A stretch of 64,000 nucleotides of DNA, taken from NCBI GenBank assembly GCA_902791035.1, contig CADAUA010000005.1, forward strand, positions 62,001 to 126,000. The letters run 5' to 3'. Numbering within the stretch: the first letter of the stretch is position 1; the number at the start of each line of letters is the position of its first letter. Of this stretch, positions 1-64,000 are shown in pieces. A program made the translations under genes and the position numbers. Below the pieces are notes generated by a model. The model was not told where the DNA came from. It saw only the letters and a list, made by a program, of their open reading frames with translations, and did no database searches. This DNA comes from an uncultured Coriobacteriaceae bacterium (GTDB lineage Bacteria > Actinomycetota > Coriobacteriia > Coriobacteriales > Atopobiaceae).

Positions 1-478
1 GCGCAAGAACGCCATCCCCAGCCCGCGCGAGGACGAGTACTGGGAGGACTTCCTGGTGGGGCGCACCGAGAGGGACATGCTCTCGCTGGGCTGCTGGTGC
101 CACTTGGTGTGCGACAACGTGTACAACGCCCACACGCGCGCCTACATCGAGCGGATCGGGGTGCCCACGGGCGAGCAGACCCGCATCCGCAAGCAGGGGG
201 ACTTTGCCCTGTACGGGCGTACGCGCGACATCTCGCTCGTGCCCGAGGCCACAGACGGGCTGGTGGCGGCCGCGCGCGACTTCGTGATGTTCTCCATCTG
301 CGAGAAGGACGTGGTGGCGGCCTGCGACGTGGCGGCTGGCATCGTGCGGCAGAACCGCGAGGAGCACGTGGTGGGGGAGCCGGAGTACTCGCTGCTGACC
401 ACGGACTTCTTCCGCGAGGCGGCCGACGAGGCGCATGACCGCATGGTTGCCGGCCTCACGGCGCTCGCCGGGCACTAG
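1..478 (+). CDS. Unrecognised protein, C-terminal part (5' end outside window)
   Basis: The reading frame is open from position 2 to the TAG at 476-478 and gives about 158 residues; the true start lies before the window. The visible part begins R-K-N-A-I-P and contains a His/Cys-rich helix-like stretch (CWCHLVCDNVYNAHTRAYI). This recalls the His-containing helices of zinc-dependent phospholipase-C-like proteins, but the match is by eye and weak. I see no transmembrane segment. The last codons, GGG CAC TAG, are the first bases of a GTAC-centred palindrome, so the C-terminus may have been shaped by that repeat. Codon use matches the neighbours. Function is not assigned. Confidence 0.7.
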   Translation, partial: RKNAIPSPREDEYWEDFLVGRTERDMLSLGCWCHLVCDNVYNAHTRAYIERIGVPTGEQTRIRKQGDFALYGRTRDISLVPEATDGLVAAARDFVMFSICEKDVVAACDVAAGIVRQNREEHVVGEPEYSLLTTDFFREAADEAHDRMVAGLTALAGH

Positions 479-594
479 GGGTGGGCACTAGGGGTGGTAC
501 TCCCTTCAAACACAGGGGGTACTCCCCCGTGTTTGGGGAAACGCGGGGGAGTACCCCCTGTGTTTATCAGGGGAGTACCCCCTGGTGCCCACCC
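479..594. repeat. Cluster of GTAC-centred palindromes
   Basis: The outer arms GGGTGGGCACTAGGGG (479-494) and CCCCTGGTGCCCACCC (579-594) are reverse complements with one mismatch. Between them lie nested palindromes of the form GGGGG(A)GTACCCCC or its inverse, each centred on GTAC and flanked by ACACAGG or CCTGTGT. Related copies occur at 35194-35216 and 59360-59397. The block fills most of the gap before the GH13 gene and could fold into a long RNA hairpin. There is no run of T, so it is not a standard terminator. Confidence 0.75.
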
Positions 595-674
595 GCCGGA
601 TGGGCTTGCGATAACCGCGTGATGGTGGGCACAATAGCCGGCGAGTGTGCGAACCCCGACGGAGGGAGTCCATC

Positions 675-2006
675 ATGAGTTGGTATGAGCCTTCGTTCGT
701 GTACCAGATTTACCCGTTGGGCCTCACGGGTGCCCCCTACGAGAACGACGGCGTGACTGTCCACCGCCTGCTCAAGCTGGTCGACGACGGCTGGGTCGAC
801 CACCTGCGCCGCCTGGGCGCCACCTGCGTCATGCTCAACCCCGTCTTCCAGAGCCGCACCCACGGCTACGACACCACGGACTACCTCACGCTGGACTGCC
901 GCCTGGGGACAAACGACGACCTGCGCGCCGTGGTCGACGCCTTCCACGCCGCGGGCATCCGCGTCCTTCTCGATGCGGTCTTCAACCACGTGGGCCGCGA
1001 CTTCTGGGCCTTTGCCGACGTGCGCGAGCGTCGCCAGGCTTCGCCCTATGCCAGCTGGTTCTGCATCGACTGGGGCGGCAACTCCGCCTACGACGATGGC
1101 TTTGGCTACGAGACCTGGGCCGGTGTGCCCGAGCTCGTCAAGCTCAACCACCACGACTTCGGCCTCAACGACTACACCGCCGACGTGATCCGGGCTTGGG
1201 AGCGCGACTTCGACATCGACGGCCTGCGCCTGGACGTGGCCTACTGCCTGGATCCGGGATACCTGGGCTACCTGCGCCAGATTGCCAACGAGCTCACCGA
1301 CAAGCGCGGCAGCAAGTTCCTCCTCCTGGGCGAGACCATGTTTGGCGACTACAACCGTTGGATGGGCGATGGCCTCTGCGACACCGTGACCAACTACGAG
1401 TGCTACAAGGGCCTGTGGTCCAGCCTCAACTCCGCGAACATGCACGAGGTGGCCTACGCGCTGGAGCGCCAGAGCGGCGACAAGCCTTGGGATCTCTACA
1501 CCCACCGCTGGCTCCTCAACTTCGTGGACAACCACGACGTGCCCCGCATTGCCACAAAGCTGGAAGACCCGGCCCAGCTGCCGGCGCTGTACGGCCTGCT
1601 CTTTGGCATGCGGGGCGTGCCCTGCGTGTACTACGGCAGCGAGTGGGGCATCGAGGGCGAGCAGCACTACGGCGACCACGAGCTGCGGCCGGCACTCGAC
1701 GTGCCCCAGTGGAACGACCTCACGGACAAGATCACGGCGTTCGCGACCGCGCGGGCAGGCTCGAAGGCGCTGGTGTGGGGCGGCTACCGCCAGCTCCAGT
1801 GCCAGCCCAAGCAGCTGATCTTCGAGCGCGCGGCGGAGGGGGAGCGCGTGATCGTGGCACTCAACTTCGACTCGGTGCCCGCGGTGCTGCACTTCGATGC
1901 CGGCTGCGGCCGCGCGACGGACCTTCTCACCGGCTCGACCCACGACTTTGGCGGCGGCTCGGAGGTGGGGGCCTACTCCTGCCACTACTGGCTCTGCGAG
2001 CGATAG
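675..2006 (+). CDS. GH13 alpha-amylase-family glycoside hydrolase (cyclomaltodextrinase/alpha-glucosidase type)
   Basis: This 443-residue cytoplasmic enzyme acts on alpha-glucosidic links of malto-oligosaccharides or similar glucans. All four conserved GH13 regions are visible. Region I is DAVFNHV (from Asp100). Region II is GLRLDVA, with nucleophile Asp187. Region III is LLGETMF, with acid/base Glu220. Region IV is FVDNHD, with transition-state Asp288. A short C-terminal beta domain follows. There is no signal peptide, so it probably works on imported or stored sugars. I chose the ATG at 675 because GGAGG lies at 661-665 with good spacing; an upstream in-frame GTG at 645 lacks a ribosome binding site. 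The exact substrate cannot be read from sequence. It stands alone, with repeats on both sides. Confidence 0.93.
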   Translation: MSWYEPSFVYQIYPLGLTGAPYENDGVTVHRLLKLVDDGWVDHLRRLGATCVMLNPVFQSRTHGYDTTDYLTLDCRLGTNDDLRAVVDAFHAAGIRVLLDAVFNHVGRDFWAFADVRERRQASPYASWFCIDWGGNSAYDDGFGYETWAGVPELVKLNHHDFGLNDYTADVIRAWERDFDIDGLRLDVAYCLDPGYLGYLRQIANELTDKRGSKFLLLGETMFGDYNRWMGDGLCDTVTNYECYKGLWSSLNSANMHEVAYALERQSGDKPWDLYTHRWLLNFVDNHDVPRIATKLEDPAQLPALYGLLFGMRGVPCVYYGSEWGIEGEQHYGDHELRPALDVPQWNDLTDKITAFATARAGSKALVWGGYRQLQCQPKQLIFERAAEGERVIVALNFDSVPAVLHFDAGCGRATDLLTGSTHDFGGGSEVGAYSCHYWLCER

Positions 2007-2097
2007 GGACGGCGCCGCTGCCGAGGGCCTCTGCACCAAGACTGCCTCGGGCCTCGGCTTCGCCGCCCCGAGCGGCTCTAGCCGGCGGGTTCCCGCG

Positions 2098-2190
2098 GAA
2101 ATAACGGACAGAAGTCGGCGAGGGCCACTCGCAATCCTGCGGTTTTGTTGCCACGCGAAGCCTCGGACGCCAACATCTGTCCGTTATTTC
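2098..2190 (-). repeat. Interspersed inverted-repeat element, copy A
   Basis: A 93-base element. It begins GAAATAACGGACAGAAG and ends with the near-perfect complement CATCTGTCCGTTATTTC. The interior carries AATCCTGCG, the reverse complement of the core CGCAGGATT found in copies C and E, so this copy is in the opposite orientation. No flanking target-site duplication is evident. Confidence 0.85.
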
Positions 2191-2252
2191 ATGTGTGGTT
2201 GGTTGCGATTGGGCCAAGGATGGTCTAGGGCGGCCCTTCCGTAGCTGAAAGA

Positions 2253-2343
2253 GAAATAACGGACAGATGTTTGTGATTGACAGGTGAATCCTGCGCTTTT
2301 GCTGGCGTGGGAGCGTCTGCACGCCAACTTCTGTCCATTATTC
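2253..2343 (-). repeat. Interspersed inverted-repeat element, copy B
   Basis: A 91-base element with ends GAAATAACGGACAGATG and CTTCTGTCCATTATTC. It has the same interior core orientation (AATCCTGCG) as copy A. It lies about 60 bases after copy A and ends about 125 bases before the start of the nuclease-like gene. Confidence 0.85.
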
Positions 2344-2467
2344 AGAGCGTCGCTCGCATTGCCGCCAACACGCGCTACTCTATACCGCACCAAAACACGG
2401 AGCCATGCCAGGCCGGCCGCACCGAATGACGGGTGTCGCGCTTTGTCGGCGCGAGAGGAGGATCGCG

Positions 2468-3727
2468 ATGCTGCTCACGCTCGAGAAGACCAGTGCTCTG
2501 CGTGCGACGCGCTATCTTCGCGCGGAGCGGGGGATAAGCCCGGCCTCCCTGCCAAGGACCGATGTCCTTGGGCCGGACCCCACGCCGCGCCGGCGCTGGA
2601 CCTCGTCGGCAATCGACCTCTCGCCGGTGGGACAGATTGCCTTCGATGAGCGTCATCCATTGCATGTGGCTGTGGAAAGCCAGGAAAGGAGGCCAAAGCT
2701 CCGCGGCGTGGAGGCCTCCGTCCGTGGAGGGTCTGTTCCGCGTGATGCGTACCTGAACGTGGGCGGGGGAGTGGCAATCTCGTCGCCCGAGCTTCTCTTT
2801 GCGGAACTGGCGGAGATGATGAGTCCGGAGGTTCTCCTGCTCACTGGGCTGGAACTCTGCGGGAGCTTTTCCCGGGATCCGGTCAACCCGCGCGATGGGA
2901 ACATCAGGTTCGATCTGCCACATGCCACGAGTGCGGATGCCATTCGTCGGTTTCTTGAGGAGAGCACGTACATCCGGGAGCTGTCCGCAGCTAGGCTGGT
3001 GGCGCCCTATTTGGTTGACAACGCCTGGTCGCCCATGGAGGCAATCGTTGCCGTGATGGCTTTGCTCCCGCATGAGCTGATGGGCTACGGGTTGGGTCCG
3101 CTCGTGCTCAATCCCCGCAAGACGCTCGAGGGCGCGGATTCATCCTTCGCGCAGAAGGCCACGCGCGTGCCCGACATCATGTTCGGCGACACCGGCGTCG
3201 GGATCAACTACGACGGGGGTGGCCACTGGGATATGAAGGCCGTGGCGGAGGCGGCGGCAAAGGCTGCCCAAAATCCCGATAGCGAGGTGGCAGCCCGCGA
3301 GCTTGCGGATGTGATTCGGACCGTGAGGAGGAAGTACGCGGACGACCGCAGGCGCGACCGCGACCTGTGGCTCCAGGGAATGACGGTCTTCCCTGCAACG
3401 AGCTTCGACCTCTATGACGAGGGCGGGATGGATCGCCTCATGGGGCAGGTGATCAGGGCGATCGAGCGCAACACGGGTCGGAACATGCAGGATCAGTTTG
3501 ACTTCCTTGAACGTCCCTGGTTCAAGAAGAGGCGCCAGAAAGTGCTGTGGTCGCTTCTCCCCGGGCAGCGCGGAAGGGAGCTCAGTGTGGAGCAGCCGCC
3601 TGCCCATGAGCCGCGTGAGGTCGTGGATGTGGTGGTAAAGATCTCTGATCTTGGGGATCCAGATATCCTGCTCTGGAAGGGACCGCTCCCCGACGGTTAT
3701 ACGATAGGCGGCGTGCCGCTGAGATAG
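2468..3727 (+). CDS. Coriobacterial lineage protein with DUF559/PD-(D/E)XK-like C-terminal region
   Basis: This 419-residue protein has an N-terminal half typical of a family multiplied in Coriobacteriia: a SPELL..LAEMM..LLLTGLELCGSF block at about 106-134, then SPMEAIVAVMALLP and GYGLGPLVLN at about 188-215. A VPDIMFGDTGVGINYDGGGHW stretch at about 234-254 resembles the DUF559/very-short-patch-repair-like nuclease core, where an Asp is followed by I-E-Y-D-G and a His. Here the usual Glu is Asn247, so activity is doubtful. Start ATG 2468 has AGAGGAGG upstream; an earlier ATG at 2405 lacks one. Three inverted-repeat elements bracket the gene (two before, one 8 bases after the stop). I know related proteins only as uncharacterised, and the nuclease label is inference from motifs. 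Confidence 0.7.
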   Translation: MLLTLEKTSALRATRYLRAERGISPASLPRTDVLGPDPTPRRRWTSSAIDLSPVGQIAFDERHPLHVAVESQERRPKLRGVEASVRGGSVPRDAYLNVGGGVAISSPELLFAELAEMMSPEVLLLTGLELCGSFSRDPVNPRDGNIRFDLPHATSADAIRRFLEESTYIRELSAARLVAPYLVDNAWSPMEAIVAVMALLPHELMGYGLGPLVLNPRKTLEGADSSFAQKATRVPDIMFGDTGVGINYDGGGHWDMKAVAEAAAKAAQNPDSEVAARELADVIRTVRRKYADDRRRDRDLWLQGMTVFPATSFDLYDEGGMDRLMGQVIRAIERNTGRNMQDQFDFLERPWFKKRRQKVLWSLLPGQRGRELSVEQPPAHEPREVVDVVVKISDLGDPDILLWKGPLPDGYTIGGVPLR

Positions 3728-3734
3728 CGCTCCG

Positions 3735-3826
3735 GAATAACGGACAGAAGTTGGCGAAAGGGGCCCGCAGAATCAACAAAGCCGCAGGATTCGCAGGGAC
3801 AGCGTTCAACTTCTGTCCGTTATTTC
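3735..3826 (+). repeat. Interspersed inverted-repeat element, copy C
   Basis: A 92-base element starting 8 bases after the stop of the nuclease-like gene. Ends are GAATAACGGACAGAAGTTG and CAACTTCTGTCCGTTATTTC, fully complementary over 18 bases. The core CGCAGGATT is in plus orientation, the same as copy E. It could serve as a 3' hairpin for the gene before it. Confidence 0.88.
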
Positions 3827-3872
3827 GCGTGAGGTGAGGCGAGGCGCTGCGGCGTGGGGCTCGGCGCTGCGG

Positions 3873-3910
3873 CAGGAAAGAGGCCCCACACCCAGAGGGT
3901 GCAGGGCCTC
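3873..3910 (-). terminator. Rho-independent terminator of pyk
   Basis: Read on the minus strand, GAGGCCC and GGGCCTC flank a loop of about 17 bases and are followed by TTTCCT. The hairpin lies about 80 bases beyond the pyruvate kinase stop codon. Confidence 0.6.
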
Positions 3911-3990
3911 GGTCATGCGACTGGCAGACGGATCGTGGAAAGCGCGGTCGACAAGCGCGGTCGACAAGCGCAGGCAAGAAGCCCTTGTCC

Positions 3991-5433
3991 CTACTGCACC
4001 TGGGCGATCATGGCCACGTTCGTGGAGGTGGTGTAGTCACCCTGGCGCGGGGAGGTCTGCGGGTCGCCGGAGGTCAGGACCACGATGTCGCCCGTGTCGA
4101 TGGCGCCATGGGCCTTGGCCACCTGCAGGGCGTTGTACATGGTGGAGGAGAGGGAACCCTGCTCGGTGGTGCGATAGGCCCACACGCCCCAGTAGAAGCA
4201 GGTGCGACGGATGGTTTCCTCGCTGGGGCTCATGGCGTACACGGGCAGGTTGCTGCGGAACTTGGACACCAGGCGCGCGGTGCGGCCGGAGTGGGTGGGG
4301 CAGAGGATGCACTTGGCGTTGATGCGGTCGGCCATCTCCACAGCGGCGTAGCCCACGGAGCTGTTGACGTTCTTGATGCCGTGGCGGAAGTGGTAGTCCA
4401 GGTGCTCGGGGAGGTACTTCTCGGTCTCGCGGCAGATGCCGGCCATGGTCTGCACGGCCTGCACGGGGTACTTGCCGGCCGCGGTCTCGCCGGAGAGCAT
4501 CACGCAGTCAGTGCCGTCGTACACGGCGTTGGCCACGTCGTTGACCTCGGCGCGCGTGGGGCGCGGGTTGCGGATCATGGAGTCGAGCATCTGGGTCGCG
4601 GTGATGACCGGCTTGTAGGCCAGGTTGCACTTCTTGATGATGATCTTCTGGATGTGGGGCACCTCGGCGGCGGGCACCTCCACGCCCAGGTCGCCGCGGG
4701 CCACCATGATGCCGTCGGAGGCGGCCAGGATCTCGTCGAAGTTCTTGACGCCCAGGGCGCTCTCGATCTTGGGCATGACGAGGACGTTGGGCGCGCCCAT
4801 CTCGTTGCAGATGTCGCGGATCTCCTCCACGGCCTTGGCGTCGCGGATGAAGGACGCGGCGATGGCGTCGATGCCCAGCTCGCAGCCAAACATGATGTCC
4901 GCGCGGTCCTGCTCGGTCACGGAGGGCAGGCCGATGTTCACGTTGGGCACGTTCACGCCCTTGCGCTCGCCCAGCTCGCCGCCGTTGGTGACCTTGCAGT
5001 ACATGTCGGAGCCGCTCACGTGGTCGACCTCCAGGCCGATCAGACCGTCGTCGATCAGGATCACGGAGCCCTTCTCGACCTCGCCGGGCAGATCCTTGTA
5101 GTCCAGCGAGAAGCGCTCGGCGGTGCCCTCCACGCCGTCTTCGGTGGTTACGACTACGGCGTCGCCCGTCTCGAGCGTGACCTTCTGGTGGTCCTTGAGG
5201 AGGCCGGTACGGACCTCGGGGCCCTTGGTGTCCAGCAGGATGGCCACGGGGATGCCCAGCTCCTTGGAGATGCGGCGCACGCGGTCGATGTTGTTGCGGT
5301 GGTACTCGTGGCTGCCGTGGCTGAAGTTGAAGCGGGCCACGTTCATGCCCGCCTTGATGAGCTCGCGCAGGACGTCGTCGGACTCCGTCGCGGGACCCAT
5401 CGTGCAGACGATCTTGGTCTTCTTCTTTGCCAT
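3991..5433 (-). CDS. pyk: Pyruvate kinase
   Basis: A 480-residue enzyme that makes pyruvate and ATP from phosphoenolpyruvate and ADP, the last step of glycolysis. Visible hallmarks are TKIVCTMGPA at the N-terminus, RFNFSHG, the active-site motif MPKIESALG (Lys222, Glu224), ARGDLGVE at about 245-252 and TQMLDSM at 280-286. The alpha/beta C-terminal domain is complete. Length fits the bacterial single-copy family, and no extra phosphohistidine domain is present. The start is the ATG at 5433, preceded on the minus strand by GGAGAGGAAACGAGA. A D-lactate-dehydrogenase-type gene lies upstream on the same strand, which fits lactate fermentation. A 35-base hairpin separates the two, so they may be transcribed separately. 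Confidence 0.98.
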   Translation of the reverse strand: MAKKKTKIVCTMGPATESDDVLRELIKAGMNVARFNFSHGSHEYHRNNIDRVRRISKELGIPVAILLDTKGPEVRTGLLKDHQKVTLETGDAVVVTTEDGVEGTAERFSLDYKDLPGEVEKGSVILIDDGLIGLEVDHVSGSDMYCKVTNGGELGERKGVNVPNVNIGLPSVTEQDRADIMFGCELGIDAIAASFIRDAKAVEEIRDICNEMGAPNVLVMPKIESALGVKNFDEILAASDGIMVARGDLGVEVPAAEVPHIQKIIIKKCNLAYKPVITATQMLDSMIRNPRPTRAEVNDVANAVYDGTDCVMLSGETAAGKYPVQAVQTMAGICRETEKYLPEHLDYHFRHGIKNVNSSVGYAAVEMADRINAKCILCPTHSGRTARLVSKFRSNLPVYAMSPSEETIRRTCFYWGVWAYRTTEQGSLSSTMYNALQVAKAHGAIDTGDIVVLTSGDPQTSPRQGDYTTSTNVAMIAQVQ

Positions 5434-5484
5434 TCTCGTTTCCTCTCCGAAACCTCTTGCCTGCTGGCAACGGGGCTATATGCA

Positions 5485-5519
5485 ACTGTCCCCGACGACC
5501 GAAGTCATCGGGGACAGTC
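5485..5519. repeat. Palindromic hairpin between pyk and the dehydrogenase gene
   Basis: ACTGTCCCCGA (5485-5495) and TCGGGGACAGT (5508-5518) are exact reverse complements around a 12-base spacer. No T-run follows on either strand. It could be a weak terminator or an intergenic palindrome, lying in the leader region of pyk. Confidence 0.65.
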
Positions 5520-5600
5520 TTCATCTCAGCTGTGCCTTTGACCGACTAGATTTTACCGTTCGCAAAGTTAGCCTTGAGTTAGGGGAGTGTTTCCTCACAG

Positions 5601-6608
5601 CTAGCACACGACGGACTTGGGCACGAAGTCGGTGCCGTTGGCATAGGCCACGGCGTTCTGCAGGGTGACGTCGGCAATCTGGCCCAGGGCCTCACGGGTG
5701 AAGAAGGCCTGGTGCGAGGTCATGACGACGTTGGGGAAGGAGCACAGGCGCGCGGTGACCGAGTGCATCATGATCTGGTCCTCGCGGTTCTGGTACACGT
5801 TGGCGTTCTCCTCCTCGTACACGTCGAGGCCGGCGGCGCCGATCTTACCGGAGCGGATGCCGCGGATGAGGGCCTCGGTGTCAACGAGGGCGCCACGGCC
5901 GGTGTTCACGAAGATCACGCCGTCCTTCATCTTTGCGATGGAGTCGTCGTTGATCATGTGGTAGGACTCGGCGTTGAGGAAGGCGTGCAGGGAGATAAGG
6001 TCGGAGCGGCGGTAGAGCTCGTCGTAGTCCACGTACTCGTCGACCACGTGCTCCTCGTCGACCAGCTTCTGGTTGGGGTAGAGGTCGGAGCCCAGGACCG
6101 TCATGCCAAAGCCCTTGCAGATGCGGCAGAGGGCGGCGCCGATGCGGCCGGTGCCGATGATGCCGGCGGTCTTGCCATGGAGGGTCTCACCCACGAGGCC
6201 GTTGAGGGAGAAGTCGTTCTCGCGAACGCGGATGTAGCCCTTGTGGATGCGGCGGTTGGCGCAGAGGGCCAGGCCCATGGCGTGCTCGGCGATGGCCTCG
6301 GGGGAGTAGGCCGGGACGCGGGTGACGGTGATGCCCAGCTCCTTGGCCATGGGGACGTTGACGGCGTCGAAGCCGGCGCAGCGCATGAGGACGAGCTTGA
6401 CGCCGAAGCCGGCCAGGATCTCGAGCGTCATGGCGCCGGCATCGGCGTTCACGAAGGCGCAGACGGCGTCATAGCCGCGTGCCAGGACGGCCGTCATGGG
6501 GTCGAGGTTGGTCTCGGTGAAGTCGATCTTTACGTCCGGATACTTGACGAGCGCCTTCTCGAAGGAGTCCTTGTCGTAGCTTGCGGTGCCGTAGAACAGG
6601 ATCTTCAT
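5601..6608 (-). CDS. D-2-hydroxyacid dehydrogenase, D-lactate dehydrogenase type
   Basis: This 335-residue NAD-dependent enzyme most likely reduces pyruvate to D-lactate. The Rossmann motif GTGRIG is at about 152-157. Catalytic residues of the family are visible: Arg238 in VNTGRGAL, a Glu in LDVYEEE (about 264-267) and His299 in MTSHQAFFT, the last being characteristic of the D-lactate branch. I chose the ATG at 6608 (MKILFYGTA), with AGGGAAAGG upstream on the minus strand. The longer open frame reaching 6902 has no support. It sits next to pyruvate kinase on the same strand. A relative acting on another 2-oxo acid cannot be excluded. Confidence 0.9.
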   Translation of the reverse strand: MKILFYGTASYDKDSFEKALVKYPDVKIDFTETNLDPMTAVLARGYDAVCAFVNADAGAMTLEILAGFGVKLVLMRCAGFDAVNVPMAKELGITVTRVPAYSPEAIAEHAMGLALCANRRIHKGYIRVRENDFSLNGLVGETLHGKTAGIIGTGRIGAALCRICKGFGMTVLGSDLYPNQKLVDEEHVVDEYVDYDELYRRSDLISLHAFLNAESYHMINDDSIAKMKDGVIFVNTGRGALVDTEALIRGIRSGKIGAAGLDVYEEENANVYQNREDQIMMHSVTARLCSFPNVVMTSHQAFFTREALGQIADVTLQNAVAYANGTDFVPKSVVC

Positions 6609-6792
6609 GGCGAGACCTTTCCCTCTGGGGCATATGGCCTTCTGATAATGTGTGCACGATTCCACGTGCGGGTACAGTGTAGCGCAGCCGGGGGACTTGG
6701 CGGACAAGAACGGCAGGTGGTGGTACCCGTCACGTGGGTGGACGGCGACCAGCGGCGTCGCGTGCGGTACGGGACGCCAAGGCGGGCGGCGG

Positions 6793-7725
6793 CTAGCCCA
6801 GCCGCTCGACCTCCGTGCGGCTGGCAAGGCTGGCAGCCACCGTGGGGTCGAAGCTCCCCGTGGAGGGGGAGAGGCAGTTGGCCGTGGCGCAGGCCATGGC
6901 AAAGCGCAGGCGCTCGGGGGCCTCCATGCCGCGCGCCAGGGCTACGGCGAAGGCGCCCACCATGGTGTCGCCCGAGCCCACGGGGTTCACGACCTCGATC
7001 CTGGGGGCGCGACCGCGCCAGGTGCCCTCGGCGCAGGCCATGAGGGCGCCCTCGGCCCCCAGCGAGACCACCACCGTGCCCACGCCACGACCCACGAGCT
7101 CTCGCGCCGCGGTGGCCACCTCGTCCATGCTGCGGACCTCGCGGCCCAGGAGCTGGCCAATCTCGTCGCGGTTGGGCTTGACCATGGTGGGGCCGGCCTC
7201 CACCACGCGGGCCAGCCGCTCGCCCGAGGCGTCCACGATGCAGGGGGTGCCTGTGGCCATCACGTCGCGCACGAGCCCCACGTAGGCCTCCAGGGGGAAG
7301 CCCTGGGGGATGGAGCCGTTCACGGTGACCACGTCAGCGCGGCCCGCGAGCTCGAGGACCTTCTCGCGTGCGGCCGCCACCTCGGCGGGCGTGACCTCCT
7401 CGCCCGGCTCCAGGAACTCGGTGGAGCCGCCGTCGGGGTCGAGCACGTTGATGCAGGTGCGGGTCTCGCCCCTGGCGTGCACGAAGTCCCCCGCCACGCC
7501 GTCCGCGGCCAGGAGGTCGAGCAGGAGCTGTCCCGTGTGGCCCCCCACGATGCCCGAGGCCACGACCTCCTCGCCGCAGGCCGCCACGGCCCGGGCGGCG
7601 TTGAGCCCCTTGCCGCCCGCGGTGGCGTGGCAGCTGGCCACGCGCATGACGGTATGGTCGGCGAGGGGCGCCGCCAGGCGGTAGGACTTGTCGATGGATG
7701 CGTTGAGGGTGACGGTGCAGATCAT
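6793..7725 (-). CDS. PfkB-family sugar-phosphate kinase (tagatose-6-phosphate / 1-phosphofructokinase type)
   Basis: A 310-residue cytoplasmic kinase of the LacC/FruK branch. The sugar-phosphate site GGKGLNAARA is at about 37-46. The ATP/anion-hole motif NPVGSGD has catalytic Asp253, with GS instead of the commoner GA. It starts at 7725 with GGAGG eight bases upstream on the minus strand. It faces away from the amino-sugar PTS operon across a 377-base control region. In that setting tagatose-6-phosphate kinase is the most sensible role, since AgaS produces tagatose 6-phosphate. From sequence alone 1-phosphofructokinase is equally possible. No aldolase gene is adjacent. Confidence 0.88.
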   Translation of the reverse strand: MICTVTLNASIDKSYRLAAPLADHTVMRVASCHATAGGKGLNAARAVAACGEEVVASGIVGGHTGQLLLDLLAADGVAGDFVHARGETRTCINVLDPDGGSTEFLEPGEEVTPAEVAAAREKVLELAGRADVVTVNGSIPQGFPLEAYVGLVRDVMATGTPCIVDASGERLARVVEAGPTMVKPNRDEIGQLLGREVRSMDEVATAARELVGRGVGTVVVSLGAEGALMACAEGTWRGRAPRIEVVNPVGSGDTMVGAFAVALARGMEAPERLRFAMACATANCLSPSTGSFDPTVAASLASRTEVERLG

Positions 7726-7766
7726 GCCAGACCTCCGGTTCGTAGCGCTGTGATGTATTTGAATCT

Positions 7767-7801
7767 AATACCAGTATCTGAAAACGACTCTGATTGGTAT
7801 T
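7767..7801. promoter_or_regulatory. Candidate GntR operator pair
   Basis: AATACCA (7767-7773) and TGGTATT (7795-7801) form an inverted repeat 21 bases apart, on the side of the kinase gene. HutC-type GntR proteins often bind TGGT/ACCA-type half sites. A GntR gene lies in the same operon. Confidence 0.45.
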
Positions 7802-7959
7802 CAATTAGTTATAGTACCGCAATCTGTACTCATGGTAGCCGACTGGTGGATTCTTGCGAACTGGTATGGTAAATAAGGCCCATTGAACTGGGATTATTTC
7901 CGATGAGTGGCAGAAAAGATACCGTGAACGCAAAATTTCGTCCCTCTCGAAGGTTTGGC

Positions 7960-7988
7960 TTGCCATACACGTAAATACTGCCTACTAT
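7960..7988 (+). promoter_or_regulatory. Sigma70-type promoter of the PTS operon
   Basis: The -35 is TTGCCA (7960-7965), the spacer is 17 bases and the -10 is TACTAT (7983-7988). Transcription would start near 7995 and leave a leader of about 108 bases before EIIA. Confidence 0.65.
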
Positions 7989-8002
7989 GCTCTTGTGGTC
8001 GG

Positions 8003-8014
8003 TGGTTACTACCA
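8003..8014. promoter_or_regulatory. Candidate operator just after the -10
   Basis: TGGT-N4-ACCA is a palindromic half-site pair located around +8 to +19 of the predicted transcript. That is a good position for repression by the GntR protein encoded at 11286-12014. Confidence 0.5.
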
Positions 8015-8102
8015 GTTGGTTGACCCGGAACGAGATGGACGGGCAGCCGCGCCGCACCGGCCCCAGGAGCCGACCCACACGCCTCGAAAAAGGAGGAACG
8101 CA

Positions 8103-8552
8103 ATGGTTGGATGCATCATCACCGGGCACGGTGGGTTCGCCCCGGGCCTCAAGGCTGCCTACGAGATGATCGGCGGGGACGCGGAGGACTTCGTGGCCGT
8201 GCCCTTCACGAACGAGAACACCGCCGAGTACCCGGACGAGCTGGTCGCCGCCATAGACGACCTGCTGGCCCGCGACGGGGAGGTCGTGGTCTTCTGCGAC
8301 CTCATGGGCGGCCAGCCCTGCCAGCAGGCCATGCTGGCGCAGGTCTCGCGTCCGGGCGTCGAGGTGGTGTGCGGGGCGAACCTGCCCATGCTGCTCGAGT
8401 GCCTGATGAGCCGCGACGGCACGGCCGCGGAGCTGGCCGACCTGGCCCAGGAGATCGGCCGCATGGGCGTGGCCCACGTGGAGCGCCTCGAGGCCGACGC
8501 CGCACCCGCGGATGCCGACGCCGCGTTCGCCGGCGAGGGCGACGGCATTTAG
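8103..8552 (+). CDS. PTS EIIA component, mannose/galactosamine class
   Basis: A 149-residue cytoplasmic phosphocarrier that passes phosphate from HPr to EIIB. The phosphorylatable His9 lies in TGHGGFAPG, as in the family. The parallel beta-sheet core ends near residue 125, and an Ala/Asp-rich tail of about 25 residues follows. The start ATG at 8103 has AAGGAGG at proper spacing. It is the first gene of an operon continuing with EIIB, EIIC, EIID, GntR, AgaS and NagA. The operon context (AgaS, NagA) makes galactosamine or N-acetylgalactosamine the likely substrate. Confidence 0.92.
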   Translation: MVGCIITGHGGFAPGLKAAYEMIGGDAEDFVAVPFTNENTAEYPDELVAAIDDLLARDGEVVVFCDLMGGQPCQQAMLAQVSRPGVEVVCGANLPMLLECLMSRDGTAAELADLAQEIGRMGVAHVERLEADAAPADADAAFAGEGDGI

Positions 8553-8557
8553 GCCCC

Positions 8558-8586
8558 GTGCCTAAGGTGTCTGACACTCTTGGCAC
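8558..8586. repeat. 29-base palindrome between EIIA and EIIB, copy 1
   Basis: GTGCCTAAGGTGTC and GACACTCTTGGCAC are near-complementary arms. A second copy (26 of 29 bases identical) lies at 15353-15381. As RNA it would fold between the EIIA and EIIB cistrons and could adjust their ratio. Confidence 0.75.
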
Positions 8587-8644
8587 ACCCGCACGGAAGG
8601 TGGAGAGCGCCGGCACGAGCCGGCTGGAGGAAAGGAAGCACGAC

Positions 8645-9127
8645 ATGGCAGAGCCGAACATCGTATTCGTCCGCATCGACAACCGCCTGATCCACGGCCA
8701 GGTGGCCACCCAGTGGAACAACACCGTGGGCTCCAACCTGATCCTCGTGGCCAACGACGAGGTGGCCAAGAACACCATGCGCCAGAAGCTCATGAACATG
8801 GCTGCCCCCCAGGGCGTGGCCACCAGGTACTTCTCGATCCAGAAGACCATCGACGTGATCCACAAGGCGGCCCCGCGCCAGCACATCTTCATCGTCCTCG
8901 AGACCCCGCAGGACGCCCTGCGCCTTGTGGAGGGCGGCGTGCCCATCAAGAAGCTCAACATAGGCAACATGCACATGTCCGAGGGCAAGCGCCAGGTGGC
9001 CACCACCGTGGCCGTGGACGACGATGACGTGGCCGCCTTCAGGAAGCTCCGCGAGCTGGGCGTCGAGCTCCAGATCCAGCGTGTCCCCTCGATTCCGCCC
9101 GAGGACCCGGAGAAGCTCTTCCGCTAG
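8645..9127 (+). CDS. PTS EIIB component, mannose/galactosamine class
   Basis: A 160-residue protein that takes phosphate from EIIA and gives it to the sugar at the EIIC/EIID channel. The active His17 is in DNRLIHGQV, the signature of mannose-class EIIB. Length and the IIKKLNIGN-like region at about 100-106 match the family. The start ATG at 8645 is preceded by GGAGGAAAGGA. About 90 bases with a 29-base palindrome separate it from EIIA, while a 137-base gap separates it from EIIC. Confidence 0.94.
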   Translation: MAEPNIVFVRIDNRLIHGQVATQWNNTVGSNLILVANDEVAKNTMRQKLMNMAAPQGVATRYFSIQKTIDVIHKAAPRQHIFIVLETPQDALRLVEGGVPIKKLNIGNMHMSEGKRQVATTVAVDDDDVAAFRKLRELGVELQIQRVPSIPPEDPEKLFR

Positions 9128-9264
9128 TCCCCACCGGGCATCCCACCCCCGGCCAATCGCGCGTGCCGATACGGGGTCGGCGCACGCAGGCAATCGCACC
9201 ACCAGCACCACCAGCACCACCGCAAGAAACGTCAGAGCAAGGCAACAAGAAAGGAGGAGCAAGG

Positions 9265-10065
9265 ATGGAATACTCGGCACTCCAGGTGATCTTGGTATTC
9301 ATCGTCACGTTCATCGCGGCCATCGACCAGTTCAGCTTCCTGGAATCCCTGTACCAGCCCATCGTGACTGGTGCCGTTATCGGTCTCATCCTTGGCGACC
9401 TGCAGACCGGCCTCATCGTCGGTGGCACCTACCAGCTCATGACGATCGGCAACATGCCGATCGGAGGAGCCCAGCCCCCCAACGCCGTCGTGGGCGGCAT
9501 CATGGCGTCGGTACTCGCCATCACGCTCCATCTGGAGCCCAACATCGCGGTTGCGACCGCGATCCCCTTCTCGCTCCTGGGCCAGTACGGCGTGACCCTG
9601 ATCTTCACGCTCATGTCCCCGCTCATGAGCCGCGCCGACAAGTACGCCGACGAGGCTGACCCCAAGGGCATCGAGCACATCAACTACCTGAGCATGTGCC
9701 TGCTCGGCCTCGTCTTCGGCGCCGTCGTCACCCTGTTCTTCGTGGGCGGCCAGGCCGTGGGCCAGCAGGTCGTCGACGCCATTCCCACCTGGCTCAACGC
9801 CGGCCTCTCCGCCGCGGGCGGCATGATGAGGTTCGTGGGCTTCGCGATCCTGCTCAAGTTCATGATGAACCGCGACATGTGGGGCTTCTACTTCCTGGGA
9901 TTCGGCATGGCCCTGATCGTGTCCAACATCCCGGCGCTCGCGACCCCTGCCCTGCTCATCCTGGCACTTATCGGCTTCGGCATCGCCTACTGGGACTACC
10001 AGCAGAACACCGAGCTCAAGGGTGCCGCACAGCTCATGGACGGAGGTGAGGAGGATGGCATCTAA
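9265..10065 (+). CDS. PTS EIIC component, mannose/galactosamine class
   Basis: A 266-residue membrane protein that forms the sugar channel with EIID. Several hydrophobic segments are visible (about 5-25, 30-50, 60-90, 95-115, 140-160, 185-205, 220-255). Conserved features are the N-terminal VTFIAAIDQF region and GNMPIGGAQPPNAVVGG at about 62-78. I chose the ATG at 9265 (AAAGGAGGAGC upstream) over an earlier in-frame ATG at 9163 that would add a non-family extension. The stop overlaps the EIID start by 11 bases, indicating translational coupling. Confidence 0.94.
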   Translation: MEYSALQVILVFIVTFIAAIDQFSFLESLYQPIVTGAVIGLILGDLQTGLIVGGTYQLMTIGNMPIGGAQPPNAVVGGIMASVLAITLHLEPNIAVATAIPFSLLGQYGVTLIFTLMSPLMSRADKYADEADPKGIEHINYLSMCLLGLVFGAVVTLFFVGGQAVGQQVVDAIPTWLNAGLSAAGGMMRFVGFAILLKFMMNRDMWGFYFLGFGMALIVSNIPALATPALLILALIGFGIAYWDYQQNTELKGAAQLMDGGEEDGI

Positions 10066-11149
10066 CGAGACCGCTACCTCCAGCTACCAGGATCGCACCC
10101 AGTACGAGGACCTGACCCCCGCACCCGACCTGGACCAGAAGACGCTCAACAAGATGGCCTGGCGCTCCTGCTTCCTGCAGGCGTCCTTCAACTACGAGCG
10201 CATGCAGGCCGCCGGCTGGCTCTACGCGATGCTGCCCGGCCTCGAGAAGATCCACACGAACAAGGACGACCTGTCCCTGTCCATGCGCCACAACCTCGAG
10301 TTCTTCAACATCCACCCCTTCCTGGTGACCTTCGCCATGGGCCTCATCGCCTCCATGGAGCAGAAGAAGGTCGACATCCCGACCATCCGCGCCGTCCGCG
10401 TGTCCCTCATGGGCCCGCTCGGCGGCATCGGCGATGCCATCTTCTGGATGACGCTCGTGCCCATCCTGGCCGGCATCACGTCCAACATGGCCATCAACGG
10501 CTCCATCGCCGGCCCGATCATCTTCCTGCTCATCTTCAACATCATCCAGTTCGCCCTGCGCTTCGGCCTCATGAACTGGTCCTACAAGATGGGCACCCAG
10601 GCGCTCGACTCCCTCATGGAGCACATGTCGGCCTTCACCCGCGCCGCCTCCATCCTGGGCGTCTTCGTGGTCGGCTGCCTCACCGTGACCATGGGCGGCA
10701 CGCAGATCAACGTGACGATCCCCAACGGCACCACCGAGGCCTACGTTGCCCACACCGCCGTGGTGGAGAACGACAAGGTCGACGACTTTGCCATCATCTC
10801 CTCCGATGCCGAGGGCAACACGACCGCCGGCATGTACGCCGCCGACGGCACCACGCCGCTTGCCACCGTGGATGCCGACGGCAACCCCGTGACCGCGGGC
10901 GCCGTCGACCTGGGCAACGGCATGAGCGAGGTCACCTACATGGAGATGGTCGAGTCCCCCGTCTCGATCGACGTCGCCTCGATCCTCGACTCCATCCTGC
11001 CCAAGTTCGTCCCGCTGGCCATCGTCCTCTTCCTGTACTACCTCTTCGCAAAGAAGAACTTCACGCCCATGAAGGGCATCGTCCTCGTGCTGGTCATCGG
11101 CATCCTGGGCGCCGGTCCCTTCGGTCTGTGGCCCTCCATCTGGGGCTAG
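10055..11149 (+). CDS. PTS EIID component with extracytoplasmic insertion
   Basis: The second membrane partner of the PTS channel. Family features include LNKMAWRSCFLQASFNYERMQ near residues 31-51 and the GPLGGIGDAIFW motif at about 120-131. The C-terminus has hydrophobic segments at about 318-332 and 338-360. At 364 residues it is longer than the usual 270-310. The excess is a polar, Asp/Thr/Ala-rich stretch at about 222-300 between the helix ending in VTMGG and ILDSILPKFVP, which should lie outside the membrane. The start ATG at 10055 overlaps EIIC and has GGAGGTGAGGAGG upstream. Confidence 0.93.
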   Translation: MASNETATSSYQDRTQYEDLTPAPDLDQKTLNKMAWRSCFLQASFNYERMQAAGWLYAMLPGLEKIHTNKDDLSLSMRHNLEFFNIHPFLVTFAMGLIASMEQKKVDIPTIRAVRVSLMGPLGGIGDAIFWMTLVPILAGITSNMAINGSIAGPIIFLLIFNIIQFALRFGLMNWSYKMGTQALDSLMEHMSAFTRAASILGVFVVGCLTVTMGGTQINVTIPNGTTEAYVAHTAVVENDKVDDFAIISSDAEGNTTAGMYAADGTTPLATVDADGNPVTAGAVDLGNGMSEVTYMEMVESPVSIDVASILDSILPKFVPLAIVLFLYYLFAKKNFTPMKGIVLVLVIGILGAGPFGLWPSIWG

Positions 11150-11193
11150 CCGCACGCCACGGTGCACGGTTCCCGGCCGTGCGCCAGCCCTCT

Positions 11194-11229
11194 CCGGGCT
11201 TCCCGAGTCGCCTGACGCGGGAAGCCCGG
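11194..11229. terminator. Hairpin between EIID and the GntR gene
   Basis: CCGGGCTTCCCG (11194-11205) pairs with CGGGAAGCCCGG (11218-11229). No T-run follows, so it may be a processing or partial-termination hairpin inside the operon rather than a full stop. Confidence 0.5.
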
Positions 11230-11285
11230 CCCCGGGGGCACCCGCACCAGCTAGACTAGGCACCAACCGCGCAAAGGAGGCCCGC

Positions 11286-12014
11286 ATGGCAATCGTGTCG
11301 AGGAAGCAGCCGCTGTACGACCAGCTGGTGGACGCCCTGCACGACAAGATCGAGAGCGAGTACGCCCCCGGCGACCTCCTCCCCTCCGAGCGGGCCCTCT
11401 CCGAGCGCTACGGCCTCTCGCGCACCACGGTCCGCCTGGCCCTGGGCGAGCTCGAGAGCATGGGGCTCGTGGTCCGCAAGCACGGCAAGGGCACCTTCGT
11501 GGCCGACCACGCCGGCGAGGCCACCAACCTCATGGGGACCTACAGCTTCACCGAGCAGATGCGCGCTGCCGGTCGCAACCCCCGCACTGAGATCCTCGAC
11601 TTCGTCCTCGAGGAGGCCCCCAAGCAGGTGGCCGCCAGCATGGGCATCCGCGTGGGCGACAAGGTCTTCCAGGTCAAGCGCCTGCGCCTGGCCGACGACG
11701 TGCCCATGATGCTGGAGCGCTCCTATCTGCCGGCGAGCGAGTTCGTGTCGCTCAGGCGCGAGGACCTGGAGCGCAAGCCGCTCTACGACATCATCGAGAA
11801 GGACTACCGAGAGCAGATCCGCGTGGCCGAGGAGGAGTTCTTCGCGAGCCTTGCCCGGGCCGACGAGGCCGAGCACCTGGGCATCCCCGAGGGCTCCGCG
11901 GTCCTGCGCCTGCGCCGCACCACGCACAACACGCGCAACGTGGTGGTCGAGTACACCCTGAGCGTGGCCCGTGCGGACCAGTTCAGGTACAAGGTCGAGC
12001 ACTACCGGGCCTAG
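11286..12014 (+). CDS. GntR/HutC-family transcription regulator
   Basis: A 242-residue repressor-type protein. An N-terminal winged helix (about 8-74: LYDQLVDALHDKIES, then LPSERALSERYGLSRTTVRLAL) is followed by a UTRA effector domain (about 95-235). The UTRA domain has the usual LRLADDVPMMLERSYLP and VEYTLSVARADQF blocks. UTRA proteins of this kind sense phosphorylated sugars. It starts at 11286 after AAAGGAGGC. Encoded within the amino-sugar operon, it most likely controls it through the TGGT/ACCA-type sites in the divergent region; that is inference. Confidence 0.93.
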   Translation: MAIVSRKQPLYDQLVDALHDKIESEYAPGDLLPSERALSERYGLSRTTVRLALGELESMGLVVRKHGKGTFVADHAGEATNLMGTYSFTEQMRAAGRNPRTEILDFVLEEAPKQVAASMGIRVGDKVFQVKRLRLADDVPMMLERSYLPASEFVSLRREDLERKPLYDIIEKDYREQIRVAEEEFFASLARADEAEHLGIPEGSAVLRLRRTTHNTRNVVVEYTLSVARADQFRYKVEHYRA

Positions 12015-12137
12015 GGCCCGAAGCCATAGCCGACCAAGCCCGTGGGCCGGCAGCAATCCAAGCACCCCTCAGCAAGCGATGCGGCACCCTGCCGCCATCC
12101 AGCCATGACCAAACGACCAAGCGAGAAAGGACCAGCC

Positions 12138-13313
12138 ATGCTCTTTGCCAAGGACGACGCCACACTCGAGGCCATGGGCGCCCAGATCACCGTCCGCGAG
12201 ATCCAGCAGCAGCCCGACCTCTGGGAGGACACGCTCGGCATCTACGACACGAACCGCGCCGCCATCGACGCCTTCGTGGAGCGCGCCAAGGCCCTGGGTG
12301 GCGCCCGCCGCACGCGCGTGGTCTTCACCGGTGCCGGCACCTCCGAGTACGCGGGCAACACCCTGGTGCCTTACCTGCGCCGCCACGGCGACAACGGCGC
12401 CTTCGTCTTCCAGTCGCTGGCCTCGACCGACATCGTCTCGGCTCCCTACGGCTTCCTGCGCCCGGACGACCCGGTGGTCCTCGTGTCCTTCGCCCGCTCC
12501 GGCAACAGCCCCGAGAGCCTGGCCGCGGTGGAGCGTGTGGGCCAGGTCGTGAGCGACGTGCTCTACCTCAACATCACCTGCGCCCCCGAGGGGCACCTGG
12601 CCCAGAAGTTCGCCGGCGACGAGCAGAACCTCACGCTCCTCATTCCGCGCGCGAACGACAAGGGCTTCGCCATGACGGGGTCCTTCTCCTGCATGGAGCT
12701 CCTGGCCGCCCTTGTATTCGACACCGCCTCCCGCGACGACAAGGGCGCCTGGGTGGCTCAGGCCGCTGCCATGGGCCGCGACGTCGTGGCCCGCGAGGGA
12801 GAGATCTGCGGCTGGCTCGAGGGCGACTACGACCGCATCGTCTACCTGGGCTCCGGCGCCTGCGGCAAGCTGGCCCGCGAGGCCCAGCTCAAGATCCTGG
12901 AGCTCACGGCCGGCAAGGTGGCCACGTCCTACGACTCCTCCATGGGCTTCCGCCACGGCCCCAAGTCCTTCGTCAACGAGAGGACCCTGGTCTTCGACTT
13001 CGTGTCCAACGACCCCTACACCCGCCAGTACGACCTCGACATCCTGAACGAGATCGCCGGCGACGAGATCGCCCAGCACACCGTTGCCGTCCAACAGCCC
13101 GCCGTCACGTCCTACGCCGGCGAGTCCTTCGACTTCGCCGAGGGCCTGCCGGCCCTGCCCGAGGCCTACCTCGTCCTGCCCTACGTCATGGTGGCCCAGG
13201 TCGTGGCCGTGAACACCTCCGTCAAGGTGGGCAACACGCCCGACACCCCCTCGCCCACCGGCACCGTCAACCGCGTGGTCAAGGGCGTGACCATCCACCC
13301 GCTGGAGGCTTAG
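12138..13313 (+). CDS. agaS: AgaS-type SIS-domain aminosugar-phosphate deaminase/isomerase
   Basis: A 391-residue cytoplasmic protein with two SIS domains. In AgaS it converts galactosamine 6-phosphate to tagatose 6-phosphate and ammonia. The first SIS domain (about 55-205) has VVFTGAGTSEYAG and SFARSGNSPES. The second (about 220-365) has YLGSGACGKLAREAQLKILEL and SMGFRHGPKSF. The C-terminal NTPDTPSPTGTVNRVV is typical of AgaS rather than GlmS. I chose ATG 12138 (GAAAGG upstream); an in-frame ATG at 12105 lacks a ribosome binding site. NagA follows after a gap of about 80 bases with a perfect hairpin. Confidence 0.93.
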   Translation: MLFAKDDATLEAMGAQITVREIQQQPDLWEDTLGIYDTNRAAIDAFVERAKALGGARRTRVVFTGAGTSEYAGNTLVPYLRRHGDNGAFVFQSLASTDIVSAPYGFLRPDDPVVLVSFARSGNSPESLAAVERVGQVVSDVLYLNITCAPEGHLAQKFAGDEQNLTLLIPRANDKGFAMTGSFSCMELLAALVFDTASRDDKGAWVAQAAAMGRDVVAREGEICGWLEGDYDRIVYLGSGACGKLAREAQLKILELTAGKVATSYDSSMGFRHGPKSFVNERTLVFDFVSNDPYTRQYDLDILNEIAGDEIAQHTVAVQQPAVTSYAGESFDFAEGLPALPEAYLVLPYVMVAQVVAVNTSVKVGNTPDTPSPTGTVNRVVKGVTIHPLEA

Positions 13314-13319
13314 CATCTG

Positions 13320-13345
13320 ATGTGGCCGGCACGCGCCGGCCACAT
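13320..13345. repeat. Perfect hairpin between agaS and nagA
   Basis: ATGTGGCCGGC (13320-13330) and GCCGGCCACAT (13335-13345) are exact reverse complements around a 4-base loop. No T-run follows. It may stabilise the upstream part of the message or adjust the ratio of the two products. Confidence 0.6.
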
Positions 13346-13392
13346 GCGTACCGTCACGTTCCGACTTCCGCGACGACTCCGAAGGGATTCTC

Positions 13393-14568
13393 ATGAGCAC
13401 CTACGCCGTAAAGGCAGACAAGTTCGTCCTGCCCGGGCATGTGGCCGGGCCGGGCTACCTAACCATCGAGGATGGCGCGTTCGGGACCTTTTCGCCCGAG
13501 GCGCCCGAGGGCCTGGAGGTCCTGGACCGCACGGGCAAGTGGGTCGTGCCCGGCTACGTGGACACCCACATCCATGGCTACCTGGGTCACGACATCATGG
13601 ACTGCAGCCCCGAGGGCGTGAACGTGGCCAGCCTGGAGCTCGCCAAGCACGGCACCACCTCCTGGCTGCCCACCACCCTCACCCAGCCGCTCGACCAGAT
13701 CGGCGACGCCTGCGCCTCCGTGCGCGACGCCGTGGACGAGCGCGGGGAGGGTTTCCTGGGTGCCCGCGTGCAGGGCATCTTCCTCGAGGGGCCCTTCTTC
13801 ACCGAGAAGCACAAGGGCGCGCAGAACCCCGCCCACATGCTCGACGCCTCCATCGACATCCTGGACGGCTGGCAGGAGCGCTGCGGCGGCCTCATCCGCA
13901 AGAGCGCCCTGGCTCCCGAGCGCGACGGGTCGGCCGAATACTGCGCCCAGGCAGCCAGGGAGGGCGTGGTCACGGCCCTCGGCCACTCTGACGCCACCTA
14001 CGAGCAGGGCATGGCGGCCGTGGAGGCCGGTGCCACCGTGTTCGTGCACACCTACAACGGCATGAGCGGCCTCAACCACCGTGCGCCGGGCCTCGTGGGC
14101 GCCGCCATGGACTCCGAGGACACCTACGCCGAGATCATCGCCGACGGCATGCACGTGAGCCCCGCCGCCGTGCGGGTGCTCGTGCGCGCCAAGGGCTGGG
14201 ACCACGTGGTCATCGTGTCCGACTGCCTGCGCTGCGGCGGCATGCCCGAGGGCGACTACTTCCTGGGTGACTTCCCGATCCGGCTCACGGGTGGCTTGGC
14301 CCGCCTCAAGATGCAGGACGGCAGCCTGGGCTCCATCGCCGGCTCCACCCTCACGATGGCGCGCGGCGTGTGGAACCTGGCCAACTGGGGCGTGGTCACG
14401 CCCGAGCAGGCGGTACGGATGGGCAGCGAGGTCCCGGCGGTCTCCGCGGGCATCGACGACAGGTGCGGCTTCATCAAGCCGGGACGCGACGCCGACTTCA
14501 ACGTGCTCGACGCCGACCTGCGTCTGCGCGAGACCTACCTGGGCGGCACGCTGGTCCCCAGGGGCTAG
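13393..14568 (+). CDS. nagA: N-acetylglucosamine/galactosamine-6-phosphate deacetylase
   Basis: A 391-residue amidohydrolase that removes acetate from an N-acetylhexosamine 6-phosphate. Metal and active-site residues of the family are present. These are the HIHG motif (His59, His61), Glu132 in LEGPF, His198 in TALGHSD, His219 in FVHTYNGM and catalytic Asp277 in VSDCLRCGG. The SDCLRCGG variant and the gene's neighbours (AgaS, galactosamine-class PTS) favour a GalNAc-6-phosphate role (AgaA) over GlcNAc. The start ATG at 13393 has GAAGGGA upstream. It is the last gene of the operon before a terminator. Confidence 0.94.
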   Translation: MSTYAVKADKFVLPGHVAGPGYLTIEDGAFGTFSPEAPEGLEVLDRTGKWVVPGYVDTHIHGYLGHDIMDCSPEGVNVASLELAKHGTTSWLPTTLTQPLDQIGDACASVRDAVDERGEGFLGARVQGIFLEGPFFTEKHKGAQNPAHMLDASIDILDGWQERCGGLIRKSALAPERDGSAEYCAQAAREGVVTALGHSDATYEQGMAAVEAGATVFVHTYNGMSGLNHRAPGLVGAAMDSEDTYAEIIADGMHVSPAAVRVLVRAKGWDHVVIVSDCLRCGGMPEGDYFLGDFPIRLTGGLARLKMQDGSLGSIAGSTLTMARGVWNLANWGVVTPEQAVRMGSEVPAVSAGIDDRCGFIKPGRDADFNVLDADLRLRETYLGGTLVPRG

Positions 14569-14601
14569 GGCCGCGCGGGCTTGTTGCGAACGGAAGGCCT
14601 G

Positions 14602-14643
14602 GGGCGGGAGAGGGGCGATGCCTGCCCCTGTCCCGCCCTTCTC
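14602..14643 (+). terminator. Terminator of the amino-sugar operon
   Basis: GGGCGGG-AGAGGGGC and GCCCCTG-TCCCGCCC form a long stem around GATGCCT, followed by TTCTC. It lies just before the ribosome binding site of the next small gene, so some read-through is possible. Confidence 0.6.
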
Positions 14644-14665
14644 ATGGGAGTGTGGGGGAGTGCAG

Positions 14666-15007
14666 ATGGCAGACAAGGCAAACAAGAACGAGGGGGCCGG
14701 CAGGCGCAGGTCGATCGCGGGGATGTTGGTGGCCCTGGCCGTCCTGCTCGTCCTCATGTACCTGGTGCCCGACTCGCTGGGGCTCGTGCCCTACGCGGGG
14801 GACTCCCTGGGCTCGGGTGATGCCAACGCGGTCCTGCGCACCTGCGCGGGCGTGGCGGTCCTGGTCTTCGCGGCCGTGCGCGGCCTCCTCCTGCGCCGCG
14901 CCGCGGGGCGTGACACGAACTCCGACCCCGTGTCACCTGTGGTGACGGCGCTCCTCGCGGTGGTGGGGGTCCTTCTCGTCCTCTGGGGCCTGGGGGTCGT
15001 GTCGTAG
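14666..15007 (+). CDS. Small membrane protein, unrecognised
   Basis: A 113-residue protein. A polar, Lys/Arg-rich N-terminus (about 1-17) is followed by hydrophobic segments at about 18-36, 59-75 and 90-112, so it should be an integral membrane protein with a positive cytoplasmic N-end. I recognise no family motif. The ATG at 14666 is the first start with a plausible ribosome binding site (GTGGGGGAG). It follows the terminator of the amino-sugar operon on the same strand, and a transposon-like inverted-repeat element lies 70 bases after it. Function unknown. Confidence 0.65.
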   Translation: MADKANKNEGAGRRRSIAGMLVALAVLLVLMYLVPDSLGLVPYAGDSLGSGDANAVLRTCAGVAVLVFAAVRGLLLRRAAGRDTNSDPVSPVVTALLAVVGVLLVLWGLGVVS

Positions 15008-15016
15008 GGGCGGTCG

Positions 15017-15062
15017 CCCTGGGCACCCCCTGGGTCCACCCCCTGGGCCCACCCCCCTGGGC
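15017..15062. repeat. Short tandem repeat
   Basis: Four imperfect units of the type CCCTGGG(C/T)CCA follow each other directly after the small membrane-protein gene. Confidence 0.6.
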
Positions 15063-15076
15063 TGCCCCGCTGGCTC

Positions 15077-15179
15077 GAAATAACGGACACATCTTGCGCC
15101 ACCACTGGAGGAGTCCCGGCGTTTGCCCAGCTCAGGGCAAGGCGGGCCACTTGTGGGGCGTAGATGTGTCCGTTATTTT
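15077..15179. repeat. Interspersed inverted-repeat element, copy D (divergent)
   Basis: A 103-base element. The ends are GAAATAACGGACACATCT and AGATGTGTCCGTTATTTT. Compared with the other copies the inner arm bases have changed on both sides (CAGAAG to CACATC, and its complement), so pairing is kept. It lacks the CGCAGGATT core. Confidence 0.8.
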
Positions 15180-15182
15180 GTG

Positions 15183-15350
15183 GGCGGCGGGTACCGGGCC
15201 TGATGCACAATCGCCTTGGCATCCAAATTCGGCCCGGGGAGCGGACAGGGACGCACCCCACTTGCCGCGGGACCCCGTAACCCAAGGCGAGGGCCGGTCT
15301 TAGGTGCCGGTCTGCGGTCCGGAGGGGCGTTCGCGTCCCTCCGGCCTTTT
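15183..15350 (+). ncRNA. Possible structured RNA with its own terminator
   Basis: CGCCTTGG (15212-15219) pairs exactly with CCAAGGCG (15282-15289) and encloses further G/C-rich complementary stretches. A clear terminator follows at 15319-15350. No protein-coding frame is evident, and I cannot match it to a known RNA family. It may simply be the long 3' end of the upstream transcript. Confidence 0.3.
15319..15350 (+). terminator. Rho-independent terminator
   Basis: CCGGAGGG (15319-15326) pairs with CCCTCCGG (15337-15344), followed by CCTTTT. The T-run is on the plus strand, so it ends rightward transcripts. Confidence 0.75.
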
Positions 15351-15352
15351 CT

Positions 15353-15381
15353 GTGCCAAAAGCGTCTGACACTCTTGGCAC
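15353..15381. repeat. 29-base palindrome, copy 2
   Basis: GTGCCAAAAGCGTC and GACACTCTTGGCAC; 26 of 29 bases match copy 1 at 8558-8586. It lies between the terminator and the stop of the PrpR-like gene. Confidence 0.75.
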
Positions 15382-15411
15382 GACACCCTTGGCGCGCGTT
15401 GGTACGGTCTG

Positions 15412-17190
15412 TCAGCCGTCCTCGTCTTTGAGGAGCCGCCACAGGGTGGTGCGGCTGATGCCCAGGAGGCGGGCAGCCTCCGTCTTGGACCCGTCGCAGC
15501 GGGCCACGGCCAGGCGGGCGATCTGGCGCTCCGTCTGGGCCAGGGGCTTGAGCACGTCTATGCCCGAGTCGGCACTACCCGTCTGCGAGTACGCCTTCAC
15601 GTTCTCGCGCCCTATGGCCTCGCGCACGTCCAAGACGAGTATGCGCTCGGGCAGGAGACGATTGGCAAAAGCACGGTCGAGGGTGCGCTGCAGCTGATGG
15701 TAGTTGCGGTCCCAATGGCAGACGGTGAGGGCGTCCAATGCGTCCGGGTCTATGAGGGGCGGCCTGACCCCCGCCGCCTGGGAGAGGACCTCCACGTACT
15801 TGGCCGCGATGCTACCGATGGCGTCGGGGGTGCGCCGCAGGGGCTCGACCTCCACGACAAAGCAGCGTAGCCGCTGCGAAAAGGCAAGGACCACCTCTGA
15901 CTCCGAGCCATCGGGGGCGTCGTTGCCCGAGAAGACCAGATGGTCCCTGCGCGCGACGTCGCTTTCGATGAGGACGGCCAGAAGGCTATGCCAGTCGTCG
16001 CGCGCCAAGGCATCGATGTTGCGAAAGAAGATGGTCTGGCCCTTGTCGTAGAGGGGCGAGTGGTGGCTTTCGGTCAAGAAGCTCAGGCTGCGCTTGCCTA
16101 TGAGCGAACAGTCGACGGAGACGAAGGGCTCTCCTGTGTGGTCTGAGCGCAGGTAGAGGAGACTTGCGAGCTGCTCCTTGCCGCACCCCGCCTCGCCGCG
16201 AATCATGACGGGCCGATGCGACGCGTTGGCCCTCTCGAGGGAGACCTCGAAGGCCGTTGCCGCTCCCGTCACGGCAAGAAAGTCCTGCTGGCTGGCCTCT
16301 CTCACCTCGCTTGAGTTGAGATAGGCAATGCCGGTGAGGCCTCGTTGCACGTGTGCGCTGAAGGTGTTGATGGAGAAGGCGACCATGCGGTCGCTGCCCA
16401 CCTCGAGGGGGATCACGCGGACGCGGTGGACGCGGTTGGCCACGCGAAAGACGAGGCGGTTCGCCTCGAGGTCGCCCACGTGGCTCCTGAGCAGCGCGTA
16501 GAGGGCACCGTTCTGGGGATCGAGGTTGGAATAGAGGACCTCCCCCGTGCGCAGGTAGATGACCAGGCGGTTGGGCGTGTGGTCGATGATGTCCCACAGC
16601 ATATGCTCCCGCTCGCGCTCCAGGCGCCAGTAGCGGCAGTGGAAAATGGCCCGTTCGAAGGCGGAGTGGATGCTGTCCGGGCCAGAGACCAACAGACGGG
16701 CGGGAACATCGGCCTGCCGTGCCGCCTCGTAGGAGGACTTGTCGCACAGCACGAGGTCGAAGTGCTCTGCGGCTATCGCTCCCATGACCTCGTCGACATA
16801 GGCCGAGGCGGCGATGCTCACCAGCTCGAAGGGCGCATCTGCCAGGTCGCGCAGGTATTCGAAGGACCGGATCGCGCCCTCGAATCCCACGACGGCCACC
16901 CGCCGGCCGCCTGACTGGGCGTCCTGCAGCTGACCGAGGGCGTCAAGGGGAGAGACCTCGATCGGGATCACGGGTACGGTGATGGAGCGCTCGAGGACCT
17001 GGGCGGTGCCCCCGCGCGATATGACGACGTCGTAGTTGGAGGGGAGGGACGAGAGGGCCGCCTCCACGCCGTGCTCGAGGTCGGCGACGACGATGGTGGT
17101 GTCGATGTTGGGGTAGTCTTTGGCCACCTGGGCGATGTCCTCACGCATCTGTTCGTAGGGGGCCACGGCCAAGACGCGGATGCGGTTCAC
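15412..17190 (-). CDS. PrpR-like regulator: PrpR_N sensor, degenerate AAA+ domain, Fis-type HTH
   Basis: A 592-residue transcription factor. Residues 1-190 resemble the PrpR N-terminal ligand domain (YDVVISRGGTAQ and VPVIPIEVSPLDAL). A PAS-like stretch is at about 205-295. An AAA+ region follows with Walker A GEAGCGKE (332-339) and a weak Walker B TIFFRNIDA (386-394). The last 40 residues are a Fis-type helix-turn-helix (SKTEAARLLGISRTTLWRLL). The GAFTGA loop used to contact sigma54 is absent, so it probably acts without sigma54. I chose GTG 17190 because GGAGGAA precedes it. It is divergent from the transporter gene and likely controls the acid-sugar locus; the inducer is unknown. Confidence 0.85.
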   Translation of the reverse strand: MNRIRVLAVAPYEQMREDIAQVAKDYPNIDTTIVVADLEHGVEAALSSLPSNYDVVISRGGTAQVLERSITVPVIPIEVSPLDALGQLQDAQSGGRRVAVVGFEGAIRSFEYLRDLADAPFELVSIAASAYVDEVMGAIAAEHFDLVLCDKSSYEAARQADVPARLLVSGPDSIHSAFERAIFHCRYWRLEREREHMLWDIIDHTPNRLVIYLRTGEVLYSNLDPQNGALYALLRSHVGDLEANRLVFRVANRVHRVRVIPLEVGSDRMVAFSINTFSAHVQRGLTGIAYLNSSEVREASQQDFLAVTGAATAFEVSLERANASHRPVMIRGEAGCGKEQLASLLYLRSDHTGEPFVSVDCSLIGKRSLSFLTESHHSPLYDKGQTIFFRNIDALARDDWHSLLAVLIESDVARRDHLVFSGNDAPDGSESEVVLAFSQRLRCFVVEVEPLRRTPDAIGSIAAKYVEVLSQAAGVRPPLIDPDALDALTVCHWDRNYHQLQRTLDRAFANRLLPERILVLDVREAIGRENVKAYSQTGSADSGIDVLKPLAQTERQIARLAVARCDGSKTEAARLLGISRTTLWRLLKDEDG

Positions 17191-17414
17191 GGATGGTTCC
17201 TCCGGGGAGTCGAGCTGCGGGCGGTAGGCTCCGTCCACAATCGCGTTTCAATTATGGACAATTTTAGCCGCCTGCGTTTCTGTTTCCTAGTGAAGATGCT
17301 CCATAAACTTTCCAAACATAGAGACGCCCCCGGAAGGCGGTTGGGAGGAGCCGCGGCCTGGGGCATGCGCTTACGAGAATTGCACGACCTGTGCAGAAGT
17401 GGAAAGGAGCACAC
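17191..17414. promoter_or_regulatory. Divergent control region regulator/transporter
   Basis: A 224-base gap with A/T-rich parts, including TCAATTATGGACAATTTTAG, where AATT recurs 11 bases apart (one helical turn). This arrangement suits binding by a dimeric Fis-type regulator. No clean -35/-10 pair stands out to me. GGAAAGGAG precedes the transporter start. Confidence 0.35.
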
Positions 17415-18695
17415 ATGACGACTACGATGATCCTTGCTTTGGGGGTGCTCATCTTCATGATCGTCCTGATCATGACGGACGCCCTGCCCTTTGGCGCGCC
17501 ACCCCTGCTGGCTGACGTGCTCATCCTTGTCCTGGCCCTCTACCCGGAGGATGCCGATCCCTTCGCCTATTCCTTCGCCGGCTTCACGGACAAGAACGTC
17601 TGGCTGATCGCCTTCTTCATGGTCGTCCTCGCTGCCTTCCAGAAGACCTCCACCACGGGCAAGATCCAGGACATCCTCTACAAGCTGGTCAACAAGGGCG
17701 GCTTCAAGAGCTACGTGGCCATCATCCTGGTCATCATGTTCTTCTCGAGCTTCGTGACGGGCACCGGTTGGTACATGCTCATCATCTCCCTCCTGGCGAC
17801 CATCCCCTACAACGAGAAGCTCCCCACCTCCAAGATCCTCATGCCGGGTAGCTTTGCCTCCGTGCACGCCCTGCTCCCGCTCAACGTCGCCTTCTACTAC
17901 GGCCTCACCGGCACCCTGCTCTCCTCCTTCAACTACGACATGTCCAAGGTGTCCACGGTGCCCTTCATGGCCCTGACCGCCATCGCCTCCCTGGGCTACT
18001 TCCTCTGGTCCCTGGTGGGCTACAAGCTCCTGCCTGACCACCCCATCGCCGATCAGAAGACCGAGGAGAGCGCCGCTGCCGTCGAGAAGGAGCCCCTGCC
18101 CAAGGGCCAGGAGTACCTGACCATCGCGTGCATCCTCATCAGCATCGTCGCCATGATGTTCCTCGACAAGCTGGGCACCATCGCCTATGCAGTGCCTGCC
18201 CTGTGCGCCTTCGTCCTCCTGTTCGGCAAGGTCCTGGACTGGAAGACCTTCCTCGGCACGCTCTTCTCGCCCATCGTCCTCATGATGGCTGGCGTTCTGC
18301 CCGTCGCCAACGCCCTGGCCGACTCCGGCTTCACCGGCATGATCGGCGGCATGGTCGCAGGTGTGGCCGGTGGCATGTCTCCCTTCGTCCTCGTCCTGGT
18401 CTTCTGCACCCTCATCGCCGTCCTGCACGTGATCACCGGCGCCAGCTTCGGCTCGCTGTTCGTCTTTGCCCCGGTGCTCATCTCCACCTGCATCAGCCTG
18501 GGCATCGACCCCGTCGGCCCCACCGCCGCGGCCGTCTACTCCGCCTGGGTCGGCTCCTTCCTGCCCATCGACGGCCAGCCTGCCGTCACCATGGGCATGG
18601 GCAAGTACAGCATGGCCGAGTTCTGGAAGTACACGATCCCGATGGACATCATCGGTCTTGTCTGCCTGGCGCTGGCCGCAGTGCTCTGCTTCTAG
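17415..18695 (+). CDS. DASS/SLC13-like anion transporter
   Basis: A 426-residue integral membrane protein with about 11-12 hydrophobic segments. A charged cytoplasmic loop at about 213-240 (DQKTEESAAAVEKEPLPKGQ) splits it into two halves, as in divalent-anion/sodium symporters. Symmetric hairpin-like Ser/Gly/Thr stretches (FFSSFVTGTGWYM at about 113-125 and ITGASFGSLFVFAP at about 345-358) fit the substrate-binding repeats. The start ATG at 17415 has GGAAAGGAG. It is the first gene right of the PrpR-like regulator and is followed by a terminator. A carboxylate or sugar-acid cargo is inferred from the enzymes downstream. Confidence 0.8.
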   Translation: MTTTMILALGVLIFMIVLIMTDALPFGAPPLLADVLILVLALYPEDADPFAYSFAGFTDKNVWLIAFFMVVLAAFQKTSTTGKIQDILYKLVNKGGFKSYVAIILVIMFFSSFVTGTGWYMLIISLLATIPYNEKLPTSKILMPGSFASVHALLPLNVAFYYGLTGTLLSSFNYDMSKVSTVPFMALTAIASLGYFLWSLVGYKLLPDHPIADQKTEESAAAVEKEPLPKGQEYLTIACILISIVAMMFLDKLGTIAYAVPALCAFVLLFGKVLDWKTFLGTLFSPIVLMMAGVLPVANALADSGFTGMIGGMVAGVAGGMSPFVLVLVFCTLIAVLHVITGASFGSLFVFAPVLISTCISLGIDPVGPTAAAVYSAWVGSFLPIDGQPAVTMGMGKYSMAEFWKYTIPMDIIGLVCLALAAVLCF

Positions 18696-18731
18696 TCACA
18701 GGCGATAACGAGAAGCCCAACGAGCTTCTAT

Positions 18732-18770
18732 GGGGGCTGGCTCTGGTGCGTAGGGGCCAGCCCCCTTTCT
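18732..18770 (+). terminator. Terminator after the transporter gene
   Basis: GGGGGCTGGC (18732-18741) pairs with GCCAGCCCCC (18756-18765), followed by TTTCT. It may partly separate the transporter from the hydrolase genes. Confidence 0.75.
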
Positions 18771-18832
18771 CAGAAACGTAGGACCGCGCAGGCCGGTAGG
18801 TGGCGCGGATGACAAGAGCGGGAGGTCACGGA

Positions 18833-20617
18833 ATGCACGACACGATGAACGAGCTCACCCAGCACTCGCCCTTCGGGGGGCAGCTGGTCCTGGAGACGGT
18901 TGCGGGAACCACGTCCGGCAAGCTCAATCCCGAGAACGATGTGGAGGTGGCCCAGGGCGTCGACCGGACCATGTACGTCTACGTGCCGGGTTCGGGCGTG
19001 CCCCACGCCAAGCAGGGCCAGGTGCTCATGGTCCTGCGCGATGAGGCCACCAGGGAGTCCGCCCTGGACCTCATGGGCAGGCTGGGCCTGGCCAGGCTTG
19101 CTGAGGAGCGCCACTTCATCCTCCTCTTCCCCAACCCGGAGGAGGGTGGCTGGAACTATGATCGCACGGCCTCGCGCGATGACGACACCCAGTTCCTGGT
19201 CAGGTGCTTTGCCGCGCTCAAGGGCTCAAAGGGTGGCGTGGCCGGCTTCAATGGCATGATCTACCACCTGGGCGCCACGCCGGCGGGGTCTGCCATGGCG
19301 CTCACCCTGGCAGGTGTCAGCCCCCTGGACGCCGCGGCGGTGATGGTCGGCGCCACTCCGGAGGGCTACGTCCTGCCGGACTCCTCGGCCGAGCAGGTGG
19401 CCTGGCTCTACGAGCCCAATGCGCAGGTCGAAAGCCACCTGGAGCAGGTGAACAAGCCTGCCGGCAGCGTCGTCTGGCGCGGTGTCACGGTCCATACCAA
19501 CGCGGACAACCCCAACGTCCGCTACTTCGTCTCCGACGGCGGGCTCACGGCCGAGACGGTTGCCGACGCGTGGGAGCGCATGTTCTCCACCACCCGTCGT
19601 TGGCGCAACGACACCTACGGCACCTACCAGCCGCGCATCGACTTCACGGACCGCGGCTTCGTGGCCCACGTCCACGACACCAGCCTGGGCTTGGACGACG
19701 GCATCGCACGCACTTGGTACGAGTACGTGCCCGCCCGTCTGCGGGGCACCACGCAGCCGGTGCCGCTGGTCTTCTTCCTCCACGGCATCAACTGCGTGGC
19801 CCTCTACAGCGCCGAGCAGTCCGGCTGGGCGGACCTGGCGGACCGCGACGGCTTCATCGTCGTCTTCCCGGATCCCGCCATCGAGGAGCGTTGGAACGTA
19901 TGGGACGATCCTCGCATCCCGAGTGACGTCACCTTCATCCGCGCCCTCATCGACCACATGCAGGACGTCCATCCCATCGACACCACCCGCGTCTACCTCT
20001 CCGGCTTCTCCATGGGGTCCATGTTCTCCAACGCCCTGGCCTGCTCGTACCCTGAGCTCTTTGCGGGTGCCGTCGCCTGCAACGGCCCCTCGATGGGGTA
20101 CCTGCAGACCCTGGACGAGTCCGTCCCCGGCATGCTGATGTTCCGCCGCAACTCCGTTGTGGGCCATCTGCCCGCGACTGACGCCACCGTCCCGCCCACC
20201 CGCCGGCTTGCCGATGCCAAGAAGGCGGCCTTTGACTACCGCATGCCCTTCGTCCAGTTCGTGGGTCTGCTGGATGGCGTGGGCCTTGCCCCTGGCAAGG
20301 TCTGGCCGGCCACCGAGGAGAGCGACAGCCTGTGGAAGGACGACGTCTCCTACTGGCTTGGCTACGACAACGTGCCGGGCGATCTTGCCTACACCGATAC
20401 CAACGAGCTGGGCTATGCCGCCGATAAGGTCACGCGCCAGGGGCGCTTCGTGCATCTGGCCTGGGAGAGCGCCGACGAGGGCCAGCCTGAGCTCTTCCAT
20501 CTGGTGGGGCTTGCCCGCATGCCTCACGCCGTCGACCTCGAGGCCATAGACAAGGGCTGGCAGTTCGTGCGGCAGTATCGCCGCAACCCCGATGGCAGCC
20601 TGGGAAAGGTGGAGTAA
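18833..20617 (+). CDS. Two-domain alpha/beta-hydrolase (PHB-depolymerase/LpqC-like), paralogue 1
   Basis: A 594-residue protein without signal peptide. The C-terminal half (about 280-594) is an active-looking esterase: oxyanion segment VFFLHGINC (about 313-321), nucleophile elbow GFSMGS with Ser393, and a late His in ARMPHAVD. The N-terminal half (about 40-200) has the same fold pattern, but its elbow reads AGFNGM, with Asn140 where Ser is expected, so it looks like a dead copy. The start is ATG 18833 (GGGAGGTCACGGA). It ends 2 bases before the start of paralogue 2. Likely hydrolyses an ester of the locus substrate; that is inferred. Confidence 0.8.
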   Translation: MHDTMNELTQHSPFGGQLVLETVAGTTSGKLNPENDVEVAQGVDRTMYVYVPGSGVPHAKQGQVLMVLRDEATRESALDLMGRLGLARLAEERHFILLFPNPEEGGWNYDRTASRDDDTQFLVRCFAALKGSKGGVAGFNGMIYHLGATPAGSAMALTLAGVSPLDAAAVMVGATPEGYVLPDSSAEQVAWLYEPNAQVESHLEQVNKPAGSVVWRGVTVHTNADNPNVRYFVSDGGLTAETVADAWERMFSTTRRWRNDTYGTYQPRIDFTDRGFVAHVHDTSLGLDDGIARTWYEYVPARLRGTTQPVPLVFFLHGINCVALYSAEQSGWADLADRDGFIVVFPDPAIEERWNVWDDPRIPSDVTFIRALIDHMQDVHPIDTTRVYLSGFSMGSMFSNALACSYPELFAGAVACNGPSMGYLQTLDESVPGMLMFRRNSVVGHLPATDATVPPTRRLADAKKAAFDYRMPFVQFVGLLDGVGLAPGKVWPATEESDSLWKDDVSYWLGYDNVPGDLAYTDTNELGYAADKVTRQGRFVHLAWESADEGQPELFHLVGLARMPHAVDLEAIDKGWQFVRQYRRNPDGSLGKVE

Positions 20618-20619
20618 CC

Positions 20620-22428
20620 ATGTACGATCCAACTGAGGAGATCGAGCGCTTCTCGCCCTTCGGGGGCACCCTCATCCGCGAGGTCGTCCCGGGGCAGGCC
20701 AATTCCCTCAAGGTCCCCGAGAATTCTGTCGAGGCGGCTACGGGGGTCGACCGGGACATGTTCGCCTACGTCCCCAGGACGGGCTGCCCCGACGCCAAGC
20801 AGTGCCAGGTGCTCATGGTGCTGCGCGACGACCCCAGCGAGGAGAGCGCGAGGCAGCTGGTCGAGTCACTGGAGCTGGACAAGCTGGCGGAGGACCGCCA
20901 CTTCGTCCTGCTCCTGCCGAACCCCACCGCCCGGGGCTGGAACTACGACCTTGACCCGGAGCGCGAGGACGACCTCTCCTTCCTGGTGCGCTGCTTTGCC
21001 GTCCTGCCCAAGTCCCGCGGCGGGGTCGCCGGCTTCAACGGCATGATCTTCTACTTGGCCACGACGCCTGCCGCGTCGGCGCTCGTGGCGAGCCTTGCGG
21101 CAACGCGTCCGCTGGACTGTGCGGCTGCCTTCGTCGGGGCCTTCCCCCAGGGTTACCAGATGCCGGCCGGTGCTGGTGCCCCGCAGGTGGCGTGGGTGAT
21201 TGATGGCAACGAGGCCGCCATTGACCGCCTGGCGCGTGTCAACGGCCCGGAGGCGTCCTGCGACGAGCCTACGCCGGGCATCGAGCGGCACGTAAGCCAG
21301 GGCAACCCCAACGTCCGTCACTTCGTGTCCTCGGGCCACCTCGATGCCCATGAGGTGCGACTCGCCTGGGAGCTCATGTTCTCCGAGGCCCGCCGCTGGC
21401 GCAACGACACCTATGGCACCTATCAGAAGCGCACCGACTTCTCCGCGCGCGGCTTCGAGGCCCACGTGCGTGACGTCTCCCTGGGCGTGAACGACGGCTT
21501 CGCCCATACCTGGTACGTCTATGTGCCGCCCCAGCTGCGAGGGACCACCCGGAAGGTGCCCCTGCTCTTCAACTTCCACGGGGGCAACTGCGTGCCCCTC
21601 TACTGCGCGGAGCAGAGCGGCTGGCATGACGTGGCGGACGAGCAGGGCTTCATCGTCGTCTATCCCCGAGCCTCCACCAAGAAGTCCTGGAACGTGATGG
21701 ACGATGCGGACAGGCCCAGTGACATCGCCTTCGTGCTTGCCCTGGTCAAGCGGATGGAGGAGACCTATCCCATCGACGAGAGCCGCATCTACCTGTCCGG
21801 CTTCTCCATGGGCTCCATGATGACCAACGCCCTGGCCTGCTCATACCCGGAGCTCTTTGCCGCGGCAGCGCCCTTCAATGCCCAGAACCTTGGCTACCTC
21901 TCCAACACGCAGGCGTTCATGGCCTCGTTCACCAACAGCATGAGCACGCTTGACCCGGAGGTCCGGAGCCAGCCGTCGAGGACCAGGGAGCGCACCGATG
22001 CCAAGGCGGCCGCGCGCGCTGCGGAAGGCGTGGTCTGCCGCATGCCGCTCATCCAGTTCTGTGGCATGAGGGATGCCCAGGTGGGCTCCCAGATGCCCTT
22101 CGCCCAGCCCCTGACCGATCTCAACCGGGCCTGGCTTGAGACCTTCGACTACTGGAAGGCCTTCAACGCCACCGCATCCTCGCCGGACGAGGCGGCGGTA
22201 GACCCTCAGACGGGCATACCGGCCGACGAGGTGACGGTGGAGGGGGGCGACGGCCGCTTCATCCGCCATGCCTGGCACAGCCAGGATGAGGGCAGCCCTT
22301 CTCTCTACCAGATGGTGGCCGTCAAGAACATGGAGCATGCCATCGACCTGCGTGAGGTCCACATGGCCTGGGACTTCATGAGGCGGTTCTCACGGTCGTC
22401 CGACGGCACGCTTGTGTTTCAGAACTGA
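20620..22428 (+). CDS. Two-domain alpha/beta-hydrolase, paralogue 2
   Basis: A 602-residue protein closely resembling paralogue 1 along its length (for example SPFGG at about 12-16, RWRNDTYGTYQ, FSMGSM). The C-terminal catalytic elbow is GFSMGS with Ser396, and the oxyanion segment is LFNFHGGNC. The N-terminal half again carries AGFNGM with Asn140 at the elbow, so the defect predates the duplication. No signal peptide. The start ATG at 20620 is 2 bases after the previous stop, with GGAAAGGTGGAG upstream, so the two are translated together. A hairpin (22435-22472) follows. Confidence 0.8.
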   Translation: MYDPTEEIERFSPFGGTLIREVVPGQANSLKVPENSVEAATGVDRDMFAYVPRTGCPDAKQCQVLMVLRDDPSEESARQLVESLELDKLAEDRHFVLLLPNPTARGWNYDLDPEREDDLSFLVRCFAVLPKSRGGVAGFNGMIFYLATTPAASALVASLAATRPLDCAAAFVGAFPQGYQMPAGAGAPQVAWVIDGNEAAIDRLARVNGPEASCDEPTPGIERHVSQGNPNVRHFVSSGHLDAHEVRLAWELMFSEARRWRNDTYGTYQKRTDFSARGFEAHVRDVSLGVNDGFAHTWYVYVPPQLRGTTRKVPLLFNFHGGNCVPLYCAEQSGWHDVADEQGFIVVYPRASTKKSWNVMDDADRPSDIAFVLALVKRMEETYPIDESRIYLSGFSMGSMMTNALACSYPELFAAAAPFNAQNLGYLSNTQAFMASFTNSMSTLDPEVRSQPSRTRERTDAKAAARAAEGVVCRMPLIQFCGMRDAQVGSQMPFAQPLTDLNRAWLETFDYWKAFNATASSPDEAAVDPQTGIPADEVTVEGGDGRFIRHAWHSQDEGSPSLYQMVAVKNMEHAIDLREVHMAWDFMRRFSRSSDGTLVFQN

Positions 22429-22434
22429 ACCAAC

Positions 22435-22472
22435 TGACCCCGCGTGACCGATGTCGCGGCCATGCGGGGTCA
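22435..22472 (+). terminator. Hairpin after the hydrolase pair
   Basis: TGACCCCGC (22435-22443) pairs with GCGGGGTCA (22464-22472). There is no T-run, so it is more likely a processing or partial-termination structure before the kinase gene. Confidence 0.45.
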
Positions 22473-22526
22473 CCTAGCATGACCATGTGAACATGCCCCA
22501 ACGTTCGAAAGGAGGGGACGGCAGCC

Positions 22527-23753
22527 GTGGCACGCCTTCTTCTCATAGCAGACGACCTGACGGGCACCTTCGATGCTGCGGTGCCCTTTGTGAGTGCAGG
22601 TGTCGCGGTGGTGCCGACGCCGGACCTGGTCGCGTTCGCCCAGGCGCTCGACAGCGGGGTGTACGTGGTGGCCGTCAACTCAGACTCGCGTCACCTGAGC
22701 CCCTTCGCTGCCCACCTGCGCATATGCAACCTCGTGGACACGGCGGTCAAGGCTGGCGTCCGCGTCATCTTCAAGAAGACGGACTCGGTCCTGCGGGGCA
22801 ACATCGGCTCTGAGCTCAAGGCGGTCTGGGACGTCTCCGGTCGGGGCACCTGCCTGCACTTCGTCCCCGGTTGGCCGGCCATGGGCCGCACCACCAGGGG
22901 CGGGATTCACTTCGTGAACGACGTGCCGGTGGACCAGTCCAAGTTTGGCAGGGACCCCTTCGACCCGGTGCCCACGTCATCGGTCAGCAACCTCATCGCC
23001 TCGCAGGCCGACGTGCCGGTGCTTTCCGTCGCCTGCGGCGAGCCCTGCCCCATCGGATTCGAGGGGATTGCCGTCTATGACGCGGTGACCGACGAGGACG
23101 TGCGGTCCCGGGCGCAGGAGATCGTCAAGACGGCCCCTCGCGGCACCCTCTACCTCGCGGGCTGTGCTGGGCTTGCCCACGCCATCTCCTCCTTCCTGGG
23201 CTGCAGCGCCGTCGAGCTGGGCAGTGCGGACGGCGTCGTGGGCAACACGCTGGTCGTCTGCGGCAGCGTCAACGCCGTTTCGGTCGCCCAATGCCAGAAG
23301 GCGACCGCGGCGGGCGCCCCGACCTTCCCGGTGACGGTGGCCCAGAAGAAGGACCCGGCCTGGGTGGCGTCCGCGGAGGGCGGCCGCCTCGTGGAGGAGG
23401 TGCGCACGAGCTGGGCCTCCGCCCCGCTGACGGTGGTGGACGCGACGTCATTCGTCCCAGACGATGCGAGTGCCAACGACAACCGTGCCCAGGTGGCGGA
23501 TGTCATCGGAAGCCTGACTGCCCGTATTGCCGAGCAGGCGCCGCAGGCCACCCTCGTCTGCATCGGAGGGGACATCATGCTCTCCTTCCTGCGACAGCTT
23601 CCGGACCCGCAGGTGCGCATGCTGGGCGAGGTGGTCCCAGGCGTGGTCGCCTCGGACGTCACGGTGGGGGGAAGGAGCCTGCGCGTGCTGTCCAAGTCCG
23701 GTGGCTTCGGAGGGCCGGATCTGCTTCTGGACATCTACAACAAGAACGAGTGA
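22527..23753 (+). CDS. DUF1537 four-carbon acid sugar kinase family
   Basis: A 408-residue kinase. The N-terminal domain opens with LLLIADDLTGTFDAA and has VAVNSDSRHL and FKKTDSVLRGNIG, the acid-sugar site of this family. The C-terminal nucleotide domain has LVVCGSVNAVS and ends with VLSKSGGFGGPDLLLD, the phosphate-binding Lys-Ser-Gly-Gly-Phe-Gly loop. Characterised members phosphorylate D-threonate, D-erythronate or related acids at C4. The start is GTG 22527 with AAAGGAGGGG. A PdxA2-type gene lies downstream, as expected for the threonate/erythronate route. The precise stereochemistry cannot be read here. Confidence 0.9.
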   Translation: MARLLLIADDLTGTFDAAVPFVSAGVAVVPTPDLVAFAQALDSGVYVVAVNSDSRHLSPFAAHLRICNLVDTAVKAGVRVIFKKTDSVLRGNIGSELKAVWDVSGRGTCLHFVPGWPAMGRTTRGGIHFVNDVPVDQSKFGRDPFDPVPTSSVSNLIASQADVPVLSVACGEPCPIGFEGIAVYDAVTDEDVRSRAQEIVKTAPRGTLYLAGCAGLAHAISSFLGCSAVELGSADGVVGNTLVVCGSVNAVSVAQCQKATAAGAPTFPVTVAQKKDPAWVASAEGGRLVEEVRTSWASAPLTVVDATSFVPDDASANDNRAQVADVIGSLTARIAEQAPQATLVCIGGDIMLSFLRQLPDPQVRMLGEVVPGVVASDVTVGGRSLRVLSKSGGFGGPDLLLDIYNKNE

Positions 23754-23812
23754 CCGCGTACTTAGAGGAGAGCTTACCGTCGGCAGAGCGCCGGCGACGA
23801 GGGAGGAGCGTC

Positions 23813-24967
23813 ATGAAGGACAAGTACGATCTGAAGCTGCCCAAGGAAGTCTATTCGGGCGTGGACGCCATGCAGAACCTGTCGGCCATCCTGGCTGAGT
23901 ACGGCACCACCAAGGTGGCCCTCTTCACCGATGCCATGCTGCGCAAGCTGGGCCTCACCCAGGAGGCCGAGGCCGTGCTCCAGGCCGCGGGCGTGCCCTA
24001 CGAGGTGATCGACGACGCCCCGGTGGAGCCGCCCTACGCAGCCGTGCAAGCGCTTGCCGACCGCTTCCGCGGCATGGGGGCCGACCTCATCGTGGCCATC
24101 GGCGGCGGCTCCGTGATGGACGCGGCCAAGCTCTGCTCGGTGCTCGCCACCACCGACTACACCGTCAAGGACCTCCTGGACGACCCCAAGCAGGCCCAGA
24201 AGTACGTCAAGACCGTCATGGTGCCCACCACCGCCGGCACCGGCGCCGAGGCCACGCCCAATGCCATCGTGGCCGTGCCCGAGAAGGACACCAAGATCGG
24301 CATCGTGAACAACGCCCTCATGGCCGACGCCGTGATCCTGGACGTCAAGATGGTCCAGAACCTGCCGCCCAAGGTGGCCTCCGGCCCCGGCGTGGACACC
24401 CTCTGCCACGCCATCGAGTGCTTCACCTCTACCAAGGCCAACCCCTTCTCCGACACCTTTGCCCTGGACTCCCTGCAGCTCACCCTCGACAACCTGGAGA
24501 AGTCCTGCTTTGACAAGGACAACCTCGAAGCCAAGCGCGCCATGCAGCTGGCCAGCTTCTACGGCGGCATCGCCATCACCGCCGCCGGCACCACGGCCGT
24601 GCATGCCCTGTCCTACCCGCTGGGCGGCAAGTACCACGTGCCCCACGGCGTGTCCAACGCCATCCTGCTGATTCCGGTCATGAAGTTCAACAAGCCGGCC
24701 ATCGCAGATCGCCTGGCCCTGGCCTACGACCGCTGCATCCACGGCGATGCGGTCACGGTGGACCAGAAGGCCGATGCCATGATCGAGCGCATGGAGCAGA
24801 TCGTGGTCGCCCTCAAGATCCCGACCAAGGTGGCCGAGCTGGGCGTGACCGACCCCGACATCGACTTCCTGGTGGAGGCCGGCATGCAGCAGCAGCGCCT
24901 GCTGGTCAACAACATGCGCCCCGTTACCCCCGAGGACGCCCGCGCCCTCTACGAGCAGATCATCTAG
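23813..24967 (+). CDS. Iron-type (group III) alcohol dehydrogenase
   Basis: A 384-residue NAD(P)-dependent oxidoreductase. The Rossmann-like GGGSVMDAAK is at about 101-110, PTTAGTGAEAT at about 140-150, and metal ligands are likely in DTLCHAIE, KYHVPHGVSN and upstream Asp. The start ATG at 23813 follows GGGAGGAG; the longer open frame before it runs antisense-like through the kinase gene and is not used. In this locus it may reduce an aldehyde released by the aldolase, or oxidise a sugar-derived alcohol. A 31-base perfect palindrome lies directly after the stop. Confidence 0.92.
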   Translation: MKDKYDLKLPKEVYSGVDAMQNLSAILAEYGTTKVALFTDAMLRKLGLTQEAEAVLQAAGVPYEVIDDAPVEPPYAAVQALADRFRGMGADLIVAIGGGSVMDAAKLCSVLATTDYTVKDLLDDPKQAQKYVKTVMVPTTAGTGAEATPNAIVAVPEKDTKIGIVNNALMADAVILDVKMVQNLPPKVASGPGVDTLCHAIECFTSTKANPFSDTFALDSLQLTLDNLEKSCFDKDNLEAKRAMQLASFYGGIAITAAGTTAVHALSYPLGGKYHVPHGVSNAILLIPVMKFNKPAIADRLALAYDRCIHGDAVTVDQKADAMIERMEQIVVALKIPTKVAELGVTDPDIDFLVEAGMQQQRLLVNNMRPVTPEDARALYEQII

Positions 24968-24985
24968 AACCCATCAAACATCTAA

Positions 24986-25016
24986 TGTGACAAAAGTGCC
25001 TGTCACTTTTGTCACA
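24986..25016. repeat. 31-base perfect palindrome, copy 1
   Basis: Arms TGTGACAAAAGTG and CACTTTTGTCACA are exact reverse complements around a 5-base loop (CCTGT). It lies between the alcohol dehydrogenase stop and the DHDPS-family ribosome binding site. Copy 2 is at 31878-31908. Confidence 0.85.
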
Positions 25017-25034
25017 TGGAGGAAGGAAGGACCG

Positions 25035-25937
25035 ATGAAGCAGGTGGACATCAAGGGCATCATCGTTCCCATCGTCACCCCGTTCCGCGCGGACGAGACG
25101 GTCAACGTGCCCGAGCTCCGTCGCCAGGTGGAGCGCCAGATCGAGGCCGGGATCCACGCCATCTTCGCCTTTGGCACCAACGGCGAGGGCTACATCTTGG
25201 ACGCCGACGACAAGTACCTGGTGCTGGCGACCATCATCGACCAGGTGGCGGGCCGCGTGCCCGTGTACGCCGGCACCGGCTGCATCTCCACGCGCGAGAC
25301 CATCGAGCAGTGCGAGATGGCAGAGGACCTGGGCGCGGACGTGCTCTCCGTGATTACGCCCTCCTTCGCCAAGGCCTCCCAGGCCGAGCTCCAGGCCCAC
25401 TACGAGGCCGTGGCCGCAGCCGTGCCCGACATGCCCATCGTGCTCTACAACATCCCGGCCCGCACCGGCAACGCCCTCGCGCCGGAGACCGTGGCCGCCC
25501 TGGCCGACGTGCCCAACATCGTGGGCGCCAAGGACTCCTCCGGCGACTGGGACAACCTCAAGGCATACATCGACCTCACGGCCGACAAGGACTTCGCGGT
25601 CCTCTCCGGCAACGACGCCCTTATCCTCAAGGCCCTGCAGCATGGTGCCGCGGGCTCCATCGCGGGCTGCGCCAACGTATACCCAAAGAATATGGTGGGC
25701 ATCTACGAGAACTTCGTGGCCGGCAACCTCGAGGCCGCCGAGGCCTGCCAGGGCAACGTGGCCAACCTCCGCTCCTGCTTCAAGTACGGCAACCCCAACA
25801 CCATCGTGAAGACCGCCGTCAACCTGCTGGGCTACCCGGTGGGCAAGTGCCGTGCGCCCTTCAACCAGGTGCCCGAGGAGGGCATCGAGGCCCTCAAGCA
25901 GGTGCTGGCTGCCGACGCCGAGAGGGGCGTGTGCTAG
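25035..25937 (+). CDS. DHDPS/N-acetylneuraminate-lyase family aldolase
   Basis: A 300-residue class I aldolase of the DapA superfamily. The Schiff-base Lys166 is in VGAKDSSGD, the catalytic Tyr138 in LYNIPARTG, and the carboxylate-binding loop is FGTNGE (46-51; GTTGE in true DapA). Members cleave or form 2-oxo acids with pyruvate. In a sugar-acid locus a 2-keto-3-deoxy acid lyase fits better than lysine synthesis. The start ATG at 25035 has TGGAGGAAGGAAGG. Its stop touches the PdxA2-type start with no gap. Neuraminate lyase is an alternative given the BNR and YhcH-type genes nearby. Confidence 0.88.
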   Translation: MKQVDIKGIIVPIVTPFRADETVNVPELRRQVERQIEAGIHAIFAFGTNGEGYILDADDKYLVLATIIDQVAGRVPVYAGTGCISTRETIEQCEMAEDLGADVLSVITPSFAKASQAELQAHYEAVAAAVPDMPIVLYNIPARTGNALAPETVAALADVPNIVGAKDSSGDWDNLKAYIDLTADKDFAVLSGNDALILKALQHGAAGSIAGCANVYPKNMVGIYENFVAGNLEAAEACQGNVANLRSCFKYGNPNTIVKTAVNLLGYPVGKCRAPFNQVPEEGIEALKQVLAADAERGVC

Positions 25938-27005
25938 ATGGCCCAGACCACGTACAAGCCCATCGTGGGCATCTCCATGGGCGACCCGGCCGGTAACGGC
26001 CCCGAGATCACCGTCAAGGCCCTCTCCAATCCGGCGCTCTACGACCGCTGCCGTCCCATCGTGGTGGGCGACTGGAAGATGCTGGAGCAGGCCAAGGGCT
26101 TCGTGAACCACCCCGAGGTGGCCATCAACCCGGTGGGATCGGTGGCCGAGGCCAAGTTCGAGCCCGGCACCATCGACGTCTACCAGCTGGACCTGATCGA
26201 GGACGTGTCCGCCTTCAAGCTGGCCACCGTGTCTGCCGAGGGCGGAAACGCCGCCTTCCAGTCCGTCAAGAGGCTCATAGAGCTCGCCATGGCGGGCGAG
26301 GTGGACGCCACGGTGACGAACGCCCTCAACAAGGAGGCCATGAACCTGGCGCTTGCGCCCCAGGGCATGCACTTCGACGGCCACACGGAGATCTACGCCA
26401 CCTACACGGGCTGCAAGAAGTACGCCATGATGCTGGCTCACCACGACTTCCGCGTGGTGCACGTGTCCACCCACGTGAGCCTGCGCGAGGCCTGCGACCG
26501 CGTGAAGACCCCGCGCGTGCTGGAGTGCATCGAGCTGGCCAACCAGGCCTGCCTGGACCTGGGCATCCAGAACCCCCGCGTGGCCGTGGCCGGCCTCAAC
26601 CCCCACTGCGGCGAGAACGGCCTCTTTGGGCGTGAGGAGATCGACGAGATTGCCCCCGCCATCGAGATCGCCAAGTCCCGCGGCATCAACGCCATCGGCC
26701 CCATCCCGCCCGACTCGGTCTTCTCCGAGATGAACGGCGGCTGGTACGACATTACTGTGGTGATGTACCACGACCAGGGCCACATCCCCACCAAGGTGCT
26801 GGGCTTCGTGATCGACCGCGCCACCAACCAGTGGAAGGCCGTGGAGGGCGTGAACATCACCCTGGGCCTGCCCATCATCCGCACCTCCGTGGACCACGGC
26901 ACGGGCTTCGCCAACGTGGGCAAGGGCACGTCCAACGAGCTCAGCCTCGTGAACGCCATCGATTACGCGTTGCGCATGGCAGCTGGTAGGAAGGGCCGCC
27001 TGTAG
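25938..27005 (+). CDS. pdxA2: PdxA2-type 4-phosphate-acid dehydrogenase (decarboxylating)
   Basis: A 355-residue NAD-dependent enzyme of the PdxA family. The N-terminal GDPAGNGPE motif (about 15-23) and the three metal-binding histidines are present: His179 in VSTHVSL, His223 in LNPHCGE and His278 in MYHDQGH. The PdxA2 branch oxidises and decarboxylates 4-phospho-threonate or -erythronate to DHAP and CO2 and partners DUF1537 kinases. Its location between such a kinase and hydrolases, with no vitamin B6 genes, supports this over pyridoxal synthesis. The ATG at 25938 directly follows the aldolase stop. Confidence 0.88.
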   Translation: MAQTTYKPIVGISMGDPAGNGPEITVKALSNPALYDRCRPIVVGDWKMLEQAKGFVNHPEVAINPVGSVAEAKFEPGTIDVYQLDLIEDVSAFKLATVSAEGGNAAFQSVKRLIELAMAGEVDATVTNALNKEAMNLALAPQGMHFDGHTEIYATYTGCKKYAMMLAHHDFRVVHVSTHVSLREACDRVKTPRVLECIELANQACLDLGIQNPRVAVAGLNPHCGENGLFGREEIDEIAPAIEIAKSRGINAIGPIPPDSVFSEMNGGWYDITVVMYHDQGHIPTKVLGFVIDRATNQWKAVEGVNITLGLPIIRTSVDHGTGFANVGKGTSNELSLVNAIDYALRMAAGRKGRL

Positions 27006-27059
27006 GCCCCATGGCTTGATGGGGCTCAGGGACAGGGAGAAGACAAGGAGCAGGGAGCC

Positions 27060-28694
27060 ATGGCCGAGGAGTTCGAGGATATCTACTACTACGTTGCCGC
27101 GACCGTCGGGGCGGCATATGTCCATACCGTCTTCCTGTGCGTTCCGGATGAGTTCGCCCGCACCAAGCAGGACGCCCAGGACTTCGCCTCGTGCCATGGC
27201 TGGATCGAGCAGGCCGAGCGGGACTCTAGCATCCTCATCGTCCCCCTCGCGCCCGAGGGTTGGGCCAAGCAGCCCACAAGCCATCTCATGAGCCTCTTCA
27301 AGAAGTACGCCACGGCCTTCTTTGCCCCTTCTGGCGTGGCCATCCCGGGACGCGGGCTGCCGGGCCAGCTCTGGCTGTGGGAGCCCATGGTCTATGTGGC
27401 AGGCTACGGCGAGGGGGCCACCTATGCCGCGGATGTGCTCGTGGCCGAGCCCGGCTTTGCGGCTGCCACCGTCCTTGTCGGTGGCCGGGCGAGCTCCCTG
27501 GAGGCCGCCGACCGCGAGACCTCCTGCTGGGTGGTGCCCCAGCACTCCGACGCCTACCACAAGGTCAACCGGGAGGTGCCCGTGGCGGCTTGGCTGGTGG
27601 GGGAGGACGACGACGGGGGAGCCCTGCGCGGGTACCTGGCACAGGTCGACCAGGCGACCGCCCACTCGACGGTCACGTATCAGGGTCGTGAGATAGAGGT
27701 TGCCGAGAACCCGACGGAGCCTGCCTGGCACATCTGGAGCACCCCTGATCTTGCTCTCGACGACCCCGCCATCGCACGGATCGCGGTCCAGGAGTTCTTC
27801 TCGCGCGTGTATCGCTGGAAGGGCGGGCCCGACGGTACCCTCAAGGTCCACACGTCCAAGGCAGAGTTCCTGGGCGGGGCCTTCTACAAGCACGGGACCA
27901 TCCACGAGGGGGGATTGGACTACCCCTACGCCGTGCACCTGCCGGCTGGTCTCGGTCGTGGGGACGTGAGGGGCCTGCCGCTCGTGCTCTCCATCCATGG
28001 GCGCGGTGAGGGCATCTGGTCCTACGCGGAGAAGAACGGCTGGGAGGCCCTGGCCGACGAGACCCGCGCGTTCGTCACCGTGAGCCCGGACTCGCTCTAC
28101 GAGATCTGGGTGGGCAAGCGTGACATGCACGCCCTCGAGCTCCTGGTCAAGCAGGTGCTTGCGGACTTCGAGCTGGACCCCGAGCGCGTCTATGTGACGG
28201 GCTTCTCCAACGGCGGCATGATGACCTACCAGGCCTCCACGACGATGCCCCAGCTCTTTGCGGCGGCCTCGCCATGGAACTCCCCGGCGGGGAATGCGGG
28301 CCTGCCCGGCTTTGCGGAATACTTCGTCAACCCCGACTTCGCGAGCCTGGGCTGCGAGATGCCCCTCTGGGCCTTCTATGGCGACCGAGACACCAAGATT
28401 CCCTACGACGAGGGGGCCTTCCTTTCGGACGGCTTCTTTGCCTGCAACGGTACCAGCCGCGAGCAGCGCCTCGAGCTTGACCCCGTCGCGGCCTTCCCGG
28501 AGGCGCGGGGCTACAGGGAGTCCGAGCGCATGCTCTCGTGGGCCTGGAGGAATGCCCAGGGCAGCACCCGCATCGGCCTCACGCTGGTGCGCGACGTGCC
28601 CCATGGCTCCATCTGGGACGAGGCGAGGGCTGCCTGGGAGTTCATGAGCCGCTTCCGGCGGCCCGCCGGCTCCAAGAGGGTCGTGGAGCTCTAA
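27060..28694 (+). CDS. Two-domain alpha/beta-hydrolase, paralogue 3
   Basis: A 544-residue protein, more distant from paralogues 1 and 2. The C-terminal half has LVLSIHGRGEG (about 308-318) and the nucleophile elbow TGFSNGGMM with Ser383, plus a late His in RDVPHGSIWD, so it looks active. The N-terminal half has an alpha/beta-hydrolase-like pattern with elbow AGYGEGA (about 114-120), where the Ser position is Gly. No signal peptide. The start ATG at 27060 has AAGGAGCAGGGAG upstream. It sits between the PdxA2-type and MFS genes; a hairpin with TTT follows. Confidence 0.78.
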   Translation: MAEEFEDIYYYVAATVGAAYVHTVFLCVPDEFARTKQDAQDFASCHGWIEQAERDSSILIVPLAPEGWAKQPTSHLMSLFKKYATAFFAPSGVAIPGRGLPGQLWLWEPMVYVAGYGEGATYAADVLVAEPGFAAATVLVGGRASSLEAADRETSCWVVPQHSDAYHKVNREVPVAAWLVGEDDDGGALRGYLAQVDQATAHSTVTYQGREIEVAENPTEPAWHIWSTPDLALDDPAIARIAVQEFFSRVYRWKGGPDGTLKVHTSKAEFLGGAFYKHGTIHEGGLDYPYAVHLPAGLGRGDVRGLPLVLSIHGRGEGIWSYAEKNGWEALADETRAFVTVSPDSLYEIWVGKRDMHALELLVKQVLADFELDPERVYVTGFSNGGMMTYQASTTMPQLFAAASPWNSPAGNAGLPGFAEYFVNPDFASLGCEMPLWAFYGDRDTKIPYDEGAFLSDGFFACNGTSREQRLELDPVAAFPEARGYRESERMLSWAWRNAQGSTRIGLTLVRDVPHGSIWDEARAAWEFMSRFRRPAGSKRVVEL

Positions 28695-28721
28695 GTCCCA
28701 GCTCTTCAAAGCGGTGAGCAT

Positions 28722-28758
28722 GGTCGCCAGCCCGCAGTGCCAGGGACTGGCGACCTTT
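28722..28758 (+). terminator. Hairpin with short T-run before the MFS gene
   Basis: GGTCGCCAG (28722-28730) pairs with CTGGCGACC (28747-28755), followed by TTTGACTT. It is a candidate partial terminator inside the locus, 10-20 bases before the next start. Confidence 0.5.
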
Positions 28759-28775
28759 GACTTCTGGAGGTCTGT

Positions 28776-29996
28776 GTGGTGCAAAAGAGGAAGCTTCCGG
28801 TCCGCCACCTCATGGTGCTTGTCGCCATGTGCTCCCTGGGCATGGCAGGCCTTGGCATCTTCTACAAGGTGCAGGGCATCTTCTTCGTGCCCATGGCCGA
28901 GGAGCTTGGCTGCGGGCGCGGAGCGGTGAGCGTGATGCTGACCATCGTGAGCCTCACAGGCGCAGCCACCGGCATGGTCGTGAACCGTCTGTTGGACCGC
29001 TGGCCGCTCAGGGCTGTCATCCTGCTAGGGGCGACCATGTGCGTGGTGCCGACGGGCTTGAACTCCCTCTGTCACAGCCTGCCTCCCCTGTACGTCCTGA
29101 GCGCCGTGTGCGGGGTGGGGGTGGGCATCATCAGCTCGGTGCTCCTGACGACGGTCATTGGCCGGTGGTTCGTCGAGGGTAGGTCGCTGGCGACCGGCAT
29201 CGTCTTTGGGTCGACGGGCATCGCCGGCGCGGTCTTCTCGCCTGTGGTCTCCGCCATCATAGAGGGGCGGGGCTGGCGTGTGGGCTATCTGGTGTCGGCC
29301 GCCCTCATCGCGGCGTTCTGCCTGCCAGCCGTGGTGCTGCCCATCACCCTCTCACCTGAGGAGGCCGGCCTCGCGCCCTTGGGCGGCAAGGCGTCTGCGG
29401 CAGGGAGGACCGCGCACGAGGCCCATACGGTGCCAGGTGCCCTGCCATTGGCGCTCGTCCTCTCCTTCCTCTGCATGTTCGTGAACCCCATCACGCACCA
29501 TTTCCCTGGTCTTGCGGACTCGCTCGGCCTGCCAGCCAGCGTCGGGGCCCTCATGATCTCGTCCTGCATGGTGGTAAACAGCTTCGGGAAGGTGGCGCTC
29601 GGCGCGATGTCAGACCGCTTTTCCCCGCTGGCCTCGCTCGAGGTGGACCTGGGCCTTACCCTCCTCGGCGTGCTGGGCCTCCTCCTCGTCCCGACGGAGC
29701 CCATGGTCTACGTGTCGTCCGGGCTCGTGGGAGCCAACTTCGCCTTTGTCACGGTCGGCCTGGCGACGGTCGTGCTGGGGGTCTTTGGGGAGGAGCGCTA
29801 TGGGGAGGTGTACCCGCTTGTCAACCTGGCGGGGGCCATCGGGTCTGCCCTTGGGGCCACCCTCATAGGGGTCTTCTATGACGTCAGCGGAGACTACCGA
29901 CTGGCCTTCGTCGTGCTCTCCACCATGTTGGCGGCATGCATGCTCATCGTCGCATATCTCCTTGGGCGGCCAAAGGAAGAGACGTTTCAAAAGTAG
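28776..29996 (+). CDS. Major facilitator superfamily transporter
   Basis: A 406-residue membrane protein with 12 hydrophobic segments. The MFS pattern is visible in VNRLLDRWPLRAVILLGA after the second segment and SDRFSPLASLEVDLG in the second half. The overall look is of the oxalate/formate- or monocarboxylate-type OFA branch, but cargo cannot be set. GGAGG at 28766-28770 serves either GTG 28776 or GTG 28779; I give the first. It lies within the acid-sugar locus and may import substrate or export a product. Confidence 0.88.
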   Translation: MVQKRKLPVRHLMVLVAMCSLGMAGLGIFYKVQGIFFVPMAEELGCGRGAVSVMLTIVSLTGAATGMVVNRLLDRWPLRAVILLGATMCVVPTGLNSLCHSLPPLYVLSAVCGVGVGIISSVLLTTVIGRWFVEGRSLATGIVFGSTGIAGAVFSPVVSAIIEGRGWRVGYLVSAALIAAFCLPAVVLPITLSPEEAGLAPLGGKASAAGRTAHEAHTVPGALPLALVLSFLCMFVNPITHHFPGLADSLGLPASVGALMISSCMVVNSFGKVALGAMSDRFSPLASLEVDLGLTLLGVLGLLLVPTEPMVYVSSGLVGANFAFVTVGLATVVLGVFGEERYGEVYPLVNLAGAIGSALGATLIGVFYDVSGDYRLAFVVLSTMLAACMLIVAYLLGRPKEETFQK

Positions 29997-30112
29997 ACGG
30001 GACGACGGCCACAGGAAGCTTGTTGGCTCCTTGGGCCACGGCGCACTATGGTGTGGAAGGCTGGCCGGCATGCACGTGGCCACGCGAAACCTGGCGAGGT
30101 AAGGAAGGTCAT

Positions 30113-31294
30113 ATGCCCATCATGGAACTGCCCGGGCTCACTCCCGATGGCCAAATCTATTATGACCCTGAGATGAAGGTCACCGAGGCCATGCTGTCTC
30201 CGGGCCCCTGGGCCACCCACCATGGCCCCGGCCTGTTGGAGACTCCGGCCGGCACCCTGCTCTGCTGCTGGTTCGCCGGCACCTACGAGGGCGACACGGA
30301 CATCAACATCGTGGTGTCCCGTCTGCCCAAGGGTGCCACGCAGTGGGAGGAGCCCCGCTACATCTCCACGGACAACGACCACTCCGACCAGAACCCATCG
30401 CTCTTCCTCAACCCCGAGAACGGCGAGATCTGGTGTCTCTACACCTCCCAGCTGGGCCGCCAGCCGGGCAAGGACAACATGCAGTACACCTCGCAGATCA
30501 AGCGCCAGGTCTCGACCGACGACGGCCTCACCTGGTCCGAGCCCGAGGTCATACTCCCGGAGGAGGGCACCTTCGCCCGCCAGCCCATCCAGGTCCTCTC
30601 CAACGGCCGCTGGATCTACGGCCTGTGGCTCTGCACCGACTCCGCGAGCGGTCTGGCCGGCGACCCCTCCGCCTTCGCCGTGTCCGACGACAAGGGCGCC
30701 ACGTGGCGCCGCGTTGACGTGCCCAACTCCTCTGGCCGCGTGCACCCCTCCGTCGCCGAGCTGGAGCCCGGCCACGTGGTCTGCTTCATGCGCTCGCGCG
30801 AGGCCGACTGGATCTACCGCTCCGAGTCCTTTGACTACGGCGACACCTGGACCGAGCCTGCGAAGACCGTCCTGCCCAACAACAACTCGGGCATCGGCGT
30901 GATCAAGCTCCAGAGCGGCCGTGTGGCCATCGTGTACAACCACAGCTCCGCGCCCCAGACCTACGGCAAGAAGGGCGCCTGGCCGGGGCTGCGCTGCCCC
31001 GTGAACATCGCCCTCACCGAGGACGGCGGCAAGACCTTCCCGCTGATCCGCCAGGTCGAGCGCGGCGAGGGCTACGTGGGCGACGAGAACCGCTTCAACA
31101 ACCGCCAGTACGAGTACCCCTGCATCATGCAGTCGGCCGACGGCATGATCCACATCGCCTACGCCTACCAGACCCGTCGCGGCGTCAAGTGGGTGTGCCT
31201 CTCCGAGGACGACGTGATCGGCGGCAAGCGCGGCGAGAGCACCTACAACCCCACCTCCGGTGACGTGGGCGCCCACCCCGTGGCCAGTAAGTAG
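30113..31294 (+). CDS. BNR/sialidase-like (exo-alpha-sialidase family) protein
   Basis: A 393-residue six-bladed beta-propeller-type protein without signal peptide. It shows Asp-box repeats STDDGLTW (about 134-141), SDDKGATW, SFDYGDTW and TEDGGKTF. The N-terminal HHGPGLLETPAGTLLCCWFAGT (written here in part) is typical of the BNR_2 branch. Many members of this branch are not sialidases, and the cytoplasmic location here argues for intracellular glycoside or ester processing. The start ATG at 30113 has AAGGAAGG. A YhcH/EbgC-type gene follows after a G/C hairpin, which often accompanies sugar-acid or sialic-acid genes. Confidence 0.8.
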   Translation: MPIMELPGLTPDGQIYYDPEMKVTEAMLSPGPWATHHGPGLLETPAGTLLCCWFAGTYEGDTDINIVVSRLPKGATQWEEPRYISTDNDHSDQNPSLFLNPENGEIWCLYTSQLGRQPGKDNMQYTSQIKRQVSTDDGLTWSEPEVILPEEGTFARQPIQVLSNGRWIYGLWLCTDSASGLAGDPSAFAVSDDKGATWRRVDVPNSSGRVHPSVAELEPGHVVCFMRSREADWIYRSESFDYGDTWTEPAKTVLPNNNSGIGVIKLQSGRVAIVYNHSSAPQTYGKKGAWPGLRCPVNIALTEDGGKTFPLIRQVERGEGYVGDENRFNNRQYEYPCIMQSADGMIHIAYAYQTRRGVKWVCLSEDDVIGGKRGESTYNPTSGDVGAHPVASK

Positions 31295-31311
31295 CATATA
31301 GGTGGCAAAGG

Positions 31312-31342
31312 GGCGGTGGGGGCGCAGCGCGTCCCCACCGCC
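31312..31342 (+). terminator. G/C hairpin after the BNR gene
   Basis: GGCGGTGGGG (31312-31321) pairs with CCCCACCGCC (31333-31342). No T-run follows; it is probably an intercistronic hairpin. Confidence 0.4.
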
Positions 31343-31381
31343 TGCGTGTGGTCGGCACGACCAACGGGAAAGGTGGAAGCG

Positions 31382-31870
31382 ATGATCTACGACGGCATCT
31401 CCGCCATCGGGCGCTACCGGGGGCTGGCCAAGGGGCTCGACGTCCTTATCGACTGGCTTGGCGAGCACGACGACTGGCGCGACCTGCCCACCGGCAGGAA
31501 CGAGATCTGCGGCAGCAAGGTCTTTGCCAACGTGCAGGACGCCACCACCCGCACCGCGGGCAGCGCCCACTACGAGGTGCACCGTCGCTACATCGACGTG
31601 CAGGTGGACCTGGTGGGCTGCGAGGCCTTCCGCGTGACGCCGGGCGCCACGGTGCCACTCGAGGACTTCGACGAGGCCCGCGACTACCAGAAGGTGGACG
31701 CCGCGCCCCAGAACGGCGACGAGATCGAGGGGACGCTGGCCAAGGGCCACTTCGCGGCCTTCTTTCCGGGCGAGCCCCACATGCCCAACCTCGTGTGCAC
31801 CGCGGCCGAGCCCTATCCCATCCACAAGATCTGCTTCAAGGTCCTCGCCGACGAGTTCTGGGAGGACTAG
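31382..31870 (+). CDS. YhcH/YjgK/YiaL (EbgC-like, DUF386) family protein
   Basis: A 162-residue cupin-like protein. Family marks are the NEICGSKVFANVQD stretch, EVHRRYIDVQVDLVG (written in part) with conserved His, and the late FFPGEPHMPN metal-site region. Relatives are found with sialic-acid, beta-galactoside and sugar-acid catabolic genes and are thought to act on sugar anomers. The ATG at 31382 is preceded by GGGAAAGGTGGA. It is the last gene of the locus and is followed by palindrome copy 2. Confidence 0.9.
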   Translation: MIYDGISAIGRYRGLAKGLDVLIDWLGEHDDWRDLPTGRNEICGSKVFANVQDATTRTAGSAHYEVHRRYIDVQVDLVGCEAFRVTPGATVPLEDFDEARDYQKVDAAPQNGDEIEGTLAKGHFAAFFPGEPHMPNLVCTAAEPYPIHKICFKVLADEFWED

Positions 31871-31877
31871 CCTGCAA

Positions 31878-31908
31878 TGTCACAAAAGTGTCAGTCACTT
31901 TTGTGACA
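31878..31908. repeat. 31-base perfect palindrome, copy 2
   Basis: Arms TGTCACAAAAGTG and CACTTTTGTGACA are exact reverse complements around TCAGT. Compared with copy 1, base 4 of the left arm is C instead of G and its partner on the right arm is G instead of C, so pairing is kept. Confidence 0.85.
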
Positions 31909-32037
31909 GCCGTGGGTAAGATGAGATTCGTCATGTAGGCACGTCCGACATGGCAGCCTTGGTGAGCCCTTGCCCCTCCTGGGGAATTATGATCGGGCAT
32001 CAATCTGTCGGGCGTAACCCAACCAGGAGGGAAAGAC

Positions 32038-34719
32038 ATGAGAGAGTACCTCGTGTCCAGCGGGGACGTGCTCGAGGAGTACGCCTCCGACGCCGAGCAG
32101 GGCCTCGGCGAGGGCAGGGCCCAGGAGCTGCTGGAGCAGCACGGGCCAAACAAGCTCAAGGAGGCGGAGAAGGACCCGCTGTGGAAGCGCTTCTTCGCCA
32201 TGATGGCCGACCCCATGGTCATCATGCTGATCATCGCCGCCGTAATCTCGGCCGTCACGGGCATGGCCCAGGGCGAGGCCGACTTCGCCGACGTGGTCAT
32301 CATCATGTTCGTCGTCATCCTCAACTCCGTGCTGGGCGTGGCCCAGGAGTACCAGGCCGAGAACGCCCTGGCCGCCCTGCAGGAGATGAGCGCGGCCCAG
32401 TCCAAGGTCATCCGTGGCGGCAAGCAGGTCACGGTGCCCTCCGCCGAGGTCGTGCCCGGCGACATCGTGATCCTGGAGGCCGGCGACGCCGTGCCCGCGG
32501 ACTGCCGCATCCTTGAGTCCGCGTCCATGAAGGTGGAGGAGTCCGCCCTCACCGGCGAGTCCGTCCCCGCCAACAAGATCTCCGAGGTCCTGGGTCTCGA
32601 GGCCGGCACCGACGACGTGCCCCTGGGCGACCGCAAGAACATGTGCTACATGGGCTCCACCGTGGTCTACGGCCGCGGCCGCGCGGTCGTCGTGGCCACC
32701 GGCATGGACACCGAGATGGGCAAGATCGCCGACGCCATCGCCCAGGCCAAGGACGAGCTCACGCCCCTGCAGGTCAAGCTCAACGAGCTCTCCGGCATCC
32801 TCACCAAGCTGGTCATCGGCATCTGCGCCGTCGTGTTTGTCGTCGGCGTTATCCAGCACGGCGGCCTGGCCTTCTTCTCCAACCTCTCCGAGGTGCTCAA
32901 CACCTTCATGGTGGCCGTCTCGCTGGCCGTGGCCGCCATCCCCGAGGGCCTGGTGGCCGTCGTGACCATCGCCCTCTCCATCGGCGTCACCAAGATGTCC
33001 AAGCGCAGCGCCATCGTCCGCAAGATGAACGCCGTGGAGACCCTGGGCTGCACGCAGGTGATCTGCTCCGACAAGACCGGCACCCTCACGCAGAACAAGA
33101 TGACGGTCGTGCGCCACTACTCCGAGGACGTCGACCGCCTGGTGCGCTGCATGGCCATGTGCTCCGACGCCAAGTGGGACGCCGGCGCGAACGAGGCCAC
33201 CGGCGAGCCCACCGAGGCTGCCCTCGTGGCCGATGCGGCCAAGCTGGGCTTCTACTCCGCCGACCTCGATGCCGCCAACCCCCGTGTGGGCGAGGCGCCC
33301 TTCGACTCCGGCCGCAAGATGATGTCCGTGGTCAACCTCTCGCCCGAGGGCGACTACGTGCAGCACACCAAGGGTGGCCCCGACGTGGTCCTCTCGCGCT
33401 GCACCAAGGTCCACACCGCCGACGGCGACGTGCCCCTCACCGACGAGTGGCGCGAGAAGATCATGGCGCAGAACAAGTCCATGGCCGACGACGCCCTGCG
33501 CGTGATGGCCGCCGCCCGCACCAACTGGGGCAAGACCGCGCCCGCCAGCTACGAGGCCGCCGACCTGGAGAAGGACATGACCTTCCTGGGCCTCTGCGGC
33601 ATGATCGACCCCGTCCGTCCCGAGGTCAAGCCCGCCATCAAGGAGGCCCACGAGGCCGGCATGAACGTGGTCATGATCACGGGCGACCACATCGACACCG
33701 CCGTGGCCATCGCCAAGGAGCTGGGCATCGTAGCCGACCGCTCCGGCGCCATCACCGGCGCGGAGCTCGACAAGATCTCCGACGAGGACTTCATCAACCG
33801 CATCGAGGACATCAACGTCTACGCCCGCGTGCAGCCCGAGCACAAGACCCGCATCGTGGACACCTGGAAGAAGAAGGGCATGGTCGTCGCCATGACCGGC
33901 GACGGCGTGAACGACGCCCCCTCCATCAAGCGTGCCGACATCGGCGTGGGCATGGGCATCACCGGCACCGACGTGACCAAGGGCGTGGCCGACATGGTCC
34001 TGGCCGACGATAACTTCGCCACCATCATCGGCGCCGTCGAAGAGGGCCGCCGCATCTACGACAACATCCGCAAGGCCATCGCCTTCCTGCTGTCGTCCAA
34101 CCTGGCCGAGGTCGTGGTCGTGTTCGTGGCCTCCCTCATCGGCTTCACCATCCTGGAGCCCACGCACCTGCTCTGGATCAACCTCATCACCGACTCCCTG
34201 CCGGCCCTCGCCATGTGCATGGAGGCCGCCGAGCCCGACATCATGAGGCGCAAGCCCCGCAACTCCTCCGACGGCATCTTCGCCAACGGCATGGGCGTGG
34301 ACACCATCTTCCAGGGCATCGTGATCTCCATCCTCACGCTCGTGTCCTACTTCGTGGGCCTCAACGCCGCCGGTGTGCCCCTGGCCGACGCCGTGGCCTC
34401 CGACGCCAACGGCATCGAGGGCATGACCATGGCCTTCCTGACCCTCTCCATGATCGAGATGTTCCACTCCTTCAACATGCGCAGCCGCCGTACCTCCATC
34501 TTCCGGCTGCCCACCCAGAACGTCTGGATCTGGGGTGCCTTCGGCCTGGCCCTCTTCCTCACCTGGGTCGTCATCGAGACCCCGCTGTCGTTCGTCTTCG
34601 GCTTCGCGGAGCTCGACATCACCCACTACCTCATGGCCCTCGGCCTGGCCATCCTGATCATCCCGATCAACGAGGTGTACAAGGCCATCATGCGCGCCGT
34701 GGAGAAGAACAAGGACTAG
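32038..34719 (+). CDS. P-type ATPase, calcium-transporting type (PIIA/IIB)
   Basis: An 893-residue membrane cation pump. The N-terminal cation-ATPase domain has QGLGEGRAQELLEQHGPNKL. The actuator motif LTGES is at 171-175, the ion-binding transmembrane motif IPEGL at 301-305 and the phosphorylation site SDKTGTLTQ with Asp345. The hinge region TGDGVNDAPS and ten likely membrane segments are present. The PEGL motif and length fit Ca2+ or other divalent-cation efflux pumps (PacL/PMR1-like). The start ATG at 32038 has CCAGGAGGGAAAGAC. It is monocistronic, with a terminator at 34750-34790. Confidence 0.95.
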   Translation: MREYLVSSGDVLEEYASDAEQGLGEGRAQELLEQHGPNKLKEAEKDPLWKRFFAMMADPMVIMLIIAAVISAVTGMAQGEADFADVVIIMFVVILNSVLGVAQEYQAENALAALQEMSAAQSKVIRGGKQVTVPSAEVVPGDIVILEAGDAVPADCRILESASMKVEESALTGESVPANKISEVLGLEAGTDDVPLGDRKNMCYMGSTVVYGRGRAVVVATGMDTEMGKIADAIAQAKDELTPLQVKLNELSGILTKLVIGICAVVFVVGVIQHGGLAFFSNLSEVLNTFMVAVSLAVAAIPEGLVAVVTIALSIGVTKMSKRSAIVRKMNAVETLGCTQVICSDKTGTLTQNKMTVVRHYSEDVDRLVRCMAMCSDAKWDAGANEATGEPTEAALVADAAKLGFYSADLDAANPRVGEAPFDSGRKMMSVVNLSPEGDYVQHTKGGPDVVLSRCTKVHTADGDVPLTDEWREKIMAQNKSMADDALRVMAAARTNWGKTAPASYEAADLEKDMTFLGLCGMIDPVRPEVKPAIKEAHEAGMNVVMITGDHIDTAVAIAKELGIVADRSGAITGAELDKISDEDFINRIEDINVYARVQPEHKTRIVDTWKKKGMVVAMTGDGVNDAPSIKRADIGVGMGITGTDVTKGVADMVLADDNFATIIGAVEEGRRIYDNIRKAIAFLLSSNLAEVVVVFVASLIGFTILEPTHLLWINLITDSLPALAMCMEAAEPDIMRRKPRNSSDGIFANGMGVDTIFQGIVISILTLVSYFVGLNAAGVPLADAVASDANGIEGMTMAFLTLSMIEMFHSFNMRSRRTSIFRLPTQNVWIWGAFGLALFLTWVVIETPLSFVFGFAELDITHYLMALGLAILIIPINEVYKAIMRAVEKNKD

Positions 34720-34749
34720 CGCTCGCCCGTTCGTAGCGAGTGGGCCTTC

Positions 34750-34790
34750 GGGGGCCGGTGGGGCTTATCGCCCTGCCGGCCCCCCTCCTT
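34750..34790 (+). terminator. Terminator of the P-type ATPase gene
   Basis: GGGGGCCGG (34750-34758) pairs with CCGGCCCCC (34776-34784); the 3' side ends in TCCTT. Confidence 0.65.
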
Positions 34791-34872
34791 GTGTCGGCTG
34801 GTCCCGGGCAGTCCCCCCGGCCTGCCTGGCGGGGAGTCCGTACAGGTGCGTGCCAGTGTGTCCAAAGGGTGT

Positions 34873-34887
34873 AACCCGTTTTGGGTT
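34873..34887. promoter_or_regulatory. Candidate operator upstream of the Xre gene
   Basis: AACCC-N5-GGGTT (AACCCGTTTTGGGTT) is a compact inverted repeat 30 bases before the start of the Xre regulator. That is a usual place for self-regulation. Confidence 0.45.
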
Positions 34888-34917
34888 ATGGCTGGGGCAT
34901 GACGTACGTTTCCTGCC

Positions 34918-35205
34918 ATGTACGAGCTGTCCAAAAGGGTTGTCGGCTCCTCTCTGAGGAAGCTACGCGAGACGGCTGGGCTTACCCAGACCGAGCTCGC
35001 GCATCGCCTGCTCATGCCGCAGTCCTACGTCTCCAAGGTCGAGACGGGCGAGCGCGCGCTCAGGGTGGGGGAGGTCTTCGCGTACTCCGAGGCCCTGGGA
35101 ATCCCGGCCGAGGCCGTGCTCCAGAAGCTTGCGGAGAGCCTCGACGGCGCCGGGCGCGACGCCCAGCGCCGACTCCAGGCCCAATGGCACGATGGTGGGC
35201 ACTAG
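34918..35205 (+). CDS. Small Xre-family helix-turn-helix regulator
   Basis: A 95-residue DNA-binding protein. The helix-turn-helix spans about 10-65: LRKLRETAGLTQTELAHRL, then MPQSYVSKVETGERAL, with a dimerisation helix to about 75 and a charged tail. No toxin gene is adjacent. The start ATG at 34918 lacks a strong ribosome binding site. Its final codons GGG CAC TAG form the start of a GTAC-centred palindrome (35194-35216), as in the gene at the left edge. The tail after residue 80 may therefore be repeat-derived. Target genes are unknown. Confidence 0.85.
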   Translation: MYELSKRVVGSSLRKLRETAGLTQTELAHRLLMPQSYVSKVETGERALRVGEVFAYSEALGIPAEAVLQKLAESLDGAGRDAQRRLQAQWHDGGH

Positions 35206-35216
35206 GGGAGTACCCC
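35194..35216. repeat. GTAC-centred palindrome overlapping the Xre stop codon
   Basis: GGTGGGCACTAGGGGAGTAC continues with CCC and shares its left half with the repeats at 479-594 and 59360-59397. The right arm is not kept here; three TCTGCCCG units follow instead. Confidence 0.6.
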
Positions 35217-35258
35217 TTTCTGCCCGTTTCTCCTTTCTGCCCGTTTCCCTCTGCCCGT
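35217..35258. repeat. Three short tandem repeats before the rsgA promoter
   Basis: TTTCTGCCCG occurs twice (35217-35226 and 35234-35243) and a variant (CCTCTGCCCG) a third time, 16-17 bases apart, directly before the TATAAT at 35259-35264. Confidence 0.6.
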
Positions 35259-35264
35259 TATAAT
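35259..35264 (+). promoter_or_regulatory. Likely -10 box of the rsgA promoter
   Basis: A consensus TATAAT lies about 63 bases before the rsgA start. The matching -35 region falls in the TCTGCC repeat and is poor, so an activator or extended contacts may be involved. Confidence 0.5.
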
Positions 35265-35327
35265 GTGGGGCGTCTTCGCGACCCGCGAGAGCTGACGGGC
35301 CGCGGTCGTCATGACCAGGGGAGCCTC

Positions 35328-36617
35328 GTGGGAAAGCGCCAGGACACAAAGCGTTCGTCGAGGGGCCGTGCGGGCGACGGACGCGCCGGCGGGCGCCGCG
35401 GCAGGGCCGACCGCATGGCGCTCGAAGGCGCCTCCCAAGCCCCCCTGCCCGAACTCTCCACGCTCTGCGACCTCCCTGACTTCGCAGAGCTCGCCGCGAG
35501 CGGGCGGCAGCGCGCGGCCTTCGGCGAGGCCTGCGCCCGTGCGGAGGCGGCGCTGCCGGGGATCACGCCCGAGCTCGTGATGGGATGCGTCGTGCGTCTG
35601 GACCGCGGCTTCCCGGCCGTGGCGAGCGAACGGGGGACCTTCCGGGCGGAGTTCGCGGCACGCCTCACCAAGGGTCGCACCGGGGCTGGCCGCAGCGGGG
35701 CTGCCGGACAGACAGGCGAGGGCTCCTCCCGCGTGGCCGTGGGGGATTGGGTGTGCGCCCGCGTGCCCGAGGGCCACGACATGGGCCTCATAGAGGAGAT
35801 ACTCCCGCGCGAGAGCGACATCGCACGCTGGCGGGGAGGGTCGCGCGGCGAGCGCCAGACCCTGGCCGCAAACGTGGGCTTGGTCATCGTGGCGCAGGCC
35901 CTTGGCGAGCGACCCATATCGTGCGACCGCATCGCGCGCTCGGCGGTGATCGCCCGCGACTGCGGGGCCGCCTTCGCGGTGGTTCTCACCAAGGCGGATC
36001 GTGCGCCACGGGAGGTCCTTGTCTCCGACGTGCGCCTCGTGCGCGAGGTGCTGGGGGAGGACCTCCGCCTGGTCCTGACGTCGAGCGCGGCGGAGCGGGA
36101 GCAGGGCAACAAGGCCGGCGAGCTCCGCGGGCTCGCACGCGACCTGGAGGTCGCATGGGGCACCGACGCCGTGCGCGCGCTCGTGCCGGCCGGTGCCGTG
36201 GCGATCGTGCTCGGCGAGTCCGGAGCCGGCAAGTCCACCCTGCTCAACGCCCTCCTGGGCACGGACCTCCTGGAGACGGGGGCCGTGCGGGAGGTGGACG
36301 ACATGGGACGCCACACCACGGTGGCTCGGCGGATGGTCTCCGTGCCAGGCGGCGGTGTGATAGTGGACGAGCCTGGCCTCAGGAGCCTGCCCCTGGTGGG
36401 CCACGAGCGGGGCCTCGCCATGGTCTTCCCCCACATAGCGGAGGCGGCTGCCAACTGCCGTTTCCGGGACTGCACCCACACGCACGAGCCGGGCTGCGGC
36501 GTGCGAGCGGCGCTCGCCGCTGGGGCGTTCCCCGAGGCTCGCCTGTCCTGCTACCTGTCGCTGGCTGCGGAGATGCGGGAGAGCGCGGGCACCCTCGACC
36601 CCGACGTCGTGCTCTAG
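35328..36617 (+). CDS. rsgA: Ribosome small-subunit biogenesis GTPase RsgA
   Basis: A 429-residue circularly permuted GTPase. The order G4 (VVLTKAD) before G1 (LGESGAGKSTLLN) before G3 (VDEPGLRS, where DTPG is usual) is diagnostic. The C-terminal zinc site CRFRDCTHTHEPGC fits too. An OB-fold-like segment precedes the GTPase (about VAVGDWVCARV). The N-terminus is very basic (GKRQDTKRSSRGRAGDGR) and somewhat extended. I chose GTG 35328 (GGGGAG upstream); ATG 35415 is an alternative that would lose the basic tail. It acts in late 30S maturation. Confidence 0.9.
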   Translation: MGKRQDTKRSSRGRAGDGRAGGRRGRADRMALEGASQAPLPELSTLCDLPDFAELAASGRQRAAFGEACARAEAALPGITPELVMGCVVRLDRGFPAVASERGTFRAEFAARLTKGRTGAGRSGAAGQTGEGSSRVAVGDWVCARVPEGHDMGLIEEILPRESDIARWRGGSRGERQTLAANVGLVIVAQALGERPISCDRIARSAVIARDCGAAFAVVLTKADRAPREVLVSDVRLVREVLGEDLRLVLTSSAAEREQGNKAGELRGLARDLEVAWGTDAVRALVPAGAVAIVLGESGAGKSTLLNALLGTDLLETGAVREVDDMGRHTTVARRMVSVPGGGVIVDEPGLRSLPLVGHERGLAMVFPHIAEAAANCRFRDCTHTHEPGCGVRAALAAGAFPEARLSCYLSLAAEMRESAGTLDPDVVL

Positions 36618-36998
36618 GGGACGGTGCGGGTCCGTATCAGCCTGCGGGCCGTGCGAGGACGCGCGAGGCCGTGTGAGGCAGTGCGCCGCGGCCGTCTGAC
36701 ACGCGCCGTGGGCGGCGTGGAAGATTCGCACGTAGCGGACCGGCCGTTTTTTGTGCAACAAGTTTGATGGAACTGCCACGCGGGGGCAAAACCGCAGGAA
36801 GATGGTTTCGCCTTTGTTCCCGATACCGCGTCAGCGCTGGGCACTTGACCTGCGAACATAAAAGTTCTCGTAACATTCGCGGAAGGTTGCTGTAAGACCG
36901 CGTGACCGCTTTCTCGGATTGAGGGGAAAGAAGGCCTTTCCAGCAGCGAGAATCCTCATACGCGGCCGCCATGGGGGCGGCTGGGATGGGGGGTTCGC
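36618..36998. other. Gene-free region before the Tad locus
   Basis: This 381-base gap contains a T-run at 36747-36752, a terminator-like hairpin (36785-36825) and a possible promoter with TTGACC at 36845-36850 and TAACAT at 36871-36876 (spacer 20, longer than ideal). No coding frame of note. Confidence 0.5.
36785..36825 (+). terminator. Terminator-like hairpin after rsgA
   Basis: GGCAAAACC (36785-36793) pairs with GGTTTCGCC (36814-36822) with one mismatch, followed by TTTGTT. Confidence 0.5.
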
Positions 36999-37835
36999 AT
37001 GAACAGGCGGTTCAGGATCCTGCTCTCTGGCGCCTTCGCGCTCCTTGCCGTCGTCGTGTGCGCAGCCTATGCGGGGCACGTGCGCGACGAGGCCGAGCAG
37101 GTCCGTGCCGAGGCCATCGAGCGCTATGGCGGCGAGGTGATGAGCCTCGTGGTGGCCAACTCCGAGCTCCCGCGGGGCCATGTGGTCTCGCGGTCCGACG
37201 TGACGGTACGCGACTGGCTCCTCGACCTGGCGCCGGAGGGCGCGGAGACGAGCCTGGACGACGTGGTGGGCCTGGAGGTCACGAACCCCGTGCCCGCCGG
37301 CTCCCCGCTCACGGCGCTGAGCTTCCGGGAGGAGTCCGACGTCGGGCCGGTGCCAGACGGCTACGTGGCCCTGTCCGTCCCCTTGGGAGAGCGTCTGGGG
37401 ATGCCGGGCTCTGCGGGCTCGGGCGAGCGACTGGCGGCATGGCGCGTCACGGAGAGCGGCGCGGCGCCCATCACCGGGGACCTCCTGCTCCTATCGCAGG
37501 CGGAGGGGTCTGGCCTCTCCGGCTCCAGCTCGGTCGTGCTGGCCGCAAGGCCGCAGGACGTGGCCGCGCTGCTCGTGGCCTCGGGCGACGGCTCGTTGCG
37601 GGTACTCGAGCCCTCCGACGCCGCCTGGGCGGAGATAGATGCCCAGATGTCCGCCCAGGCACCCGCGAGCGTGCCTGCCGAGGAGGGCGGTGCCGAGGTG
37701 GGAGCCGGCTCGCCCGGGGGTGGCGCCGAGGCCCAGGGGGCTGAGGGGACGGACGCGTCCGGCGAGGGCGAGAAGGTCGAAGACGAGGGATCCGATGGTG
37801 CCGAGGGCGGCTCGGCAGGGAGTGGGGGCGCATGA
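36999..37835 (+). CDS. CpaB/RcpC-like SAF-domain protein of the Tad pilus
   Basis: A 278-residue membrane-anchored protein. An N-terminal signal anchor (about 6-25) is followed by a SAF domain (about 48-115: LVVANSELPRGHVVSRSDV and VTNPVPAGSPLTALSF) and a second beta region to about 205. A Gly/Ala/Glu-rich tail (about 215-278) ends the protein and is likely unstructured. CpaB is a periplasmic or cell-surface accessory of Tad pili. The stop overlaps the next start as ATGA. First gene of the Tad operon. Confidence 0.85.
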   Translation: MNRRFRILLSGAFALLAVVVCAAYAGHVRDEAEQVRAEAIERYGGEVMSLVVANSELPRGHVVSRSDVTVRDWLLDLAPEGAETSLDDVVGLEVTNPVPAGSPLTALSFREESDVGPVPDGYVALSVPLGERLGMPGSAGSGERLAAWRVTESGAAPITGDLLLLSQAEGSGLSGSSSVVLAARPQDVAALLVASGDGSLRVLEPSDAAWAEIDAQMSAQAPASVPAEEGGAEVGAGSPGGGAEAQGAEGTDASGEGEKVEDEGSDGAEGGSAGSGGA

Positions 37836-39190
37836 TGGGTGGCTTGGGCGGTACGGGCGATCTGGACGGCCTCGGGACGTGGCTCTGCCTGGCGCGTGCC
37901 GAGGGCAGGACGGACGTGGAGCGGGCGGTCCGCAGCATGGGTGGCGGAGGCTGCAGCTTCGCGGGCGATGCCGAGGAGCTCCGGCGCCGGGTCCTCGCGG
38001 CAGATCCCGGGGCCTGCTCGGTGGCGGTGGGAAGCCTGTCGGGCGGCGTCTCCGACGTCAACGTGGCGGCCGCCCTCGCCCAGGACGGCAATGCGCACGA
38101 GGTCGTGCTGGTGCGGCGCGGGGCGTCTGGCTCGCTGCGGTCGCGCGCGGCCCGCGCCGGGATAGACCGGGTGGTGGACCCGCTCGAGCTGCCCCAGGAG
38201 CCTCCCCGCGGGCCGTCGCGGACGCTTGCGATGACGGACGGGGCTGGGGACCTCGACGAGCCGGACCTCTCCGGCGAGCCCTGCGAAGGCGATCCTGAGG
38301 CAGACGGGAGCGCCTGTCTCGACCTCCAGGTCCGCCAGTCCTGGGCGGACGCGGTCCTCTCCCAGCCGGACAGGGCGCCCGTGGTCACGTTCTGCTCGGG
38401 AAGGGGAGGCGTGGGCAAGACGGCGATCGTGGCCGCGGCGGCTACCATAGGCGCCGCCTGGGACATGCGGGTCTCGGTGGTGGACCTCGACCTCTCGTGC
38501 GGCAACCTCTTCTCCTGCCTCGGTCTCCCGCAGTCGAGCGACCTCGCGCGCCTGGCGGAGCTGGGCGATGCGGGGGACGTGGACGTGGAGGCCCTGAGCA
38601 TCGTGGGCGACGACGGCATCCGCGTGTGGGGCCCCTGTGAGAGGCCGGAGTCCGCAGAGCTCGTGACCCCGCACGTGGCAGAGGTGCTGGCGCTTGCTGC
38701 CGGGGTCTCCGACCTTGTCCTCGTTGACAGCTCCACGACGGTGACGGACGCGGTGGCCCAGGCGGCGCAGAGGAGCGACCGGGTCGTGCTCGTCGAGGAC
38801 GGCCGTCCCGGCTCCATCGCCTCCCTCGCGCGGGTGGCGGGTCTCATGGTCCGCCTCGGGGTGGCCAGGACCCGCATAGCGCGCATCGAGAACCGCGCCA
38901 ACCCACGGGCCCGCGTGAACCACGCCTCGGGTCGTGCCGAGGTCGGCCTGGAGGCCGCGCGCATGTTCCGGACGTTCGAGGGAGGCCCGGAGGTCGCGGA
39001 CCTCCTGGGCGCGGGCGAGGCCGGGGACCTCGTGGAGCTCGGGTCGGTGTTCACGGGATCGGTGGCCACCTTCCTGGCACAGGTCCTCCAGGAGCTGGGC
39101 CACCTGCCCGAGGGAGAGGCCCCTCGGGCCGCCTTGGAGAGCGGGACGCGCGGGCGCGGACGATGGGGACGCAGGAGGGAGGCGGTCTAG
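37832..39190 (+). CDS. CpaE/TadZ-like MinD-family ATPase
   Basis: A 452-residue protein. The N-terminal about 130 residues resemble a receiver-like domain. An acidic linker (about 135-165) leads to a MinD/ParA ATPase domain with deviant Walker A CSGRGGVGKT (190-197 core), VVDLDLSCGNLF and LVDSSTTVTDAV. Such proteins place the Tad machine in the cell. The start overlaps CpaB by 4 bases. CpaF starts directly at the next base after the stop, so translation is coupled. Confidence 0.87.
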   Translation: MMGGLGGTGDLDGLGTWLCLARAEGRTDVERAVRSMGGGGCSFAGDAEELRRRVLAADPGACSVAVGSLSGGVSDVNVAAALAQDGNAHEVVLVRRGASGSLRSRAARAGIDRVVDPLELPQEPPRGPSRTLAMTDGAGDLDEPDLSGEPCEGDPEADGSACLDLQVRQSWADAVLSQPDRAPVVTFCSGRGGVGKTAIVAAAATIGAAWDMRVSVVDLDLSCGNLFSCLGLPQSSDLARLAELGDAGDVDVEALSIVGDDGIRVWGPCERPESAELVTPHVAEVLALAAGVSDLVLVDSSTTVTDAVAQAAQRSDRVVLVEDGRPGSIASLARVAGLMVRLGVARTRIARIENRANPRARVNHASGRAEVGLEAARMFRTFEGGPEVADLLGAGEAGDLVELGSVFTGSVATFLAQVLQELGHLPEGEAPRAALESGTRGRGRWGRRREAV

Positions 39191-40525
39191 GTGGGCCTGC
39201 TCGAGAGGGTACGGGAGGCGGAGGCCACCGCATCGGGGGTGGAGGAGCTCCGCGACGCGCAGGGCCAGGTGCGCGAGCGCCTCAAGCACGAGCTGGTGGA
39301 GCGCCTGGGTTTGGAGACGGTGGCCGGCATGCTGGCATCGGGAGGCGTCGAGCAGGCGCGCGACGAACTCTCCGTGGCATGCCGGGCGATCCTCAACACG
39401 GGCACCTTCGAGGGGGTCACGGCCGAGGCCCGCGAGCGCCTGGTGCGCCAGGTGGCCGACGAGGTCTGCGGCCTGGGCCCCATCCAGCCGCTCCTGGAGG
39501 ACGAGCGGGTGACGGAGGTCATGATCAACGGCTGCGACGCCCTCTTCTACGAGCGGGAGGGCGAGCTCAGGCAGTCCGACCTGCGCTTCGACTCTCCCGA
39601 GCAGATACTCGTGGCCATAGACCGCATCCTCGCACCATTGGGACGGAGGCTGGACAGGGCGAGTCCCCTCGTGGACGCCCGCCTGCCCAACGGCGACCGC
39701 GTGAACGCCGTGGACGCCTCCGTGGCGGTCAACGGGCCCCTGGTCACGATCCGGAAGTTCTCGAGCGAGGTGCGGACGCTCGCTGCGCTCGTGGAGCTGG
39801 GCTCGCTGCCCGGCTGGTACGCCACGCTCCTCGCGTGGGCCGTGCGGGCGAGAAGGTCGATCGCGGTGGCGGGTGGCACGGGCTCCGGCAAGACGACGCT
39901 GCTCAACGCCCTCTCGTGCGAGATAGGATGCGACGAGCGCATCGTCACCATCGAGGACTCGGCGGAGCTGCGTTTCGACACCCATCCCGACGTCGCCCGG
40001 CTCGAGGCGCGCGGCGCCTCTATAGAGGGCCAGGGCGAGATAACCATACGAGACCTCGTGAGGAACTCCCTGCGCATGAGGCCCGACCGCATCGTGGTAG
40101 GCGAGGTGCGCGGCGAGGAGTGCGTGGACATGCTGCAGGCCATGAACACGGGCCACGACGGCTCCATGACCACGCTCCACGCCGGCAGCGCGGAGGAGGC
40201 CGTGCTCAGGCTCGTGCTGATGGCGCGATTCGGGATGGACCTGCCCGCGGACATCATCGAGGAGCAGATAGCGAGCGCCATCGACCTCATCGTCATGTCG
40301 AGGCGCCTGGCGGACGGCACCCGCCTCATCACGACGGCGAGCGAGGTGGGATGGGAGGAGGGACGCATCGTGCTCCACGAGTGCGTGGCCTTCGACCTGT
40401 CTGCCAGAAGCTGGGAGCTCGTGCGGGAGCCGGCCTTCCTGGCATCCGCAGTGGCGGACGGGATCCTGGACGGGGAGGAGGTCGAGGCATGGCGGCAGGC
40501 GTGTACCTCGTCGTCGCGGTCCTAG
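39191..40525 (+). CDS. tadA: CpaF/TadA secretion ATPase
   Basis: A 444-residue hexameric ATPase that powers Tad pilus assembly. Walker A GGTGSGKTT is at 228-236, the Asp-box/Walker B region in RPDRIVVGEVRGEE, and the His-box region in MNTGHDGSMTTLHAGS. The N-terminal domain carries the family GLGPIQPLLEDERVTEVMING. The start is GTG 39191, immediately after the CpaE stop. The C-terminus overlaps TadB by 37 bases. Confidence 0.96.
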   Translation: MGLLERVREAEATASGVEELRDAQGQVRERLKHELVERLGLETVAGMLASGGVEQARDELSVACRAILNTGTFEGVTAEARERLVRQVADEVCGLGPIQPLLEDERVTEVMINGCDALFYEREGELRQSDLRFDSPEQILVAIDRILAPLGRRLDRASPLVDARLPNGDRVNAVDASVAVNGPLVTIRKFSSEVRTLAALVELGSLPGWYATLLAWAVRARRSIAVAGGTGSGKTTLLNALSCEIGCDERIVTIEDSAELRFDTHPDVARLEARGASIEGQGEITIRDLVRNSLRMRPDRIVVGEVRGEECVDMLQAMNTGHDGSMTTLHAGSAEEAVLRLVLMARFGMDLPADIIEEQIASAIDLIVMSRRLADGTRLITTASEVGWEEGRIVLHECVAFDLSARSWELVREPAFLASAVADGILDGEEVEAWRQACTSSSRS

Positions 40526-41424
40526 GCGCGGCGTTCGCCTTCACCCTCACCGGGGGAGAGCTGGGGAGGCTCCCCCTCGCGCGGGCCCGGCGCAGGCTCA
40601 GGATCGCGGTGACGGGCCTCGGCCAGTCCATGGGCAGGACGCGGGTCGTGTCGCGCCTCCTGGGGGACGAGGCATGGTCCTGGCTCGCACGGCGCATGGG
40701 GGAGCGGGTCCGGAAGGCTGGTCTCGACTGGGACCTGGAGACCGCGTGCGGGGCCGTCCTAGCAGCGATCGGACTCTCGGGCGTGCTCGTGGCGGCCGCC
40801 TTCGCTTCGCCGGTGGCGGGTGCCATGGCATCGGCTGCCGAGGTGGTCGCCGTGCGCGTGTGCCATGCGGACTGGGCCAGGAGGCGTCGGGCCGAGGCGC
40901 TGCGCGAGATGCCCGGCATCTACCGGACGCTCTCCGTCGCCATGGGGTCGGGCGAGACGCTCACCCAGGCGGTCGCCTATGTGGGCGCCCACGCAAGGGG
41001 GCCGGCCGCGGAGGCCTTCTCCCGCACGGCGCTCAGGCTCCGCTGCGGGGAGACCACAGACGAGGCGCTCGAGCGGCTCTCGGGCGAGCTCGACGTGCCG
41101 GGCACGGGCCTGCTCGTCACCGCGCTCGCGATCTCCCACAGGACGGGGTCTCCCATGCGTGACCTCCTCATGAGGTCGGCGAGGCTGGTGGAGCGCCAGG
41201 AGGAGTTCGAGCGGCTGCTCGCGGTCAAGACCGCCCAGGTGAGGCTGTCGGTCCGGATCGTCTGCACCCTTCCCGCCCTCATGGTCGGCCTTCTCTCCGC
41301 CATCTCGCCGGACTTCCGTGCCGGCCTGCTCACGCCCGTGGGCATGGGCTGCCTCGTCCTTGCCGTGGTCCTGGACGCGCTCGCGTTGGCCATAATCCGC
41401 CATCTCGTGAGGGGGGTGCTGTGA
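40489..41424 (+). CDS. tadB: TadB-like inner-membrane platform protein
   Basis: A 311-residue protein of the type II secretion F family. Hydrophobic segments are at about 3-20, 88-115, 255-275 and 284-306. A cytoplasmic T2SSF domain at about 140-270 has LREMPGIYRTLSVAMGSGETL. The start ATG at 40489 with GGGGAGGAGG lies inside the end of tadA. The stop overlaps tadC as GTGATG. Confidence 0.9.
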   Translation: MAAGVYLVVAVLGAAFAFTLTGGELGRLPLARARRRLRIAVTGLGQSMGRTRVVSRLLGDEAWSWLARRMGERVRKAGLDWDLETACGAVLAAIGLSGVLVAAAFASPVAGAMASAAEVVAVRVCHADWARRRRAEALREMPGIYRTLSVAMGSGETLTQAVAYVGAHARGPAAEAFSRTALRLRCGETTDEALERLSGELDVPGTGLLVTALAISHRTGSPMRDLLMRSARLVERQEEFERLLAVKTAQVRLSVRIVCTLPALMVGLLSAISPDFRAGLLTPVGMGCLVLAVVLDALALAIIRHLVRGVL

Positions 41425-42056
41425 TGGATGCGACGTCCGTGCTGTGCGCGCTCGGTGCCGGCGCGTCCGCGTTCGCCTCCGTCTACGTAGGCGCGGGCGA
41501 GAGGGGCCCGGTGTTCCGGGAGGACCCCCTGGAGGTTGCCGTGCGCCGCGTGCGGGGGCTCCCCGTCCTGCAGCGGGTCCGGCGGAGCCGCCGTGCGTCG
41601 GAAAGGAGGACAGACTGCCTGCGCGAGATGCCCGTGCTGCTCGACGTGGTCACGCTGGGCCTCTCGGCCGGCCTCTCGTTCGACGCGTCCCTGGACCTGT
41701 ACTGCGGCCGCTACCAGACGGAGCTGGCACGAGCCTTCGAGGGGGCGATGCTCAGGTGGCGCATAGGGGACGCGTCGCGCGCCGTGGCCCTTCGGGAGCT
41801 CGGCGACGAGCTGGACCTCGACGCCGTGAGGCGCTTCTCGATGGTGGTGAGCGAGTCGCTCTCCTTCGGCACACCGCTTGCGGACGCCCTCGAGCACCAG
41901 GCACAGGTGATGCGCGACGAGCAGCGCTCCGAGGTGGAGGAGGAGATAGAGAGGGTCCCGGTCAGGATGCTCATACCCCTGGGGACCCTCATCGTGCCAG
42001 CGATGCTGCTGGCAATACTGGGGCCCCTCCTGGGGTCGGCGATGGTGGTTGGCTAG
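41424..42056 (+). CDS. tadC: TadC-like inner-membrane platform protein
   Basis: A 210-residue T2SSF-type protein and partner of TadB. The core has LREMPVLLDVVTLGLSAGLSFDASL. Hydrophobic segments sit at about 4-24 and 185-208. It is shorter than many TadC proteins but has the complete F-domain. ATG 41424 overlaps the TadB stop (GTG 41421 is an alternative). The Flp pilin gene follows after 28 bases. Confidence 0.9.
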   Translation: MDATSVLCALGAGASAFASVYVGAGERGPVFREDPLEVAVRRVRGLPVLQRVRRSRRASERRTDCLREMPVLLDVVTLGLSAGLSFDASLDLYCGRYQTELARAFEGAMLRWRIGDASRAVALRELGDELDLDAVRRFSMVVSESLSFGTPLADALEHQAQVMRDEQRSEVEEEIERVPVRMLIPLGTLIVPAMLLAILGPLLGSAMVVG

Positions 42057-42084
42057 CGGCCTTTGGCCGAGAAGGGAGTGCGGT

Positions 42085-42282
42085 ATGGGAAGCGTGGCAC
42101 AGGGAGGGCGGCATGAGGGGTTCCTCTGGAGGCTCGTCGCAGACGAGTCGGGCCAGGGCACGACGGAGTACGCGATCCTCGTCGGCGTCCTCGTGGTCAT
42201 CGCGATCGTCTCGATCCTGGCGTTCAGGGACAGGGTCGCATCCCTCTGGGAGGCGATCGCCAGCAGCATCAACCAGCTCTAG
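42085..42282 (+). CDS. flp: Flp-type major pilin
   Basis: A 65-residue pre-pilin. A hydrophilic leader ends SGQGTTEYAILV. Cutting after Gly23 would place Glu28 at +5 and Tyr29 at +6, as in Flp pilins. The hydrophobic stretch is about 29-47 and a short polar tail follows. The start ATG at 42085 has AGAAGGGAG. It is the shortest of four pilin-like products in the locus and most likely forms the fibre. No prepilin peptidase gene is in the window. Confidence 0.92.
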   Translation: MGSVAQGGRHEGFLWRLVADESGQGTTEYAILVGVLVVIAIVSILAFRDRVASLWEAIASSINQL

Positions 42283-42286
42283 GAGG

Positions 42287-42721
42287 ATGGCGGCGGCCGT
42301 CGTCTGCGCCGTCCTTCTCCTTGCCACCTGGCTCGCCCTGGGGAGGGGGCCGAGAGGCACCGGCCCCGTTGGAGAGGGGGCCTCCCCGGCGGTGGGAGGG
42401 GCCGTGGGGGCTGCCGGCGACTCGGCACCCCTCGGCCCCGTCCCCTCCGGGACGGTGGTCTCGCACGAGAGGGAGGGCCACGTGGCGGAGGTCGCGGCCG
42501 ATGTGGTGAGGGAGTACTGCTCGAGGGGCGATTGCGTAGTCGCCCGGGCGGGATGCCTCGACCTGCTGGGAAGGACGTGGGGATGTGTGATGCAGGGCGC
42601 GGGATGGGTGGAGTTGTGCGTGGTGAGGGAGGTGGACGACGGTGGCTGCGTGGTCTCCGTTGCGAGGATCGAGGCGTCGGAGGTCAGGGCGCTCATGGGA
42701 CCGCTCTCGGAGGCTGGCTGA
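42287..42721 (+). CDS. Tad-locus anchored or secreted protein, unrecognised
   Basis: A 144-residue protein with an N-terminal hydrophobic segment (about 3-19), a Pro/Gly-rich linker (about 20-55) and a compact Cys-rich domain (about 60-144; Cys in REYCSRGDC, AGCLDL, WGCVMQ, ELCVV, GGCVV). The Cys pairs suggest disulfides outside the membrane. AGGAGG directly abuts the ATG with no spacer, so the start is uncertain. The end overlaps the next pilin-like frame. No family recognised. Confidence 0.6.
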   Translation: MAAAVVCAVLLLATWLALGRGPRGTGPVGEGASPAVGGAVGAAGDSAPLGPVPSGTVVSHEREGHVAEVAADVVREYCSRGDCVVARAGCLDLLGRTWGCVMQGAGWVELCVVREVDDGGCVVSVARIEASEVRALMGPLSEAG

Positions 42722-42915
42722 GCGGCCCGGATGCCGGACAGTCGACGCTCGAGTATGCCCTCCTCCTCATGGCGTTCGTGGCCATGGTCGCGGCACTCGC
42801 TGCCCTCTGGCATGTGGCGCGGGACGGGTCCCTGCTCCGCCTTGCCACCTCCGCGGCCAGCCATACGACGTCGGAGGGCGTGGTGGCCGCCCTCAAGGAC
42901 CTGGGGGCGTTCTGA
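42583..42915 (+). CDS. Flp/TadE-like pilin-type protein
   Basis: A frame of up to 110 residues. The recognisable part is AGQSTLEYALLLMAFVAMVAA: cutting after the Gly before QSTLEY (Gly52) places Glu at +5, as in the Flp pilin. A short Ser/Ala/Thr-rich tail follows. The start is unclear: ATG 42583, ATG 42604 or GTG 42616 are in frame and all overlap the previous gene by more than 100 bases. The hydrophobic segment and motif are convincing; the leader is not. Confidence 0.6.
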   Translation: MCDAGRGMGGVVRGEGGGRRWLRGLRCEDRGVGGQGAHGTALGGWLSGPDAGQSTLEYALLLMAFVAMVAALAALWHVARDGSLLRLATSAASHTTSEGVVAALKDLGAF

Positions 42916-42941
42916 GGGGTGCGCCGCGGCCTACCCGTGGC

Positions 42942-43415
42942 GTGGCACCGGCAGGCTGGGAGGACCGCGGCCAGGCGACGGTGGAGGCCGCGGTGCTCCT
43001 GCCGGTCCTGCTCCTGCTGCTGGGGCTCCTGCTCCAGCCGGCCTGCCTGCTCTACACCAAGGCCGTGATGGCGGCTGCCGCGGGGGAGGGCGCGCGTGTG
43101 GCCCAGACGGCGACCTCCGTGGCGGACGTGGAGGCCTACGTCCGCCGCAGACTGCAGGCGGTCCCCAACGTGGCCCTCTTCCACACGGGAGGGGACGAGG
43201 GATGGGAGGTGGAGGTCGCGGGCATCGGGGACGGGGGCCGCGTGCGCGTGGCGATAAGGGCCCATGCGCGGCCGCTTCCGCTCACGTATGCGGTGGCCTC
43301 CGCGATCGCGGGGTCTGATGGCGAGGGCGTGCGGCTCGAGGCGAGTGCCGAGCGGGTCGCCCGCCCAGGATGGGTCGGAGGGGACTATGGGGACTGGATC
43401 GGTATCTGGGGATGA
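42942..43415 (+). CDS. TadE-like pseudopilin
   Basis: A 157-residue protein. A short leader VAPAGWEDRG is followed by QATVEAAVLLPVLLLLLGLL, again Gly then Glu at +5 (Glu15), and a long hydrophobic helix. The rest is a mixed alpha/beta domain with KAVMAAAAGEGARVAQ, typical of TadE-like proteins. I chose GTG 42942 as the only start near the motif; no strong ribosome binding site is visible, so coupling to the previous gene (27-base gap) is likely. The end overlaps TadG by 29 bases. Confidence 0.75.
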   Translation: MAPAGWEDRGQATVEAAVLLPVLLLLLGLLLQPACLLYTKAVMAAAAGEGARVAQTATSVADVEAYVRRRLQAVPNVALFHTGGDEGWEVEVAGIGDGGRVRVAIRAHARPLPLTYAVASAIAGSDGEGVRLEASAERVARPGWVGGDYGDWIGIWG

Positions 43416-45441
43416 GGGACGTGGCCTTCGCCTGGGCATCTCCCTCTTCCTTCGCGATGACGGCGGCTACACGACGGTCGCCGTCGCGGTGGCGCTCCTC
43501 GTGAGCCTGAGCCTGGTCTTCTCGGCCGCCTCCGCGGAGTGGGTCATGTCGCGCTCGAACGAGGTCCAGGCGGTCGCGGACGCCTCCGCCATGGCAGGGG
43601 CGAACGTGGTGTCCGCCTATGCCACCGTGGCCCAGGTCTTGGACGCCTGCGTGCTCTCCCTCGGTCTGGCGGGGATCGTGACCTATGGGGCAGGGCTCGT
43701 GGCGAGCTGCGTCCCGGGGCTGGGTGGTGCCGCAGCCAAGCTGTGCGAGGCCGGCGGAAGGGTGCTCGACGCGCGACGGGACCTGGCCCGGAGCGCCGCA
43801 CGTGGGCTCAAGGCGCTGGAACGCGCCCTCCCCGCCATCATCGTGGCCAACTCCGCTTCCTGCGTCCGGGCGAACGGCGCGGAGGGCATAGGCTACGAGG
43901 GATGCGCCATCCCCCTTCCCACCGGCTCGAAGTCGGACTTCTCGTCCCTGGAGGTGGATGTCGGCAGCTCGGAGATGGAGGGGGCGGCCCGCGGGATGGG
44001 CGAGGCCACGGCCCGTGCGGAGGGCGCGAGGGAGGAGGCAAGCCGGGCCCTCGAGCATGCGTGGGAGGAGGACTGCGGCAGCCCGTCCTACTGCATGAGG
44101 GAGAGGGCGTCCACCCTGGCGGGGCTCGCGGGCTGGCAGAACCCCATGTACGACTCTCCCGAGTCGTGGAACTTCGGCGTTGCCCTCCTGAGGGCGCGCC
44201 GCTACTACGCGGCCCGTCTCTCCGCGCAGGGCGTGACCGGCTCCACGGGCGCCGAGCTCACGGACTCCGCCTGCAGGCGTGCCTTCTACGCCTATGCACT
44301 CGCCGAGGTCCGGGCAGGCAGCTACTCCAGGGCCCTGGACGGCACGGAGTCGGTAGACCTGCCGGAGCTCCCACACACGGCGGACGAGATGCGCTCCACG
44401 ACGGTCTACACCGATGCGGCATGGCCCTGCACCGCAGAGGACGGCGGGCGGACGCTCCATTCCTCGCTGTCCTGCCCCGGTGCGAGGGGGTCCCACTGCG
44501 GCAGCGCCTCGCTGGCGGACCTGGAGGCTGGTCGCGTGCGGGAGTGCCCGGAGTGTGCCATGTCGATCCGGGAGATGGGCCGCGTGGCCTCGGCCTCGAC
44601 GAACATCGAGAACGGCTTCGAGCACCACTGGCGCGAGGTCGTGGAGGCGTCGCACGAGTACGTGCGCGCCAAGGCGGAGCAGTCACGGGCGGAGAGGGAT
44701 GCCAAAGAGGCGGCAGAGAGGGGCTCCGGCACGTTCCAGCAAGCCCTGGACCAGCTGGCGGTCATCCATCCCACGCTCTGTCCGCCGGGGGCCTACGGCT
44801 GTGTGGCCGTGGTCGTGCGCGGCGGGGGCCAGGCGGTGCCCTCGGAGCTCACGCGGGCCTTCCTCTCGGCAGGCGCTCTCCCTCCCGGGGCGGCCGTCTC
44901 GGCAGCCGTCCTGGCACCGGACGACGCCACGGCCGAGAACAACGTGCTCGCGGACTTCTGGGACTCGCTGGACGTCCGGGGCTCCTTCGTCGGAGGGGCA
45001 TTGGATGGGACCTGCGAGCTCTGGGGGAGGCTCCTCGTGGGCTACGGGTCCGCGTACGGGAGGATCGGGGATGCCGCAGGAGGGTTTCTCGACAACCTAG
45101 ACGGCGTCACGGGCGGTACCGTGGGTGCCTGGCTCAGGGGGAAGGTCTCCGGCATGGTGCGATCCGCGCGCCTGGAGCCCGTGGACATGCGCCAGAGGAA
45201 GCCGGTGCTCGTGAGCACGCAGAAGGTCTGCGACAAGGCAGGTCTCAGCAAGGTGGCCACGGTGAGGCGGCTCGTCACGTCCCTTCCGGACCACGGCTCG
45301 GCCGAGGACTATGCCCGGGCGCTCGGGCTCTGGGTGCTCGACGAGTACGGGGAGATCACGGTCGCAGAGGTGCCGATCCCGGGCACGGACATGAGGATCC
45401 CCCTCACCATAGACCTGGCCGAGATCGCGAGGGCAGCCTGA
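43387..45441 (+). CDS. TadG-like protein with internal Cys/His motif
   Basis: A 684-residue protein. The N-terminal region DDGGYTTVAVAVALLVSLSLVF (written in part) is a pilin-like helix without the +5 Glu, followed by MSRSNEVQAVADASAMAGAN, the TadG/Flp-associated pattern. The long extracytoplasmic part has Cys-rich and helical stretches. At 358-390 it carries H-x4-C ... C-x2-C (His358, Cys363, Cys387, Cys390), resembling the small Ada-like/HxxxC-CxxC metal-binding motif found in some secreted nucleases. ATG 43387 has GGAGGGGACT upstream. The stop overlaps the next start as TGATG. Confidence 0.75.
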   Translation: MGTGSVSGDEGRGLRLGISLFLRDDGGYTTVAVAVALLVSLSLVFSAASAEWVMSRSNEVQAVADASAMAGANVVSAYATVAQVLDACVLSLGLAGIVTYGAGLVASCVPGLGGAAAKLCEAGGRVLDARRDLARSAARGLKALERALPAIIVANSASCVRANGAEGIGYEGCAIPLPTGSKSDFSSLEVDVGSSEMEGAARGMGEATARAEGAREEASRALEHAWEEDCGSPSYCMRERASTLAGLAGWQNPMYDSPESWNFGVALLRARRYYAARLSAQGVTGSTGAELTDSACRRAFYAYALAEVRAGSYSRALDGTESVDLPELPHTADEMRSTTVYTDAAWPCTAEDGGRTLHSSLSCPGARGSHCGSASLADLEAGRVRECPECAMSIREMGRVASASTNIENGFEHHWREVVEASHEYVRAKAEQSRAERDAKEAAERGSGTFQQALDQLAVIHPTLCPPGAYGCVAVVVRGGGQAVPSELTRAFLSAGALPPGAAVSAAVLAPDDATAENNVLADFWDSLDVRGSFVGGALDGTCELWGRLLVGYGSAYGRIGDAAGGFLDNLDGVTGGTVGAWLRGKVSGMVRSARLEPVDMRQRKPVLVSTQKVCDKAGLSKVATVRRLVTSLPDHGSAEDYARALGLWVLDEYGEITVAEVPIPGTDMRIPLTIDLAEIARAA

Positions 45442-45896
45442 TGCCCCCGCGGTGGTGGGGCTCGTCGGGCCAGATGACAGTCGAGCTGGCGGTGCTCGTG
45501 CCCGTGATCCTCGTGGTCGCCCTCACGGTCCTCAACCTCATGGGGTTCGTGGTCTCCTGCGCCGCCTTCGACCGCGCGTGCGCGGGTGCCGTGGTCACGT
45601 ACGGGGTGTCCCCCTCGGGGGAGGGCACGTTGGCGCGGGGTGCCGACGAGGTCCGTTCGGCCATCGCCGAGGAGGTCGGGCGGGATGGGAGGTGTGAGGT
45701 GGAGGTGAGGGCCGAGGAGCTCGGGACTGGTGACGCGCTCACCTCACCGCTCCTCACGAGGTACACCTGCACGCTCACGTACCGCCCATGGCCCAGGCGG
45801 GTGAGCCTCCCGGTGGTCTCCCTGGAGGCGCCCCTCGCCCTGCGGCACACGCGGGAGCTCGTGGTGGACAGGTATCGGCCGGGGGTGGTGCTCTGA
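45441..45896 (+). CDS. TadE-like pseudopilin
   Basis: A 151-residue protein. Leader MPPRWWGSSG is followed by QMTVELAVLVPVILVVALTV, with Glu15 at +5 after Gly10, exactly as in the TadE-like protein at 42942. The rest is a beta-rich domain with two Cys (CEVEV, TCTLTY) and a polar end. The ATG overlaps the TadG stop by one base. It closes the pilin-type part of the operon. Confidence 0.8.
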   Translation: MPPRWWGSSGQMTVELAVLVPVILVVALTVLNLMGFVVSCAAFDRACAGAVVTYGVSPSGEGTLARGADEVRSAIAEEVGRDGRCEVEVRAEELGTGDALTSPLLTRYTCTLTYRPWPRRVSLPVVSLEAPLALRHTRELVVDRYRPGVVL

Positions 45897-45897
45897 G

Positions 45898-46281
45898 ATG
45901 GGGTGGGTCGAGATGACGAGCGAGATGAGACCCTGGCGGCGCCTTCGCTTCCGGGTGCTCTCGGGCTGGGTGGAGAGGCTGCGCGGGCTTCTTGGCACGG
46001 GGCCGGATGCCGAGCCGGTGGTTCTCCTGCGTTGCGGGTCGATTCATACGTTCGGCATGACGTATCCGCTGGACGTGGCCTTCGTGGGGGAGCGGGGAGA
46101 GGTGCTCAAGGTGGACCGGGACCTCCCGCCCAGGCGGGTGTCGTCCTGTCTGGGGGCATGGCTCGTCTTCGAGCGTCCCGCTTCGGACGAGCCATGGTTC
46201 GAGGAGGGGGACATTCTGAGGCTGCGGGCAATGGGGGCCGAGAAGGCCGTCGAGGTGGCGAGTGGGATGGGTGGGGCATGA
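45898..46281 (+). CDS. DUF192 family protein
   Basis: A 127-residue protein with the family pattern CGSIHTFGMTYPLDVAFV, then GEVLKVDRDLPPRRVSSC and a late ILRLRAMG. DUF192 proteins are small beta-rich proteins of unknown role. ATG 45898 follows the TadE stop by one base; ATG 45913 (MTSEM) is an alternative. The stop overlaps the FHA gene start. Its place in a Tad operon is seen in related bacteria but its job is unknown. Confidence 0.85.
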   Translation: MGWVEMTSEMRPWRRLRFRVLSGWVERLRGLLGTGPDAEPVVLLRCGSIHTFGMTYPLDVAFVGERGEVLKVDRDLPPRRVSSCLGAWLVFERPASDEPWFEEGDILRLRAMGAEKAVEVASGMGGA

Positions 46282-46880
46282 TGCGCGGACCTATATGGGG
46301 GACCAAGGTGTGTCCTCGCTGCGGCGAGGTCGTCTTCGATGACATGAGCGTGTGCTATGGCTGCCTGTATGACTTCTCCAAGGACACGAAGAAGGACGAG
46401 GACGTCGTGGTGGCACGGAGGGAGCTGTGCTCGGCCCTGCCGGCGGATGGCCTCCCCGGGCCGGACGCGGGCGAGCCCGGGCCGGACGCGGGCAAGCCTG
46501 GGGCAGACGACGCGCTCGACCTGACGGCGACGCTGGAAGTGGTCGCTGGCGGCGTACCCGCGGTGCTCGTGCGCACGGGATCCGTGGACTTCCTGATGGA
46601 CGTCCCGCCCGACGGGCTCGTGGTGGGTCGCGACCCCTCCTGCGACCTCGTGCTCCATTCCCCGGCCGTTTCGGCGAGACACGTGAGGCTCCTGCCCACG
46701 CAGGGCGGCATCTCCGTCGTGGACCTGGGCGCCACCAACCCGGCGGTGCTTTCCGGGCGTCCCGTGCGGGGCGTGGAGCTCGCGAGGGCGGGCGAGACGC
46801 TGGACGTGTGCGGCGCCCTCGTCACGGTCGTGGGATGCGAGGCAGCGTATGCCCCGGGGTCGCAGGTCCGGGTCACATAG
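46278..46880 (+). CDS. Zinc-ribbon and FHA-domain protein
   Basis: A 200-residue cytoplasmic protein. A zinc ribbon with Cys12, Cys15, Cys26 and Cys29 (CPRC and CYGC) is followed by a Pro/Gly/Asp linker with a repeated GPDAG. A C-terminal FHA domain (about 115-190) follows: VVGRDPSCDLVL with Arg, then SARHVRL with Ser and His. FHA domains bind phosphothreonine, so it may link the Tad machine to a Ser/Thr kinase; no kinase is in the window. ATG 46278 or 46281 (both overlap the DUF192 stop). Confidence 0.88.
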   Translation: MMRGPIWGTKVCPRCGEVVFDDMSVCYGCLYDFSKDTKKDEDVVVARRELCSALPADGLPGPDAGEPGPDAGKPGADDALDLTATLEVVAGGVPAVLVRTGSVDFLMDVPPDGLVVGRDPSCDLVLHSPAVSARHVRLLPTQGGISVVDLGATNPAVLSGRPVRGVELARAGETLDVCGALVTVVGCEAAYAPGSQVRVT

Positions 46881-46959
46881 CGCTTACACGCCGGAGTCGC
46901 GGCGTCTCTCCACCCTTTGCTATGCTTGGGGGTACGGGATGCCGTCGAGAGGTGATGAA

Positions 46960-48951
46960 ATGGAAGGCCGTCGAACAGGGTCGCGAGGCGTGAGCGCTGC
47001 GATGGCGCGAGCCCTTCTCTTCGTCCTCGCGTTTGTTGCCGTGATGGTCGCGCTGCCTTCCATCGCCCTCGCGGACGGATACGAGATGACCAAGGTGAGC
47101 ATAGACGCCACCGTTAACCCTGATGGCTCCATGGACGTGGTCGAGGACCGTACCTTCGAGTTCTACGACTCCTTCCATGGGGTGTACTGGCTTGTTCCCA
47201 AGGGGTACAACCCGTCCAACGGCAAGGAGGTCAGTCTCTCGGACGTCGTGGGCGGCGTGATGGCCCCCGATGGCTTCCAGCGCTTCTCCGAGAACGGATC
47301 GGAAGACTCCGGTACGGTGCAGCTGACGGACGAGGGTTCCCTCGAGCGCCTCAAGATCTACTACACCGTCTACGACGGGGACGTCGTGACCTATCGCATC
47401 GCCTACCACGTGGACGGCATCCTCACGCGCTGGGAGGACACCGCGGAGCTCTACTGGAAGTTCGTCTCGGACGGCTGGGACGCGGAGTCGCAGGATGTGA
47501 CCTGCACGGTCCACCTGCCGGTCCCGGCAGGCGAGACGGTGGACGCCGGTGGGAACGTGCGGGCCTGGGGCCATGGGCCGCTCGACGCGAGCGTGACCTT
47601 CGACGGGAACGACGTCGTCTACCAGTGCCCTGGCGTGGGAGGGAGCGAGTACGCCGAGGCGAGGGTGACCTTCCCTGCCGAGTGGCTTGCGGGGTGCGAG
47701 GTGACAGATGGCAGCGAGCTCCAGACCATCCTCTCGGAAGAGCAGCAGTGGGCCGACGAGGCCAATGCCAGGCGCGAGCGTGCCCGGATGGCCCTGGGCG
47801 GATCGGTTGTCGGGGCCTACGTGCTGAGCGTCATCTCCCTCCTGAGGGCGATCCTCGGTTGGAGGAGGTACAAGGCCACCCATACCCCCCAGTTCGATGA
47901 CAAGTACTTCCGGGACGTCCCCACGGCGGACCACCCCGCGGTGCTCGCCCGGCTTGTGGGCGATGGAGATGCGGAGAAGAACGGCATGACGGCGGCCCTC
48001 ATGCGCCTCACGGATCTCAGGGTGGCCAGCCTCGACAAGATCACGTACGTACCCAAGCGCCGCAAGCGCGAGAGGGAGGCCTACGTGATGCGGCAGACGG
48101 GAGCCCTGCCTGCGGCGGGGGGCGGCGATGACGCCGCGTCCGCCCATGAGGTGGACCAGGCGACCGTCGACTTCTTCTTCGGCTGGCTCGGGCCCAGGAT
48201 GCGCGGCCGGAGCGCGCCGGAGGCGGACGAACCGCCGTCGGTCAACTTCTCGGAGATCGAGTCCTATGCCAAGGACCACGCCAGGAGGTACTCGCAGGAG
48301 TACGGGGAGTGGTCGTCTGAGGTGGCCGCCCAGTGCACGATCCGCTTCGAGGGAGATGGCGCCAAGGATAGGGCCGGCACGGTCGTCCTGGGGGTCCTCG
48401 CCTTTGTTGCCGCCATGGTCCTGTTCTTCTACTGGCTCATAGCCGGGTTCTTCTCCTGGTGGGCAGTGGCGGGGGTCACCCTGCTCGTAGGGTCGGGAGT
48501 CGTCTGCATCGTCGCCTCCTCCAAGATGCGCGACCTCAATCCCGAGGGGGTGGAGGTCCTCGCCGAGACGGAGGCGCTCAAGCGGTGGCTCTGCGACTTC
48601 ACGCGGCTCGAGGAGGCCGTGCCCACGGACGTGGTCCTCTGGAACCGCCTGCTCGTGATGGCGACCGCGCTCGGCGTTGCCGACAAGGTCATCGAACAGC
48701 TCAAGGTGGCCCTGCCGCAGGTCGTCGACGACCCGGGCTTCATGCCCACGTACGGGTGGTACTACTACGGCATGGGGTCGCGGCTGGGGAACCCGGCCAC
48801 GGCGGTCGGCGATGCCGTGGCCCAGGCCCATAGCGTCTCGGCGGCGGCAGTCGCCTCGTCCTCCAGCAGCTCCGGCAGCGGCGGGGGCGGTGGTTTCTCC
48901 GGCGGCGGGGGCGGCGGCTTTGGCGGCGGAGGCGGAGGGGGTGCCTTCTGA
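46960..48951 (+). CDS. DUF2207 membrane protein with Gly-rich tail
   Basis: A 663-residue protein. A signal peptide or anchor (about 16-35) is followed by an extracytoplasmic DUF2207 domain (about 38-260: MTKVSIDATVNPDGSMDVVE and the HGVYWLVPK-like region). Hydrophobic segments at about 280-300 and 470-520 follow. The C-terminal about 25 residues are almost all Gly/Ser with Phe. ATG 46960 is preceded by GAGAGGTGATGAA; upstream in-frame starts lie inside the FHA gene. It overlaps the next gene by one base. DUF2207 function is unknown; members often look like surface-exposed membrane proteins. Confidence 0.85.
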   Translation: MEGRRTGSRGVSAAMARALLFVLAFVAVMVALPSIALADGYEMTKVSIDATVNPDGSMDVVEDRTFEFYDSFHGVYWLVPKGYNPSNGKEVSLSDVVGGVMAPDGFQRFSENGSEDSGTVQLTDEGSLERLKIYYTVYDGDVVTYRIAYHVDGILTRWEDTAELYWKFVSDGWDAESQDVTCTVHLPVPAGETVDAGGNVRAWGHGPLDASVTFDGNDVVYQCPGVGGSEYAEARVTFPAEWLAGCEVTDGSELQTILSEEQQWADEANARRERARMALGGSVVGAYVLSVISLLRAILGWRRYKATHTPQFDDKYFRDVPTADHPAVLARLVGDGDAEKNGMTAALMRLTDLRVASLDKITYVPKRRKREREAYVMRQTGALPAAGGGDDAASAHEVDQATVDFFFGWLGPRMRGRSAPEADEPPSVNFSEIESYAKDHARRYSQEYGEWSSEVAAQCTIRFEGDGAKDRAGTVVLGVLAFVAAMVLFFYWLIAGFFSWWAVAGVTLLVGSGVVCIVASSKMRDLNPEGVEVLAETEALKRWLCDFTRLEEAVPTDVVLWNRLLVMATALGVADKVIEQLKVALPQVVDDPGFMPTYGWYYYGMGSRLGNPATAVGDAVAQAHSVSAAAVASSSSSSGSGGGGGFSGGGGGGFGGGGGGGAF

Positions 48952-49190
48952 TGCGCGGTGTCGTGTCTATCGGCGATGTGGTGGACCTGCGGAGGAAGCT
49001 CTCGGAGAGGGGCCTTGGCTGGACGGTGCACCTGCATGACGCGTGCGGTGCGCAGACGCTCTCCCTGGAGGCCTTGGAAGGGGCTGCGCCCCTGGCGCAG
49101 GCCCAGGGGGCGGTCCGGGAGTTCTTCTCGGCCAAGAGCTCTGCGGTGGAGTTCGACGAGGCGGGTGGCACGACCTTCTGGCTCGCGTGA
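48951..49190 (+). CDS. Small RDAC-like protein
   Basis: A 79-residue cytoplasmic protein: IGDVVDLRRKLSERGLGWTVHLHDACG, then a Glu/Ala helix and an EFDEAGGTTFW end. The VHL-H-DACG motif resembles the small RDAC proteins seen in anaerobic Firmicutes and Coriobacteria, where the H-DAC position is usually R-DAC; this match is by memory of the motif. The ATG overlaps the DUF2207 stop, so it is made in step with that protein. Function unknown. Confidence 0.7.
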   Translation: MRGVVSIGDVVDLRRKLSERGLGWTVHLHDACGAQTLSLEALEGAAPLAQAQGAVREFFSAKSSAVEFDEAGGTTFWLA

Positions 49191-49228
49191 GGCAGGTGGG
49201 TGGCCGTCGGGCGTCAGGTGCCCGTCAG

Positions 49229-49300
49229 CGCGCGTCAGGGGCTTGGCGGCGCGTCAGGGGCCTGGCGGCATGTGTAGGGGCTTGGCGGCATGCGTCAGGA
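49229..49300. repeat. Tandem repeats of about 20 bases
   Basis: Three and a half imperfect units of GCGCGTCAGGGGCTTGGCG follow each other (variants GCATGTGTAGGGG and GCATGCGTCAGG). They fill the gap between the RDAC-like gene and the tRNA fragment. No open frame uses them convincingly. Confidence 0.65.
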
Positions 49301-49301
49301 C

Positions 49302-49331
49302 ACTGAAAATCCCCGTGTCTGGGGCTCGATT
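49302..49331 (+). pseudogene. Partial copy of the tRNA-Phe 3' half
   Basis: ACTGAAAATCCCCGTGTC, then a variant of GGGGTTCGA, repeats the anticodon arm to T-loop of the tRNA at 49408-49483. There are three differences over 30 bases. The acceptor and D-arm parts are missing, so it cannot make a tRNA. It ends 22 bases before the tRNA promoter. Confidence 0.75.
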
Positions 49332-49353
49332 GTCGGATTTCCAAAAATAGTCG

Positions 49354-49381
49354 TTGACGCGCGCGAAAGGTTTGGTATAGT
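49354..49381 (+). promoter_or_regulatory. Promoter of tRNA-Phe
   Basis: The -35 is TTGACG (49354-49359), the spacer is 16 bases and the -10 is TATAGT (49376-49381). It is a strong sigma70-type promoter 27 bases before the tRNA. Confidence 0.75.
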
Positions 49382-49407
49382 TAACGAGCTTGCAAGGCAA
49401 GCACCTC

Positions 49408-49483
49408 GGCTGGGTAGCTCAGTTGGTAGAGCAGGGGACTGAAAATCCCCGTGTCAGGGGTTCGACTCCCTTCCCCGCCACCA
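49408..49483 (+). tRNA. tRNA-Phe (GAA)
   Basis: A 76-base cloverleaf with encoded CCA. The D-arm GCTCAGTTGGTAGAGC, anticodon loop CTGAAAA (GAA) and T-loop TTCGACT are standard. The acceptor arms are GGCTGGG and CCCCGCC, which leaves one T-C mismatch at pair 4-69. The T-stem has one G-T pair. It is followed by a terminator. The mismatch is unusual but a single one is tolerated in some tRNAs. Confidence 0.95.
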
Positions 49484-49493
49484 GAAGGAATGG

Positions 49494-49525
49494 CCCGTTC
49501 ACCGTATGGTGGACGGGTTTTTCTT
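49494..49525 (+). terminator. Terminator of tRNA-Phe
   Basis: CCCGTTCACC (49494-49503) pairs with GGTGGACGGG (49508-49517) with one mismatch, then TTTTTCTTT. Confidence 0.85.
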
Positions 49526-49553
49526 TGTGGCGTGCAGTACGGACTGGCATCCC

Positions 49554-49820
49554 CTACGGCATGGGCACCACCTTGGCCTCCACGAACCATCGCGGCCCCT
49601 CGAAGAAGAGGTAGGTGGACCTGCCGTTGACCTTGATGGTGTAGCGCATGCCGGTACCGCCCGTCTTGAGGGAGCAAGCCTGGCGGCAGTCGAGCACGCG
49701 GTCGATGGGGTAGCGCACGCCATCGGACCAGATGACGGCCAGCGGCGTGACGTTGCCGTCCTCGTCGGTGCGAGACTCCACCTCCACGTAGCGCTTCTCC
49801 CTGGCGACCACCTTCCTCAT
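49554..49820 (-). CDS. Small protein next to DinB, unrecognised
   Basis: An 88-residue basic protein with beta-strand-like stretches: KRYVEVESRTDEDGNVTPLAVIW, YPIDRVLDCRQACS, then GGTGMRYTIKVNGRSTYLFFEG and a WFVEAKV end. The start is ATG 49820, with GAGGTGAT on the minus strand, 11 bases after the DinB stop. It is therefore in an operon with the polymerase. Similar small genes accompany Y-family polymerases in Gram-positive bacteria, but I cannot name its function. Confidence 0.75.
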   Translation of the reverse strand: MRKVVAREKRYVEVESRTDEDGNVTPLAVIWSDGVRYPIDRVLDCRQACSLKTGGTGMRYTIKVNGRSTYLFFEGPRWFVEAKVVPMP

Positions 49821-49831
49821 GGGGCATCACC

Positions 49832-51106
49832 TCACGCGAAGAACGAGACGGGATGGATGATGTGGTCGCGCTCGGGGTCGAGCGTGGAGAGCTTGGGGTT
49901 GGCGAGCTCGGAGAGGCGACGCACGGCATGGTTGCCAAAGCGCGAGCGCAGGTCGTCGATCGTCTCGTCGAGCCGCTCCTGCTCCAGGCGGGTCTGCTCC
50001 ACGCCAAAGAGGTCGAGCTGCACCGGCCCGACCGCCGGCACGAGGTTCGTGGCGCGCACGCCGAGGGCCCGTACCCCCTGTTCGCGTAGGTTCCAGTTCC
50101 CACAGAGCAGGTCGCCCGCCAGATGGCAGATCTCGCTCGTTATGTTGCTCGGCCGCTCGAGCCCGGCCTGGCAGGACCGTCCCACGAAGGTCTGGGCGTC
50201 GCGGCCCGAGACGCACACGGTGCGCGCCCTGAGCCCGAGGGCCCGCAGGCGCTGCGCCACGGACTCGCCCATGAGCCACACGACCTGCCGGCCCGTGGCC
50301 TCGTCCTCCACGTCAAAGGGACAGGTGACGCCGTTGCCCACGCTCTTGACCTCGTAGTCCACGTCGGTCGTCCTGAGGTCGAGCGGCCGGACCGGGCTCT
50401 CGTCACGCCCCTGGGCAAAGAGCTGCACCACGAGGCCCATCTTGCCCAGGCGCTGGTCGAGCAGCTCGGAGTCCGCCCGCGCCAGCTGGCCTATGGTGTG
50501 GATCCCGAGCCTGCGCAGCTTGCGCCCCGTGGCGGGACCCACGTAGAGGAGGTCCTCCACCGGGCAGGGCCATACCGTCTCCATGGCGTTCGTGGGGCTT
50601 ATCTCCACGAAGCCGTCGGGCTTGTCGTGGTCCGAGCCGAACTTGGCGAAGATCTTGTTCCACGAGAGGCCCACCGAGACGGAGACTCCCAGCTCCGAGC
50701 GGATCCGCTCCGATATCTCCTCCGCCACGAGCCGGGCATCCCCTCCTGCCAGGTGCACGGAGTTCGTTATGTCCAACCAGGCCTCGTCCGGGCCAAAGGG
50801 CTCCACGAGGTCGGTGTAGTCGTAGTAGATGTGGCGCGCGAGGTTGGAGTAGCGCCGGTAGAGGCCGTAGTGCGGGTGGACGACCGTTGCGTCGGGGCAC
50901 ACGCGCAGGGCCTGCCCCAGCGTCATGGCGGTCTTGACGCCGCGGCGCTTGGCCTCGTAGCTCGCCGTGAGCACGATGCCGTGGCGCTCCTCGACGTCCC
51001 CGCCCACGATGACGGGCAGCCCGCGCAGGGCCGGGTCCTCGGCCTGCTCGACGCTTGCGTAGAACGCGTTCATGTCGCTGTGGATGATGACTCGGGACGT
51101 GTCCAT
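49832..51106 (-). CDS. dinB: Y-family DNA polymerase (DinB/Pol IV type)
   Basis: A 424-residue error-prone translesion polymerase. The metal sites are Asp11 in HSDMNAFYASVE and Asp107-Glu108 in GPDEAWLD. The helix-hairpin-helix region (about 185-220: LLYVGPATGRKLRRLGIHTIGQL, in part) and little-finger domain follow. Near the C-terminus QLDLFG fits the sliding-clamp binding motif QL(S/D)LF. The start at 51106 has GGAAGGAG on the minus strand. It forms an operon with the small protein at 49554. Confidence 0.93.
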   Translation of the reverse strand: MDTSRVIIHSDMNAFYASVEQAEDPALRGLPVIVGGDVEERHGIVLTASYEAKRRGVKTAMTLGQALRVCPDATVVHPHYGLYRRYSNLARHIYYDYTDLVEPFGPDEAWLDITNSVHLAGGDARLVAEEISERIRSELGVSVSVGLSWNKIFAKFGSDHDKPDGFVEISPTNAMETVWPCPVEDLLYVGPATGRKLRRLGIHTIGQLARADSELLDQRLGKMGLVVQLFAQGRDESPVRPLDLRTTDVDYEVKSVGNGVTCPFDVEDEATGRQVVWLMGESVAQRLRALGLRARTVCVSGRDAQTFVGRSCQAGLERPSNITSEICHLAGDLLCGNWNLREQGVRALGVRATNLVPAVGPVQLDLFGVEQTRLEQERLDETIDDLRSRFGNHAVRRLSELANPKLSTLDPERDHIIHPVSFFA

Positions 51107-51311
51107 GGCGCTCCTTCCTGCTACTAGCTTAGAACGGCTGTTCGCAGTATTGCAAGGGCACCGGACATTAATTCGGCGAACGGATGTACGACCTGCTCAG
51201 GGCACCTATGGCATATCAAATGCGAGACGATGGCGGGCGGTGGGCGGGTGTCCCGCAACGGTGCCGGTGCAAGTAGCGCGCAATCCCCGCGAGGCAGGTG
51301 GGAAGCCGCCC

Positions 51312-51653
51312 CTAGAACCGCACCTCGAAGTCCGCCTCGGTGGGGTCGAGGGGCATGTCGTCCTTCTCCTCGATCCTGTAGCTGATGGGGAAGCGTCGGT
51401 AGGACCCCACGAGGTCGGTGAAGAAGGCGGACACGTCGCCGGCGGCACCTTGGATCTCCAGCTCGACCGAGCCGTCGCTCTCGTTCCTGACCCAACCCGT
51501 GAGGTGGCGCGTGATGCAGATGTTCTGGCAGGTCCAGCGGAAGCCCACGCCCTGGACCTGGCCCACGAAGCGCACGTGGAGCCTGCGGGCGTCGGCAGGG
51601 AGCGGCCTGGGCTCCTGTGGGGTCTTGCCTGCGCCTTTCCTGCGTCCGAACAT
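51312..51653 (-). CDS. Acylphosphatase
   Basis: A 113-residue small enzyme that hydrolyses acyl phosphates. The signature VGQVQGVGFRW, with catalytic Arg, and the motif GWVRNESDGSVELEIQG, with Asn, are present. A basic extension of about 22 residues (MFGRRKGAGKTPQEPR) precedes the domain. I chose the ATG at 51653; the longer frame has no ribosome binding site. No operon partner. Confidence 0.92.
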   Translation of the reverse strand: MFGRRKGAGKTPQEPRPLPADARRLHVRFVGQVQGVGFRWTCQNICITRHLTGWVRNESDGSVELEIQGAAGDVSAFFTDLVGSYRRFPISYRIEEKDDMPLDPTEADFEVRF

Positions 51654-51781
51654 ATCGTCTCCCGGTAGTTGGTTTATCATGGCCGGACATCGCAACCACG
51701 GCGTATGCCGTCCCATCGCCTACAATGGTAAGCGATTCTGGCGATTCGTCGCCGTGCACACAAGATGAACGAGGAGGGCGT

Positions 51782-52735
51782 ATGCCTGCCAAGTGCAAGA
51801 TAATGACCGACTCCTGCTGTGACTTCACGTTGCAGGAGTCCCAGGCCGAGGGCGTGGAGTGCCTTCCCTTCACCTACACCGAGGCGGGCAAGCCCGACGG
51901 GCTCAACGGCGTGGACGACCTCTTCCAGTCCAGGACGGCGCACGAGTTCTACGAGGCCATCCGCAACGGTGCCTGCCCCATGACCTCGCAGCCCTCCCAG
52001 CTCGTCTTCGAGGAGGCCTTCGAGCGCGTGCAGGCCGAGGGTGTCCCCACCGTGTACTTCTCCATCTCCAGTGGCATCTCCGGTGGCGCGCAGGGCGCCC
52101 AGGCGGCGCTCGACCGCGTGAGGGAGAACCACGGCGGCAAGCTGGACACCCCCGTCTACGTCGTCGACCTCCTCATGACCTCCACCACGCAGAACCTCTT
52201 CATGCACCAGGCCGCCATCAAGCGCGACGAGGGCCTCACGGCCGAGGAGATGGTCGCCTGGGCCAAGGATGCCATCTTCCGCACGCACACCATCTTCATG
52301 GTCGACAACCTCGACTCGCTGCACCGCGGCGGCCGCATCCCCAAGTCCGTCGCCCTCATCGGCGGCCTCCTGGACGTGAAGCCCCTCCTCACCTGGCGTC
52401 TGGACGGCACGCTCACCATCGTGGGCGTCTCCCGTGGCCGCAGGAAGGCCCTGCGCAAGATGGAGGAGTTCTACGAGAAGTACCATCGCGACGACGAGTA
52501 TGGCCCCGTGGTGGCCGTCGGCGACGCAGACTGCGTGCCCGACGGGGACTCGCTCGCTCGCACCATCAAGGAGAAGCACCACGGCGTGAGGGTCTACCGC
52601 TCCACCATCGGTCCCACCATCGGCTCGCACGTGGGCCCGGGTATGGTCTCGTGCTGCTTCTGGGGCGTGGACCGCAGGCGGGGCGACAACGACGCCGCTG
52701 GCGAGGACAGCGTCAAGGGCGTCTCCAAGAGCTAG
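51782..52735 (+). CDS. DegV family fatty-acid-binding protein
   Basis: A 317-residue protein. DegV proteins bind fatty acids and, as FakB, deliver them to the FakA kinase. The N-terminal MTDSCCDF, SISSGISGGAQGAQ and FMVDNLDSLHRGGRI, plus the C-terminal IGPTIGSHVGPGM, match the family. The start ATG at 51782 has CGAGGAGGG. No FakA gene is in the window. A charged tail follows the last conserved block. Confidence 0.93.
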   Translation: MPAKCKIMTDSCCDFTLQESQAEGVECLPFTYTEAGKPDGLNGVDDLFQSRTAHEFYEAIRNGACPMTSQPSQLVFEEAFERVQAEGVPTVYFSISSGISGGAQGAQAALDRVRENHGGKLDTPVYVVDLLMTSTTQNLFMHQAAIKRDEGLTAEEMVAWAKDAIFRTHTIFMVDNLDSLHRGGRIPKSVALIGGLLDVKPLLTWRLDGTLTIVGVSRGRRKALRKMEEFYEKYHRDDEYGPVVAVGDADCVPDGDSLARTIKEKHHGVRVYRSTIGPTIGSHVGPGMVSCCFWGVDRRRGDNDAAGEDSVKGVSKS

Positions 52736-52787
52736 TGCCCGTGTGGGCCGCGCGGTCGTCGGGCCGCGCCAGCACCAGGGAGGACTG

Positions 52788-54875
52788 ATGGGCTGGACAA
52801 GAAGAGAGTTTCTCGCCATGGCGTCGGCCGGGGCCGTCATGGGCCTTGGGGCCTGCACGGGCGCCACGACCACGGGAGGCGGCGGGGACGCGGGCGGCTC
52901 GTCGGACAGCGGCAACGCCTCCACCGCCAGCGAGCCTGCGGCCTCCGAGTTCGAGAGCCTGAGGATCGACGACTCCAAGTGGCTCTACGACGAGGCCAAC
53001 GACATCTACTACCAGCTGGGCCTGACCTACTGCCTCAAGCCCGCCACCGAGTCCTACGAGTCGCTGGCCGTCTTCGTGCCCGGCGGCTTCCTCACGGGCG
53101 AGAAGAAGGACGACGGCACCTATACGTGCACCGTCAACGCCAAGGGCATCGTGGGCAACTTCACCCCCTCCACGGCCCCCATCCTCATGCCCATAAACAC
53201 CGGCACCGTCTCGCCGCAGTCCAGCCCCACGAGCTATACCGGCACCGGCCTCGCCCCCTTCATACAGGCTGGCTGCATCTACGTGTACCCCGGCTTCCGC
53301 GGGCGCTCCAGCGGCTACGACACGAGCTCCAAGTCCGACGACCTCTACCCGGGCGGTGCGCCCTGGCCGGTGGTGGACCTCAAGGCCGCCATCCGCTACC
53401 TGCGCTACAACAGCGAGTCTTTGCCCTGCGACACCTCGCGCGTCTTCGTGTTCGGCTTCTCGGCGGGCGGCGGCCTGGGCGCGGTCCTGGGCGCCTCCGG
53501 CGACTCCGCGCTCTTCACGCCCTATCTGGAGAGCATCGGTGCCGTGACCGTGGCGGCCGATGGCGGGGCCGTCTCGGATGCCATCTGCGGTGCTGCCACC
53601 TGGTGCCCCATCACGTCGTTCGACACGGCCGACGCTGCCTACGAGTGGGCGGCCGGACAGTACTCCACCTCCGGATCGCGTTCCGAGGGCGCCTGGGGCC
53701 ATCAGCTCTCGCAGGACCTGGCCACCGCCTACGGCGAGTACGTGAACCAGATGGACCTGCGCGACGGCAACGACGCCCAGTACACGCTCGACGAGTCCGA
53801 GGGGAGCGCCTACGGCCTGGGCAGCTACGCCACGGCCCTTCTCGACCTTCTCAACGAGTCCGCTGCCAACTTCGTGCAGGACACTGCCTTCCCCTACACC
53901 TACACGCCGCAGCACTTGGACGACCCCAGCTTCCCCGGCGACCCCAACCTCGCTGCCTCCCGCGCCTCCAGCCAGGTGATAACCACCCAGCCGCTCGTGC
54001 AGCCCCAGGGCCAGGCGGACCAGCAGGCCCCAGACGACGGTTCCGGGACCACCGACGACGGCTCCACGACCGCCGGCGCCGCCGACGCCACGACGACGGG
54101 TGACGCGACTGCCGATGCCGCCGCGACGGAGAGCTCGACGGACACCGGCGCCGACGCCACTGCCACTGCCGACGCCAGTGCGGATGCGACGGCCACCACG
54201 GTCTCCACGCCCATCACGGGCACGGCCCAGGTCCAGTCCACCATCTACGCCACCGTGCAGGACTACTTCTCGGCCCTCAACGAGGACCACTGGTGGATCA
54301 ACTACAACCTGCGCCGCCAGACCGTGGCCATCAGCAGCCTGAGGGACTTCTCGCTGCACCTGCGCCCCGCCGAGGCGTCCGTCTCGCCCTACGACACCCC
54401 CAAGCGCGGCTCCAAGATCAACCAGCTCTTTGGCGTGGGGGAGGAGAGCACGCTCCACTTCGACTCCTACGTCTCTGAGCTCGTGGACAAGAACGTGGAC
54501 ACCTACGCCAGCCTGACCGGCTGGGACGAGACCTTCGAGGACGCCTGGTCGGGTGACATGGCAAAGAAGGACGACCAGGGCAACGCCGTTCCCGCCCGCG
54601 TGCTCATGATGAGCCCGCTCTACTACCTGAGCGGCCACTACGCGGGCTACGGGCAGGCCACGGTGGCGCCCTACTGGCGCATCAACGAGGGTGCCTTCGA
54701 CACCTCCGCCCCCATCTGCATGTCGGCCAACCTGGCCATGGCGCTCAGGCACTACGACGGCGTGTCCAGCGTGACGTACACGTCGGTGTGGGGCCAGGGG
54801 CACGTGTTGGCCGAGCGGTCCGGCCGCGCCTCGCAGAACCTGCTCTCGTGGGTGGTGAGCTGCCTCACCGCCTAG
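52788..54875 (+). CDS. Tannase-like (subtype B) lipoprotein esterase
   Basis: A 695-residue exported protein. The N-terminus has RREFLAMASAGAVMGLGAC: a twin-arginine-like start and a lipobox with Cys23, so it is probably lipid-anchored outside. The catalytic part resembles bacterial tannases of the Lactobacillus plantarum type. It has VVDLKAAIRYLRYN (about 195-208), then VFGFSAGGGLGAVLGASG with nucleophile Ser225, and WCPITSFDTADAAYEW. A Thr/Asp/Ala-rich stretch (about 395-480) interrupts the domain and looks disordered. The late VWGQGHV may hold the catalytic His. The start ATG at 52788 has CAGGGAGGAC. It likely cleaves gallate-type esters; substrate inferred. Confidence 0.85.
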   Translation: MGWTRREFLAMASAGAVMGLGACTGATTTGGGGDAGGSSDSGNASTASEPAASEFESLRIDDSKWLYDEANDIYYQLGLTYCLKPATESYESLAVFVPGGFLTGEKKDDGTYTCTVNAKGIVGNFTPSTAPILMPINTGTVSPQSSPTSYTGTGLAPFIQAGCIYVYPGFRGRSSGYDTSSKSDDLYPGGAPWPVVDLKAAIRYLRYNSESLPCDTSRVFVFGFSAGGGLGAVLGASGDSALFTPYLESIGAVTVAADGGAVSDAICGAATWCPITSFDTADAAYEWAAGQYSTSGSRSEGAWGHQLSQDLATAYGEYVNQMDLRDGNDAQYTLDESEGSAYGLGSYATALLDLLNESAANFVQDTAFPYTYTPQHLDDPSFPGDPNLAASRASSQVITTQPLVQPQGQADQQAPDDGSGTTDDGSTTAGAADATTTGDATADAAATESSTDTGADATATADASADATATTVSTPITGTAQVQSTIYATVQDYFSALNEDHWWINYNLRRQTVAISSLRDFSLHLRPAEASVSPYDTPKRGSKINQLFGVGEESTLHFDSYVSELVDKNVDTYASLTGWDETFEDAWSGDMAKKDDQGNAVPARVLMMSPLYYLSGHYAGYGQATVAPYWRINEGAFDTSAPICMSANLAMALRHYDGVSSVTYTSVWGQGHVLAERSGRASQNLLSWVVSCLTA

Positions 54876-54986
54876 GGTGCGTGAGACCCCGCGCTTCTCC
54901 CTGGCGCGCGCCTCGCGGAGCGTGCAATAGATGGGCGACGGGGCTGTCTCCATGCCGTGCCGGACGTACCGCTGGGAAAAAGAGAT

Positions 54987-55018
54987 GGGGCCTCCCGCGA
55001 GTCGCTGCGGGAGGCCCC
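54987..55018 (-). terminator. Terminator of the beta-helix gene
   Basis: GGGGCCTCCCGC (54987-54998) pairs exactly with GCGGGAGGCCCC (55007-55018). On the minus strand it is followed by ATCTCTTTTTCCC. It probably ends the beta-helix transcript and may also block read-through from the tannase-like gene. Confidence 0.8.
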
Positions 55019-55024
55019 TATGCG

Positions 55025-56866
55025 CTACAGGCCAAGGAGTTCGCGCAGCCAGGCTACGAAGGCCTCGAAGGGGCTGGGGCTTGTTGCCGCCTGCTCGCTC
55101 GTGCTCGCGGCGTCCTCGGCTTGGCCGGAGGCCTGCTCGGTGGTGGCCTCGCTGCCGGTGGCATCCTCGCCAAAGGCCTCGTCGTAGGCTGAGCGGTCGA
55201 TCGTTGCCTCCTGCACCGTGCCTGCGCCGGAGGCGTCGTAGCTGGTGGAGTAGGTGCCCGTGACGGTCACGGTCAGGTCGCTCGTGCCCTCCACCACCGT
55301 GGTGCCGTCGGCCACGATGGTCACGGCGTTGCCGTCGGCATCCACCACGCGCCCGCCGTCTGCCACGGTCAGGTTGCTCACGGTCGAGTTCGCGGTCACG
55401 ACCCAGCTTGAGGTCCCGTCAACGCTCACGCTGACGGGCGCCTCGCTCGTGGAACCGGCGGAGTTCTCCACGATGCTCGCGGCACCGGACCAGGTGGTTC
55501 CCTCGGTCAGCCAGACGTCGGCAGAGGAGATCGTGTCGGCCTCGATGTTGCCTGCCAGCTGCTCGCCTATGGCCGTAAGGCGCACGGTGGCGCCGTTCGA
55601 GCCGGCGGTGCCCCAGTTGTTGGAGTCGTTGCCGGCAGCCAGGAGCAGGTCGGCTGCGGAGGAGTCAAAGTCCAGCGTGGTCCCCTTGAGCACGATGTCG
55701 GCCGAGGTGTTCGTGAGATAGAACATGGCGCCCGACGTGATGGCGGACTTGAGCGTGGAGTTGACGGCCTGGAAGGTGGCCGTCTCGCCCGTGGTGGACT
55801 CGGCGTCGCCCGAGGTGGACTGGTAGATGATGATGCCGTCGGCCACGGGGTCGCTCGCGGTGCGGTCGGTCTGGGTGCTCTCCAGCGTGGAGTCGGAGAT
55901 CAGGATGGTGTTGAGACCCTCCATGCCGGCGATCTGGCTGCCCGTGGACGTGCCCGTGACGCCGGAGACCTCTATGTTGCCCGTGGAGTAGAGGAGGGGC
56001 GAGCCAGAGCCTGCCGTGGAGAAGGTCGAGTCGGTCACGGAGATGTTGCCACCGCCGCGGTCGGTGGCCACGGCTGCGCAGTGGTCGCCCTGGGTCTGAA
56101 TGTTTGCCTTGCCGGCCACGATGGTGCCGCCGTAGGTGGCATCGAGCCCGCGGGAGTTGCCGGCTGTGGTGGAGATGGTCACGCCGTTGGCCAGCACGGT
56201 GGCGCCATCGGTCGAGAAGATGCCGTTCGAGCCCTCGCTCGTTGCCGAGAGCGAGGTGTTCTGCACGGTTGCCGTGGAGCCCTCACCCACGGCCAGCAGG
56301 ATCGAGTTGAGTCCGTAGAAGTTGCAGTTGTCGCCGTTCGTGTCGTCGCCGGACTTGGTCAGCGTGTCGCCGGTGAGCGTGAGCGTGCCGCCGTTCTCCA
56401 CCAGGGCGGCGTTCTGGTCGGCCTCGGTGGCGTCGTAGGACTCGGAGTCGGACGTCACCGCCTCGCCGTCCGCCACGAGGACGCCCGAGAGCGTACCCGT
56501 GTAGTCGTAGGTCATGGTGTCGGCGCCGCCCATGCCGCCGGGGGCGCCGCCCTGGCCGTCGGGTGCCATGCCGCCGGGCTGGCCGCCCGAGGGGGGCTCG
56601 CCGGGCTGGCCGTCGGGGGGCGTGCCGCCATCGGGAGCCGCGGGTGCGGAGCTGGTGGTCTGCTCGGCGGTCGCGGAGCTGGTGGAGCTGGTCTCGGCGA
56701 TGGCGGAGAGCGGGCAGAGGGCGAGCACGAGCGACCCCGTGACGACGGCCACGCCTGCGCGGCGGAGCGCGGGGGCGATGACCTTGTCGGTCCTGAGGGT
56801 GGAGGTGGTATGGGCGCTGGTGTGGGTGTTCTTGTGGCCCTTGTTGCTACGGTCGGTTGCTTGCAT
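55025..56866 (-). CDS. Secreted right-handed beta-helix, adhesin-like protein
   Basis: A 613-residue exported protein. A long N-terminus precedes a signal segment at about 38-58 (VAVVTGSLVLALCPLSAIAE). A Pro/Gly-rich stretch (about 75-115) follows, then repeated short beta turns (about 115-520) such as LTLTGDTLTKSGDD, FSTDGATVLANGVTIS and NISVTDSTFSTAGSGS, typical of parallel beta-helices. No LPxTG or lipobox is present, so release or non-covalent attachment is likely. The C-terminus is acidic and ends FVAWLRELLGL. The ATG at 56866 has a perfect AAAGGAGG on the minus strand. It is convergent with the tannase-like gene. Function unknown; adhesion or polysaccharide binding is only a guess. Confidence 0.8.
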   Translation of the reverse strand: MQATDRSNKGHKNTHTSAHTTSTLRTDKVIAPALRRAGVAVVTGSLVLALCPLSAIAETSSTSSATAEQTTSSAPAAPDGGTPPDGQPGEPPSGGQPGGMAPDGQGGAPGGMGGADTMTYDYTGTLSGVLVADGEAVTSDSESYDATEADQNAALVENGGTLTLTGDTLTKSGDDTNGDNCNFYGLNSILLAVGEGSTATVQNTSLSATSEGSNGIFSTDGATVLANGVTISTTAGNSRGLDATYGGTIVAGKANIQTQGDHCAAVATDRGGGNISVTDSTFSTAGSGSPLLYSTGNIEVSGVTGTSTGSQIAGMEGLNTILISDSTLESTQTDRTASDPVADGIIIYQSTSGDAESTTGETATFQAVNSTLKSAITSGAMFYLTNTSADIVLKGTTLDFDSSAADLLLAAGNDSNNWGTAGSNGATVRLTAIGEQLAGNIEADTISSADVWLTEGTTWSGAASIVENSAGSTSEAPVSVSVDGTSSWVVTANSTVSNLTVADGGRVVDADGNAVTIVADGTTVVEGTSDLTVTVTGTYSTSYDASGAGTVQEATIDRSAYDEAFGEDATGSEATTEQASGQAEDAASTSEQAATSPSPFEAFVAWLRELLGL

Positions 56867-57045
56867 GGGATCCTCCTTTGCTTGGGGCTGAGGTGATTGT
56901 TGTCCGCCCGGGGGAGGCCAATGCCGTCATCCGCCCGGCTACAGAGGGCTGGCATAAGGTTGAAGCGTACCTTGACGCAAGGTCCAAGCAAACTGAAAGG
57001 ACCCCCGCCTGCGTGCCTGGAGGCTCCGCAAGGACGGCCGGTAGC

Positions 57046-57075
57046 ATACACTCTGGAACATCCAGACCTTGTCAA
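57046..57075 (-). promoter_or_regulatory. Candidate promoter of the beta-helix gene with internal operator
   Basis: On the minus strand the -35 is TTGACA (plus 57070-57075), the spacer 18 bases and the -10 GTGTAT (57046-57051). The spacer holds an exact inverted repeat TCTGG-AACAT-CCAGA (57052-57066), a natural repressor site. Confidence 0.45.
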
Positions 57076-57144
57076 CAGGGCTTTTGCTGCGTCGTTCTCG
57101 CAGAGTGCATGCTAGCGGCCGCGATAGTCTCGTGGTCCCAGGGG

Positions 57145-57166
57145 TACTATCGGAGTGTAGGTATCT
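57145..57166 (+). promoter_or_regulatory. hxlR promoter -10 and AGGTAYCT box
   Basis: TACTAT (57145-57150) is a likely -10, and AGGTATCT (57159-57166) lies just after the expected transcription start. The box resembles those at 57576 and 57595, so self-repression by the HxlR protein is plausible. Confidence 0.5.
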
Positions 57167-57196
57167 GCCAGTAACCAACGGAAGGACGAGCCAGCC

Positions 57197-57577
57197 ATGG
57201 ACAAGGTCACGACCAAGCTCTCCACCTCCGAGGGTCTGCCCGCCTGCCCGGTGGAGACGACGCTCCTCCTCATAGGCTCCAAGTGGAAGGTGCTCATCCT
57301 GCGCGACCTGGAGGAAGGCCCGCGCCGCTTCAACGAGCTGCGCCGCTCGGTGGGCGGCATCTCGCAGAAGGTGCTCACCTCCAATCTGCGCGAGATGGAG
57401 ACTGACGGGCTCCTTACCCGCACGGTCTATGCGGAGGTGCCGCCCCGCGTGGAGTACGAGCTCACCCCGCTGGGCAAGAGCCTGGCGCCCGTGCTGGCCT
57501 CGCTGCGACTGTGGGGCGAGGACTACCAGGCTGCACATCCAGAAAAGCCGCTGGTACACACCAATAGTCACTATTAG
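57197..57577 (+). CDS. HxlR-family transcription regulator
   Basis: A 126-residue winged-helix protein. The family start [22 protein letters not shown], with Cys17, is followed by [26 protein letters not shown] and VEYELTPLG. Several members sense reactive electrophiles through such an N-terminal Cys. The start ATG at 57197 has GGAAGGACGAGC. It reads towards the NAD(P)-binding protein gene 121 bases downstream. Three AGGTAYCT-like boxes around it are likely binding sites. Confidence 0.93.
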
Positions 57578-57633
57578 GTACCTACGGCACAATAAGGTGC
57601 CTGCTTACTCATGAACACTTCCCTTCGTAGTAT
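57576..57633 (+). promoter_or_regulatory. Operator boxes and promoter of the NAD(P)-binding protein gene
   Basis: AGGTACCT (57576-57583) and AGGTGCCT (57595-57602) are near-palindromic boxes 19 bases apart; the first overlaps the hxlR stop codon. They sit upstream of a -35 TTACTC (57605-57610), a 17-base spacer and a -10 TAGTAT (57628-57633). Confidence 0.6.
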
Positions 57634-57698
57634 GTGAGCCGTCAAGAGGAGAGGGGCCGGGCCCGCGGGCAGGCCCCCAGGACGAAGGGAAGCGCATC

Positions 57699-58340
57699 AT
57701 GGCACAGAAGAACATCGCAGTCGTGGCTGCCGACGGCAGGGTCGCCCGCAAGGTCATCACCGAGGCCGTGAACCGTGGCTGGGACGTGTGCGCCTTTGGC
57801 CGCAAGGATGAGAACACCGGCGACGCCCAGACCTACGTGAAGAAGGACATCATGGACCTCACCACCGAGGACCTGGCCGGCTTCGACGCCGTGGTGGACG
57901 CCTTTGGCGCCTGGACGCCCGAGACCTTCCACCTGCACGGCGAGACCCTCCAGCACCTGCTGGACATCCTGGCCGGCACCGACGTGCGCCTGGTCTACGT
58001 TGGTGGCGCAGGCTCCCTCTATGTGAACCCCGAGCACACCCTGCAGGTCTACCAGACCCCCGACTTCCCGGCCGAGTTCGTGCCCCTGGCCACGGCGCAG
58101 GTGGGCACCCTGGCGCAGATCCGTCCCGTCAAGGACGTCAAGTGGACCTACATCAGCCCTGCCGGCGACTTCCAGGCCGACGGCGAGCGCACCGGCGAGT
58201 ACATCCTGGCCGGCGAGGAGCTCACGCTCAACGACCGCGGCGAGTCCATCATCTCCTACGCCGACTACGCGATCGCCCTCGTGGACGAGATCGAGTCTGG
58301 CAACCACATCCAGGAGCGCATCTCCGTCGTGCGCAAGTAG
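57699..58340 (+). CDS. NAD(P)-binding NmrA/SDR-like protein
   Basis: A 213-residue Rossmann protein. The N-terminal IAVVAADGRVARKVITEAVNRGW replaces the usual GATG with AADGRVAR, and LVYVGGAGSLYVN lies at about 94-106. The TYISPAGDF and YADYAIALVDEIE ends fit the NmrA/YwnB-like group. HxlR regulators often control such oxidoreductases in aldehyde or quinone stress. The start ATG at 57699 has GGGAAGCGCATC. Role in redox detoxification is inferred from the neighbour. Confidence 0.88.
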   Translation: MAQKNIAVVAADGRVARKVITEAVNRGWDVCAFGRKDENTGDAQTYVKKDIMDLTTEDLAGFDAVVDAFGAWTPETFHLHGETLQHLLDILAGTDVRLVYVGGAGSLYVNPEHTLQVYQTPDFPAEFVPLATAQVGTLAQIRPVKDVKWTYISPAGDFQADGERTGEYILAGEELTLNDRGESIISYADYAIALVDEIESGNHIQERISVVRK

Positions 58341-58396
58341 CGCGTGCCCACCAGGGGGTCCGACCCTTTGTCAGCTTTGGCGGCGGCGCGTGAGGC

Positions 58397-58487
58397 GAAA
58401 TAACGGACAGAAGTTGGTACCGAGGGTGCCTCGGCATAACGTTTCCGCAGGATTCGCAGTGCCGGGGCGCAACTTCTGTCCGTTATT
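58397..58487 (+). repeat. Interspersed inverted-repeat element, copy E
   Basis: A 91-base element with ends GAAATAACGGACAGAAGTTG and CAACTTCTGTCCGTTATT, fully complementary. The core CGCAGGATTCGCAG is in plus orientation, as in copy C. It starts 57 bases after the NAD(P)-binding protein gene. Confidence 0.88.
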
Positions 58488-58536
58488 GTCACGCGGTTGT
58501 GCGTCTGTGCGGCAGTCATGCGGTCGGACCTGGAAC

Positions 58537-58576
58537 GGGCCTCGCAGTCGGGCTGTGGAGGCCGGCTGCGAGGCCC
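58537..58576. repeat. Inverted repeat before the cyclophilin gene
   Basis: GGGCCTCGCAG (58537-58547) and CTGCGAGGCCC (58566-58576) are exact reverse complements around 18 bases. No T-run; may be an RNA leader hairpin. Confidence 0.55.
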
Positions 58577-58652
58577 TGTCGTGGGTGGGCCGCCTCCCGA
58601 CCGGGTGGTATGGTCTTGGGGAACAAAACCGTGCGACCCTGGGGAGAAGACC

Positions 58653-59348
58653 ATGAGGCAGAGGAAGGTCATGACGGCGCTGCTGGCGCTCGTCCTTGTC
58701 GTTTGCGTCGGCGCGTTCGTGAGCGCGTGCGGAGGGTCATCGGCGGGTGACTCGGGCCAGGCTGCTGCGGATGGCGGTGCGGCCGACGCACGCCAGTCCC
58801 AGCAGCCCGAGGCCACGGACGACGCGCCTGCCTCCGACGACCCCTACGCCACGGGTGTCCACCATGCCACGATAGAGGTCGAGGGCTACGGCACCATCAC
58901 GGTGGCCCTCAACGCGAACGCCGCGCCCATAACCGTGGCCAACTTCTGCAAGCTGGCCAACGAGGGCTTCTACGACGGGCTCACCTTCCACCGCATCATC
59001 AAGGGCTTCATGATCCAGGGCGGCGACCCCAACGGGGACGGCACGGGCGGCTCGGACCAGACCATAAAGGGCGAGTTCGCGGCCAATGGGGTGGACAACC
59101 CCATAGCGCACGTGCGCGGCGTCATCTCCATGGCGCGCAGCTCCGACCCCGACTCCGCAAGCTCGCAGTTCTTCATCATGCAGGAGACCACCGACTCGCT
59201 CAACGGCCAGTACGCGGCCTTTGGCAACGTGACGGACGGCATGGACGTGGTGGACGCCATCTGCGAGAACACCCCGGTGGAGGACGACAACGGCACCGTG
59301 GCACCCGAGAACCAGCCCAGGATCACCAAGGTGACGATTACGGACTAG
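58653..59348 (+). CDS. Cyclophilin-type peptidyl-prolyl isomerase, lipoprotein
   Basis: A 231-residue exported foldase. The signal peptide ends FVSAC with lipid-modified Cys26, and a Gly/Ser/Asp-rich linker runs to about 65. The cyclophilin domain (about 67-231) has FHRIIKGFMIQGGDPNGDGTGG, ISMARSSDPDSASSQFFI and FGNVTDGMDVVD; the key Arg is in HRI and Gln in IQGGD. ATG 58653 has GGGGAGAAG. It acts on proline bonds of exported proteins. Monocistronic. Confidence 0.94.
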   Translation: MRQRKVMTALLALVLVVCVGAFVSACGGSSAGDSGQAAADGGAADARQSQQPEATDDAPASDDPYATGVHHATIEVEGYGTITVALNANAAPITVANFCKLANEGFYDGLTFHRIIKGFMIQGGDPNGDGTGGSDQTIKGEFAANGVDNPIAHVRGVISMARSSDPDSASSQFFIMQETTDSLNGQYAAFGNVTDGMDVVDAICENTPVEDDNGTVAPENQPRITKVTITD

Positions 59349-59359
59349 CGTGCCGTGCG

Positions 59360-59397
59360 CCAGTGGGCACTAGGGAGTACCCCCTAGCGCCCACTGG
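59360..59397. repeat. 38-base GTAC-centred palindrome
   Basis: CCAGTGGGCACTAGGG and CCCTAGCGCCCACTGG flank AGTACC, with only two mismatched positions over the full length. It is the most complete copy of the family also seen at 479-594 and 35194-35216. It lies 12 bases after the cyclophilin stop and may act as its 3' hairpin. Confidence 0.8.
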
Positions 59398-59484
59398 CAA
59401 ACGAAAAACTATCTAAGCTATCGACTACACGCTCATACATCAACTACCAATCCGCAGACGGTAGAAAAATACACATAATCGTGC

Positions 59485-59490
59485 TATACT
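59485..59490 (+). promoter_or_regulatory. Likely -10 box of the carD promoter
   Basis: TATACT lies in a locally A/T-rich stretch (59398-59500), 27 bases before the carD start. The -35 region (TAGAAA at 59462-59467) is weak. Confidence 0.45.
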
Positions 59491-59516
59491 CCTTTACATT
59501 GCGAAAGGAGCTGCAC

Positions 59517-60017
59517 ATGTATGAGGTCGGGGAGTACGTCGTCCATCCGGGTCAGGGAGTGTGCCGAGTGGAGGCGGTGACCACCGAGCCCATGGCCACC
59601 TACCAGCTCTTGCCCATCGGCCAGCGCCATCCCATGCGCATCAGCTTCCCGATGGCGTCGGAGTCGCGTCTGCGGCCGGTCCTCTCCCAGGAGGAGGCTC
59701 GTCGGATCATCGAGCAGTACCCGCTCATGGCCGTGGAGGACTTCTCGGCGCCCAGCGCCACCCTGGAGGAGGAGCACTACAAGGAGCAGATCCGTCGCGG
59801 CACCTGCCAGGACACGGTCCGCATCGTCAAGACCTTCCGCAAGCGCATTGCCGACGTCCGCTCGCGCAACAAGAAGCCGCCCGTGGCCTTCGAGCGCATC
59901 CTCAAGCAGGCCAGCGACCGGTCCCTGGCCGAGCTCGCCGTGGCCCTGGACACCACGCCGGACGATGTCCGCATGCTCTTCGAGCAGGTGACGGGCGAGG
60001 ATCCCAGCCAGAACTAG
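59517..60017 (+). CDS. carD: CarD-family RNA-polymerase-binding regulator
   Basis: A 166-residue global regulator. The N-terminal Tudor-like RNA-polymerase-interacting domain (about 1-60) opens MYEVGEYVVHPGQGVCRVE, as in CarD/CdnL. The helical C-terminal domain (about 65-160) has RNKKPPVAFERILKQASDRSLAELAVAL (written in part). CarD stabilises open promoter complexes in actinobacteria. The start ATG at 59517 has GAAAGGAGC. It is followed by a terminator. Confidence 0.93.
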   Translation: MYEVGEYVVHPGQGVCRVEAVTTEPMATYQLLPIGQRHPMRISFPMASESRLRPVLSQEEARRIIEQYPLMAVEDFSAPSATLEEEHYKEQIRRGTCQDTVRIVKTFRKRIADVRSRNKKPPVAFERILKQASDRSLAELAVALDTTPDDVRMLFEQVTGEDPSQN

Positions 60018-60048
60018 CAGCCGCCACGGCGGGTCCGGCGGCAGGAGT

Positions 60049-60090
60049 GACGGGCGGGTGCCGGCGGGACGGTCGGCGCCCGTCCTTGTT
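60049..60090 (+). terminator. Terminator of carD
   Basis: GACGGGCG (60049-60056) pairs with CGCCCGTC (60077-60084), followed by CTTGTTTGT. Confidence 0.6.
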
Positions 60091-60293
60091 TGTGGCCGTT
60101 TGCTGCCGTGGCGCCATCAGTTGCCTGCATGCCACTCGCGTATCACGGAACGCCTGGGCCGCGCGTTCGGTTGCCGGTGTGTTGCGCCCACGGGGGGAAG
60201 TTATGAGGAGGGCCAGCCTTGGGCACAATGGGCAGATATAGCACGCAGCAAGCAGCCTCTAGATGGACAGCAGATCGCGGCAGAAAGGCACCC

Positions 60294-60590
60294 ATGGCCA
60301 CAGAAGACACCACCACGAACAACCGCGTCATCATCACCGTGCTGGGCTCCGACCGCCCAGGCATCGTTGCGGCCGTCACCGGCGCCCTGGCTGACGGCCA
60401 GGCCAACATCCTGGACATCTCGCAGACCATCCTCCAGGGCACCTTCACGATGACCATGCTCGTGGAGCTCCTGGGCGGCAGCGAGTCCTTCTCTGCCATC
60501 AAAGACAAGCTCGATGCCCTCCAGGAACAGCTCGGCGTGCAGATAACCATGCAGCGCGAGGACGTCTTCCGCTTCATGTACCGCCTCTAG
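60294..60590 (+). CDS. ACT-domain protein (UPF0237/GcvR-like)
   Basis: A 98-residue single ACT domain: VIITVLGSDRPGIVAAVTGALADGQANILDISQT, then GTFTMTMLVEL and LGVQITMQREDVFRFMYRL at the end. Such proteins bind small ligands, often amino acids, as regulators. The start ATG at 60294 has CAGAAAGG. It precedes citrate synthase by 87 bases. Ligand unknown. Confidence 0.93.
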   Translation: MATEDTTTNNRVIITVLGSDRPGIVAAVTGALADGQANILDISQTILQGTFTMTMLVELLGGSESFSAIKDKLDALQEQLGVQITMQREDVFRFMYRL

Positions 60591-60677
60591 CGCCGGCGGG
60601 CCGGGGTCTCTCCCTAGGGCGACCCCTACGGTCGCGCGGCACTTGTTCGCCCCTGTGGCGAGAAGGGAGAAGGACCG

Positions 60678-62144
60678 ATGCCTGACCTCTCCGACAAGCA
60701 AACCACGAAGGTTTCCCTTCCCCGTACCCTGGGTTCGCTGGACACCTCCGCCCTCGAGCGCGTGGTCGATGCCTACCCCATGCCCTCCGTGGCCCTGGGG
60801 CTCCCGCCTGTTTCGGATGAGCTCTACCATGGTTACGAGTCGGTGGACGCCGTGGACCCGGCCCTCTACGACAAGTACGACGTCAAGCGGGGCCTGCGCA
60901 ACGCGGATGGGTCGGGCGTGCTGGTGGGCCTCACCACCATCTCGAGCGTGCATGGCTACAACAAGGTCGACGGCAAGGTGGTGCCCGACGAGGGCGACCT
61001 GATCTATCGCGGCTACCACATCGCCGACCTTGTCCACGCGCCGCAGATGGAGGACCGCTTTGGCTACGAGGAGGTGGCCTACCTCCTCATGACGGGGCAG
61101 CTGCCCACCCGCGAGCAGCTCAACGACTTCCGCGCCCGCATCGACTCGCGCCGGCAGCTCCCCGAGGGCTACCTGCACATCTTCCCGCGCAGGACCTACT
61201 CGGCCTCCATCATGAACGTCCTGCAGCGCACGACCCTGCTGCTCTACGCCTTCGACCCCACGCCCGATGACACCTCGCCCGTGCACGAGATCGACGTGGC
61301 GCTCTCGCTCCTGGGCCGCTGGCCCCGCATCGCGGCGGTGGCCCAGGCGGCCAACACCGCCGTGGAAAACGAGACGCGCCTGCGCGTCCCGCCCGTGCGT
61401 GAGGGTTACTCGGTGGCCGAGACCGTGCTCGACGCCATCCGCGGCGACGAGGGCTTCTCGCACGACGAGGCCATGATGCTGGACCTCATGCTCATGCTCC
61501 ACGCCGAGCATGGCGGCGGCAACAACTCGACCTTCTCGTGCCGCGTGCTCTCCTCGTCGGGTACCGACGCCTACTCGGCCTACGCCGCGGCCATCGGGTC
61601 GCTCAAGGGTCCCAAGCATGGCGGTGCCAACGCCAAGGTGGGCGCCATGATCGAGGACATCGCCACCCACGTGCAGGACTGGGACAACGACGACGAGCTC
61701 GCGGGCTACCTCACGCAGATCGTGACGGGCCAAGCTTTCGACCACTCCGGCCTCATCTATGGCTTGGGCCATGCCGTGTACACCCTCTCTGACCCCCGCG
61801 CGCAGCTCGTGAAGAAGTACGCGCGCAAGATCGCGGCCCAGAAGGGCGCCGAGGAGCGCATGAAGCTGATCGAGAGCATCGAGCGGCTGGGTCCCCAGGT
61901 CATGCGCGACGCCCGCGGCATCACCAAGCCCATCTGCGCAAACATAGACCTCTACACCGGCTTCGTGTACTCCATGCTGGGGCTGCCGCAGACCCTCTAC
62001 ACGCCCATCTTTGCCATGGCGCGCCTGGCTGGCTGGACCGCCCACCGCATGGAGGAGCTCTATGGCGCCGGGCGCATCATCCGGCCGGCCTATAATCGCG
62101 TCATGGACATGCGGGACTACGTACCCATATCGCAGAGGAGCTAG
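60678..62144 (+). CDS. gltA: Citrate synthase
   Basis: A 488-residue enzyme joining acetyl-CoA and oxaloacetate. The active residues are in LMLHAEHGGGNNSTF (His278), LKGPKHGGAN (His314), YGLGHAVYTL (His365) and NIDLYTGFVYSMLG (Asp424). About 120 residues precede the usual core (GYHIADLV), longer than the short bacterial form. The start ATG at 60678 has GAGAAGGGAGAAGG. In a fermenter it probably feeds glutamate synthesis. A HAD gene follows 3 bases after the stop. Confidence 0.95.
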   Translation: MPDLSDKQTTKVSLPRTLGSLDTSALERVVDAYPMPSVALGLPPVSDELYHGYESVDAVDPALYDKYDVKRGLRNADGSGVLVGLTTISSVHGYNKVDGKVVPDEGDLIYRGYHIADLVHAPQMEDRFGYEEVAYLLMTGQLPTREQLNDFRARIDSRRQLPEGYLHIFPRRTYSASIMNVLQRTTLLLYAFDPTPDDTSPVHEIDVALSLLGRWPRIAAVAQAANTAVENETRLRVPPVREGYSVAETVLDAIRGDEGFSHDEAMMLDLMLMLHAEHGGGNNSTFSCRVLSSSGTDAYSAYAAAIGSLKGPKHGGANAKVGAMIEDIATHVQDWDNDDELAGYLTQIVTGQAFDHSGLIYGLGHAVYTLSDPRAQLVKKYARKIAAQKGAEERMKLIESIERLGPQVMRDARGITKPICANIDLYTGFVYSMLGLPQTLYTPIFAMARLAGWTAHRMEELYGAGRIIRPAYNRVMDMRDYVPISQRS

Positions 62145-62147
62145 CTG

Positions 62148-63044
62148 GTGGGGAACGCGGAGGGGGACGCGGCTCAGGAGGTGCGCGGCAACGTGTGCGG
62201 TGGCGAGGTGCGCGGCGGCGACGTGCGGGTCGTCCTTGCCGACATGGACGACACCTTCCTCGCGAGCGACAAGGGCATCCCGCCGGAGAACCTCCAGGCG
62301 CTCGACCTCTTGGCCGAGCGGGGGATTCCCTTCGTGCCCTGTACGGGTCGGCCCTTCCTGGCCCTGCCCCAGGAGGTGCTGGCACACCCAGCCACCCGCT
62401 ATGCCGTGGCGATCAACGGCACGAGCGTCTATGCCATGCCCTCGCGGCAACTGGTCCTGGACCGCAGCGTGGGGACGGCGCGGGCCCGTGCGATCTACGG
62501 GCGGGTGCGGGATCTGCCGGCCACCTACGACATCTATGCGGATGGCAGGATCTACTGCACCCGGCAGTCCTGGGAGCTCCTGGGCTCGCTGGACATAGAT
62601 CCTGTGCAGCGTGACTTCATGCAGGGCATCCGCACGCCCATGGACCTGCCGGTGGAGCAGATCCTGGACGCGGTGGGTCCCGTGGGCCGGGTGGGCATGT
62701 ACTGGCACCCGGGCGACGAGGCCACGGCGGAGGCGGCGAGGGCGGCGGCCCTGGAGGACCCGACGCTCAGGGTCACGACCTCCCTGCCCTTTGGGATGGA
62801 GGTGCTCGATGTCCGCGTGTCCAAGGGAACGGCGCTGGTCTGGCTCTGCGAGCATCTGGGCATTCCGCAGGAGGCTTCCATGGCCTTTGGTGACTCCATG
62901 AACGACCTGGAGATGATCCAGGCGGCAGGCGTGGGCGTGGCCATGGCCAATGGCGAGCCCGCCGTGCGCCAGGCCGCCGACCTGGTGGCCCCCACGAACG
63001 ACGAGGCGGGCTTCTTCGCCGTCGTCCGCCGGCTCCTGGCCTAG
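62148..63044 (+). CDS. Cof-type HAD-superfamily phosphatase
   Basis: A 298-residue hydrolase. Motif I is LADMDDTFL (nucleophile Asp32, acid Asp34). Motif II is in CTGRPF. Motif III Lys is in VSKGTAL and motif IV MAFGDSMNDLEM. The C2-type cap lies between. The basic first 25 residues are Gly/Glu-rich and not part of the fold. GTG 62148 follows the citrate synthase stop by 3 bases with AGAGGAGC upstream. Substrate likely a sugar phosphate; not specified. Confidence 0.93.
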   Translation: MGNAEGDAAQEVRGNVCGGEVRGGDVRVVLADMDDTFLASDKGIPPENLQALDLLAERGIPFVPCTGRPFLALPQEVLAHPATRYAVAINGTSVYAMPSRQLVLDRSVGTARARAIYGRVRDLPATYDIYADGRIYCTRQSWELLGSLDIDPVQRDFMQGIRTPMDLPVEQILDAVGPVGRVGMYWHPGDEATAEAARAAALEDPTLRVTTSLPFGMEVLDVRVSKGTALVWLCEHLGIPQEASMAFGDSMNDLEMIQAAGVGVAMANGEPAVRQAADLVAPTNDEAGFFAVVRRLLA

Positions 63045-63353
63045 CGGCACGCGTGACGGACGTGTAGGGGGTTGTTCCCCGCATGGCATGGGGCGTCGGC
63101 AGGGGTTCCGCGCCGTATGCATCGTCCTGCTTGTGATTGCGCGCCCGATGCACCAGATATGCCGCCAATAAGGGCCCGTCTTGGTGCATCTGGCGCGACA
63201 TTGCGGTGAGCCCGATGCAACGAGCGCGGAATTGTCTGCTGGTGACTCGTGGGGCGTGTCACGGCCGAGGGGATGGCCCCTTGGCCCGGCAGTGAGCCAA
63301 GGGGCCATCCCCTCGGATTTGGCACCATAGACGTTGTGGGGTGCGCTTCGGGC
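63045..63353. other. Gene-free convergent region
   Basis: A 309-base gap between convergent genes. GATGCACCA (63147-63155) and TGGTGCATC (63182-63190) form an inverted repeat, and a third GATGCA occurs at 63214. A very strong hairpin lies at 63265-63316. No coding frame seen. Confidence 0.6.
63265..63316. terminator. Bidirectional terminator hairpin
   Basis: The 21-base arms (63265-63285 starting CCGAGGGGATGG, and 63296-63316 ending CCATCCCCTCGG) are exact reverse complements around 10 bases. It sits between the HAD gene and the convergent KUP gene. ATTTGG follows on the plus strand. Confidence 0.7.
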
Positions 63354-64000
63354 CTAGTCCTCGCTGTCCTCCGAGTCGTCCTCGTCATCCTCGGAGTCGA
63401 TCACGAGCGGGCGGAAGCTCGCGGTGTCGCCGCCCACGACCTCGTGCTCGGTCTCCTCCACGACCTCGGCGTGCTCGTCGGTCATGCGCTCGGAGAAGAT
63501 GTCGCCCTCGTCCTCCGTGCCGGCCTTCTGCGTAGCGTCCTCCGCGGGCTTCTGGGGCACGGGCAGGCTGCCGGTGCCGTTGGGACCCACGATGCGGGTG
63601 AGCTTGTGCTGGCGCTTGGTCTTGCCGAAGAGCGGCACGTACTCGAAGATCAGGTTGGAGTTCTCCAGGCCGTACCACCTGGCGGGCGAGCCGCACAGCT
63701 GGCGGATGGCGTACTTGGTGTTGATGATGCGGGCGTTGGCGCCGGAGATGTCGGACTCGGGCGAGAGCACCTTGCGGATCATGCAGAAGCGGAAGTCACC
63801 CACGGTGCCGTGGTCGCGGTAGATCGAGTACTTGTGGTCCTGGGGGGCCAGCTGGTTGTGCTGCACGAGGTCGGCCACGATCTGGTAGAGGTAGGTGTTT
63901 ATCCGCTGGTTGACCTTGAAGCCCAGGCGCAGCTGGACCTTGAAGCAGAAGTCGGTGCCAAAGTCGTTGACGATGTACTCGTGGGTGTAGGGGTCGTTGG
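63354..64000 (-). CDS. kup: KUP-type potassium uptake protein, C-terminal part (5' end outside window)
   Basis: The frame is open from the stop at 63354 to the window edge, giving about 215 residues of a cytoplasmic C-terminal domain. Recognisable parts are NDPYTHEYIVND, FKVQLRLGFKVNQRINTYLYQI, SIYRDHGTVGDFRF and KYAIRQLCGSPARWYGLENS, as in KUP/HAK/KT transporters. The last about 60 residues are very acidic (Glu/Asp runs), longer than in E. coli Kup. The membrane part and start are beyond the window. Confidence 0.8.
   Translation of the reverse strand, partial: NDPYTHEYIVNDFGTDFCFKVQLRLGFKVNQRINTYLYQIVADLVQHNQLAPQDHKYSIYRDHGTVGDFRFCMIRKVLSPESDISGANARIINTKYAIRQLCGSPARWYGLENSNLIFEYVPLFGKTKRQHKLTRIVGPNGTGSLPVPQKPAEDATQKAGTEDEGDIFSERMTDEHAEVVEETEHEVVGGDTASFRPLVIDSEDDEDDSEDSED

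What the first reader, a model, noticed from the sequence alone, without database searches (positions are those of the whole stretch)
15412..31870. Candidate new pathway for an ester or conjugate of a four-carbon acid sugar
A DUF1537 kinase and PdxA2-type dehydrogenase are the established pair turning threonate/erythronate into DHAP. Here they come with three cytoplasmic esterases, a DHDPS-family aldolase, an iron alcohol dehydrogenase, a BNR-type protein, a YhcH/EbgC-type protein, two transporters and a PrpR-like regulator. This set is larger than the known threonate cassettes. The esterases lack signal peptides, so the intact conjugate must be imported first.
Basis: partly seen in the sequence, partly recalled or inferred. 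Interest (0 to 1): 0.62.

Follow-up and report, generated by a model that had tools for sequence, protein, structure and literature searches.

The report
Predicted gut pathway for pectin sugar Dha
This gut bacterium carries a gene set, shared across several phyla of gut bacteria, that most likely breaks down Dha, a seven-carbon acid sugar that plants are known to make only in the pectin rhamnogalacturonan-II; I found no published route for its breakdown.

Summary
The gene set is real and intact: a divergent PrpR-like regulator plus 11 co-directional genes (17415-31870), in an Atopobiaceae-like Coriobacteriia genome. The reading changes. The core kinase-FeADH-DHDPS-PdxA2 is not local: 55 of 80 named loci recovered with PdxA2 carry all four genes, in Coriobacteriia, Faecalibacterium, Lachnospiraceae, Spirochaetes and others, usually with a sialidase-fold protein (BNR) or a 2-hydroxyacid dehydrogenase, and with organic-acid or oligosaccharide importers. 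The esterases are accessory. The parts fit a 2-keto-3-deoxy-heptarate: aldol cleavage to pyruvate plus a C4 aldehyde-acid, reduction, phosphorylation, oxidative decarboxylation to DHAP. For Dha (3-deoxy-D-lyxo-2-heptulosarate, from rhamnogalacturonan-II) this chemistry gives exactly D-threonate, the known kinase/PdxA2 substrate. I wrote down a test (GH143 Dha-hydrolase genes near the cassette) before looking; GH143 homologues then turned up inside or beside the cassette in 6 of 13 GH143-positive Lachnospiraceae examined, in two arrangements, one at the exact place where others carry BNR. So threonate is probably an intermediate, not the imported substrate. No enzyme activity has been tested; the roles of BNR and the esterases are inferred. 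No Dha catabolic pathway was found in the open-access papers searched.

The parts
15412..17238 (-). PrpR_N-type divergent regulator; HTH_8; degenerate AAA+ part without a GAFTGA motif
   Evidence: PF06506 E=2.8e-34; PrpR-type gene in 50 of 55 full named cassettes; no sigma-54 found in the genome
17415..18695 (+). CitMHS/DASS-type organic-anion transporter (candidate importer of a dicarboxylate)
   Evidence: PF03600 and PF00939; DASS in 20 of 55 full named cassettes
18833..20617 (+). EstA, cytoplasmic two-part alpha/beta-hydrolase esterase (accessory)
   Evidence: Esterase_PHB; triad invariant
20620..22428 (+). EstB, paralogue of EstA (50% identical)
   Evidence: Model pLDDT 89.5; best PDB matches acetylxylan/PHB/feruloyl esterases, Z about 27, on residues 275-595 only
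22527..23753 (+). DUF1537 four-carbon acid sugar kinase; predicted D-threonate 4-kinase
   Evidence: PF07005+PF17042; best NCBIfam match D-threonate kinase, 138 bits against cut-off 450; motif residues conserved in 66 homologues
23813..24967 (+). Iron-containing alcohol dehydrogenase; predicted reductase of the C4 aldehyde-acid
   Evidence: PF00465/PF25137; D197, H201, H266, H280 conserved in 55 homologues (numbering from codon 23807)
25035..25937 (+). DHDPS-family aldolase; predicted to split a 2-keto-3-deoxy-heptarate into pyruvate and a C4 aldehyde-acid
   Evidence: PF00701 E=6.6e-73; Lys166, Tyr138, Arg143 and GTNGE invariant in 23 homologues; the genome's DapA-type paralogue (GTTGE, TPYYN) is elsewhere
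25938..27005 (+). PdxA2-type dehydrogenase; predicted D-threonate-4-phosphate dehydrogenase giving DHAP + CO2
   Evidence: PF04166 E=5.7e-96; only PdxA-family gene found in the genome
27060..28694 (+). EstC, third cytoplasmic esterase (accessory; commonest esterase in relatives)
28776..29996 (+). MFS organic-acid transporter
   Evidence: PF07690; L-lactate / oxalate-formate type subfamilies below cut-off
30113..31294 (+). Sialidase-fold BNR_2 protein with altered active site; predicted to release the ulosarate from a glycoside
   Evidence: PF13088; model pLDDT 84.6, sialidases Z 37, 2.4 A over 318 residues; sialidase Glu aligns with invariant His211
31382..31870 (+). YhcH/NanQ-type (DUF386) protein; predicted ulosarate anomerase supplying the open form to the aldolase
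   Evidence: PF04074; follows BNR in nearly all BNR-bearing Coriobacteriia cassettes

Best explanation
[quoted passage not shown] Proposed route, all steps inferred from sequence, none shown by experiment: (1) free or glycosidically/ester-substituted Dha enters through the DASS or MFS transporter; (2) cytoplasmic esterases remove ester groups where present and the sialidase-fold BNR protein releases Dha from its ketoside; (3) the YhcH homologue opens the Dha ring, as YhcH does for N-acetylneuraminate; (4) the DHDPS-family aldolase splits Dha into pyruvate and D-threuronate (OHC-CHOH-CHOH-COOH); (5) the Fe-ADH reduces the aldehyde to D-threonate; (6) the DUF1537 kinase makes D-threonate 4-phosphate; (7) PdxA2 oxidises and decarboxylates it to DHAP + CO2. 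One C7 diacid gives pyruvate, DHAP and CO2, both products entering glycolysis. The PrpR-like protein is the presumed sensor.
For: Conserved core kinase-FeADH-DHDPS-PdxA2 in 55 of 80 named loci across several phyla. GH143-family (BT_1020-like) genes lie in the operon at the BNR position in L074 and L191, and beside the core in L183, L184, L181/L195 and L185/L196; the L074 protein's only PDB match is BT_1020 (5mqr), E=1.7e-115; the possible presence of GH143 was noted as a test beforehand. [quoted passage not shown] Stereochemistry (my derivation): D-lyxo Dha minus pyruvate, then reduced, gives D-threonate, the substrate named by the kinase's best NCBIfam model. Sialidase fold + NanA-type aldolase family + YhcH anomerase parallel sialic acid use. 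BNR and the 2-hydroxyacid dehydrogenase never co-occur in the 55 named loci (32, 8 and 0), as if they were alternative ways to form the 2-keto acid. Background: PdxA2-type genes in 52 of 240 Lachnospiraceae genomes, so chance adjacency to GH143 within 13 kb is about 0.2% per genome against 6 of 13 seen.
Against: No enzyme of any such cassette has been assayed here or found in the papers searched. GH143 adjacency occurs in Lachnospiraceae, not in the window's own lineage, and those six fall into only two arrangements. GH143 was found in only 2 of 50 cassette genomes searched, and nine of the GH143-type genes whose surroundings I read have no core gene nearby. The BNR protein lacks the sialidase Glu and apparently the first Arg, so its reaction is uncertain. 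Kinase and PdxA2 fall well below the NCBIfam D-threonate cut-offs. The esterases have no obvious job on Dha.
Confidence: 0.66

Rival explanations
1. One reading: an acylated or phenolic ester of threonate/erythronate is imported, cut by the esterases, and the C4 acid goes straight to kinase and PdxA2. Oxalyl-L-threonate is a known natural ester of this kind.
For: Three cytoplasmic esterases with intact triads; fold nearest acetylxylan/feruloyl/PHB esterases; oxalyl-threonate esters exist in plants (PMC6099474).
Against: The esterases are accessory: EstC 6, EstA 2, EstB 2 of 55 full named cassettes. It leaves aldolase, Fe-ADH, BNR and YhcH without a role, though aldolase and Fe-ADH are core. 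Known threonate esters carry L-threonate, while the kinase matches the D-threonate model best.
Confidence: 0.1
2. The substrate is another 2-keto-3-deoxy acid (Kdo, KDN or a microbial ulosonate or ulosarate); the aldolase gives pyruvate and an aldehyde that is reduced, and kinase/PdxA2 act on that product.
For: The same families would be used; YhcH also acts on KDN (PMC8141875); several transporter types suggest more than one substrate variant.
Against: Kdo and KDN leave neutral sugars (arabinose, mannose), not a C4 acid that DUF1537/PdxA2 can use; GH143, the Dha-hydrolase family, is beside the core.
Confidence: 0.14
3. An ordinary N-acetylneuraminate (nan) locus: sialidase, NanA-like aldolase and YhcH, next to the GalNAc-use genes upstream.
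For: Sialidase fold, YhcH family, nagA and agaS homologues just upstream.
Against: Below the NanA cut-offs (134 against 382 bits) and the NeuAc-anomerase cut-off (82 against 160); sialidase Glu replaced by His; kinase, PdxA2 and Fe-ADH unexplained.
Confidence: 0.03
4. The cassette handles a 2-hydroxy or 2-keto aldarate unrelated to RG-II, and GH143 neighbours are incidental or of different specificity.
For: 2-hydroxyacid dehydrogenase, with or without a LarA-type gene, replaces BNR in some loci; most cassette genomes lack GH143.
Against: Two arrangements of GH143 with the core, one at the BNR position.
Confidence: 0.07

Closest known systems
D-threonate pathway (DUF1537 kinase DtnK + PdxA2; Zhang et al. 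2016, known here only from citations and own knowledge)
   Same: Kinase and PdxA2-type dehydrogenase in one cluster; predicted last two steps identical.
   Different: Here embedded with aldolase, Fe-ADH, sialidase-fold and YhcH genes; D-threonate would be made inside the cell, not imported. Both proteins score below the NCBIfam D-threonate cut-offs.
Sialic acid catabolism (sialidase, NanA, YhcH/NanQ)
   Same: Same logic: ketosidase fold, ring-opening anomerase, pyruvate-forming aldolase of the DHDPS superfamily.
   Different: Aldolase and YhcH below the NanA and NeuAc-anomerase cut-offs; downstream enzymes handle a C4 acid, not ManNAc.
Bacteroides thetaiotaomicron BT_1020 (GH142-GH143), RG-II chain D
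   Same: The GH143-like protein in related cassettes (L074) matches it with 390 bits; BT_1020 releases Dha from RG-II.
   Different: The window has no GH143 in its cluster but a different six-bladed sialidase-fold protein; the Lachnospiraceae forms begin without an obvious signal peptide and lack the second half of BT_1020.
DapA (4-hydroxy-tetrahydrodipicolinate synthase)
   Same: Scores above the NCBIfam dapA cut-off (219.8 against 206.15); Schiff-base Lys, Tyr and the carboxylate-binding Arg kept.
   Different: GTTGE and TPYYN motifs changed to GTNGE and TPSFA; the genome has another DapA-type gene.

Membership tests
D-threonate kinase / PdxA2 pathway | DUF1537 kinase domains and PdxA-family dehydrogenase in one cluster | tested here: met
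D-threonate kinase / PdxA2 pathway | NCBIfam equivalog cut-offs (NF047819 450 bits; NF002891 583 bits) | tested here: not met
   138.3 and 309.7 bits
D-threonate kinase / PdxA2 pathway | Activity on D-threonate and D-threonate 4-phosphate | not testable with these tools
   needs enzyme assay
GH33 sialidase | Six-bladed sialidase beta-propeller | tested here: met
   Z 37, rmsd 2.4 over 318 residues to 1wcq
GH33 sialidase | Catalytic Tyr-Glu pair | tested here: not met
   Glu position is invariant His211 by profile alignment to 4bbw; Tyr335 is probably kept (inference)
GH33 sialidase | Arg triad binding the carboxylate | tested here: inconclusive
   Arg227 aligned and invariant; the RIP-motif Arg appears to be His37 (inference at the alignment edge); third Arg not aligned residue by residue
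GH143 (BT_1020 type) | PF24067 domain in the cassette protein of L074, L183 and L191 | tested here: met
   E=1.2e-75, 1.6e-86 and 7.6e-74
GH143 (BT_1020 type) | PF24067 domain in the window's BNR protein | tested here: not met
   only BNR_2/BNR reported at E<=0.001
DapA | NCBIfam TIGR00674 cut-off | tested here: met
   219.8 against 206.15 bits
DapA | GTTGE and TPYYN active-site motifs | tested here: not met
   GTNGE and TPSFA; the paralogue L143 has the DapA motifs
N-acetylneuraminate lyase (NanA) | TIGR00683 cut-off 382 | tested here: not met
   134.4 bits
N-acetylneuraminate anomerase (YhcH/NanQ) | YhcH/YjgK/YiaL family cut-off (TIGR00022) | tested here: met
   94.9 against 45.5 bits
N-acetylneuraminate anomerase (YhcH/NanQ) | NF040884 equivalog cut-off 160 | tested here: not met
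   82.2 bits
Sigma-54 dependent activator (PrpR) | GAFTGA motif and sigma-54 in the genome | tested here: not met
   motif absent from P0001; PF04552 not found in own genome

The most novel reading that the evidence does not exclude
A complete, undescribed catabolic pathway for Dha, the RG-II-specific C7 sugar diacid, spread across gut Coriobacteriia, Faecalibacterium, Lachnospiraceae, Spirochaetes and others, in which a new intracellular sialidase-fold enzyme with a rebuilt active site (Glu replaced by His) and GH143 replace one another at the entry step.
Probability: 0.5. Interest if true: 0.8.

Novelty: new variant of a known kind. Interest (0 to 1): 0.7.

Why it matters
RG-II is a conserved part of plant cell walls and of the diet, and its depolymerisation by Bacteroides is known, but I found no described route by which any organism uses its odd sugar Dha. 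If right, this gives a testable four-enzyme route, explains why DUF1537/PdxA2 genes so often travel with a DHDPS-family aldolase and an Fe-ADH in gut bacteria, and predicts cross-feeding from RG-II degraders to species such as Faecalibacterium. It would also correct automatic annotation: the aldolase and PdxA2 pass the lysine- and vitamin B6-biosynthesis cut-offs.

Tried and rejected
Threonate ester as the imported substrate: esterases are accessory, aldolase and Fe-ADH are core. Ordinary sialic acid locus: NanA and NeuAc-anomerase cut-offs not met. DHDPS as DapA: motifs differ and a DapA-type paralogue exists. GH143 next to the cassette in every genome: no, only 2 of 50 cassette genomes had PF24067; Clostridia hits G513, G675, G727 and G415 are not near a cassette. 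The esterase model was compared with RG-II methylesterase BT1017 only through lists; it did not appear among the matches shown, which excludes nothing. Neighbouring large ORFs of L066 and L044 gave no Pfam match. Sigma-70 promoter scan found nothing. Papers: no Dha catabolism found; Zhang et al. 2016 is not held. One search was a stray alignment and was not used.
Full report
OBSERVATION. The window lies in contig C5 of a 2.69-Mb, 99% complete genome whose nearest named relatives with this locus are Atopobiaceae/Olsenella-like Coriobacteriia. From 15412 to 31870 there is a divergent PrpR_N-type regulator and 11 co-directional genes with gaps of 0-137 nt: CitMHS/DASS transporter, EstA, EstB, DUF1537 kinase, Fe-ADH, DHDPS-family protein, PdxA family, EstC, MFS, BNR_2, YhcH. 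All are intact.

WHAT IS CORE. A scan of GTDB genomes with PdxA2 gave 80 named loci. Of these, 55 carry kinase, Fe-ADH, DHDPS and PdxA2 together, 44 in that order. 50 of the 55 have a PrpR-type regulator nearby; 32 have BNR, 20 DASS, 12 TAXI-type TRAP components and 6 an Lpl-type ABC importer; EstC is in 6, EstA and EstB in 2 each. Some loci are cut by contig ends, so these counts are lower bounds. The carriers include Faecalibacterium, Enterocloster, Hungatella, Blautia, Anaerocolumna, Spirochaetes and a Synergistaceae MAG. The esterases are therefore an accessory, seen mainly in Coriobacteriia and a few other gut MAGs. In Coriobacteriales, BNR was found in 18 of 297 genomes; 15 of these 18 also hold PdxA2, and two of the three without it have only a BNR fragment.

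BNR AGAINST 2-HYDROXYACID DEHYDROGENASE. Among the 55 named loci none has both BNR (32) and a same-strand D-2-hydroxyacid dehydrogenase (8); one further locus, L113, does have both. The simplest reading is that both are alternative ways of presenting a 2-keto acid to the aldolase. This is inference, and the loci are related to each other.

CHEMISTRY. DUF1537 + PdxA2 turn a 2,3,4-trihydroxy acid into DHAP + CO2 (established for D-threonate; own knowledge, Zhang et al. 2016 cited). A DHDPS-superfamily aldolase releases pyruvate from a 2-keto-3-deoxy-4-hydroxy acid. For an Fe-ADH to link the two, the aldol product must be a C4 aldehyde that already carries a carboxylate, so the starting compound is a seven-carbon 2-keto-3-deoxy diacid. 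[quoted passage not shown] Stereochemistry is an independent check (my derivation): D-lyxo centres C4-left, C5-left, C6-right; after C3-C4 cleavage the fragment is OHC-(left)-(right)-COOH; after reduction and turning the carboxyl to the top it is D-threonate. The same procedure applied to Kdo gives D-arabinose, as known. The kinase's best NCBIfam match is D-threonate kinase, though far below cut-off.

THE PREDICTION AND ITS TEST. This hypothesis, with GH143 neighbours named as a test, was written in the notebook. At the gene next to the core and its ABC importer in L074 (Cand. Hungatella pullicola) proved to be PF24067 (BT_1020-like) + PF22585; its only PDB match is BT_1020, 5mqr/5mqs, E=1.7e-115 (that this entry is BT_1020 is own knowledge plus the Pfam name). 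[quoted passage not shown] L074 carries it exactly where L067, L076, L079, L086 and L096 carry BNR. Searching the other way, PF24067 occurs over cut-off in 15 of 397 Lachnospiraceae genomes. I read the surroundings of 13. Six have all four core genes within about 13 kb: G380 and G1003 (Kin-FeADH-DHDPS-PdxA2-LplA-LplB-YtcP-GH143), and G1062, G967, G968 and G990 (DHDPS-FeADH divergent from Kin-PdxA2-[FGE-BNR fusion], with GH143 next or a few genes on). G1027 has DHDPS and Fe-ADH there, and G913 has Fe-ADH. Five have none; one of these is a 5-kb contig. The cassette-linked GH143s are 42-65% identical to the L074 protein; most unlinked ones are 30-37% identical, one 42% over part of its length. 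PdxA2-type genes occur in 52 of 240 genomes of this family, about 0.28 per genome, so a chance neighbour within 13 kb is expected in about 0.2% of cases. Even if each of the two arrangements is counted as one event, chance is unlikely; related genomes are not independent, so no formal P value is claimed.

SUPPORTING ANATOMY. The BNR model (pLDDT 84.6) is a sialidase propeller (Z 37, 2.4 A over 318 residues). By profile alignment the catalytic sialidase Glu is an invariant His211, Arg227 is kept, and the RIP-motif Arg seems to be His37 (the last is inference at the alignment edge). So it is not a canonical sialidase, and its exact reaction is open. YhcH-type proteins open cyclic ulosonates for their aldolase, including KDN, but have no effect with 2-keto-3-deoxyxylonate, which is largely open already (PMC8141875); a pyranose such as Dha would need this. 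YhcH follows BNR in nearly all BNR-bearing Coriobacteriia cassettes. The aldolase keeps Lys166, Tyr138 and Arg143 (the position that binds a substrate carboxylate in DapA, own knowledge), but has GTNGE and TPSFA where the genome's DapA-type paralogue has GTTGE and TPYYN. Esterases: intact Ser-Asp-His triad in the C-terminal half; fold closest to acetylxylan, PHB and feruloyl esterases, with the best matches covering residues 275-595. RG-II carries acetyl and methyl groups (PMC12168206), so cytoplasmic de-esterification of imported RG-II fragments is possible, but this is the weakest step.

WHAT IS SHOWN AND WHAT IS INFERRED. Shown by computation: gene identities, the conserved core, accessory status of the esterases, GH143 association in Lachnospiraceae, the sialidase fold and its altered residues. 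Inferred: every enzyme reaction, the substrate, the direction of transport, and the transfer of the Lachnospiraceae evidence to the window's lineage, which rests on homologous core genes (PdxA2 64% identical in L074 and L191, about 38-50% in the other arrangement).

LIMITS. The paper library is open-access only, so a published Dha pathway in a subscription journal cannot be excluded. Genome draws were capped, and several loci are MAG fragments.

Noticed in passing
window 9163-14568: Mannose-family PTS IIC/IID of N-acetylgalactosamine type, GntR/UTRA regulator, AgaS-like SIS protein and a NagA-type deacetylase: a GalNAc-use cluster just upstream of the cassette.
   Followed up: partly
window 25938-27005 against L027-L031: PdxA2 is 91-95% identical to several Coriobacteriia relatives in which the neighbouring Fe-ADH is only about 59% and the kinase about 33% identical: a mosaic pattern suggesting recombination or gene replacement.
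   Followed up: no
window 15412-17238: PrpR-type regulator without a GAFTGA motif in a genome where no sigma-54 was found, so it probably acts without sigma-54.
   Followed up: partly
L183:7336-9699, L184:10699-13065, L060:14585-16666: Fusion of an FGE-sulfatase-like domain with a BNR_2 propeller, lying next to PdxA2 or the ABC importer genes of the cassette; function unknown.
   Followed up: partly
L084, L092 (LarA with 2-hydroxyacid dehydrogenase): In some cassettes without BNR, a LarA-type gene and a D-2-hydroxyacid dehydrogenase sit after PdxA2, suggesting entry of a 2-hydroxy acid form.
   Followed up: no
L061:13608-16499: Enterocloster alcoholdehydrogenati cassette is followed by DUF2264 and GH88-family genes, a second possible link to pectin breakdown.
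   Followed up: no
window 15319-15344: Strong terminator-like hairpin (11 pairs, then CCTTTT) between the GalNAc cluster and the cassette's regulator.
   Followed up: no
window 34881-36617: RsgA GTPase-like ORF of 578 aa with an N-terminal part of about 300 aa ahead of the matched domain.
   Followed up: no
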